From contig NC_058514.1 in assembly GCF_020382885.2 (NCBI RefSeq), forward strand, positions 13,998,249 through 14,062,248: a stretch of 64,000 nt of DNA. Reading direction: 5' to 3'. The notes under the pieces are model-generated. The model made no database searches, was not told where the DNA came from, and saw nothing but the letters and a program-made list of their open reading frames with translations. A program made the translations under genes and the position numbers. Positions within the stretch are counted from its first letter, which is position 1. Each line of letters starts with the position of its first letter. Source of the stretch: Scatophagus argus. Lineage: Eukaryota; Chordata; Actinopteri; Scatophagidae. Below, piece after piece: positions 1 through 64,000 of this stretch.

Positions 1-3774
<3,774 letters not shown>

Positions 3775-4661
3775 ATGTATGTTTGAGGGAAGAGAGGAGT
3801 GGGGATTCAAGGGCACATTCTTAGTTTATATGTTGCATCTGTGTTTCTACCAAATGCTGCATTTTTTTTTCCTTCAGCAGTCCATGTACAGACTGATTTT
3901 TAGAGAAGCACCTGTATGTTGGGTATTTAAAAGGAGTGTAGATGAATAATCACACTTGACACATATCACATGTCTTGGAATTTCCAAGCATGTGAGAGAT
4001 GCAGAAAACACTCAGCAAGGGATAATGAGATGAATCAGGGTGAAAGTAATATTACCATAAAAGTCCGGTCCATAACAGGCCCCTCTATGAAATTAAAGTG
4101 GGTTTAGGGGTTCATGGGGTTAGCCAGCTTAATTTACAGGATATTAACACTGTAGCAACATGACATCTCACAACAAAATATATCATGCTGTATCACGATG
4201 TGACGATGGACAAAAAGAGCCGAACACAGCATGCCACACCCTCACACACACACACTAACATTTCATACCTTTTCCAGAAAGCTACTGGGGCCACAAGTTT
4301 TCACTTTTGTGCTGATACAGAATCCATTCTAAATCATTTATTTCCAGTTTCATAATTACATAAATAAAGTAGTCAATATAAAAATAACTGTTATGTTTAC
4401 ATTCTGTTTTTATTTTGTGACTTTTTCTGTGACCGCCCCCTTTCGTCCACGGCGGAAAACCTGTTGAATGTTTAGATTGCACAGATATAAAGCGTGCGCT
4501 ACAGTGAAACTACAGTCCCTGGCTCTAAAGTGCCAAAATGTTGGTAAATGTTAGTACCTAATCAGCACCATCAAGTGGGATTAACCAAGATTAGCCACAA
4601 GATAGCAGCTAACTGTCTACCTCTAAGAAGCAACTTGTGCTCTGCTGGTTTGAATCCATGG

Positions 4662-4664
<3 letters not shown>

Positions 4665-4707
<43 letters not shown>
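4665..4707. repeat. (TG)n microsatellite, about 21 units
   Basis: Pure TG dinucleotide run downstream of the NXPE gene. Confidence 0.95.
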
Positions 4708-4710
<3 letters not shown>

Positions 4711-6905
4711 ATTTTTGGTTCAGTTATGGCTTCAGGAAACGGTACAAATGTAGAAAAAAATACAAATATACTTTTATTTTGAAAGGAGTGTAAATGTCTA
4801 TATCTGATAATTCACTTGTCTTGTCACTTCTGAATCTCCTGTAATTTCATATTCTTCAAAGAATTTTTAACAACTGTCCCAAATACTTTGAAGCTTCTAA
4901 CATGCCAATCAAAATCAGAGGTAGGACGCTGCCTCTGCTGCATTGGCAAAGAGCAAGAAATTGAGCTTTCCTATGGCCTGTAATTAGCCAGGCATGTGTG
5001 CCTGAAATGAGCCCACAGAATAGCGTGAAAACATCCTTGTGAGGGAACATTTCTGTTCCGTGTGCACAAATGCAGTCACAAAAGCATATTGGGCTGTAAG
5101 TGCACTCTCAGTCATCCCTATGTGGATATTACAGAATAACACTCGCTTGTCAAGTTGACCTTTTAGACTTTGGAAGGTGGGATAGGAAAGACAATGACTC
5201 ATGTCTTCCCCTCCTGTCCTTGTATCTGATCATAACATTTAGCAAAGTACAACAGCTTGTGTCATCCACCCACCTTTACCTCATGCCAAGCTTTTAGTAT
5301 TCTTGGAAAATTCTCCCTGAACTGAACTTGAACTGATCAATCACAACTTGAACGATTTACCTTTGATTTTATTAGGAGCTAATGGGTATAGATGGTTGTA
5401 GCCGACATTCAAAAGTTCAAAACTCAATTCACGAAGTATCTGATGTATCATTTGCTGTCCTCCATATCCCACAATCTACTGTGCACCGTCCAGTCATTTG
5501 ACGGAGCTCTCAAGCTGTTTTTGGCAGCTTGTAAAGTTGGAAAATGTCACGTGACTTTGACTGCGTCTCAAGGTTATTTTGTCATGATCAATCACTGGTG
5601 AATATTTTACTTGTATGAAGACTATGTAAGGCCACTGCAGGCTGTAAATAATAGATGCCAAACAGTCCACTGTCTGCTTACTATCTGTTGGTATTTACAG
5701 GAAGTTACATGGATCAGTTAGCCAGTCAATTTTTCCAGTTGTGCAACATTTCCTGATCCATAGATCTCTGTGCTCACCTACACCATGTATTTCAACAGTG
5801 CTGTAAATGCGGAATGTGTGAGCAGGATCAGGCTGTAGCCTGCATAACTTGAGGTCAGTGTGGTTTACCGAGTGCAGCCAATGTTCCATTCCTCTGACAG
5901 TAAATTTAACAAAAGCACACATCTGTTTTACAAAGGGAGAGTTTATAGGCCAGGTACTGTTGATTTTCAGGTTAAATGGAACTTTCTTCCACTCTGCAGT
6001 CAGTCAGTGCATCATAAAAATGGATTAATAATAACTGACATCTACTTATACCTCAACAAACATGTATTTGTGGAAATCCCCTTTAGCTGAAATTAATGTA
6101 TTTTATGTTTTCAAAGAACAGAAGAGTTATTTTGAGACTATTTTTACTATGTAAAAATGAAACGTTTACATGGTGTTTGGTATAAAACGTATTGAAATAT
6201 TAATACGGCAAACTACTGTTTAAACTACTGACACAATTGCTGATTATTGAATTGTGATTATTGTATGTAATGTTAACTTGGTCTTGCTTGTTTGTAAGTT
6301 CTTGAAAAGTGTGACAACGTAATTTCTTGATTGTTAGACTTTTGTATAATTGTTGTTTTATATACTTAACAAACAAACTTTGAAAGTTAACTACAACATT
6401 CATATGAAATGGAGATTATCTAAAGTTCTTATTTAATATTAATTGAAGATGAACTGTCACACGGTATGTGAAAAGAAATTTTCTAGGATAGTCGGAACAA
6501 GAAAGACTTCCTGAGACCAGTTGAATAAAATGTATATTTAGTCTATAAATTACTTTCATATTTTCAAGTTCTTATCTCAAAGGTTTTGCAAAGAGAAGAG
6601 ACTGTAACAGAAGTGAAATTCCATCATAGTATGAACAGAAATAAAAAAAAACATTAGACACAACAAGGGTTCTGCAAATAAAACCATTTAATAGCGATGT
6701 ATGTAATACTCTAGTGCTTCATAATAAAATAAATGCATTCTACATTCTATTGTTGTAATGACTCAGCACCGACATGCACTGTGAACTGCCTTCTATACTT
6801 TCTACATGCTTGCTGAAACAACCAATTGTAAGAATGCCAAAATTTTAGGGAAGCCTGTAAATTGAATTATTGACATCCAACGTTGTTCCTCTGAATGCTT
6901 CTGAT

Positions 6906-6911
6906 TTTATT
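6906..6911 (-). promoter_or_regulatory. Candidate poly(A) signal of the fibrinogen-domain gene
   Basis: AATAAA on the minus strand, about 180 bases after the stop codon at 7090-7092. Distance and strand fit; use is inferred. Confidence 0.45.
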
Positions 6912-7089
6912 CTCTTTGCTTACAGGACTACCTCAGTGATAACCTGATTGAACACTGGCACAAAACAAATTTCCGTATAATTTTCAGCTAAATTTCTATT
7001 TTAGATATCTTCTTTTCAAGAGCAGTTACTTTTTCTGATATGAAGAGATAAAGAAATAAAAGAAAGAGAATAGGGAGCATGAAGTTAAA

Positions 7090-10000
7090 TCACACAGACT
7101 TGATCATCATTCTGGTAGCTTTGACAGAGTAAGGAGCATCAGTTTTCCAGGTATCCCAGTGGAGGCCTGACGCCCAACCAATATTGTCACTGGCAGGATG
7201 CCAGTCGCCATTCAATCTGGCAGAGCCACAGCGGCTGTACCACCAGCCACCACCTTCTGAAAAGCTACATTCAGTCTCGGCAATGTCACCAAAGATGCAT
7301 GGGGAGCAGCCATCATTGTCACGGTCAATGGTGCTGAAGCCATAACCATTCTGATCAATCCCACCATAGGCACCACGGATGGCATCACCTGTGGACAAAG
7401 TAGGAATGTATTTGAGGAAGTCTGGAGTTTGTAATTCAGAGGGTTTCTTTTAAATGTAGCTTTTTCTGAACAGTGGCCACTGTGTTGAAAATGGCACATT
7501 AAAGTTGGTCAAGTCAAGGCACTGATACATCAGCCAATTCTCGGCAACAGTTCAACAACAAGAGTATTACGAAATTTCCAAGTCCAAGTCACTGTGACCG
7601 ATGGCCATTGTTTTCTCATGTTTCCAGGTGTTTCCTGTCTGATTCATTCTCAGAACAGCCTTGGTTTTCATTCTCAATTACAGTAATGTCAGTCATACAG
7701 CTATACATCTATAAAATTGAAAAGTGTATTTTAGTGCCTATAAATTCAATGTTTCATTTGAAAGGGAAAATGTGGTAGCTGTATTTCATCTTTCAAAAGT
7801 TGCACAGTCTCACTTTAAAGCTGCCATGTGTGGAATTTTATCATACATAAAACAACACTTCATTATTAATCTAAGTTTTTAAGGCAAAAGAGCCATAAGC
7901 ACAAAAAATATTATTGTGGTCTAAAGTAACAGACTATTCCAACCAGCATAAATGAAAGCTAAATATGCATTAACATTTACGTGTCAATAAGAAGCAAAGG
8001 AAAAGCAGGACAGTGGAGAACATCTAAAAAGTAGGCTGGCTTACCTGCATTTCCTCTGTATTTCCCGACGTGCAGTTTGTAAGCTGCTTTCTCACTGCCC
8101 AGTCTGAAGTTTTTGTACTGGGCAAAAGCAGTGCCACCTTCATGATCCCACAGGTCGACCCTCATGATCCACTTCTTGCTCTTGTTCTTGGTCAGAGAGT
8201 AAACATTTTTCAGGCCAAGCCAGTGGTCCTCTGAGGGAATCAGCAGAGCACAAGTAAAGAATTAAAATTTTCCTACATCCATTTTCAGTATGTGTAACAG
8301 CCTTGCGAATACCTTTATTCAAAATACTTTTCAAAGCCATAATAAAAATATTTACATGGCTCCAAAGCAAAGTGTTTGGCCCTTTACAATAATAGTTTCT
8401 GGAGGCAGATTGTTGAAGCCAGCTGCAAGTAAGTCAGGCAAAAATTCAGTTAATTACAGCTAAAGGTTCAAGCTTGTTATTACTGTGCACTTTGTGAGAC
8501 ATGCCACAGCCAAGACGAAAGGCTCTCTTTCAGAAGCCCTGTGCTGGATCTTGACAAACAGCTGCAGGCAGATGCTCCAAAGCCAGCTACTAGCCCTACT
8601 TTCCCGCCCTCAATTATGCTATTCACATAACTCAACAAGCCAAATCCTCTCAGTCCGCAAGTGTTCTATCTCCCCATGACAGAGCTGTTCTAGACATTGC
8701 ACGCAAAATTAAGAATGTGTCTGCGGCAACATTTTCTGCCTCCTTGAAACAGCATTTTCTTCGACTACAAATGTTTCGTCACTCGGCCTGAGGTCATTTA
8801 AAGTGCTTCACTTCAATTCTACTTGGCCCCCAAGAGAGTTTGAGTCTATCAGCTCAGAGTGCTGCTGCTGTTCCTCACTCACACTACATGAGTCGCCATG
8901 GTCGTAGCTGCCATTCATCATGCCCTCTCTCATTCAGTCGCTTCGCACCAAAATTGGATCCTCATTCTGTACCAGTTAAAATGAACACTTAAGAAAAATA
9001 AGAAAAATATAAAAATGTAAAACACAAAGTGAAGTAAATAAAGTGTGCTTAGTGCCAGTCTATGGTGTGCTGTGAGTGTTTGATTGTGTGTGTGAAGGTG
9101 TGTTCATGTGGCTGGGGGGCGGGGGGGGGGGGGGGGGGGGGGATCTCCAGACCTGCTTAACAAGGATCAGGAAACTAGTCACTGGCCTCCATTGTCCTTC
9201 TATTTTCTACTCCCATGTAACAATGTCGATTAAAGGCTTTGGAAAACAGGACCCTGCTCTCACAGCAAGATGCTTGTCACTGACTGTTGACATTCTCAGC
9301 CTTTGCATCCCTTCTTCAATTAGACTGCATATCTCCTGTGGTTGTCCAATGGAACCCATGTCATTGCTGGCTTTTCCGGCTTCCCGAGTTGCACCGAATT
9401 CACCTTCATCTGCCTACGATCCTTCTCATCATCCCCATGTCACTTCACCATCGACACTTCTAACTGACCGACCCTCAACATCTAATACTCTCCTAATTTC
9501 TGCTTAACCTCTAAATGACATATTGTGGTCGTGTGATACTTACGTGTCAGGTTTCCAAAACCATTTTTATATGCTGCCCATTTCATGTTAAAGGAAACTG
9601 CTCCTCCACTGCGTCTCTGAAACACTGTCCATCCTCCATCTGGTTGCATTATGCAGTAGACCTGAACAGGAAGTCCAGTGAACATATGTTGCGCAAGATA
9701 GCTGTCACTCATATTAACTGTTTGTGTGAGCATGCTTGGGTTATTAGGAAGTATGGTGCCATACAGAGGAACTGTGTTGTTATGCAGAGGAACTATGGTG
9801 TTATATTGAAATGTAAGAAGCTCCTCTCAGTCTGAGAGGAGGTGTAATATTTTGTTTTTTCTAATATTTTATAGTTATTTTGTTGAATCAGGCAATGACA
9901 ATTTAAAATGAAAGAACAGCATAATCTTACAATTTTGGCTTACCATAACAATATGCAATACAAAAACTATGAAAATCTATTGGCAGAATTTCATCTATTT

Positions 10001-10732
10001 AGCCATTAAATGTGTATTTAAGACCCCTTTACTGGGTTCTTGTTTTACCACGTTGGGTGAAACACATTCTAAAATGTGCCAGTGATAGTTGTCATTTCAA
10101 TTCATGACCCTAAATGAAATAAGAAACCATTTTTTTTGTTCAAGGAACTGTTGTTTCAAAATGTAACATAAAAAAAGGTTTCATCACTAAAAACTGCGCT
10201 GTAGGTGCCAAAGAATGCAGGCATAACAACAGTAACTGGAGTTGGGCTTAGTGAACATTCAGTTACATGCAGTAATCACTTATTACATTACATGTCAGAC
10301 TTAGGATCTTCTGTGATACCTTAAATGGGGTCTTAACTCCAGGAGGTTGGATTACATAAACCCCACTGGATGCTTGTGGTGAAAGAGCCTTAATCTGTGT
10401 GCATTCTGTTCCTAAAGTTAGTATAACAAGAGAAAAGCAAGAGGATAACCAACATACGGTGCATTTTACTGACCATAATTTGTACATGCAAAATTGTAAG
10501 ACATCTGCAAACAATTATACAATAACATGCATTGTACCTTGAGAGGGAACTGCAGTCTGCTGTTTCTAGAAACACCACAGAAACAGTTTTAAAGTGAGTT
10601 ACTAAACATTGTTCTTGTCTGAAACATATTAAAGAAAATAGACTGGAGATCGACTATTTTTACCTTAGTCTGCTCTGTGCAGCTCAGAAGAAATGCCAAA
10701 GTGAACACACAGCAGGCAGTCAGGCTCTTCAT
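7090..10732 (-). CDS. Secreted fibrinogen C-terminal domain protein (angiopoietin-like/FGL-like), 263 aa
   Basis: Six exons in frame: 10664-10732, 10538-10565, 10320-10411, 9544-9661, 8045-8230, 7090-7388 (792 nt, 263 aa). Residues 1-20 form a clear signal peptide ([18 protein letters not shown]). After a short linker the rest is one fibrinogen-related domain: CTQIKAL start, [51 protein letters not shown] (calcium site) and GGWWYSRCG...LNG. There is no coiled coil, unlike angiopoietins and most ANGPTLs, and the length is close to MFAP4. The stretch after the calcium site has extra cysteines ([16 protein letters not shown]), which recalls fish proteins labelled angiopoietin-related 5-like. Such proteins are secreted lectin-like or signalling ligands; ligand and role are not deducible here. 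The family is sure, the subfamily is not. Confidence 0.85.
9114..9142. repeat. Poly(G) tract
   Basis: A run of G, interrupted once by C at 9120, followed by 22 consecutive G, in an intron of the fibrinogen-domain gene. It follows a GT-rich stretch. Exact length may be an assembly estimate. Confidence 0.9.
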
Positions 10733-12734
10733 TTTGTCCTGATTTTCTGAGTTTAACAGCGACATGTTCGACTTAAAAGATAATATATTTTGTAGATCTA
10801 AAACTTTTTATAAAACCGTTAGCTACACTGAAAAGACACAACTGTGTTACTGCAATGAATGTTAACATTTTAGACTTCTTACACTTTCACAACATTTAAG
10901 ATTAAAATGCCACCATTTATAGTCAATAATTTATTTATCCATGCACGTACCTGCGTGTTAAATGAACCTTGTATCCTGAACTCCACAACAGTTACACCCT
11001 TTTCCACCAGCTAATCTACCACCCCTTCCTCTTGCTCACGATAAACACTGCAGACTCAACCCGAACAACGGAACCAGTCATCTCACTCCACACACATTTT
11101 TTACAACTGTGCCATTTCAACACGGCTGTGTTAAAATATGCCCAGAGGTGTTTACAGGCTTGCTTCTCTGGCTTTTACCATCTGGACTCATGACTCAACA
11201 CAACCAATGTTCTAACTCACAGAAGAAATACTTGCTGTGTTGTTGAAGCCTGAAACAGTGCAATTAACCACAGATAGATAGTAGACACACTATAAAGTGT
11301 GTCCTTATGCCTGTGTGATCGCATGAGATAAAACATTTCTACTCTCAAATAAACTATGGCGGCCCTGAAGGTCTAAACGCAACATCTCACAAAATGCGAC
11401 AACATTTCAGAAAACACACTGTTTCACAAAATACAATGACATTTCACTCCCCTAATTCTTACTCTAGTGTCATCAGGAGGTAGCCCATAGAGCTAATGAC
11501 TTACTATATGACCATGCGCCATAAAAGCTCCATCTCAGGTAAATGCACACTGTGAAACAGGAGGAAAGTGACCAAAGCAGGGAGACACTGTGAGCATATC
11601 ACTGCCTCCAAAGTCTCAATACTCAGCTTCAGCATAGACTGTGCAACCAACCCTGTATATGACACTATGTATGCCTGCCAATTATTTTTAATTTAATTTT
11701 TTTTTTAAATATTTTATTTACTTTATTAATCCCAAGCTAGGAAATTACTTCTCTGCATTTAACCCATCACTGATTGAAACACACATACATGCAACATGCA
11801 GTGAAACACAGGAGCAGTGGGCTGCAGCAAGCGCCCGGGGAGCAAATTGGGGATTAAGTGCCTTGCTCAAGGTCACATCTGCCAGCTAATGGAGGGGGGG
11901 AGCATGTCATCAATATCATCCCACTGTGACTGAAGCACTGAAGCCTCGTACTTGTTCAACTTAAAAGATATAAAAGTAAGCCTATGCACCTCATTGAATT
12001 ATGATTTTATATTTATTTTTTACTTACTCAATAGGCTGTTTGACACCAATGGGGTTGCAGTTGAGAGAACAAAGCTAAATCGTCATCGCTATAAAAATGC
12101 ATCAAAGCAACACATTAATTTGTAGGAGTACATAAACATCATTATAATCAGATGTACCCATCGTGGACAGTGATGTTAAGGGTTGAAGACAAGAGAGATT
12201 CAATTACCAAAAAGGTCCAATTGAGAGACCTTTCATTTCATCCTGCATGACATTTCAAGCACACAGCTCTTTCTCAGACTGCTTCTGGACGTGTGTGTCT
12301 TTTTCTGTTATCTTTGCAGTGATATTATAATCCTATTAATTTACAGTTTTTGGGCAGCTGCAAGCATGGCTGTAGAATGCTGTAGGAGTTTTGACTTTTC
12401 TCATGCAGCATTTCCTTTGTGACAAACAGTATGTACCAGTGTGTACTAATTTTGTACATTTTTGTGCAGAATGGAAGATAAATAGCAGTTTACAGCTGTT
12501 TCACAGAAACCTTTTTAATAACATAATCTATCAAAATCTATCACGTAGGTTTAAAATTGAAAATCTTGATAGCCCAGGTGACAATTCTGAATTTTCTTTT
12601 TTTTCTATACATCACATATCATTCACCAGCATTGCTCCTACCCTCAAAGAACCGAAGAACACAATTTTCTTAAAATCACCCATTAACACCACCCATTCAT
12701 ACTTAAAATTCAAATTTCCCAAACCGACCTGCAC
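10733..12734. other. Intergenic region between fibrinogen-domain gene and NLR
   Basis: Holds the promoter side of the fibrinogen-domain gene and the 3' UTR of the NLR. Only an antisense SINE fragment near 11722-11912 is recognised; the remainder shows no coding sequence I can support. Confidence 0.55.
11722..11912 (-). repeat. SINE fragment (same family as 21334-21682), reverse orientation
   Basis: Read on the minus strand it matches the body and tail of the element at 21334-21682: CCTTGAGCAAGGCACTTAA, then AATTTGCTCCCCGGGCGCTT, then a GTTGCATGT segment and an ATGCAGA tail. The tRNA-like head is missing, so it is a 5'-truncated copy. Confidence 0.7.
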
Positions 12735-15700
12735 TCAAAAATGCTCTAATCTTTCTGCACTAGCTGACCGAGAAATGAGTTGTGGCAAACCCTCCACTGT
12801 ACATATGGTTACAGAGCAGTCATCCTCCTCCATCCCAAACCCAGGGTACAGTGGCTCAGTAAAGGTGCTATAGAAAGTGTGAAGATGGCTGAGGGTCCCA
12901 GAGGATACACTGTAAAAGGACAGGGTGCCGCCTGGCCAGTCCAGATACACTCCGACCTTGTGGGAGCGAGACGGAGGAGCTGGTATTTCCACTGGCTGGT
13001 GGTCGTGCTGAGCACTGTAGTGATCCTCAGAACAGTAAAGAGACCAGGACTGCTCTGTGTCTCCAAACCCACAGAGATGAGAGCTTGCCCTCCGACGGAT
13101 GCCACTCATGGCCACGGCGACATCCACCCAGCGCCCTCGCCACTCCACCTCCCAGTAGTGGCGTTGGGTGAGGCCTTGTTGACACAACACCTGGGATACA
13201 CTCTCGAATCTGTCGGGATGGTCTGGGTACTGCTGTCTCTCCCTGACCCATGTCACCTGCTTTCCACTGTTGTGTAGAAAGAGAGACTTGGCAGCAGTGT
13301 TTGCATCCAATGTCAGTGCACATGCATCTGTAAAAAAAACAAAAAACAGATATGACTATTTCAGTTTTCTTTCAGAAAGAGAAATGATTTGGGGAAACTA
13401 GATCAGAGCGGCACAGCTGCCTGTGATAAATGAACTTCTCTGCTGCCATCTGTTGGACATGTCAGAGAAAAAAAGTGACAAAGTGGAAGATTGCAGTACG
13501 CATGAGTCATTTATATATGCACACAATCAATACTGACTGCTGAAACAGAGGAATTTAAAAATATAATACAGATACTGCCCATTGGTTAAAATTTGGTAAA
13601 AATAAAAGTGAATAGAAATAATATAAATAGAAAATGCAGTGGCTTACAGTTTTTCAGTGTCGATGTCAAGAAGCACTCGGCATTATTGTCCACACTGACA
13701 AGACAAGAGGGTTTATATATAAATGTTAATCATTAATATCCACATTTTGCTTTATAGCTTATGAAACCACACTGTACATGTTATTTGTTTTTTAAATGTA
13801 TACAAAAAAATATTATATGTGCCTGTTAAGCATGTCAACAAGACGCTCCCTACTTCCCTTCCCTCCCCTGCACTTTATCATGTGTGCAGACATGTGCTTC
13901 TGCTCTGAAACTAACTTTGTCACATGTGTGCCAACAAGCATCACTCTAAAGGGAACTTGGTTAAATGAAATGTTAAATCACAAGACGTGTTTCATATTCT
14001 TGGGAATACCCATCTTCACAAGATATGTAGTATAATAATAAATAGGTTTTTTACTCTCAATTTTCAAGCTTTTTCTTTATTCTATTTTCTCTCTTTATTT
14101 TTGGATTTTTTTGCCAGGAGTGATTTAAAAGACAGTAAATCATTAGCTGTGACAGACGGTTATACCATAGTTCTTCCAGTTTACACAGCGGATCGTTTCT
14201 GCGAAGAGAGATCAGCTTCACTCCAGAGTCCTGCAGGTAGTTGTAGCTGAGGTCCAGCTGCCTCAGGTGAGAAGGATTGGAGCTCAGCGCTGAAGCCAAA
14301 TAAATGCAGCCTTTCTGGGTGACTCCACAGAACGACAGCCTGTGTGGAGACAGGGTATTCATATCCAAAAACACAGTATTTGCTTACGTTACGTAAATGA
14401 ATTTGATAAATATCTTCCAAAAATAAAACTGAAAATGTATAAACCAATATGTTAGTGTTTACTTTTACACCTTAAATTTGGATGTTTCTGTGTCTTTGTC
14501 GTGCTGAAATTCTTTTTGTATATCAAAGACTCTTATTTTGAATGTAAAGCCGTCTTACATTAACGTCTCCAATGTACAATGTGTGCTCGCCAGTCCAGCA
14601 GAAAGCAGTTTAACTTCTGAGTCCTGTAGGTCATTCCTACTCAGATCAAGCTCCTTCAGGTGAGACGTGTCACAGCTGAGGACTGAGGCCAAATCAGCAC
14701 AGCATTTCTGGAGCTTGCACTCATTTAACCTGCAGGTTAGGATATGTTTTGTTTCAGTCAGTACAACAACAAAGTTTAAAATGAACTGCGCTTTGCTGGA
14801 GTTGAAATGATCTTATATTTGTTTTCATGAAAATGGCTTGGGCTTTTACTTGAAAACACTGACAGCGCATGTAGAGCTGTGCCATTTAAGTAGATATATA
14901 CTACTTCTGTGAGTCTGTGTGAGTGACCTTAATGTCCCCAGTTTACAGTGTGGACTTCTCAATCCAGCACACAGCAGCTGCATGTCTGGACCCTGCAGGC
15001 TGTTTCCACTCAGATCCAGGTCAATGAGGTTGCCAAAGTCAGAGCTGAGAGCTGAACCAATGTGACCGCAACATTTCTGTGTAAGGCCACACCAGCTGAG
15101 CCTGACAAATGGAAGAAAATTTTAAATGAAACAGTAGCATTCATTCTTCTCTCCACTAACTCATGAGGGAAATATCAGTTCCTTTAGCTGTTCTGTGCTC
15201 CATTATGTTTATCAGCTAGTTGATAACTTTATCAGCTAGTCACTTTGAACTTGATTGGTATGCGTGTGATGGGTTCATCAGAGTGATTAGTTGAAAATAG
15301 TGATTGTGTTTGCCACATTAACCTGACAGTCCTTATACTAGTTGTCAAGATCTTGATTTGAGGATTGCACTGACCTTAGCTTTTCCAGTTTACAGTGTGG
15401 ATTCCTCAGTCCAGCGATAAGCAGTGATACACCAGAGTCCTTCAAGCTGTTGTTTGTCAGGTCAAGAGATTTCAGCTGAGATGTTCCTGAACTCAGAACT
15501 GTGGCCAAATCTGCACAGCAATTCTCTTTCAGCTTGCACCGATTCAAACTGCAAGAATTCACCAAAACATATGGATTTTTTCTCTATAAAAAACATTTAT
15601 AGTGATTAAATTCAAGTTGAAGCTAGTAGTTTAGGTTTGTCAAAAAGAAGAAGGTCTAACCTCACTCTTTCTAGTTTGCAGTGTTGGCTGCACAGTCCCA

Positions 15701-18525
15701 CACACAGAGCCTTCACCCCTGCTTCCTGGAAGTCATTAGCACTCAGGTCCAGTTCTGTAAGTTGTGTATGCTCTGTACTGAGAGCAAAAGCTAGTACTTC
15801 ACAGCAATCTCCTCCCAGTTTACAGTTATGTAGTCTTAGCAAAAAAGAAAAGAAAGCATTTTTAATATTCTTACCTGAAAAATAGCAAGTGGATTGCATG
15901 TGATTAAAGAGTAAGAATGACTGCAAACAGCAATAAACCTAAACAACAAGTCTTTCAACCACAAGAAATAGAAATTGCTCATTGTTTGGTTTCTAAAGAA
16001 ACTGTTAACAATTGTTACATACCTTAAACTCTTTAGTTTACAATGTGGACTCCCAAAACCAGCACACAGAAGCTTCACTCCAGAGTCCTTCAAGTTGTTG
16101 TCACTCAGGTCCAGCTCTGTCACGTGAGAAGAGGTTGAGCTCAGTGCAGTGGCCAAAGCTTCACAGCAGTTCTCAGTGAGGTTGCAGCGATTTAGCCTGG
16201 AAAATGATAGAGAAGCAGTTTGTTTGAGGCTTAGACTTAAACTCAAACCAACACGCAAGAAGAAGACTATTACAATATGGGTCAACTCACAGAGCACGTG
16301 TGGAGGAAGTAATGACAGTCAGCAGCTTCAGTAACCCTTCCTCTGATTTTATGTACTTTTTCAAGTCGAACTCCTGCTCTGTTGACTCTGATGTCATCAG
16401 TTCAAATGTGAGAGCAGACCACTGGACCGGAGACAGCTTTTTGGCTGCAAGCCTTCCAGAACTCACAAAGCTCTGGACCTCTTGCACCAGAGACTCCTCT
16501 TTGAGCTCGCTTAGACAGTGGAACAAGTTGAGTTTGGCCTCTGGTTCCTCTTTAATCTTGTCCTTGATAAACTGGATGGTTCTCATCACATCCTCCTCTC
16601 CTTCCTCTTCCAAATGCAGTATTCGCCCCAAGAGCTCCTGGTTCGACTTCAGCGAAAGTCCCAGGAGAAAGCGAAGAAAGAGGTCCCAGTGGCCATCTGG
16701 ACTCTGCAAGGCCTTTTCAATAGCAGTCTTGTGAAAACTGAAGACACATTTGGGGAGCCATGTTGTATACATCCTTTTCATGTAGCCAAGAAAAACATTT
16801 TCCTTTCTTTGCATGTAGGAGTGATGTACATACACAGCTGCCAGAAACTCCTGTATGGTTAAGTGCACAAAACTAAAAATTTCTCTTCTCCTTCTGCCCT
16901 CCATCACAAAGACCTCTGTGCAAACTCCTGAGTAGACGGTTGCCTCTTTGACATCCATGCCACACTCTTTCAAGTCAGCCTCATAGAAGAGCAATTTGCC
17001 TTTTTCTAGCTGACGGAATGCCAGCTCTGCTAGCTTCAAAACAACATTGCTGCTTTCCATGGGGTAGTGCCCTTCTATCATCCTGTCTGTCTGGCATAGA
17101 AGGAGATATGCGTACATCTCAGTCAGGGTGTTGGGTATGTTCCCTGTCACATTGTTACGCAACATTTTCTTCATTACAGTGACTGTGATCCAGCAGAAAA
17201 CTGGTATCTGACACATGATGTAGAGGCTTCTTGATGACTTTACATGGTTGATGATCCTGATGGCAAGGTTATCATCACGTAAAGCCCTCTTGAAGTATTC
17301 CTCCCTCTGTTCATTAGCAAAACCCTTCACCTCTGTCCATAGGTGGATGTGCTTTCGAGGGATCCGGCTAGCTGCTGCAGGTCTGGATGTGATCCAGATG
17401 AGACTGTTGCCGAGCAGATCCCCTGTGATCAGGTTAGTGATTATGACATCAAGCGAGGCTGGCTCTGTTTCATCTCTTAAGACCTTGTTGTGCTTGAAGC
17501 TCAATGGAAGTAGAGTCTCATCCAGGCCGTCAAAAATGAAGAGGACTTTGCATCCTGCTCCCAGTGTCTCAAGGGGTTTCATCTCAGGGAAGAACTGATG
17601 GAGCAGTTGCATTAGACTATAGTCCTTCTCTCCGATGTTAGGATTCAACTCGCGGAAAGGAAGCGGGAAGAGGAAACTGATGTCCTGATTTTCCTCTCCT
17701 TCTGCCCAGCTCAGGGTAAACTTCTGTGCACAGACAGTTTTACCCACTCCGGGGATACCCTGAGTAAGCACAGTTCGGATTCGTTTCTCTTGCCCGGGTT
17801 TTGTTTTGAAAATGTTGCTAGCTTTAACAGAGGTTTCCTCTGTCATTATGTGATTGGACCTTTGCTGTCTGATCTCATGCTCCTCGCTGAAGCCTCCCCA
17901 AGCCCCTTCGATAATGTGGAGCTCAGTGTAGATTTTTTTCAGGTAGACAGTATCTCCTTCATCTGCATTCCCCTCATAAATGTTTTGGTACTTATCCTTC
18001 AGAGTGGATTTCAGTTTTTCTTGGATTGCATGGTGGTCACTTTCTGTTCAAAAAATAAATGAAATAATCTTGTGTCTGTATATGAATTTGAACATGTTAA
18101 CATGACTCTGTACGTGGGTATCATTTCCTCATACCTTTGCCTTCTCGATTACTTGGAACTGATAAAGAAACAAAGAGAAGAGATAACTGTTAAGTGGCTA
18201 AACTCCTTCATCTTGCAAACAGTCAAATCTTAATATTTTTAAAACACATTTTACCTTTATCATAGTTCTTCTTCAGTGTTTCAGCCCACAGTTTAAGTTT
18301 CATCCTCATGAGTATATCCACTGTAATGTTAGTAGCATCGTCATAGCCATATGTCTGCAACAAAAGGTCCACAGTGCCCGGCCTGTCCACTCCATCCACC
18401 TTAGACTTTGGAATATGAGGGAATCCTTCAAGAACATTACTGTAAAGGAACCAATGGAAAGTCCTGAGCTCCTTATCAACAAGCTGCTCCAAAATGTCCA
18501 AGAGGATCTCTGGGACACTGGCCAT
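12735..18525 (-). CDS. Fish NLR: PYD-FISNA-NACHT-LRR(6)-B30.2, NLRC3/NLRP12-like, ~1242 aa
   Basis: Exons: 18255-18525, 18135-18158, 16291-18043, LRR exons 16023-16196, 15661-15834, 15375-15548, 14928-15101, 14559-14729, 14166-14339, then 13648-13694 and 12735-13327; total 3729 nt, open throughout. Residues 1-90 are a pyrin domain (start [15 protein letters not shown]). An 8-aa linker exon follows. Residues about 99-164 are the FISNA region, then NACHT with P-loop GIPGVGKT (Lys200) and Walker [10 protein letters not shown] (residues 266-274). Six LRR modules follow, five of 174 nt and one of 171 nt, each starting and ending in phase 2. A 47-nt exon leads into the PRY-SPRY (B30.2) exon ([19 protein letters not shown]). 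This is a cytosolic innate sensor of the large teleost NLR-C group; ligand unknown. The gene looks intact: Walker motifs and all frames are preserved. Confidence 0.9.
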
Positions 18526-19706
18526 GTCTGTTCTCCGAGCTTGTCATGTGATCTAACACTGGTGTAGTTCCGCGTTCATCATCTGGCCAAAGCAAGGTTC
18601 AAAGAAAGCAACAGTTTCAGTTTTGAGCTGATGTAGTCTGGCAAAGCTGTCGTCCTCTCACTTCCTGCTGAGTTCACTGAAGATTTACAGGCATACAGTC
18701 ATCATAGAGTGCGTTGTCACTGCACAGGCTATACAATGCTGTTTTGCCGTAAATGCATTGTTCCTGCCCTTCTTATCAGGATTCAGTATTTGTTTGCATA
18801 GTATACATGACAAAACAAGTTGAGCCAGTCCAGTCAAGTGGGCGATAGGCAGGTATAGGGGCCACTTTTGAAAAGCATAATAGTGAAAGTAAGAGAACTG
18901 TGAGTTTGAAAAAATAGACACTGGGTAGCACATTATACAACATACTTTGTTTCACTTTCAAGATGTACTGCAGCAGGCTTTTGTGCAATGTTTCCAGTAT
19001 GTAGGTACATTGAACACTTACTGTCACCAGTGCAAAGTCTATTGATACTAACACGTGTACTTCCATAAAACCTCTTTGAAGAGCTTCCATGGCATCATAA
19101 GAGAACAAGTAGCTATAGCTAACTGCCACCATGGTTATACTAATAGTAGCCAATTAAATGTATATAAAAGAAGTACATGACCAATACAACACAGTGGTGA
19201 TTCAGACATATCAACTTGTGCACCATAATATTAATTAGCTTACTTACTCGTTACTTCAATTAAAGGTTTGTCACAGGTTACACTAGTAACTATTGGATAA
19301 AATAAGTCTCTCGGGTGGCATCCTAAAGTGGGTTGTGTACATCACAGTATTTGTTCACTTTGAGATCGGGGCACTGGCACTATAAAAAGCCACAGATTAG
19401 CGCTCTTGTTGAGGTCATTGATGAAGCAATAGCTAGAGATCAAGCAGTGAAAGCAAGAGCAGCTGTCTCCAATGAGACAGGGCTGGATCCTTCTCCCCAG
19501 AAGATTCTTTCTCAGAGTGGACATCGCTTTTGTGATCAAGATGAGGTACTATAGCCAGAACAAAATAGGTTGCAGGATGAAGCCTAAATCCCTTTTTTTT
19601 TGCATGTTTTTGTCTTCTTGTGTTTAGAGTTTTGAAAAAATAATTACAGAAAAGTGTTCCAAAACCCTGCATTTTGGAGAAAATAAAATAGAAATGTTTT
19701 TATTAC

Positions 19707-19975
19707 GGGCGGCATGGTGGTGCAGTGGTTAGCACTGTCGCCTCATAGCAAGAGGGTTCCAGGTTCGAATCCCGGTCTGGGCCCTTCTATGTGGAGTTTG
19801 CATGTTCTCCCTGTGCCTGCGTGGGTTTTCTCCGGGTACTCCGGCTTCCTCCCGCAATACCAAAAACATGCACATTAGGTTAACTGGCTACTCTACATTG
19901 CACCTAGGTGTGTGACCAGTCCAGGGTGTACCCTGCCTCTCACCCATAGTCAGCTGGGATAGGCTCCAGCAGATA
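19707..19975 (+). repeat. tRNA-derived SINE-like element (common teleost family)
   Basis: Begins GGGCGGCATGGTGGTGCAGT, with an A-box-like TGGTTAGCACTG and a perfect B box GGTTCGAATCC at 19762-19772, then the body seen across fish genomes (TTTGCATGTTCTCCCTGTG, GGGTACTCCGGCTTCCTCCC) ending near GGGATAGGCTCCAGC. It lies between genes. Family name not assigned. Confidence 0.8.
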
Positions 19976-20583
19976 AACATTACTGTAAAAATCTTTTACA
20001 ACTGCATTGTTAAAATGCAAAAGACATAAACTTACTAATATATATATTAGTAGATATTCATTGTGGTGTTTTATGTTGAGTGTGAGTGTGAATTTTGAGA
20101 AAATGAGCCACAAACAGTGTGTAAATGATTGTGAAACACTGTAATATAGTTGATGAATGACAAAATTCAAAATCTGGGGTATCACCAATACAGGAAAAGA
20201 TTGTTAAATACAAGTAATTTGATTGTTGGTTTAAGTATTTCTCTCAGAATTTTTAAGGCCTGAAAGATACTGAGCTAATTGACTATCTAATGTCAAATCA
20301 GACAAAACCTGAAAATTAATGAACATACATTGTAGTGAACAACATGTAATTATCTTATTTAAACTTAGAGAAACTGTCAGAAACAGAGTGCCAACAGTCA
20401 TTCCATCTATTCCGTCTGCAGTAGGTTTCAAAAATATTTTGAATCGCTCGTGTTTGTAATCACATTTGTCACATTTGTCAGTGTGTTCCTGGTGCTTCAG
20501 ACCCAGACAGGTCATTATGTGACTGGTCATCTGAGTCGTCATATTTCATCAGCAAATATATTGATTACTTCTCTGGATGGTAC

Positions 20584-20781
20584 CACCTGAACATTATACC
20601 AACAAGACTGTAGTTATATCGCATTCTAAGTGCACAGACAGCTTAGAATGCTGGGAAGGCTTTCCACAAGAATTTGGTGTGTTTCTGTGGGAATTTTTGC
20701 CCATTTTTGCATTAGAGCATTTGTGAAGTCAGACACTGAAAAACAGCTCCATAGAGAAGTGTGTCTTTTGTCTATAATTGT
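20584..20781 (-). mobile_element. Tc1/mariner-like remnant, internally deleted (copy 1 of 3)
   Basis: Collinear with the fuller copy at 37527-38090: both carry GCATTCTAAGTGCACAGACA, then GAAGGCTTTCC, TTTCTGTGGGA and CTGAAAAACAGCTC. The middle with the transposase C-terminus is missing, and the ends are eroded. Strand is given as that of the transposase in copy 2. Confidence 0.65.
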
Positions 20782-21074
20782 GTAACTTCAGTAGCATGGC
20801 CAAATTATACTGTTATTTATCATATGCTGTTGCTTTACTATAATGGTACTGTATCATTGTTGACACCTTTAAAAGGTGCACTGAAAACATGATCACACAA
20901 ACATTGATCTGATTCTGATGAACACTGTAACACACTGGGTTACATCACATCCTCCCTTTAGGGACCAGGAAAGAAAGTCTGAGATGGAACTGGAGAGGAG
21001 CAGCAGCAGTATCAGTAGGCCTGTGTGGTCCACCAGTGGATACAGACCTCTCTCCTGGACCTGTTTGGGAGGAT

Positions 21075-25383
<4,309 letters not shown>

Positions 25384-26052
25384 GAAGACTGGCGTTCAGG
25401 TTTAATACGACCCAGTCAGTCATAATCAGGGCGGTGCGCTTGCCTTAATACGTGTGTGAGAAATAGGGTAAAGCCTAAAAAAGTGAAATCGTGTTAAGAC
25501 ACGTTTAGACCGCAAATTAAAAAGTAATCAGACTAATTTGAAATACACACACACAAAAAAACAAAAGAAACCTGCAGAAAAAAACTCTCAACAAAAACGT
25601 AAAAGAAGACACCAAGCAAACCTAAAATAGCAACTTTATTTATTTATTTTTTTATTGTGAAGCTAAAAGAAAAGCAAGAGCCATAGAAACACACACACAG
25701 TGAACATTATTCTTCAGTTCTCTTGGAATGCAGGCCAAAGAAGTTCCATCAGGTGGCGGTAACGACAAAAAAGATGTATCTGCCGTAAAATATAGAGAAG
25801 AAGAAGTCTCTAACAACAAATCAGTGACATTATGTAGCGCATATAACTGCTCTTTTTGAGTATTAACTCATTTAACTGGATTGTTAATCTTATTTAGAGG
25901 AGGCGTTTTGTAGTTCTGGTTGAAAGCTAGCCCAGCCACATATTTTTGTCTTTCTGTTACTATTAGTTAATGCTAGTCAACTGTGGCTGGCTGCTAGCTT
26001 TCTGGCTAACAACAGCTAGCTTAATCAAATCTTCAGCGCTGGGTGTAAGAAG
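25384..26052. promoter_or_regulatory. Divergent promoter interval between selenoo and ZNF-A
   Basis: The start codons of selenoo (minus) and ZNF-A (plus) are 669 bases apart and point away from each other, so both promoters and 5' UTRs must fall here unless upstream non-coding exons exist. No TATA box is placed with confidence. Part of the interval is A-rich or repeat-like (GGTGGCGGTAACGAC near 25755). Confidence 0.5.
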
Positions 26053-29000
26053 ATGGACTCCACCGTCTTCGCGGCCCTTTCCAAAGGTTTGTCCGCTTTT
26101 ACAAAAAGGAACCATTAAAATTGCATTTGTTGGAAAACTTTGCCTTTTGCGGTAGTTCAGCTGACGTTGACTTTTTAGTCGTGCTCATAGTTACAAGTTA
26201 GCTTAGAAAGCTGAGTTCGTATTCGCTGAAACGTTACCTTGACATGTATTATTATGCATTCCATGTCGTTTTGCATGCACACCGTCTTATGAATGTGAGT
26301 AGTGTATATAACTTGCAAATTAAATAAACGGGGAGAAAGTATATCTGACTTGGTTTTTGCAACAGTGTTGTTATTGAACATGCACTCAAGTGTTTCTAGT
26401 AAGGTTGCATTCAACACACACCTCTGTTCCTGTACGTAACAAACAAAAGTATTCTGCAATATGCACATTCGTGGTGTTTTCTATGCTGTCTATCATTAAG
26501 TTAATGAAAAACATCTGTATTAACAGATTACTTCACAGAACAGAGAATACATGTGTTTGACCGCTGATCTTTTCTCAGTCCAGTATCCAGTATATAGGAT
26601 AATTGGGACATTTATTAAAGGCTGGCTGCATCCCTTTTCAGTCTGAGTTCTCTTCTGTTTTTCAGGTGACCCTTTACCTCTGGCATCGTTGCGCCTACTT
26701 GTCCCACCCCTCCAGCTTATGACAGCATCCATGTGGCAGGTTCTGAAGAAACAAGATGTCATGAACTACTGGAAAGTGGCAGAGCATGTCTCTTTGATGA
26801 TGGACATGGTCCCAGAGCTGCTCATGTACAAGCACAGGATGCAACTTAATTTGGGATTAAGGGCCAGGGTGGGTACCAGGGGAGGTTTTGTGATGATAGA
26901 CATCTTGTGATATGTGAGCTGTGTTTTGAACACATGAGTATTTTGTTGCAATGTTTGCTTTTTTCTCCTCATCAGTATATTCTTGAGTTGTGCCGAGGTG
27001 AACAGCTCCAGGAGCCTGAATTCATTTTGTCTCACCTGGAGAAAATGAAGCCTCAACATCCCACTCTGGTAGATTTAAGGGTCTAGTTTTATATTAAGCT
27101 TAATTTAGCTGTTTGTAATGAATATAACACACCAATTCCAATTCAGTTCTCCGGTAATGACTTGTACTTGTACTATGTATCATTGCCCCCACTGCAGATG
27201 AAAGAATCAGGAGAGGAGGAGGTAGCAATTAACTTTCTTGATCTGATCCAGACTCTGCTCAAAGATCCTGAAGAGAGACAAGATTTTTTCACGGTGAGGC
27301 ACTTACAACTCTGTGGCGCCAAATCCAGCAGCAAATGTTACTTGCAATTATAGATTACAGTGTGTATGAAGTTTGGTTCTGTAAGTTGCCCACATTCAGT
27401 TGGTTGTGGAATTTAGCAGGTGGAACAAAGTGCTTGGAAACATGATATTACAACATTATATGTGACACTTTAGCTGACTTCAGTTTTGCACTAGCGACAC
27501 TGTAAAAAAGTTTATAATGCAATCTCTTTTGGTTTTACGAAGGAGGTCTTCCCTGCTGAGTATGGCCCTCAGTATGACAGTGATTTGCAGACGCTGTTTT
27601 CGGAGTTCCTCTTTCGGCTGGCTCAACTGTTGCCAGTTCCTGACCTCGAGCAGGTGAGGTGTCATTGTGTTATGGTTCTGATAGAAAGATTTCTCACCAT
27701 GAAAGGATAGTACTGAAGTGATACTGCTGAATGCATTATAGTTATGCAACAGCGGCAAATTGAAAAGTGGCTGATGGTGTGGCTCCTTGTTCCTGTGATT
27801 ATGGTTTTAATGTGCCATATGTCTGCCAAACCCTAGCAATGCGCCATGATTCAGTAGCATATGACACTAAAACAGTGGCGCACCAATGGCAGCCGCTGAA
27901 CATTAGTGTTTGCGAGTGAAATAGGAGTGATAAGCAGTTGATAGCTGATAGGAGTCATTTGATGTTTATAAATTTCACACAGCACAGTATTTCATTATCA
28001 AATATGACATATTTCAGTAAGGTGGGCAAGATGTGACAAATGACTGTGTCTCAGAAAATATATTCAAAAATGACTCAGATAATTATTTTCTGTTATTTTA
28101 TTTCAAATAATTCACAAGCTATAAACTTTTAATCGAGGTCAGCTCAATAAAGGTTACTTTTATATTTATTATGTTAAATAGAGTAGAGTGTGCTATACTT
28201 TGGTGAATCTTCCAACTCGAGAACTCGTGCCAATTCCAATTTCATTCATTTTCTACAGACAGTTTCCTGGCTTGAAGCGAACTGCTCTGTGTTAGAGGAT
28301 TGTGTGAATTCAATCTCTGAGCATACAGACCTGCTAAATTTGCTCCAGCACCACAAAAACCTTGGCCATTTAGAACAACATGGTAGGTGACTTCACATAG
28401 CCACATCTACCATGTTTCACTGTTAGTGTAGAGGACAGAACTCCGTGACAATAACTATGTGTCCTTCACGTTCTTTGTGCAGTTCCACCTTCTAGCATGG
28501 GCGACAGGATCCTCTCCTCCCTCTCTGCAGTTCCCACTAGCAGAATGACAAAACCTACAGAACTGCCCAGCCAATTGGAGTCACTGCAAGGCCTCAGTGA
28601 TGAGACGCACACTGTATCGTTCGTGGACAATGTAGCAGTTGAAATAATCACAGTGACAGATTATGCAGAAGTTGAATTAGGCACAAGCACTGACATCGAG
28701 GTGGTGATCGGAGAAAACTGCTGTGAAGGAACAGACACTGACACAGTGGCTGAAGATTCACTGGTGGTGCTTCCTGATAAGGCAACCAGGGAAGAGGAAG
28801 AAGTTGTTGAAGCAAGGGAAGAAGAAACGCAAGAAAAGTCTGGAAGTGGTTTGACAAACATCATCCTTCCAGAAGTAAACTCGGATGACGTAGCGTCCTC
28901 CCAACACAAAATCTCTCTGGGACCCCATGACTGCCCGGAGTGCAAAAAGAAATTTAAGTTTGCCTCTTCTCTAATTGCCCACAGGGTCATCCACACTGGT

Positions 29001-32000
29001 GAACGCCCCCACCACTGCAGTGACTGCGGTCGCCGCTTCTCTTTCAGGCAGTCCCTTGACAGGCACAGAAACACTCACAAAACTGGACGCAAGTACAACT
29101 GCGCTGTCTGCGGGGAGACCTTCCATTCTTTGTCAGCCCGCACAGAGCACAAACAAACACACATGCAAGATGGCGTTTACACGTGCCATCTGTGCAACAA
29201 GAAATTCAACTGGGAGCTGGCACTTGCAAGACACCTGAAGTCTCACACTGATTGTCACATTGCAGGCAAACCTACAGAGAGCCATAAAGATGACCAAGAG
29301 GTTGCTGTAGGTGGTGAAAGTGCCGACGAGACTCCTGTTACGCCTTCTGAACCTGACTGCCAGGTGCAGGCAGATGATAATGGTGATAGGGAGCCGGAGA
29401 GTGCAGAGGTTCAGAGCAGTGAACATCCTGTCCCTGACCCTAAAGGCATAACCTCTGAACTTGACAATAAAGTCATTTCCTTGGTGAAGGTTCGCACAAG
29501 TGGGCGCAAACGCAAACCTACCATGAAGATCCAAGTGATAAATTTACAGAAGCGAATGGCAACTAAAGGAAAGAAGCAGCTCACTAAGACGAGCCCTCCA
29601 GAGCTGAAGCCTTCATCCTTCAGCTGGTAAAACTGTCTTTTCCTCACTCATTATTTTTGATCTGTCTTTGTCACCCTGGTTAGGGCTGTTTATTGAAAAG
29701 AATCTGGCGATACAATGCGTATCACGAAACAGAGTTTGTGATTCAGTATGTTGCGATATATTATGATATTGTAACCAAGGCAGTGTATGGTTTCATAGGC
29801 TTGTGCTTACGCTAGCATTGTGTGATTTACCTCTGGGCTCAGTTGATGTTTCATTGGAGTTGAAGAGTCAGATAGATTGCAACACTGCCATCTAGCTGTT
29901 GGGGAATTAAAAACAGCACAAAATGAACCAAAGCCACAAATCTGTGCATGTAAATGATTAACTAAAAATCAGTAGTGTTTTTGAGTATTGATACAGTATC
30001 ACAAAATGTGATATTGCAAGACTCAAGTGTGTTGATATCTTCTTCCAACCCTAATCCTGATTTTCTCACAGGTTTAGTGCATAGAAACAGAATGTGCTAT
30101 GTTATGTTCAGTAGAGCATAAAATGGCTGTGGTGGGACATCACTGTTTTTCCTTTCTCTTAACCAGTACGGAGCACTCTTATGGGTCATCTTTGGTCTCA
30201 TCAAAGGACAGTCATGAAAGTGAGTGTTCATTTTTATAAATATAACTTTTTGATCTTTCATGCCACAATTACATAACCAGAGATAAAAAAAAAACAACAA
30301 TAATTCAATCCAGTTCCAAAAAAAAATTTGTATCCCCAGGAGGCAATTCAATAAGTTGTTAGCATCAAGAAGGAGTCAGAAGTTTACCTTTAGTGAATAA
30401 TTGGCAGGTTCTGTATGTCCGTACATTTTCTGATAGGCTTTATAATTTGGCCATATGCTATCTATATTGTAATATTGAAATGTATATGTGAGCATTTGCT
30501 GCTTTGTCATGTATTTTGGTAAACTGAGTATCTTTAGGTTTTCCAGTATCTCTCTAAACAAATTGTTTGCAATTTAAGTTCAATTGTGAACAAATGGTGG
30601 AGAAATTAGTAATTTCACATTTGTGATTTATATGGTCCTTCATTAATAGCACCTATAAACATGAAATTCCAAAATGTAAGCATGTAGTTTTGCATGTTAC
30701 TTTTTTGCTCCAGTTTCTAATGTCTTTGTTTTTCTATAAGGTTCTGTAGCAGATGGTTCCTCAGCTGCGTTCTCCTGCCCTAAGTGCTCCTTCAACCACT
30801 CTGAAGAAGCACAAATCGAGCAGCACGTTGACAACGTTCACTCTGTTGAGACTGAGGATGACAAGCTGTCTCCTCAGACCTTCGCAGATGAAGAGGGACG
30901 TTTTACTTGTCCAGACTGTGACAAGAACTTCAAGTTCCAATCCTTACTAAAAGCCCACCAGCGCATCCACACAGGCGAGCAGCCCTTCCTGTGCTCTCAG
31001 TGCGGACGGAGGTTCTCCTTCAAACAGTCACTGGAGAGGCACAAGCAGACACACAAATCTGGGCGCAAGTATGAGTGCCTGATCTGTGGCGAGTTTTTCA
31101 AATCCCTAGTTGCTCAGAGGGAGCACAAGAACTCCCACATGGAGAATGGCGAGTACCTGTGTTCAGAGTGCGGCCGGGCATTTGCGTGGAAGTCGGCACT
31201 GGTGAGACACCTGAAGACCCACGGCAAGGATGCTGACAAGGTGGAGCGTTCTTACAAATGCCCTCGCTGTGACCTGGCCTTCAGCTGTGCCAGCTACCTC
31301 AACAAGCACCTTCAGACTCACAGAGAGGAAAGGGTGCACACCTGCAACTGTGGAAAGAGCTTCGCCTACCGGGCAGCCCTCACGGCACATCAACGCATCC
31401 ATCAAAAGGAGCGGCCGCACACATGTATGCAGTGTGGGAAGGGATTCCTCTACAAGGGTGGGTTGCTGAGTCACATGAAGATCCACTCTGAGGAAATGCC
31501 TTTCATGTGCTCTTTCTGTGGTAAGAGCTTCAAGAGGGAACGGAGCATGAAGAAGCACGAGCGCTACCACACCAGGGAAAACGTTTTCAGCTGCTCACAG
31601 TGCGACAAGAGTTTTGTCTATAAGGCAACTTTGATCAGACACGAGCTGACTCATTCAGGGGAAAGGCCGTACCTCTGCTCCGACTGTGGGAAGGGCTTCT
31701 TCTCCCACGCTGAGCTCCTGAAGCACGAGCGCTTCCACACTGGTCACAAGCCCTTCCAGTGCCCTCACTGCGGCAAGAAATTCACCCAGTCTTGCTACTT
31801 GACCATCCACCTGCGTTACCACACCGGAGTTCGGCCGTATTCCTGCACAGAGTGCGACAAGAGCTTCCTCAGCGCCAACCGCCTGAAAAGGCACCAGCGA
31901 ACGCATTCGGGGGAAAAACCGTACCTGTGTGTAGAATGTGGCAAGGGATTCAGGCAGTCATATAATCTGAAAATGCATCAACGAACTCATATCATGAAGT

Positions 32001-32011
32001 TAACAGAATAA
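26053..32011 (+). CDS. ZNF-A: TIN2-like N-domain plus two blocks of C2H2 zinc fingers, 1042 aa
   Basis: Exons 26053-26086, 26666-26868, 26976-27068, 27198-27293, 27543-27653, 28259-28382, 28483-29626, 30167-30219, 30741-32011 (3129 nt, in frame). Residues about 12-215 resemble the N-terminal TRFH-like domain of shelterin TIN2 (TINF2_N): MWQVLKKQDVMNYWKV, VPELLMYKHRMQLNLGLRAR, EYGPQYDSDLQTLFSEFLF, LAQLLPVPDLEQ. An acidic linker follows, then four C2H2 fingers (residues ~370-477), a K/R-rich linker, and a second block of 14 finger-like units (residues ~630-1036), the first divergent and one with CX1C spacing. Such proteins are nuclear DNA-binding regulators; the target is unknown. If the intron after 29626 is retained, TAA at 29628-29630 ends a short isoform. 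No gene symbol recognised; paralogous to 48933-53587. Confidence 0.8.
29680..30054. mobile_element. Non-autonomous element with short inverted ends in a ZNF-A intron
   Basis: Starts TTAGGGCTG and ends CCAACCCTAA, which are imperfect inverted copies. The interior repeats GCGATAC/GATATTG motifs typical of abundant teleost MITE-like repeats. No ORF. Target-site duplication not clear; class not assigned. Confidence 0.45.
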
Positions 32012-32202
32012 ATTGAAATTACTGACCAGGAGATAAATACTTTGAAGGTTTAAAGTGTATGCAATTAGTTTAGATTGAGGAAAAAGCTACTATTGATGGA
32101 ATATAGCAGTGATCTGCATTTAGTATACCCACGTTCCAAGGTTCATGAATGAATATTTTTTTCCCCATTATACTGAAAGCATTTGATTTCCAGGTTGTTT
32201 TG

Positions 32203-32208
32203 ATTAAA
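32203..32208 (+). promoter_or_regulatory. Candidate poly(A) signal (ATTAAA) of ZNF-A
   Basis: ATTAAA about 190 bases after the ZNF-A stop. Another AATAAA at 32007-32012 overlaps the stop codon itself and is less likely to be the one used. Confidence 0.35.
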
Positions 32209-32320
32209 GCACACTTAGCAGAGTAATGTTTTTCAATATGCATTGTTTTTTTTTCCCTCACTACCTTGGCTCAAGATCTTCAAATAATGAACAGCAAAAA
32301 GGTTTTACATAAATCCAGTC

Positions 32321-32326
32321 TTTATT
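32321..32326 (-). promoter_or_regulatory. Candidate poly(A) signal of apex1
   Basis: AATAAA on the minus strand, about 620 bases after the apex1 stop; together with the ZNF-A signal it suggests closely convergent transcript ends near 32210-32320. Confidence 0.45.
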
Positions 32327-32946
32327 GTGGGAATGTTTTATAACAAAAGATTTAACACTGGTCTGGAACAGAAGCTTAAAACATTTTCGTGCTTGAACAA
32401 GATACATTTGCTCTTGACAGCTGTGGTTTCATTTCAGTCATTAACACAAACATTGCTGTAACCAGGTTCTGTGGCATAGAAACCTGTGTCTCAGGTCAGT
32501 AGTAGTAGTAAATAAGGAGCTACGCTGTGACAGTTAAGCAGTCAGTCACAGGTCAGTTGAAAATCAGCTTAGACATCTTTTGAGTATTTAGTGTTGAATC
32601 TTTACAGAATTTAGGTGTACATCACAGGGTTTACTGACAAACTAATTACATGACGACGACAAATCGGCATTGTGAATCATTTTGTGGAGTCATTTTATGA
32701 AAGTTTCATGTGAAAACAGAAAAGACTACACAACTAAACTACTGCTGAACCTACTGAAAGAGTGAGTTTGGTCAGCGCTTCATCCATGAGAAAGATCGAG
32801 AAACGTTAAGACTTTGCCACCAAAGTAGGCAATGTCTCACTCTAAAAGAGCACACATATACAGTAGTTTCAGCCAAGTTGGAGCAGAGGTACTAAGAAAA
32901 CAGCGAAGGCTTTGCAAAGCAGTAGCCCTGTCGACCAGGCTGTGAC

Positions 32947-34290
32947 CTACATGGCTATGTGTAGAGTGATGGGGCAGTGGTCGCTTCCCTTCACCTTGTT
33001 GCGGATCTTGCTGTCGCACAACCCTGGCAACAGACTGTTAGACAGCACAAAGTAATCGAGCCTCCAGCCCACATTCTTTTCGCGGGCATTCATCATGTAG
33101 GTCCAGAAGGAGTAGGCGTGGGTCTGCTCGGGGTAGAGCTCGCGGAAACTGTCGACGAAACCAGCCTCCAGCAGCTTGCTGAAGCCTTCGCGCTCCTCAG
33201 GGGTGAAGCCTGGGTTTTTCTTGTTCCCCTTGGGATTCTTCAGGTCGATCTCCTGGTGTGCAACGTTAAGGTCACCACACAGCACCACGGGCTTTTGCAT
33301 ATCCAGCTCGCTCAGGTACCCCCGGAAGTCCACATCCCAGGTTTTGCGGTAATCCAGGCGCACAAGGCCTTTGCTGGCATTTGGCACATAGGTGGTCACC
33401 AGGTAAAAGTTAGGGAACTCGGCAGTGATGACGCGGCCCTCCTTGTCATGTTCTTCTTTGCCTGGAGGGTTAATAGAGGAGAATCAGCTGAATGCAGTTA
33501 CTTGAACCAGGCTGAAAGACATGTTCAGTAATTTCCTGTATATGTAAAACAGACATATATTGCTACCAATGCAGACCTTTGAGATGAATGAATAAGGTCT
33601 TCTATTTTGGTCCGGTATTGACTATTAATAAGAAGACTCACCAATGCCATAGGTGACTTTGACGGGTTCAGTCTTGCAGAGCATGGCCACACCACTGTAA
33701 CCCCCCTTTTCATCTGACCCCGCCCAGTACTTGTAAGGGTACTCAGGCATTGAGGTGATATCAGCAGGGAGGGATTTCTCTGCGCACTTTGTCTCCTGCA
33801 GACATAAAACATCTGGATCCTCCTCACGCACCCACTGGAAGGACAAACACAACCGTTAACTGTTAAAACAAGTCTCAAGACTAAAGCTGACAAATTTATG
33901 TTGCTCAAATTTCTCAAGGTCACTGCAGACTCACGTCCAGGCCGTTCTTTTTCACCCAGGCCCTCAGCCCATCCACATTCCATGAGGTGATCTTCAAGTT
34001 GGCATTGCGTCCATCTTTGCTGGTCATTTTGTCGGGAGGATCATCATACAGTATTGGAGCTTCTGGTTCCTTTTGCTTCTTTGCTTTCTTTGCAGAAGCT
34101 GCGAGGTGCAAAGTCATGAAAGTGGCAGGTCAGAAGTATTTTAGTTCAGAAAGTCTATTCATAAGTTATTATGTAATATGTAGAGAACAGTATTTATTGA
34201 AATGTTTTTATTAGTGCATGATGCAGTACCAGAGCCTGAATCGTTTTCCGCATCTGCAGAAGCCTCTTCTGCCTTCTTGCCTCTCTTCAT
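32947..34290 (-). CDS. apex1: AP endonuclease 1 (APEX1/Ref-1), 310 aa
   Basis: Four coding exons: 34230-34290, 33935-34098, 33642-33834, 32947-33461 (933 nt). APEX1 cuts the DNA backbone 5' of abasic sites in base-excision repair in the nucleus. The N-terminus is short, basic and lysine-rich ([22 protein letters not shown]), fitting a nuclear signal and the redox region. The exonuclease III fold follows with all motifs: [15 protein letters not shown] (Asn/Asp), [10 protein letters not shown] (catalytic Glu), [28 protein letters not shown] (Asp and Asn), [19 protein letters not shown] and [13 protein letters not shown] (Asp300, His301). Numbering is eight lower than human (318 aa), from a shorter N-terminus. 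The start ATG is in the first exon shown; a non-coding first exon probably lies upstream. The gene is divergent from osgep. Confidence 0.97.
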
Positions 34291-36919
34291 ACTTGAACTC
34301 GGTCTGACTGCAAACACGGCTCGCAGACACACAACACGTACACACAACAGCACACGCGCCGCTGCAAAAACAGAAGAGAAATCAATTAAATTACTCTGTT
34401 CATGTCAACTGTCAAAGGTTTTCTCCACGGAGTCTGGTCCGTGACACGAGCTTAAACCACTTTGATTTTATGCGACCTGACTGAATTTGCATTCATCATG
34501 TGTATGTGGAGAGAGCAAGCAGCATGTGGCAAGTTAGCAGGAGTCCCAGTATAGCTGATTAGTTCAGAGCCATAAGGTGAAGCCTCCCTGTATTTTATTA
34601 TGATGCAGTAGAGTGGAGAGTTGTGCACACAATACCAACATATCACTCTGACTGATCTTCACAAGAGAGTATTCTCATCATTTAGGAGTCGGTACAGGTT
34701 AGGCTGTCTAATGTCATGTTGCAAGGTACAATTTTTAAATATGATGCCTTGTTTTGATCTGAAGAAATATTCAGTTAAATGGTTGTTGTGGGAAATAAAA
34801 GCACAATTGTGTCACATTGTGGCATTGCTACGCTCCCATAGCAGCTGCTGACTCAAGTGCGAAAAACTGGGGGTTTTAATTTTTTTTTTTTAAACACTGG
34901 CCAATCCTACTAGTTAGCTGAGTTAGGTGTGCGCCTTGTGGTCCTATAAGCTGACTCTCCCCACTGGGATCCTCTCATCCTGAGTGTTCCTGCACTAAAG
35001 GTGTGAACACCAATAGTCCTGTGGTGCTTCAAGCTCCCTGTCCAAGCAGAGTCAGCTGACAGAACCTAATATACCTCTGGCAAAGCCAAGCTAACCCTTG
35101 AAAACACAAAGTCAAACGATAACACAAACTAAGGAATCAACTGTGGCAGACCAGCAACTCCAGCGCTATACAAGGCAAAGTTTGTGTTTGTGTCAAAGGA
35201 GTCTGGAGGCTTTGGAGAGAGAAATATTACAGCTTCTGAAAGGGCTGTTGACAGCGAGGTAAAGCAGTGAAAATGTTTTAAATATAGCATGCACTTTAAA
35301 TACAGCTTCCTACACTGAATATGGATAAGTGTCTGACAGGATACCACGTCAAAAAAATCTGAACCTGTGCCCAAGATAAGTGATGGACAGGATATTCAAA
35401 TTTTAAGTTTCTCTTTCTCTTCTCATTTCTCTTCTGCAATTTCTTATTTATCAGCCAACAATAATACTACAAAAAACTTAAGCCAAATATCAGCCGATGT
35501 GTCGGTGGATATATTTATGTGTTAGCTGAGCATCTAGAAAAAGGCGAGTCTCAAAACTTGTGTAGTAACACTCACAGATGGATATCAACAGCAGTACTGA
35601 CCCGTCGGATGCTGGCCAAATTACGATGTCTCCCTCCCTCCGTATAAGAAATAAAGATGCGAATACCTGCGTTTCCCAATTTCACAATAACATCAAATTT
35701 ACACGTATGCATTTGTTTCATAAAAGGTGCTTTTCAACCGGAATAAAGTTACGTTTCTTATACTTGCAAAACAGGAAGAGCGCTAAGACGTTGCTGGTCA
35801 GGAGTTATAGCTAAGAACAACTAAATGTAAATACGTGTGAGCCACAGAACGCATAATTAACAGCATACATGTAAACCTTAGAAGACATAAAATCAACAAC
35901 AGTAAAACATATTTAGCCGTTTTATCTGTTGACGTTACACAGCAGGTTAAATGACAAGTTATGCTAACGTTAGCTTCTCCTATGTGACAAAGAGGCCAAA
36001 GCCAGCAGCAGACGGCCTGCGCTGAAAATGAATGGAGAATAACCAACCAGCTACTAATCAGCTTCTTACACAGCTTATTTGATTAATCAATAAATGCAAA
36101 TGTTGAATAACGGAAGCGATATTTAAGTATGTTAGAGGAAACGGAGATGCAAATTATCTTACTTGCACAACAGGATGCAGAGAGCAATCTGTACTGCTTC
36201 ACAGGCACTTCCCCAAACAAACACACACACACAGACTCCTGCTCGCCTCACACAAAAAAGCACAGCAAAGACTACTGGCCACGTGCTTGCTGTACTTCAT
36301 GACTGCCTAAATTTGTGCCTGATTAAAAAAAAAACTCCGCATTTTTATTCCTGTTTAATATAGATTGACACAAACACACAACGCTGACTGCTCTAACGCA
36401 CATTACATTATTCTGATACGATGCTATATTAAAACATTATTTACGCTAAGCATTTTGGTGAGGCCAACTCCACAGCTGTCAGTGTTTGGGACCCCTAGCT
36501 TCATGGCGTTGTGGAGCTGCACAGGGTAACTGTAGCAGTAAATTTGTTTTGTTTAAAGGTTTATCTGGGAAGAGTTTGGATTAATGTGAACTACGAAAAG
36601 GAAGAGAAAAGGTAGGTTTACGTATTCTGTTATTCAGACCTGCGTTAATTAAGATAGTTTTACTTAGAGGGTATGCTACCTTTGCTAGCATAGCAGGTAC
36701 ACGGCCATATAGGAAGCTTTATTTTGTTTTGGGTTTTTTTTTTAAATATGAATGATATACAAGAATGCTTATCACAAAGACAAAATCATACACAGGTAGG
36801 ATAAACGCGACATATTCACTCTACTGCTCTAATAATAAACCTCTTTGCATCCACGCAGTGACAGGATGTATTAGTTTTCACTGTCTTTTCTCTTTCCTCA
36901 AAAATGTTTCTTAGCCGCC
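34291..36919. promoter_or_regulatory. apex1-osgep divergent intergenic region
   Basis: About 2.6 kb between the two start codons. It should hold non-coding first exons and promoters of both genes; a splice acceptor (TTCTTAG) six bases before the osgep ATG shows osgep has at least one upstream non-coding exon. No repeats or coding exons were recognised. Confidence 0.5.
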
Positions 36920-41829
<4,910 letters not shown>

Positions 41830-43197
41830 CCAACATCTTGGTGGTATAGACGTCAACGTAGCAGGTCTGTGATGACAGGTGGTGTTGGAACTCCTAAGTA
41901 CCTCTGAAGGGGCGCTTCAACCCTGGGAAAATGAGTCAGATTTGTTCTGAAGTTTTTCTGTCCCATCTCTCCCTGTTCACTTGCATTACAGTTTAAAGCT
42001 TCACAAGGTAATTTCACTCTTTTGGTGGCTGCAGATGCTGTAGCAGCGAGTGTATTTAGATTTTCAAATTTTGTACCTGCTTGTGTTTCAGATGAACTAT
42101 AGACAAGAGAAAATTCTGATGGTGTTTTTTTGTACAATTTACATCCCTTTTTGTGTGGCTTTTCTCTTTAAAAAAAAAAAATCCCTGGCACTCTGATATT
42201 TTACAAAACTGGCTGTAACACAACATAAACAGTAAACCTTTGTCACCAATTCAAAGAAACATTAACAGAAACAGGTGATGTCAGCAGTAACTCTCCAATG
42301 AAAAATAAAACAAATACTGAGAACTTTCAAGTTTTATTCATTTTTATTAAGCAATACTGTTCTTACATTCCTCCTTTCTCCAGTGTAAATTTTTTTTTTT
42401 ATTCAATAAATTCTTTTCAAAATTCAACATACCAAACGTGGTGAGATCCCTTACTCATGGACTAATGAGTAACATTCACTCAATCAGGGAACCAAATAAA
42501 AACAAAGTAACACAGCATTAAGATGTGACAGGGGAGGGAGATTGGGGTGGGGGGGGGGTGTGAAGGTTTGAACTTCACTGCGCCTTTGACTACACCCCTC
42601 TGTAAACTGAAGACACAGATAGACAAGTCCTCTGCATACATTATAACCATAAAACTCAAGCAGGTACAGGACAGACATTCTTCCGTTTGTAATGAAGGGG
42701 GAAATAAATCACTCTGGTGAGGGTTTCTCGCACAAAGGGATTGGTCACAACTGATTTTTCTTCTTAACAAAGTGCTTGATTGACCACTCGCTTTACAGAG
42801 GACACAAATAAGGTTCAATAAAACTGCAGCTTTCAAAAAAAAAAAAGAGGGGGGGGGGGTTAAATTACAGCTCCTCCGAGATTGTTAAAAAAAAAAAAAA
42901 AAAAGGCCAGCTCTACACATACAAGCTAAAAATGGAAATGAGAGGCGACGAAAACATCTGATTAATTAAGGCAGGCTTCCTGTAAGGCGTTAAAAAAGTC
43001 CATTGCTGTAATATCTCAAAGGAGTTAGTCCAAAGTGTCTCAGTGTGGCTTTGCGTGAAGACATCATCCTGAGTGCAGTGTGTGTGAACGGGACTCAAAA
43101 ATGTGTCCATCTTTACGTGTTTCAATGTGCATGTAGGTGTGTGTTCTGTATGCGTTTATATTTATATATATATATATGCTTTGGGTTTCTCACACTG
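41830..43197. other. Convergent 3' region of osgep and the NUFIP2-like gene
   Basis: Holds both 3' UTRs. AATAAA occurs on the plus strand at about 42304 and 42406; AATAAA on the minus strand occurs near 42334. G-runs near 42545 and 42848 and an A-run at 42887-42904 are low-complexity. No additional gene recognised. Confidence 0.5.
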
Positions 43198-46100
43198 CTA
43201 GGCTGGGTGCTCTTGGGTGTCCTTGTACCAGACAACCTTTTTTGGAACTGCAAAACAGGAAAACAAAATGTCAGAAAGAGATGTTGAAGCGTGGGTACAT
43301 GTCTGATAAGTCAAAAAGGACTGTCCGTCACATCAGTTTTTTACAATAAGATGAAAACAATTGATTGTTTTACAATCCTGAACTTGGTGTCCGGCCGGCC
43401 ACCACACCATGGAACTTTATCCACCACCGTGGCGACTAAGTGTTTGTACCACAATAATCATGTAATAAAACAAAAAACCTATGGTGAGAGTATATACTGT
43501 GTTTTGATATCATTTACAGGCATGCTGCTTCTGTGTCTGAGTTACACACCCAGGGACAGGGACTTCATGGTGCATCAAGGTGTACCCTGTAAACTCAGGA
43601 ATCTATTCTTGAATGGCCATGAAGGCTGTTTAAAATAGAAAAGATTTTATTGCAGCGTTTGTTGAAGAGTTAGAGCTGATAACTATAAACTCAAAGTTTA
43701 GAACTTGAGACTTGCCAATTGGACTCGCTTTGGACTACAAACTAATCATTTGGCTGCTTTTACTGTCCACTGGACAAATGCAGGTTTTTATTTTGTTTAG
43801 ATACATTTCCTTTATATTGTGGGTAACTCACTCTATATTTACTCATACTAGTAGTGAACAATTAATTTCAGGACTCTCTGAACTCCACAGATCTACATAA
43901 TGCAGCGACCAAACAATAAGTGGTTTCTAAAGTAGACTTTACCACAAAATGCTGTCATAACGTCTCCTTAACACTTGTAAGGGGGCTAAAGTCGATTTCA
44001 CAACATTCCATGTTTTCTTCCTGACAAGCAGTGTGACAGCACTGACTGGTTTATTCTGATTCAACCTACCTTTTTTCTGTTTGTTGCAGATAGCATTCCA
44101 TTCTGAGGAGAGGAAGACAAGCGAGTGTTAGACAGAAGACACTAACATGAACATTTTTAATTTAAAACAAAAATTTGGCAGGGCACCATCTTAAAGGCTA
44201 CTCCTCGCACTCACCTCTACTGTGATAGTTCAAAGCCTCCATTAGATGGCGACAGCTAAGCAGCAGCTTCCCATTGCTCTCATCTGCATCGGGGCGTGTG
44301 GTAGTGGTGACGGAGGTAGCAGCTGGAATGGGTGTTTCTTCGTGGGGCTGCACTGTGAGAACCGTCTCAAGCAGAGGGTCTGCTAACTGTTCGGCATCTG
44401 TGGGCTGGTTGGGGAGGGCAGCGGGACGAGCGCTGGAGCCCTCTGAGCCCGGCCTCGCCTCGCTGATGAAACTGAGACCCCACTGGTTCTGTAGCAGCAC
44501 GCCGATGGCTGGGCGGTCCTCCTCCAGCGCTCCACTTGTGGCTCCCGCCTTCACCTTGGAGGCGTAGCTGACGGCGGGCTGCAGTTTGGCAGGGCTGTCC
44601 TGCACAGGGAAGGCAGGTGGAGGCTTGAGGAGTGACAGACTGTCCTCCACCCACCTCTCCTTTTGGTTAACCTTTTGAGGCCGCTCGCTTACTTTGCTGA
44701 CCCCCTTCTGACTATCTCTGCGGAGGCTGCGGCCTTTCTGCTGTTGGCCCTTGCGTTCTTTTTCCCTGCGGAAGCTGAAGGTGTGTGCGTGGCCGGGCCC
44801 GATCAGGTCGCCTTCAGGTGAGAGTTGTCTGGGCTGTTGGTCACCTCCGGAAATACAACCTCCACCCCCACCACCTCCACAGTTTCCGGAACCAGGAGAC
44901 AGGCGTCGATTGCGAATATGTGGTTCAGAGTTGGTGGCAGAAACGAGGACTGCTGGGTCACACAGAGAATCGGACTCACACACGGTGTTGCTTGCTTCCC
45001 ATGTACCTGAAAGAGGTGGTGACATGTTGGTGGTTAAATATCAGATATTATCACGTTTTTTTTTCTGCATATCTTTGTTTAGTATGAAACAATCACAACT
45101 GGAGAACATTAACACTTAGTCTTAGCAAATAGTGTTAATTTTTTTTTGCCTCATTAACTTAGCAATGACTGCACCGTGTGTCCAAACAGGTGCTTCATAC
45201 TGCAAATTCTTCACTTGATAGTGGTTCAGAAAGGATTTTTTCACTTGGCTAAACAAATATCAGGAGTGGCTGGCACATTTCCATGTGACCTCACTGTGCA
45301 GAACAACTACAGCCCATACTGCTGCCTATTTGCCAGCGTGAGCAGAAAAGAGCAAGACGACCCGATAGTGGATTGAGAGGGTGGAACTGCTGGAGCAAAA
45401 CATGCCACGTAGAGTGTGTGTTCTTCTGACACTGAAAAATGACAATACACAAAGCCAAAATTGTGCACTAGGTAGTCTGCTGTAATGCTGAAAGTAGATG
45501 AATCCATCTTCATAAGCCTCATCCCCTATCTATTTAATCTGCAAACACATTTATCAAACAAAAAGGCCAAACGATGTTTAGCTGCTTCTCAAAAGTGACA
45601 GTCGCCTTATTATCCCTTGCTCGTGTCACTGTGAAATGCGTTTGAGTTTTCATTAGTCAGTTGGACAAAATAAACAAAATGAAAATTTCACGTCCGACTC
45701 TCCAAGTTCCAAACTTGGGGATTTCTCACATTAATCTGACATTTTACAATCTGAACGAGCAATAACAACAACAGACAGAAATGAAAATAAGTGAAATGAT
45801 GACAATAACTGCAAGGTGCGAGTCTACATTTAATTCACGTAAGTGTCTATAAAATGTATGACTGCTGAAACGAGTCGGTAAGCCTTACTGGCAACTCTCA
45901 TTATGTCACCAAACTTTAATCAATGTTTAACAGCAGTCTGTGTCATCCAGTCACACTAGATGGTGACGGGACGGTCAACTTATTTTTTTCTAGTTGAGTC
46001 ATTTTCTGTCCACATGGCACAGCAGACACTACTGCTCGTTGTCTTTAAAAGGGAAAATCAACTCGATATACTTTCTCGTTGTCTATAAGGATGAAAATCA

Positions 46101-46761
46101 AAACAGGTGTTTTGGGGGCTTACAGAAGTCGAAGGGGGGGCATAGAGTTAAAGAACTGAATGTACCCGTCCTGAATGGCGTGCCCGCTCCTAAGCGCCAC
46201 ATTTCAAAAAAAAAACCCGATGAGGTAACGTTGGTTTACCATATCGGGGACTCAGTCTCAAGCGCCGCGACAGAAATTTCGAGAAACAGGCTGACTGTAC
46301 AGAGCTCACCAGACTCAGGCTAAAAGAGTAACTGGGCTGCTTTATTAGCTTCTCGCCCGATACAACAACATGTTCTGCTTAATGTATGCGATGCTGGCAG
46401 CTAACAAGACAGCAAAAGCTACGAGTCAAAACCGGTGTTAGCAAACTTGAATTAGCAGCGTCACGGTGCGCCGAATTAAACTCGACACTCTACCCCTCAG
46501 CCATAACAACATGGTCAATATAGTTCGATAATGTATCAAAAACAAAAGCTGTCGTCGATGAAATGGCTTTGTATCTGCCTTATCACGAATTAACAGCAAG
46601 CTAGCATGTTAGCCGAAGTCAAAGTTTCGTAACCCCCATTCAAAGGGGCTAACACCGTTGCTAACACCGTCGGCAAGACAACAAAATAACACCACTGAAA
46701 GTAAAGAATTTCACTCAGATAAATCGAAAAGTTGTACAAACTCACCTGTTTTGATATGCAT
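43198..46761 (-). CDS. Short NUFIP2-like protein, 296 aa
   Basis: Four exons: 46746-46761, 44215-45006, 44070-44102, 43198-43247 (891 nt, all in frame). NUFIP2 is an RNA-associated partner of FMRP. Three blocks match NUFIP2 in order: LLKPPPAFPVQDSPAKLQ...VSYASKVKAG, then VLLQNQWGLSFISE, then a C-terminal part spread over three exons, ALNYHSREWNAICN followed by VPKKVVWYKD (NUFIP2: IVYHTKEMESIWN and DPKRIITYNE). The glutamine/histidine-rich N-terminus and most of the middle of NUFIP2 (about 695 aa in human) are absent, replaced by a Gly/Ser-rich and basic stretch. It is therefore a compact paralogue rather than NUFIP2 itself. The start MHIKT is supported by phase and a GT donor. Function is inferred from the family only. 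Confidence 0.75.
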
Positions 46762-46861
46762 GTCTTTTAGTTCAATGTGTCGCGGAAGGTAAACCGTTTA
46801 GTAACTTTTGTTTACAACGTTAAGATAACGACGCCTTGCTGGATGAGTCTTGTGTGGCCAC

Positions 46862-46868
46862 CCGGAAG
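46862..46868 (+). promoter_or_regulatory. ETS-type site near the NUFIP2-like gene start
   Basis: CCGGAAG about 100 bases upstream of the start codon at 46761, in a GC-richer patch. It fits ETS/GABP sites of housekeeping promoters; use is inferred. Confidence 0.3.
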
Positions 46869-47836
46869 CGACATGAGAATGTGGGTGGGACAGGAAGTCC
46901 CTGTAGATAAGCGGTCCGGCGGGAAACTTGGAGGGAATTTTAATATTCAACCCTGATTATAATAATAACCCATGCGATAACCACGTGGTAATAGGGACCT
47001 ATCTGGATGATACCGATATTATTTCTTTTAAAAGCAGATGTATTATAGACAGATAGTTAAAGGTTTTATTAAACGTAACGCTGTAAACGCAGCAACAAAT
47101 TATTGGGTTTCTTATGGGTTACGGCTCAGAAAAATTTCCGTAGAACAAATTATACAACCATGTTATGGGATTTATATAAAATGTAATCTAACAACAATGC
47201 AAGAAAAAAACAATTGGAAATGCTTATTGGGAGAAGTAAACCGAGCTCTACTAAAGTTCAAACTCGACTTATTGTCTAAACAAATATGATGTATTTTTGA
47301 CCTCTGATTATAAATATGCTGGAAGTTGCTAAATGAGTCTTGTGTGCATATAAATATGCTGGAAGTTTTTATCAGCCAAGCTGCTCATTGCACCATCGTG
47401 CTATATATTATTTCTCTGTTCCACAGCCAAGAAGTAGCCTGGTAGAAATGTCTGCCGTCACAAAAACCTCTTTATATGACTGAACAGGAATAATCAGGTA
47501 ATCTAATCTGCTGATCCAAAAGATCAGATCAGCCATCATGAATGTAGCAATAACGACATCTAAAAAAATCATGTAACTGCAACCTGAGTTCACAGACTCT
47601 TACAGATTCTATCAGTCTTGAGTGGATTACACGCATTCTTCCATTGTTGCTCTTTCCTCTCATTGTTTCATTGAATGTACCATCCCAAAACACCACCTTT
47701 AATCAGTTTACACAGAAACCTGTAATCAGTCACAGTGGAGAGTGAGCATACAAAGCTCGACCATCCAGTGACACTGCTGTTTCAACATCGGCATGGCAAT
47801 TTATTCAACACTACACAGATGGATAAGTTATTAAAG
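46869..47836. other. Intergenic stretch, no gene recognised
   Basis: AT-rich sequence between the NUFIP2-like gene and a lysine-rich ORF. It includes a pair of 19-bp direct repeats. Plus-strand ORF 47038-47289 (83 aa) has no recognised domain. Confidence 0.5.
47309..47367 (+). repeat. Two direct copies of a 19-bp motif
   Basis: TATAAATATGCTGGAAGTT occurs at 47309-47327 and 47349-47367, spaced by 40 bases start to start. Confidence 0.8.
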
Positions 47837-48196
47837 TCACAATAAATAACATGAGAAAAACCCACCTTGGACATGTGAGCAGTCCTCGTCTGATGCCACA
47901 GTTTGGTGAGCGGTATCATCTTTAAAATCTTTAGCCCTTTCTCCTTTTTTCACAGATCTTTGTGACTCTTCTTCACTGCTCCTTTTCTGCATGTCATTAG
48001 CCCACCTTTTCATAACGTTGTGTTTGATTATTTGAATTTTGCTTTTGTCTTTCTTGCTCTTATTTTTCTTTTCCTCCTCCTTGTCTAAACCAGAGACCTC
48101 TCTGCTCTTATCACTTTCATAAATCTTCATTTTCTTGGGTTCTTCCATGGCCAGTTTGGCATCTTTTCTGGTCCCGTTTCTCCCTGGAGCTCCCAT
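47837..48196 (-). CDS. Unidentified lysine-rich ORF (119 aa) or exon
   Basis: Not recognised. Open from ATG at 48196 to a stop at 47837. Very rich in Lys, Glu, Asp and Ser (DKEEEKKNKSKKDKSK, KRSSEEESQRSVKKGERAK) with one less charged segment, IQIIKHNVMKRWANDMQKR, that could form an amphipathic helix. A good donor AAG/GTGGGT at 47866/47865 would let it splice on after ...SHVQ, so it may be one exon of a larger gene, but no downstream partner exon was found. It lies upstream of the NUFIP2-like gene on the same strand. It could be an orphan, a nuclear charged protein, or a remnant. Confidence 0.35.
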   Translation of the reverse strand: MGAPGRNGTRKDAKLAMEEPKKMKIYESDKSREVSGLDKEEEKKNKSKKDKSKIQIIKHNVMKRWANDMQKRSSEEESQRSVKKGERAKDFKDDTAHQTVASDEDCSHVQGGFFSCYLL

Positions 48197-48932
48197 TGTC
48201 CTTTCGTGTTGGCTCGGTCCTGCTCTTTGACTTTGCTTGGCTTTATCGCTTTTCCCACACTGTTTTGCCGCTGTCCTCCAGGTTCTCCACCTCCTCTCTA
48301 CGCTCTTTGATCGTTTACCTTGTGAAATGTCCTTACTAAATGTTATCTATCATCTCTGTCTTCTTTGGCCCTTTGTAATAAACACTTTAAGCACAGACAG
48401 ATGTTCAGAGTATTACTTAAACAAACTAAAACGTAATTACTGGAATGTTGTATAGGCAACACCCTTTAACCTTCCTTGGTAGCTTTGCATCACGGAACTC
48501 AGAACTAATAGAACTTACAGAAAGACTGCACAGTAATCACCCAAATCTGTCAATACATCCCTCTTAAGAGACTCTCTTAGCACTTATATTGCAACACTAA
48601 ACATGCCCTTATTTTTTGCTGATCACCTACACCCGCTTGTTGTCCTATGGACCCTGAACATAGCTTGTAAGTTACTTTAATCACAATCATCCACTAAATG
48701 AATGTAATCTGCCTTGTTTGATCCATTTGATTACATTTATCAGCAACACACAAAAAAACCTGACATTCTTATGTTCACCAAACCAGATCGACCTACACTT
48801 CCTCAAAGATAGTTTTCACACAACAGAGTGTCACCCACATTAAAACAGGAAAATAAAACTATTCAACCGGTTAAAGAGGGTTTTTATTTTTAAAGATAAA
48901 GAAACAATCATTATCTTCTAATACATGCACCG
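48197..48932. other. Intergenic stretch, no gene recognised
   Basis: AT-rich; should contain the 3' UTR of ZNF-B. A TTTATT (AATAAA on the minus strand) near 48884 is a possible poly(A) signal. Confidence 0.45.
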
Positions 48933-51900
48933 TTAGCTCATATTAAATGATTCCACAACGATGTCCTTCTCCACGTGTGTGCGCGTGTGTTTCTTCAGCC
49001 TCGTAGACGTAGAGAAGCTCTTCTTACAGAACAGACAGCTGTGCGGCTTCTCCCCGGTGTGTGTTCGAACGTGCATGTTGAGGTCGGAGGAGCACCTGAA
49101 CCTCCTGTCGCAGTAGGAGCAGGGATAAGGCTTTTCCCCTGTGTGGATCCGTTTGTGGAGCAGGAGCTCGCCAGAGGTGAGGAATGTCTTCCCGCACTGG
49201 GAACACTGGTGGGGCCGTTCCCCCGTGTGAGTCAGGTTATGCCGGACGAGCGAGGTCGACTTGGCGAACCTCTTCCCGCACCGGGTGCAAGCAAATGGAC
49301 GCTCTCCTGTGTGTGTGTTGAGGTGTTCACTCTGAGCTCGCTTGGTTTTAAAGCTCTTGGAGCACTGTGGACAGCTGAACGGCTTAAAGTTACTGTGGCT
49401 GCGCTGATGCCTCACCAGCTCCCCGTGCGTGAGGAATGTCTTCTCGCAGGTGGCGCAGACGTACGGCCTCTCGCCCGTGTGGATTCGTTCGTGGCGTGTG
49501 AGGCTGGCCAGCTGGGTGAAACTCTTCTCGCAGTAGGAGCACTGGAAAGGTCGCTGGCCGTTGTGAGTCAGCAGGTGCCTGTTGAGGATCTGGAGCTGCG
49601 TGAAGCTCTTCCCACACTCTGCGCAGGGGTACGGACGCTCCCTGGTGTGGATCTGCCGGTGCTTATTCAGAAGCCACACGTGCGTGAAACTTTTCCCACA
49701 CTCGCATGCAAATGGCCGTTCCCCGGTGTGTTTCATCTGGTGTCTCTTGAGGTCTGATGCTCGGCTGTATATTTTTTCACACAGGGAGCATTTGTACTGA
49801 CGCCTCACCATGTGCCTCTGCCTGTGCTTCAGCCGATCCAGGATGCTGCTGAAGCTCTCGTCGCATTTCTGGCACTTGTACTGACTTTCCGCTTTCTCCA
49901 GTGCCTCTTCTGCTACTACGACCTCTGTCGTTAGATCGAGGGGAGGGTTGCAAGTCTGGCCACAAGGGGTTCGTTCAAAATGCAGCTTGAGCAACCCCAT
50001 CTGCGTGAATCGCTTGCCGCACTGGGAGCAGAGGAAGGGTCGTTCTCCAGTGTGAATGCGCTGATGTCTGGTCAGATCCCAGGAGTTCTTGAAGCCCTTG
50101 GGACATTCCTTGCAGGTGTACGGACGCTCCCCCGTGTGTGTCCGCTGGTGACGAGTCACGTCTGAGGCACGTGTGAAAGTTTTGCCACACTCATGGCACA
50201 TGTGGGGGTCGGGCCTGTCGTGGATGGGGAAAGGCTTTGGGAACTCTGGACGTTGGACCTTCTTCTTTGGGGTCTGAGCTGCCTCTGTAGCCTTCTGCAG
50301 TTTATTGTACTGTTCAGGGTGACTGTGCTCAATGTGCTGCAGCAGGTAGGACTCCTGCATGTGGAAGAATGGACACTCAGAGCAGGCAAAGACCTGGGAA
50401 GACATCTCCACAGAGGTACCTATGTAAAACACAGAAAGTACTGTGTAAGTCGCTGTCCACCTGCAGCATTTCTGGGTTCAGATACCCGGTTGAGACTGTG
50501 GTTTCTAGCTTTCACATCCAGGTCTTCCCATGTGCCTTCTTTCACAACAAGCACTTTCTGTGCTTAACCCCAGACATAACTAATGAATGGGCTAATTAGG
50601 GTTCCTTGAGGAGGCTCCAAGGGGTACAACAACCCCCAACTATATTGGTCACGGTTTTTAATACTCTTTATGTAATAAAGCACCAAAAAGCAAAATTCTT
50701 ATCAGATGGGGGACCTTGGGACAAAATGTCAACAAATGGGGGTCTAATTTATGTCAGTTTGGGTGTCCTTGACTTGATAAAGTCCATGATCTGCCAGTTG
50801 CTCTCTATTAATGTGTCAATATGAGCCCACATGCATGAAACAATTCCTGTCGAGACTGTTGACATGAAATGACAGAGCAGATGTTTTAAAGGCGCTACAG
50901 GGGTGACACTACTGGAGAACATCAGTGAGTTAGAGAAACCAGTTCAGCCAAATAGTGGAAAACAGCATGTTGTTGTTGTTGTTGTTGTCTATACTGAAGG
51001 TTCAATAATCATTTAACTGTTTATTTATCCAGCAAACCTTCACAAAAAAAAGAAAAACAATATATGAAGAACAATATTTAAAGTCTTGTGCTGTTGCCTG
51101 ACATGCATGAAACATTAAACAACATGCATAAAGAAAACATAAATACCATTTTTTTAAAAATAAACCAACAGCACTTTAACTGTTTGACAGTCTTGCACCT
51201 TTATTGAAGCTAAACATGTAAAAATATAAATAAATCAAAGCCCTGCTGCTGTTGAGGTAAGAAGATGCTCATGTGTCTTATAAAACTTCATATTTACCCA
51301 GTGAAACTTTTGGATTCTATAATAGTCTATTTAACAAAGTGGGGCTGATTAAAGTGGATGGGAGAGATGGGGGCTTAAGACATGACCGGTGCATCAGGTT
51401 TACCTTGTGCTCCGAGGTGCTCGAGGGATTTGTGGTGTCGCAGGAGTGACCTCAGATCGTCAGGACTGGAGAGCGCTTGCCAGCAGTCCCTCAGTACAGA
51501 AGGAGCAGAGGTCAGCCATGAAACAGTCTATTTATGGACAAAAAAACAAACATGTCAGCAATCTGACCAGTCAGAGTCAAATGTGACAAAGCTCAGTTCA
51601 CACTTACACATGCAGCATCTTATCTACTATGATTCCTCAAGGAGATAATCGTCTGTCCTGAAGCTCCTAGTGACCACAAACTGACCAATACTTTTACTTT
51701 TAGATAGACGCAGCCAGTATTCAACCTGGGAGGTTGAGCTTTCAACTTTAACAATTTTAGTTACACAATTTACATCTCTGACCACCAAATACCATCTTAA
51801 GCAGGTTTCAGGTAGCAGCTGCTGGAATGTGGTATCATTTCCTACCTGACTGAGGTCTGGTACAGGTAGGAGTTTCTCCAGTTTAGAGAGAAACTCCCAC

Positions 51901-53587
51901 GCAAGGAGCTGCATGTCTGTGTCGTAGCTGAGGCCATATTCTGTTGGAAAAACCTCCTGGGGAACGAAAAGGGTAGCAGTTACTAAAAATCCACCTGTGG
52001 CCGGACATGGTGACAAAAAAGTCGCAGAAAAACGACTCTCTTTACAAAGTCAGATGGGTTACACCAGCTGCCTTGCCTGGTAAAAATGCTCCCTCTCTGC
52101 TGGATCTTTCAGCAAAGTTTGGATGAGCTCCACAAAAATGGCCTCCTCTGCATCCACCTCCGCATCGCCACTCTGGAAGACAGAGTCACTGTTACTGGGG
52201 ACCACCTCCAAACAACATTATCAGTTCCAACTGGGAATTATAACAACGTAACGGTGGAAATTCTCACTTACTCCCGTGTATCCTGGTGGGCGGATTCGTT
52301 CCAGGTGAGGCTGTATATGTAAAATGTTGGCTGTTTCCTCATTCCTGCACAACTCAAGAATAATCTGAAGTGAAAGGCACAGAGAGATCAAAGAGGTGTT
52401 CCTTCAGCAAAACACAGACTCAACTGTATCCATCAAATGTGACACTATTGTATGATTAGTAACTTTTTTAGTCATGCGAGCTCACGTTAAAGTCACCGAC
52501 TCACTTTCGCTCTCAGTCGAAGAAGCAGTTTGCCTCTTTGCTTTGGACTGAGCAGGTCTGGAACCGTTGCTGTCACCAGTGTCACAAACTCAACGAGCTT
52601 TTCATAATCGAGAACTTCTCTCCGCTGAGCCACCTGCCACATCGCTGCAGAAAGCAGCCGCAGAGGAGGGATCAGCAGCCTTAATGATGACAGCGGCAGG
52701 AATATATCTGCACAGTCATGGACAAAGACTTCTTGTTACATGCCAGCGTACCATTGCTTTTCATTGTGCATGTTTTCTTCCACACACTTCCTTCTACAGA
52801 GGGCCTGGTGTGACTATTTGAGTTGAACATTTAAGTTTATATCTGTTTTAAAAATTACAAACGTGAAAGGCCATAAGTAGGTTATCAATGGGTCTTTGGA
52901 GATTATCCTGCCTCACACGTTTTCTTAGAGTAAACCCAACACACCTCCACAGTGTATATACTGGAGGGCAGGTAAGAAAACAATGACAGTAAAGACACGC
53001 AAAAGCATGACGACATGACAAACTTGTTGGATGAAAAAGATTTGCAAATTACAAGATTTTTAAAAATCTGTACCATAGAGTTCAAGTGTTTAGAACTGTA
53101 GTGAGGATATTAAACTGCTGTTTCTGTGCGTTTGTGTTTTCTATCCCTTTGAATATTATTAGTTTTTAATCTACTTAACCATATATAATGTACTGCACAA
53201 GACACTCCTCTCAGACACCACAAACGAAGAACGAAACAAATGTTATTATCACTAATTTAATTTAGCTTAGCTAGCTACATGTATAGCAAAACTGTGGAGA
53301 ATGCGACTTAACGGAGAACAGCTTTGCATGCTGTGGTGTTCACAAAGGAAACTCAGTTCTTTCATTTACCAAAGAACAATGTTTATGTCCTTAAATACAC
53401 TAAATGCCGCCTCAATTCCACGTTTTGCTCTGTTTACTTGAGGTAAGTTAGCAACAATCTCTGCTGTTCGCTGCGGCTACAACACTGAGAGGCAGCTTGT
53501 TCACTATTAGCTGCGACAAAATCATTAAACAGTCCAATAAAACGGACCTGTATTTTCCAATTGTTCGGAACTGCCACTCGTTTCCAT
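48933..53587 (-). CDS. ZNF-B: TIN2-like N-domain plus 15 C2H2 zinc fingers, 717 aa
   Basis: Exons 53548-53587, 52505-52707, 52272-52364, 52077-52172, 51846-51956, 51404-51527, 48933-50419 (2154 nt, in frame). The first exon ([13 protein letters not shown]) was chosen because its phase, donor and ATG fit. Residues about 15-215 are TINF2_N-like: [69 protein letters not shown]. The last exon encodes 15 finger-like units starting with a divergent one ([19 protein letters not shown]); the fourth lacks its last His (ends ...RTPC) and the seventh has CX1C (CECGKSF). TGERP linkers support real DNA-binding fingers. Exon sizes 203, 93, 96, 111 and 124 are identical to ZNF-A. The intron after 52077 starts with GC. 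Nuclear transcription factor by family; targets unknown. Confidence 0.82.
50969..50989. repeat. (TTG)n microsatellite
   Basis: Seven or so TTG units in an intron of ZNF-B. Confidence 0.85.
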
Positions 53588-55324
53588 GATTTAGATTACG
53601 TAAATTCACTTTTAAAAGTCACTTAAACTCCTATAAGGAAGCAAGCCATTTGTTCTGAGCCCCTTCTTCGGATGCCATTTGCACCAGATTAGACGCAGTA
53701 AATGCGTGGTGCTGCCCCCTGCAGGTCATCTGTTGAAATCCAATGAGTAAATCCTCAGTGACATGACGGCAAAAAACATTTTGTTTCACACTTTATTTTT
53801 AGCTCTTTACAAAACGGACAGATGTGTACTGTTTTCAAAATAAAATTGTGATATTGTATACGAATTTTATATGCTCATCAAAAATAAACTGTAGCTTTAC
53901 AAAAATGCCATTCATAAATAGTATCAGCTGATAATATACAGAACACAATGAATGTAGCTTAGCATTAGTATCTCTGTGGGCCGACACAACAGATTAATTA
54001 ATATTAACATTAATAGGTGTGTATGTTCTTCAGAATCTATCAGGTTAAATACACAGTGGATTGCTGGTTATTGGTTGTGTGTTGTGTGTATCTTAAACTA
54101 ATACTGGACTGAATTAGATCACATAATAACAGATGTCACCCTTTGGAAAGTAGGCAATACCCTTTATTTGCAGTATTTTCCATGTGCAAACTTTTAAGAG
54201 TTAAGTATGGTAGAATATTATTAATCTTTAAATTGTTCTTCATAGTGTACAAGTAAAATGTTCTGCATTTGTCATAGGCCTCCTGACCACATTGGATCAT
54301 CAGATGCCTTACTGGAACTAAACAACTAAAATTAAAAGAAACATTTCCAGATGTGTCTCTTCAGGGCTTTGTTTTGTGCAGGACAACAATAAAATCTGTC
54401 CACTTAAAGTCAGAATGTGACTGTGATTTATATAATGAAAACATTGATCGGGGACTGCTTTACTGAGGAACATTTACAGAGATAACACTTTTAAGAAGGT
54501 GCATTTCACGAGTCCTTGACAATTTTCAACAGAAATACTTAATTTTATCTCTTCCCAACATGACTCCAGCCATGCAGACAGACAGTCCAGACACTGGAAA
54601 CAGGTTGCCAAAGGACTTCATAGCAGGATATCACATGTGAAAATTTGCAGTTGCAGTGTATAACAGTGGAGACTTGGGATGCGATACCACGTTTTAAGGT
54701 GGTAAATTCAGTCACAGCTTTTCACAATTCCCCACAACAGGACAGGACGACTCCCATGTCTCCAAGCTCCGGAATCCAGGGGACAGTCCTATAACGGAAG
54801 TGATCACATTTAAGACAAAAACCGGCCCAGTGAATTACAGCTGAAATGATGAGTCAACTGATTTCATAGTGGGACGACAGATAAGAAGTTGGCATCCATT
54901 AACATAATAAATGAATCGTTAGAGTTATTATAGCACAAATACCACCATTAGCTTGTCTAGCCCCTGAAATATGATATGGTTTGTCACTTTTCTTTATCTT
55001 ACATGTTTACATTGTAATTACCACTGTGGCAACTTCTGTTGTAACGTCTATCTACAGTTAATATTTGAACAGGCAACTCCACCTAAGGCAACAGAAGTTA
55101 GGAGTTAGGCTGAGTACTGAAAGCAGTTACGCTTCTGGGTTTTGGCAAATATATCTGAAACACAGTTGCTGTTACATACCAAAATGCCAAAATGTATGGA
55201 GCGTAACTTAATTATCCATCCTTTTACATTACGCAACCACGACGGGTTTTGCTGAGTGGATTAGCAACTTCCGTAGCGTAACGTTAGCTAGAAACTTATC
55301 CATTCCTAAATCACACTTACCTTT
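53588..55324. other. Intergenic region between ZNF-B and the C4orf3-like gene
   Basis: Contains the ZNF-B promoter side and, probably, 3' UTR exons of the C4orf3-like gene, because that gene has a splice donor just after its stop codon. No other coding sequence recognised. Confidence 0.45.
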
Positions 55325-55492
55325 TCACGGGACTATGAAATATATCACGAGGAAAAAAATGATGTCAAAAACCACAAACGCCCAAAAGTCAAACCAGTAT
55401 GAGTGTTTCGGTAAAGACACCGAATCTTCTTTAGATTTAAACATTTTCAGGTCGTCATCTGACTCTGTCACGGGAGTCGCCCCTGCTCCCAT
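55325..55492 (-). CDS. c4orf3: Another-regulin-like micropeptide (C4orf3/ALN), 55 aa
   Basis: The C-terminal half, LPKHSYWFDFWAFVVFDIIF then FLVIYFIVP, matches vertebrate C4orf3 (another-regulin; LPKHSYW plus one helix), a small ER membrane protein that binds and inhibits SERCA calcium pumps. Residues 1-28 are polar and cytosolic; residues about 32-55 form a single membrane helix ending at the C-terminus. The ATG at 55492 has A at -3 and G at +4 and is preferred; an earlier in-frame ATG at 55570, with C at -3, would give 81 aa. The stop TGA is followed four bases later by AAAAG/GTAAGT, so a 3'-UTR intron is likely. The identification rests on one conserved segment. Confidence 0.75.
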   Translation of the reverse strand: MGAGATPVTESDDDLKMFKSKEDSVSLPKHSYWFDFWAFVVFDIIFFLVIYFIVP

Positions 55493-57732
55493 CTTTGCTT
55501 TAGTTGCAGCTGCACGTTCTCCGGAAGCGAACTCACAACATGTCAAGTTGTCCTTCAAAATAAAACCCATCCGACGCTGCGCTTCAACAATGTTTATGTG
55601 TTTTAAGAGTTGTAATTACCACTCTTTTATTCGTACTTTCTTTCATTAAATATCGATCTTTTGTCAGTTTAGATGTAAATTCAATTTACATCCCTGTCCT
55701 TTGAATCTTGTAGTCTTGTGAGAATATCGGCAATTACATTGTTGATTCATCAGTATTCATAACCGCTGGATGTCAGAAAGACGTCATTTATATGCAAGTT
55801 TTTAATATTCCACAGAGTCAGTTCACATTGGACATGTGAAATAATTGCTTATACCTGACATTGCTAACAAGAGTATTGTGACATTCAGACTGACATATTT
55901 TTGTCAGCAGCCGCTTACTTGCCCACTTATGGTAATAAAGGGAAACTGCTAGTAATTTGTCTCTAATAGATCTGTCAGTCACTTGGGAATCAAATGTATG
56001 TGCGTGTGTGTATTTGCATGTATTTATTGGTGAATTTCCTTTTTTGGTGGTTTCTATAGTCAAGAGTTGATATTTTGATGATTATTTTTGCCACGGCGCT
56101 TGGCTGCTTAGAGATAAACTACTTTTCTTCTTCTCTACCCACTCCTGATGCCTTTACCCAACAGGTCATAAACTGGTCAAAACACCCAACACACACACAG
56201 AAGTCAAAAGTTCAGCATGCTGATTGCTTGTGTGACACCAAATACCATTTATTAGGGCTTTACAAAGACTACAAAATCCTCCAGATGAGTTAAATCACTG
56301 TCTCTGTCTATTTACATGATATGTTACATACAAATGTACAAAATATAAAACATTTAAAGACAAATGTTTCACCCAAAAAGAAGAAAACTTTCTCTCAAAC
56401 CAGAGTAAATGCTATGGTTTTCAACTGAGATGTAACTGCAAAGTGTTAAGTGGGAAAAATTACCAGTTGATCATCATCACTATGGTGTACACTGTAAGCG
56501 GTGTCAAAGTTCTGTGAGCTTGGAAACTAATGGCCTACCACAGGAGTGTAAGAGTAGCTGAGAGGGTGAACTGTTGGAGATCTATGCCCAGGTTTGATCC
56601 AGGTTTGAACTACCCCTTTATCATACAACTAGACACCCTTACAGACACAAGGCTGGCCGAGCTGACCAGCTGTATGTGCAAACCATCAGAGGCTTGGCTG
56701 CAGAGACACGTGTGAAGCTGAACACAGGTAGGATTGTAGAGGATAGGATTGTCCTGAGGTTGTGACAACATGACTTCTTGGTCTCTGATGATTCGACTGA
56801 CCAGTAGCACCTGTTGGTTGTTGGTAAACGTATACAGTACGGTGTCAGGTCAGCTTCGGTGCCTCGGACAGCTTGGTAAGCCTAGCGTGGCGGTAAGCTT
56901 GCTTTAAAATGTCCAGAGAGGAACTGCTTCTAAGGAACAACAAGCATCCCTAAAGACGGGGAGGGTCCAGAGAAGATTATGGCAGGATGCGGGGATACTG
57001 AAAAAGTGCCTATTTTATTATTTTTTTTTTTCTCAGTCTTTGATTTTTAGTGAATTAAAAAACGGTTTCTTACTGTACACCGTATGCCTCCTGCATAGGC
57101 AAAACATCCAATCACCACAAGACACACACCTGTTTCTGACAGCGTGTTGAGTTTTTGCATTTCTTTTTTTTTTTCTCTCTGAAGGTACAATAATTTACTC
57201 AGCGGGTTAAGCATATTGTAACATCAACAGGGCAGAATGCATCCTTGATTCACTGTGCAAGACTTAAGTATTTACAACCCACCCCCACCTCAAAGTGTGC
57301 AAAACCAACCCACTCGTAAAACAAAGAGAGGACAATCAAAATTCAAAATGGCTTCCGTCCAGTACACGCATACGTAACGATAAAGGTCTCTTCTCAATGC
57401 ATCCCCTTTAAAAAGCTTCAAAACATGCTCGTCAGGCTAGAAAACCCAAAACAGTTTGGTTGTGCTCCTGTCAGTTCAAGTGAGCCCAGCTCAACTGGGT
57501 GTAAAACAACAACTAAAAAATATCCCCACCCCTTTTTAAATGTTTTTTTTTTTTAAAACAACACTGGTTAGTTTTAAATTCAAATACAGCATCAACTCTT
57601 TTATACTTTAACTGTCAGAAACAAGAAAGGGCAATTTGGAGGAAGAGGGACAAAAAAAAAAAACCAAACAAACAAAAAAAACAGGCTGTTTTCCCCAACT
57701 ACAAGCAGCTTTTTTGATGTGGCAGGAAGCAG

Positions 57733-57753
57733 ATCATCATCATCATCATCATC
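57733..57753. repeat. (ATC)n microsatellite
   Basis: Seven ATC units. Confidence 0.85.
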
Positions 57754-59532
57754 CATCAACACCTCTTCTTCTCACTACAGCCGATGGGAGTGAAGGATGC
57801 CTCCCAACCTTTAGCACGTTTAAGGCAGTGAGAAAGCACCAGTAACTTTGTTCCATTATTCAGGTCTTGGGCTGATCTGGTTAACTTGCATTTGAAAATA
57901 TTCTGGATTCTATTTTGGTACCTCACGGACCCCACATTGGTGCAGACGCTGAATGAGACTATCAAATGTCGGCATTGCGTCATTCAATATTTCTTACATT
58001 TTGATGATTGGTCGTACGGCATCATAGCTCTGATTCATATCTGTTGGAGTGAAAGCCATGACATTTTTCAAAGTCAGTCTACTGCTTTCCTGTTGCTGTC
58101 TACGTTTCCCTGCTGCAGCAAAGCCCACCTACGTGGTTCTTCACGTCACAGGAATTCAGCTAACTGACCGTTCACTAATCCCTCCTTCCTTCAGTAACTG
58201 TTGCTACGTCTGTCACGCTGTCCCTTCTCACACCTATGCAGTTTACAGTGACGGCAATAGTTTTGAGATCTGTCACTCAAAGTTCCACCAGCTGTAGCTA
58301 CCTGGCTAATTAAACTAAAGTTATTTTCAGCAGACTTTTGAATATTTCCTGCTGACTCATTTTAAAATGCAGTGTAGCACCATAGTAAGTTCTAGTTTAC
58401 GTGCTCATATCGTCAGTATGTTTTCACTTTTGAATCATACTCATACTAACATTAGCAGCAAATGTTCGAAGATATGTTAGCCATTCCTGATACTTTTGTT
58501 CTTGCGGTTTTGCTCTTGGAAAAGCTAAAGAAGACTTTTTTTTAAATTTCTCACACTACATCTCCATTCACGCTACTTTAACATGTGAGAAATCCAAAGG
58601 TTGACAGACGTGGTGAACGGAGCTACAGTTGCTAATGACTGAACATGATTGGATGGCTGTTCAGCAGTGGGGTTTAGTGAGCGGTCAGTTGAACTGCTGC
58701 TGTTCTCGTGGTACTTTTCTAAGCAAAGGAGTGACAACAGGCTGTGGAGTGTGGATGGCCAAGAACAACTTAATCCAAGTTTATAACCATGGTCAGCTGT
58801 GCATTGTGGTGAAATGTCTCTGTGGGTGTATGGTTGTTGTATGTGTTATAGTGTGTGCACATTTGGCAGTAAATCAAAGGGAAACATTGGCACTTGTCCA
58901 TTTTTTTTGTTCACAGTAGCAATGTGGCTGGATGACACACAGACAATGCGCTTTCCTTGTGCTTGTTGTTGGCATGCAGGGCAGCGAGGAGCGGCTTGGC
59001 AGTGCCTGACACTGACGAGGCTCAGGCCAGGAGACCAGCACCACGGGGCTCAACTGACTACTGCAGGGTTGTGAGCCATATGTGTTTGTTATAAAAATGT
59101 AATTCTTGTGATCCTAATTGGGCTGTAGAGGCTTCGTGAATTTCTCAGGTCAACCACATCTAGTGCTATTGTGGAGGTGAAGAATTGTTTCTATGTTCAG
59201 AAAAGGCAATGACACCCAAATCAGGTGCTGCAGTGATAAACAGTGAGACAACGAAGTGCCTCTTCCCCCCCCCACTCTGCTCTAAAATAGTAACTTGTGA
59301 GGAGCCAGTGTGGTTAAACAGCATAAAATCAGTCTGATGGAACTGTGACGAATCTTGTGTGTAAAGAAAATCTGTTTACTTACAATTGTTGTTTTCATTT
59401 TCTGAAAACTGACAGCCTCCACTGTGACCACCAGAGGGGGTTACATCACCTGAAAACACTTTGGCAGGTTGGATTGTTGGTCACATGGGGGCTCGAACCA
59501 ATTAAAGGACAGTGTCCTCCTGCTGCCCATGT

Positions 59533-59554
59533 TTGTGTGTGTGTGTGTGTGTGT
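59533..59554. repeat. (GT)n microsatellite
   Basis: GT dinucleotide run in the probable NAV 3' UTR. Confidence 0.85.
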
Positions 59555-60150
59555 CTGTGTGAGAAGCACCTCTGTAAACAAGGAAAAGACATAAACAACA
59601 GAACCTTGCCACCCATTGTAAACATCTGAAGATATATCTGGGATTTCAAAAAGAAAAGAAAAATCCAGTTTAGTCACGTCAAACTTCTGGCTTTCTCTTT
59701 TTTTCTGACACTTCTTCGGATTGACACCCAAAGTTACAATAATGGAGAGATCTGCGGCTCATCACGGCTGAGCGCAATTGGGATTAACTCCTTCAAAGTC
59801 ATCTTCAGAGGAACTACTGTCCCTTATCAGACACACCCCGTCCACGTGTATATGAAAAGTTGTATTCTAAAATGTTATACATCCTTTAAAAAAATGATTA
59901 GCTGAACTTACGTAACGTATGATTGTTTGTTGGCTACTGCTCTTTAAAACATATAATACTTTGATTTAATATTGCACCGCTGTTAAGTAAAAATTTGTAT
60001 TTTCTTTCAAATGGTGGGTATACCATTTTGGATGATAAAACTTTTCATATGTCATACATCTGTGCACTATAGGGGTGTCTGCTAGCAATGGAGATACAAA
60101 GGCTCCCAGGCGGTCTAAGGATTCGCGGTCTCCCGGCGCAGCTCTTGGTC

Positions 60151-63100
60151 TCATAGGGCCGACTCCAGCGAGGAGTCCAGCTGTTCGTCGTGGTGACTGG
60201 TGCTGTCACTGTCGCAGCTCTGCGTGCTGGAGTAGTTAGCCGCCTCCTGCAGCCGTAGCAACATGTTCATCTGAATACGGGACACACAAACAAAAGAAAT
60301 GCTTTAATGACACAGAAAGACTGTTGGTTCAAAAAAAGGAGTTGCAGTATAAAATATGACAACGTCAGATGATGCATGTCAAATCTGTAACCTGCATTTT
60401 GATTAGTTTTTACTAGTTTTATTGGTTGTGTGTATGCTATCTGTCTGTATCTTTGTTTATTTATGGTTCCAGTATCCTCCTATAGTCTGACATGTCCTGT
60501 ATGTTGTGATTACTCACCTGCCATGTTTTTAATCTCTCAGAAACAATTACAAAAAATCATCAATTGGAAAGCAGGAACGAATTAAACTATTGTGATCAAG
60601 TGACAGCACCTGGTCAAGTGACATCTTCATTTCTGAATGTGGATTTTATTAGATGAAGGCACCAAGGCCTTTCTGCACCTTAGGGACAACAAGGTAATTT
60701 AAAAAAATTAATTAGTAAAATTAGTATTTTAGAGGCTGGTGTAAAGCCCACCCAATCATTTTTGGACAACCTGACTGTCTCCCAACGTACCTATCCACAC
60801 ACTCTGCCCGCGCTCGCATTGCACGTGACCACAGGCTTCCACAAAGCTAATGAGCTATACTGCTAAAGCTGTTAGCGAGCTATTTGCTAACATGGTAGTT
60901 TGACAGATCTGAGGACTAACAAGGCTGAATATCCAATCTAAAACAAACTTCACTGTGGTGCTCAAACAGCCCTGAGCTACAGAACGAGTGCTGCCGCAGC
61001 AGTGACAGCTGCCTCATTCAATAGCTAACCCAGTCCCAAAGCGCGCGCACACACACGCACGCACAGCAGCATATTTAACTGCCACGGCCGGTAGCCTTTT
61101 CAGATTGAGGCACCTTCATGATGGCTATTTTGCTTGTGTTTATATGACTGTGGCATTTAACAGTTGTTTATCACTGCCCACACATATCTACCAGATAGAG
61201 GGCCAGTTGGTATAGGCAGGAGTGGCTTTGTGGGCAGTCCCGAAGGGAGGAGGCACTGATTGGATATACACCGTATGGACAAAAGTATCCAGACACACGT
61301 CTTTATGGGGTTGTTCCTCATGGATTGGGCTCAGCCCCTTACTGTCAGTGAAAGGACATCTTAATGCTTCAGCATACAGAGACATTTTGGCCGTGACCTC
61401 AACCCCACTGAATGCATTTAGGATGAACTGGAACAGAGATCTTTTTGGCCAACATCAGTGCCCGACTTCACAAATGCTCTACTGTGTGAATGGGAAAAAA
61501 TCCCAACAAAAACACTCCAAAATCTTGTTGAAAGACTTCCCAGAAGAGTGGAAGCTGTTAGAGCTGCAAAGTCATCTATCTATTTAGAATGAGATGTCCC
61601 CACTGGTGTAATGGTCAGGTGTTCTAAAACCTTTGTCTGTATTGTGCACCTTTAAACATAAAACAGCTGAATGTAATTACATCAGATCAGCATAATGTTT
61701 GTACTCTGCTGTAATTTCTCTTTTCTGGTGAAAAACTTTTGCTCAAATGAACACCTAGTGAGTGGATCAACCACCACATTTCAAACACCTCTTATAAACC
61801 AGGTCTAATGTCTCACAAACTTTGTCTTTATACTTTACAGGTGCTAATAAGCATTTTATAAAGCACTATAATAAATCGCCTCAATGAAAATGCAGAACAT
61901 CTCATCCCTGAAACAGAGCTAATGGTCTAAATAATGTAGAAGTGCTGCTGCATCTGTTGCATTGCTTCACCTGTTCCTAAAATGAGACTTGGCACACCTG
62001 GGCTCAAAGTGATGTGTGTGCGTGCATGTACACACACACACACACACACAAACACACATTTGCAAAATCAAACCGGTTGTTTTTACTTGACTACCCTTTA
62101 ATTCCTCTTGGATTGCAATAACCAACCAAATGGAAATTGTGTGAATGTGTGTGTGTGTGTGTGTAGCTTGTGTTCAGGAGCCAATAGCTACTTTATCTAT
62201 TTATTGTATTTCAAGGTAACACTTGTCCAAGGTTTCTATGGAAACAAGCATCTTTGAATTGAGCGACTTTGTGAATCTGCACCCTGTATGTGAACATATA
62301 TTTGATTTACCGAACTCGATCACTTGGATTGGATCACAGGCCGCATGTGGAGAACAGCTATGCACCTCCATGGCATGGCCTTTACTTCTACTGCTTTATG
62401 AAGCTGTCTTTTAAATTATACCTGACATGTTACAGTTTATACATTAATGAGAAACTCCTTAGTGAATAATCGCTTCAGCTGTGTTTTGTGTATGTCTTCC
62501 TCACCAGCGGGTCTCCCTCTGTGTCACTCTGAGACACCTGCTTGGACGAGGCTCCCTCCTTGGACGAGCTGTAGCCGTCGTAGCCCACGTCCTCCGGCCT
62601 CAGCTGCAGCAGCGACTGGCCTTCCTGCTGCAGTGAGGCGGCGTTCCACGGATACGTGTCGTTCACCCACTTGGACGGATCCTCCCACGCTGCTCTCTTG
62701 CCGTACAGCTGTGGGTGCATCGGACACCTTATTATTTGAATTCATATATGCGTCTACTGTGATCTAGCTGAGGCTCGGGTGCAGTGAAGCAAAAATGAGA
62801 GAGTGTGGTGATAATCAGTATCTTCTCAGTTTCATTACTCCTGTCACATCGTTTCACAGTGAAGCATGAAGAAAAAAGCTAACTGAATTAAGTATAATAA
62901 TTTATAAACTGATCACACACTTTCACACATGTTTAAATCTGAAAATTAACTATACAATCCGAACAATTTTTTGTCTCAGAGGCTTAGAACGGTGCCCTGT
63001 GGAGAATAGAAACGTTGAAAATTTGATCACTGTTTTTTTTTTTTTTTATTGCATAGTAGTGCACAGTTTAATTTCAAGTTACAGTATAGAAACATATCTG

Positions 63101-63667
63101 CTGTCACTGACTCTGTAACATAACAAAGATACGCAAGAAAAGTAACAACGACAACAACAACAAAAACCTTCAGTTCATTCAGTTCATTTTGCCAGGGCGT
63201 ACCTGAAGCCCTTCCCTGACAGCCTCCAGCAGGTAGGGCACCAGTGAGTAGTTCCACAGGTCGGTGAACCAAACCCTAGAACCTTCTACATCCATGGGAC
63301 AGGGCAGGAAGAGACGGGGGCCTGCAGGGACAAAAGAAAGTGTTTGTTGGATGGAAGATAAAGGACCAAAGACACAGAGCAGACTCTCTACACACACAAA
63401 AGAATTTGTAACAGGATTACCACGCTCATTCCAGTGACTGAATTATTATGTGTGTGTGTTTGAGACTGACCAATGGTGACATCAGAGGAGCTGTGTGCTT
63501 CCAGGAAGCCGTTGAGGTGCTGCCAGGTCTTGGGGATCCAGTCGATGATCTTAATCAGGTCATTGCTGCGCGTGTTCTTATCGATCTCCGTCTCTATCAG
63601 CTTTCGCCGCAGGAAACGGCCCAGGAAACCTTTGACCGGCTCGGTGTGGTTGGTGCACAACACCCAC
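60151..63667 (-). CDS. Neuron navigator (NAV1/2/3), C-terminal exons; gene continues past the right edge
   Basis: Four exons seen: 63471-63667, 63203-63321, 62505-62708 and 60151-60270 (stop TGA at 60151-60153), in consistent phase. They encode the end of the AAA+ ATPase-like region and the conserved tail of navigators, large microtubule plus-end and neurite-guidance proteins: WVLCTNHTEPVKGFLGRFLR, LIKIIDWIPKTWQHLNGFLE, VWFTDLWNYSLVPYLLEAVR, WEDPSKWVNDTYPW, LLQLRPEDVGYDGYSS, DTEGDPL, and the final NMLLRLQEAANYSSTQSCDS...LDSSLESAL. Exon 63471-63667 begins inside a codon, so at least one more exon lies upstream beyond 64000. Which of NAV1, NAV2 or NAV3 cannot be settled from this tail. A Tc1/mariner relic and CA/TG repeats lie in the 60271-62504 intron. 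Confidence 0.92.
61274..61641 (+). mobile_element. Tc1/mariner-like element relic (copy 3 of 3), in NAV intron
   Basis: Starts TATGGACAAAAGTATCCAGA and ends ACCTTTGTCTGTA, inverted ends beginning and finishing at TA. The plus strand encodes a decayed transposase C-terminus: RDLNPTE, DELEQR, FTNALLCEWEKIP, LVERLPRRVEA read over small changes. Opposite orientation to the copies at 20584 and 37527, and shorter than the second. Confidence 0.75.
62030..62050. repeat. (CA)n microsatellite
   Basis: CA run in the NAV intron; a matching (GT)n run follows at 62146-62164, so the two could pair in RNA. Confidence 0.85.
62146..62164. repeat. (GT)n microsatellite
   Basis: GT run about 100 bases downstream of the CA run at 62030-62050. 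Confidence 0.85.
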
Positions 63668-64000
63668 CTACACCAGGACAGTGATGATCAATGGTGAAAC
63701 AGAACAGAAACAGAACTCAGTATTAAACTAGATCTCTCATCATATTAGAGACGATGAGACGGTTTCAGGCATTCCTACCAGCAGAATAAGAACAGTTTTA
63801 GGCTTATTTCACTTTACTATAATAGATTCATATTAAATTAATATTTGGCCCATGATGAGCTTTCCCTAATGACTTTATGTTTGCCAAATCCTCAGATAGT
63901 CAAACATGCCAAGCACAAATGATCCTCACTCAGAACATGCATTACAGTCTATTAATTTCCATTTAACGAGGCTAATTATCAAAGAGATGTAATTACAGCC

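Follow-up and report, generated by a model that had tools for sequence, protein, structure and literature searches.

The genes ZNF-A and ZNF-B of Scatophagus argus each combine, in our models, a full TINF2_N domain, the TRFH-type domain of TIN2, with an array of C2H2 zinc fingers. Judged from sequence, both are members of an old family. In it, this domain probably serves as a docking module at the N-terminus of DNA-binding proteins and is no longer, or never was, a telomere scaffold. It is more likely that ZNF-A and ZNF-B are gene regulators than chromosome-end proteins. Both genes lie in the window, a stretch of 64,000 nt (GCF_020382885.2, NC_058514.1:13,998,249-14,062,248, forward strand), to which all positions below refer.

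An earlier note on this DNA had proposed that a TIN2-like domain precedes the fingers in both genes, and this was borne out by the Pfam profile TINF2_N, a match to human TIN2 and frame-compatible finger exons. The joined exons of each gene gave a single TINF2_N match covering profile positions 1-149, with 157.6 bits (E = 3.7e-46) for ZNF-A and 169 bits (E = 1.1e-49) for ZNF-B. Both values exceed the curated cut-off of PF14973 (29.4 bits), so that the HMMER comparison suggested in the note proved significant. Furthermore, the ZNF-A domain matched the human TIN2 structure 5xyf_A (phmmer, E = 4.9e-10), and a Pfam search of the two N-domains up to E 10 gave no match to KRAB or SCAN. The finger profile PF00096 was found in ZNF-A exon 9 (5.5e-58), in the exon 7 frame of ZNF-A (4.4e-12) and in ZNF-B (4.3e-59).

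The full domain is encoded by six small exons in each gene. ZNF-A (26053-32011, plus strand) begins with a 34-nt exon 1 (26053..26086) that contains the start codon and is in frame with exon 2. According to profile match and gene model, TINF2_N starts in exon 2 (26666..26868, 203 nt), continues through exons 3 (26976..27068, 93 nt) and 4 (27198..27293, 96 nt) and reaches the profile end in exon 5 (27543..27653, 111 nt); the modelled exon 6 (28259..28382, 124 nt) completes the N-domain and ends in phase 1. Exon 7 (28483..29630) encodes a post-TRFH motif, MGDRILSSLS, followed by four C2H2 fingers and its own stop, and a donor after 29626 would permit onward splicing. A possible small exon 8 (30167..30219), the least secure part of the model, would link exons 7 and 9 in frame. 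Exon 9 (30741..32011) carries 14 fingers, the first of them atypical, and a stop, and is frame-compatible with exon 6 either directly or via exons 7-8. ZNF-B (53587-48933, minus strand) was modelled with a 40-nt start exon (53548..53587), four exons that match the profile, namely exon 2 (52505..52707, 203 nt, first part of TINF2_N), exon 3 (52272..52364, 93 nt), exon 4 (52077..52172, 96 nt, with a GC donor) and exon 5 (51846..51956, 111 nt, profile end), exon 6 (51404..51527, 124 nt), which ends the N-domain, and a finger exon 7 (48933..50419) with 15 C2H2 fingers, the first again atypical, and a stop. The identical lengths (203, 93, 96, 111 and 124 nt) and equal phases noted earlier thus hold for exons 2-6 of the two models. 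Phase-matching acceptors for exon 6 are present at ZNF-A exons 7 and 9 and at the ZNF-B finger exon, and in all models we infer splicing of the TINF2_N exons to the finger exons.

A TINF2_N profile search of the S. argus genome revealed 14 family genes on five contigs, ZNF-A and ZNF-B included. The same search gave matches in 0 of 14 control genomes at E ≤ 0.001 and in 1 of 14 at E ≤ 10, the latter below the cut-off. Fingers lie behind the domain at 12 of the 14 loci (ZNF-A, ZNF-B and 10 of the 12 other loci fetched), a count that includes C13_10067, whose finger array has broken frames. That the TIN2-like and finger exons are separate genes that became neighbours by chance is barely credible, since their order and strand are identical at 12/14 loci and the acceptors fit: for 15 joins examined at 12 genes, an acceptor of the needed phase was always among the three best and ranked first, alone or jointly, in 14, the model acceptor of ZNF-A exon 9 being tied second, with a chance expectation for phase fit of one in three per acceptor. 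Two members depart from this architecture. The gene at 8.38 Mb on C22 shows three open frames with Myb_DNA-bind_4 matches (1.4e-18, 1.2e-16 and 1.7e-11) in place of the fingers, its joins to the domain being modelled as far as the motif exon, and the C23 member has neither fingers nor Myb/SANT behind the domain. These varied C-terminal parts make the N-domain look like a portable module. Purifying selection also appears to act on it, as roughly estimated from omega values of 0.10, 0.16, 0.16 and 0.27 in four of six hand-chosen pairs (dS was saturated in the other two), which are themselves rough because dS ranged from 1.05 to 2.57.

Directly after the domain, 12/14 family genes share an ILSSLSLPP-type motif (shuffles: mean 0.18, maximum 2), the Myb gene and the finger-less gene among its carriers; a motif search over the 14 genes did not find it in ZNF-B. 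This conserved motif behind TINF2_N appears to be new in the present analysis.

Full-length TINF2_N is shared with TIN2 itself, while the C-terminal C2H2 fingers are a feature of ZNF-A and ZNF-B. The best candidate for the true TIN2 of S. argus is a gene on C7, a contig that also bears TPP1. Its exons 3-5 (102, 102 and 114 nt) consist of whole codons, as in ZNF-A and ZNF-B, and a search for the TRFH-binding motif in it gave 14 matches with a relaxed pattern and none with a strict one. In our trees, human TIN2 and the C7 gene clustered apart from all 14 family genes (SH-aLRT/UFBoot 98.8/97; second tree 93.3/97), a grouping of two long branches in which attraction is possible, and the trees did not place ZNF-A or ZNF-B as orthologues of human TIN2.

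The residues by which TIN2 contacts TPP1 bear on the first of the two functions that the earlier note had offered, namely a TIN2-type docking surface for shelterin-like partners. In fuller form, the domain would bind TPP1 and/or TRF2 of the fish and carry the finger proteins to telomeres, or shelterin parts to internal sites. This reading can point to the genuine TIN2-type domain of ZNF-A and ZNF-B, and to Glu153 (human TIN2 numbering throughout). Glu153 is required in TIN2 for binding TPP1 and is retained in 7/14 family genes including these two, so that a TIN2-type contact of some kind may have survived. The other residues of the comparison, which covered Ala15, Phe152 and Glu153 (Trp198 falls outside the alignment), speak against it. 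Ala15, whose exchange for Arg abolishes TIN2-TPP1 binding (PMC8262337, in the portion consulted), is replaced in all 14 genes (Met in ZNF-A, Leu in ZNF-B), yet the C7 candidate keeps it, with Ala, Leu and His at the three positions. Phe152 is retained in just one member and is Ser in ZNF-A and Trp in ZNF-B; two of the three TPP1-binding residues are therefore changed in both proteins. Docking of TPP1 by their domain accordingly appears unlikely.

Published TPP1-binding experiments on zebrafish relatives also tell against docking to shelterin. Of three zebrafish TIN2 homologues, only zfTIN2-1 bound TPP1 according to the main text of PMC3032778; zfTIN2-2 failed to co-precipitate with zfTPP1, and the paper counts zfTIN2-2 and zfTIN2-3 among the TIN2 homologues and ascribes 'different C-terminal sequences' to them. 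Its main text does not contain the word "zinc". Peptides encoded by the primers for these two homologues resemble the S. argus family at exon 6 and at an internal MWQV. The zfTIN2-2 reverse primer encodes DMKSLLEHHT, which matches family exon 6 (0/200 shuffles for 5/14 members, including ZNF-A, ZNF-B and the Myb gene; 17/200 for human TIN2 and 158/200 for C7). The start of zfTIN2-2 itself, MEALWTNKIED, matches none of the 14 members, so that the kinship of zfTIN2-2 with the family rests on ten residues and length. The tested zfTIN2-3 fragment starts at MWQV, a point matched in the family, and hence lacks the Ala15 position; its failed binding proves little.

The fingers likewise give shelterin docking no help. 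Arg, His and Arg at positions -1, 3 and 6 form the finger set that reads GGG in the recognition code. This set occurs in no finger of ZNF-A or ZNF-B, nor was a two-finger repeat seen by eye in their contact residues. Telomeric finger targets were rejected, as the contact residues, inspected by eye, showed no supporting pattern. Altogether, we regard shelterin docking as improbable. It is rather unlikely, too, that family members simply pair through the domain without an outside partner, as SCAN proteins do. The many paralogues with differing fingers would suit such pairing, this being the setting in which SCAN operates. The TRFH domains of TRF1 and TRF2 homodimerise, but that of TIN2 itself binds TPP1 and TRF2 peptides (both in the consulted part of PMC7617103). 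A role in silencing retroelements, as a counterpart to KRAB and FiNZ zinc-finger proteins, falls within the docking-module explanation, with which its likelihood overlaps, and taken by itself is a doubtful proposition. DNA-contact residues vary widely among the paralogues' fingers, and in both tandem pairs dN is higher for the finger exons than for the N-domain (0.40 vs 0.25 and 0.64 vs 0.28). Cyprinid FiNZ proteins repress LTR elements (PMC10547256, part consulted). However, with 14 genes the family is small, and N-domain dS values of 1.05 and 2.35 in the two tandem pairs mark it as old.

We thus favour the second function offered earlier, a module co-opted like SCAN or KRAB, on the strength of the varied C-terminal parts and the rough signal of purifying selection; the C7 candidate, the loss of Ala15 in 14/14 genes and zfTIN2-2 weigh against the first. 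In such a docking module, the fingers would choose the DNA site, and the TRFH groove, which binds short peptides in TIN2, would hold a peptide from some partner outside shelterin or, alternatively, the post-TRFH motif of the same or a sister protein. A docked cofactor would thereby be brought to the finger-chosen site in KRAB or SCAN fashion. More tentatively, the fish TRFH domain could be an interchangeable effector module placed before C2H2 fingers (twelve genes) or Myb/SANT (one), with the ILSSLSLPP-type motif as a new groove ligand; it would then define a zinc-finger effector class of telomere origin beside KRAB, SCAN and BTB.

Zinc-finger proteins are commonly classified by the domain ahead of the fingers. 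ZNF-A and ZNF-B resemble SCAN- and KRAB-zinc-finger proteins in placing an N-terminal non-DNA-binding domain before a C2H2 array, but their domain is of TRFH type and spread over five exons. Many fish proteins are labelled as TINF2_N-containing in sequence databases. A description of the TINF2_N plus C2H2 architecture was not found in the titles and abstract beginnings searched, which came from a library with few subscription journals. The FiNZ proteins of cyprinids share the fish host, the N-terminal domain and the C2H2 array; they are set apart by architecture, since FiNZ spans 28 residues within one exon and occurs in some 700 genes of zebrafish, as against roughly 200 residues in 14 genes here (PMC10547256, part consulted). 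If the proposal is true, a shelterin-type docking domain in this place connects the evolution of transcription factors with a protein fold from telomeres, the family offers a ready test of partner change in the TRFH groove, and fish genes bearing the TIN2 name need not encode telomere proteins.

The suggestion that ZNF-A and ZNF-B arose by local duplication plus inversion found no support, since the five shared exon lengths are ancestral to the family and the ZNF-B fingers are collinear with those of C22_6458, 7.6 Mb away, and not with ZNF-A. The finger order of ZNF-B and C22_6458 is the same (0/1000 shuffles as good), and that of ZNF-A exon 9 is not shared with ZNF-B (522/1000). Moreover, dS between ZNF-A and ZNF-B is saturated, and no direct or inverted repeats of at least 60 bases were found at window positions 26000-53700. 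In favour of such an origin, which may still apply, the best domain trees do join the two genes, if weakly (UFBoot 28 and 29), and the AU test gave 0.489 for this pairing and 0.479 for ZNF-B with C22_6458. By BLASTP, too, the array nearest to ZNF-A exon 9 is that of ZNF-B (306 bits), with C22_6458 at 295 bits. Neighbours in the window are SelO and an APEX1-type endonuclease. One short sequence pattern for OSGEP gave no match, and a Pfam search of open frames gave TsaD (OSGEP) in three of the five tested.

The two genes of the window that combine a TINF2_N domain with C2H2 fingers, ZNF-A (26053-32011, forward strand) and ZNF-B (53587-48933, reverse strand), were modelled by placing exons by hand on splice signals and verifying them by translation. 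As the earlier note had proposed, both proteins start with a TIN2-like N-domain: with exons 1-6 joined, each gave one match to Pfam TINF2_N, covering the whole 149-position profile (3.7e-46 for ZNF-A, 1.1e-49 for ZNF-B), and the ZNF-A domain matched the crystallised human TIN2 domain 5xyf (4.9e-10). The identical lengths reported for exons 2-6 (203, 93, 96, 111 and 124 nt) were confirmed as well. ZNF-B contains 15 C2H2-like units, and ZNF-A contains 4 fingers in exon 7 (28483-29630, forward) and 14 in exon 9 (30741-32011, forward), the first unit of both ZNF-B and exon 9 being atypical. Exon 9 and the ZNF-B finger exon have similar starts and each continue the reading frame of exon 6, as does ZNF-A exon 7, which runs to its own stop. 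The contact residues of the four exon 7 fingers (FS[SL]A, FQSR, S[SV]AE, W[LS]AR) are nearly identical to those of fingers 2-5 of exon 9 and follow one another in matching order (0/1000 shuffles). From these two collinear, in-frame exons we infer that ZNF-A carries a duplicated finger exon. The gene may encode two proteins, or one long protein via small exon 8, the weakest element of the model. Possibly, the finger exons serve as alternative terminal exons, so that one docking domain would be combined with two DNA specificities.

A search of the whole genome with the TINF2_N profile, introns ignored, yielded 31 exon-level matches at E ≤ 0.001 (none of 14 control genomes responded) and 48 at E ≤ 10 (one of 14 responded). 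Grouping of the matches gave at least 14 family genes: seven on contig C22, including ZNF-A and ZNF-B, three on C13, two on C21 and one each on C23 and C24. Besides these, C22 carries a single exon-2 fragment at 8.573 Mb, and C7 a divergent gene; as the search scores best candidates only, more TINF2_N genes are possible. The 14 stretches examined outside the window comprised 12 family genes, the fragment and the C7 gene. A pattern scan in three frames of the domain's strand detected fingers downstream of the domain in 10 of these 12 family genes, and hence in 12/14 with ZNF-A and ZNF-B. One of the genes, C13_10067 (stretch L039, C13:10066000-10075900), is a possible pseudogene, because its finger frames are broken and exon 4 was not found. 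A gene at C22:8.38 Mb (stretch L032, C22:8372500-8382400) showed no fingers in 4.8 kb searched 3' of exon 6; three open frames behind its TINF2_N domain matched Myb_DNA-bind_4 (1.4e-18, 1.2e-16 and 1.7e-11). The splice model of this Myb gene reaches the exon following exon 6, and the Myb frames are known as open frames only. In the C23 gene, neither fingers nor Myb were seen in 7 kb after the domain; a single finger-like match lies before it, and its long 3' open frame matched no Pfam family. The differing DNA-binding parts behind one domain are the strongest sign that the N-domain is a portable module.

Eleven loci could be modelled by script from the ZNF-A and ZNF-B exon peptides and the best-scoring splice pairs, C13_10067 and the C7 gene not being modellable in this way. 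Exons 2 and 5 measured 203 and 111 nt in 10/11 loci each, exon 4 measured 96 nt in 8/11, exon 6 124 nt in 7/11, and exon 3 93 nt in four of the ten loci where it was found (it was not found in the C24 gene). One of the 11, C21_2723, has all five lengths. The length pattern is thus ancestral, and does not single out ZNF-A and ZNF-B.

Local duplication plus inversion, the origin earlier suggested for the pair, was not borne out. Based on DNA models, domain identity is 50% between ZNF-A and ZNF-B and 52% between ZNF-B and the family gene C22_6458. The pairing of ZNF-A with ZNF-B in the domain trees is poorly supported (UFBoot 28 and 29), and the AU test accepted it (0.489) and the pairing of ZNF-B with C22_6458 (0.479) alike. 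By BLASTP, the nearest finger array to ZNF-B is that of C22_6458 (400 bits); the nearest to ZNF-A exon 9 is ZNF-B (306 bits), followed by C22_6458 (295). The order of contact residues in ZNF-B is collinear with C22_6458 (0/1000 shuffles), but not with ZNF-A exon 9 (522/1000), and no direct or inverted repeat of at least 60 bases was found between 26000 and 53700. Since dS between ZNF-A and ZNF-B is saturated as well, a duplication between neighbours is not shown; if the two are sisters, the event is old.

For the function of the domain, docking to shelterin and co-option as a SCAN- or KRAB-like module had both been put forward. In human TIN2, A15R, F152A and E153A abolish TPP1 binding (PMC8262337); numbering the aligned human sequence from Leu12 reproduces the letters given there at 15, 152, 153 and 160. 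Position 15 is Ala in none of the 14 family genes, though it is in the C7 gene; Phe152 is retained in 1/14 (Trp in six) and Glu153 in 7/14, including ZNF-A and ZNF-B. With C13_10067 set aside, 41 alignment columns that have a human residue are conserved in 11 or more of the 13 members; human TIN2 is identical in 22 of these columns and the C7 gene in 14. Three zebrafish TIN2 homologues have been cloned, and TPP1 was bound by zfTIN2-1 only (PMC3032778). The kinship of the other two was judged from translated primers printed there. The zfTIN2-2 fragment (residues 2-210) ends with DMKSLLEHHT, which matches family exon 6 (0/200 shuffles in 5/14 members, including ZNF-A, ZNF-B and the Myb gene; 17/200 in human TIN2 and 158/200 in the C7 gene), and its start matches none of the 14 members. 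It was probably a fair test of a relative, with a negative result for TPP1 binding. The zfTIN2-3 fragment starts with MWQVLQHKSL, the middle of exon 2 (0/200 shuffles in 8/14 members), and was no fair test because it lacks the Ala15 region. Position 15 and the zfTIN2-2 result thus speak against shelterin docking, while the varied DNA-binding parts favour co-option. On our best reading of the sequences, the domain would act as a docking module outside telomeres: the fingers would choose the DNA site, to which the TRFH domain would recruit a partner. The N-domain looks to be under purifying selection, with omega values of 0.10, 0.16, 0.16 and 0.27 in four of six chosen pairs (infinite dS in the other two), which are rough because dS was 1.05-2.57.

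Zebrafish genes with a TIN2-like domain are not new. The word zinc is absent from the main text of PMC3032778, as are TIN2 and TINF2 from that of the fish zinc-finger family papers PMC10547256 and PMC11603059. Full-text searches, within the literature they reach, returned no description of the domain with a zinc-finger or Myb architecture. What appears to be new is a C2H2 family with an N-terminal TIN2-type module, for which we could not find a description in that role.

The fast-evolving C7 gene (stretch L043, C7:20388500-20398400) may be the true fish TIN2. With exons joined it matched TINF2_N at 2e-16, its exons 3-5 (102, 102 and 114 nt) consist of whole codons like those of the family, and no fingers were seen in 6.4 kb searched 3' of exon 5. 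At E ≤ 1 the genome has a sole match to TPP1, on the same contig (24.6 Mb; C7 gene, 20.4 Mb), and zebrafish TIN2 and TPP1 are both on chromosome 7 (PMC3032778). The gene grouped with human TIN2 (98.8/97; 93.3/97 with the corrected C7), a pairing that may reflect attraction because the C7 branch is very long. Against this identity, C7 too departs from human TIN2 at two of the three TPP1-contact residues, and a TRFH-binding motif was matched in it 14 times by a relaxed pattern but never by a strict one.

A GDxILSSLSLPP-like motif, its pattern drawn post hoc from the sequences tested, occurs in the exon following exon 6 in 12/14 family genes, while shuffling of the same stretches gave a mean of 0.18 genes and a maximum of 2. 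Here ZNF-A was represented by exon 7 and C13_10067 by an open frame without firm exon start; in the 11 genes with a firm start, the motif lies at exon residues 8-13. It was not found in ZNF-B or in the C24 gene, whose exon start is uncertain. A stricter pattern, seen earlier, matched 8/14 genes (shuffle maximum 1). As the motif is also present in the Myb gene and the finger-less gene, it belongs with the N-terminal module; our guess is that it is a ligand of the TRFH groove, in cis or in trans.

Elsewhere in the window, open frames on the reverse strand matched FISNA, NACHT, NOD2_WH and NLRC4_HD2 (16290-18047) and PRY-SPRY (12738-13355), a domain set (12738-18047) that, as known from these frames, resembles fish NLR immune genes. 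Further matches were to Neurexophilin and NXPE4_C (847-3771, forward), fibrinogen C (7093-7449, reverse) and NUFIP2 (44201-45040, reverse).
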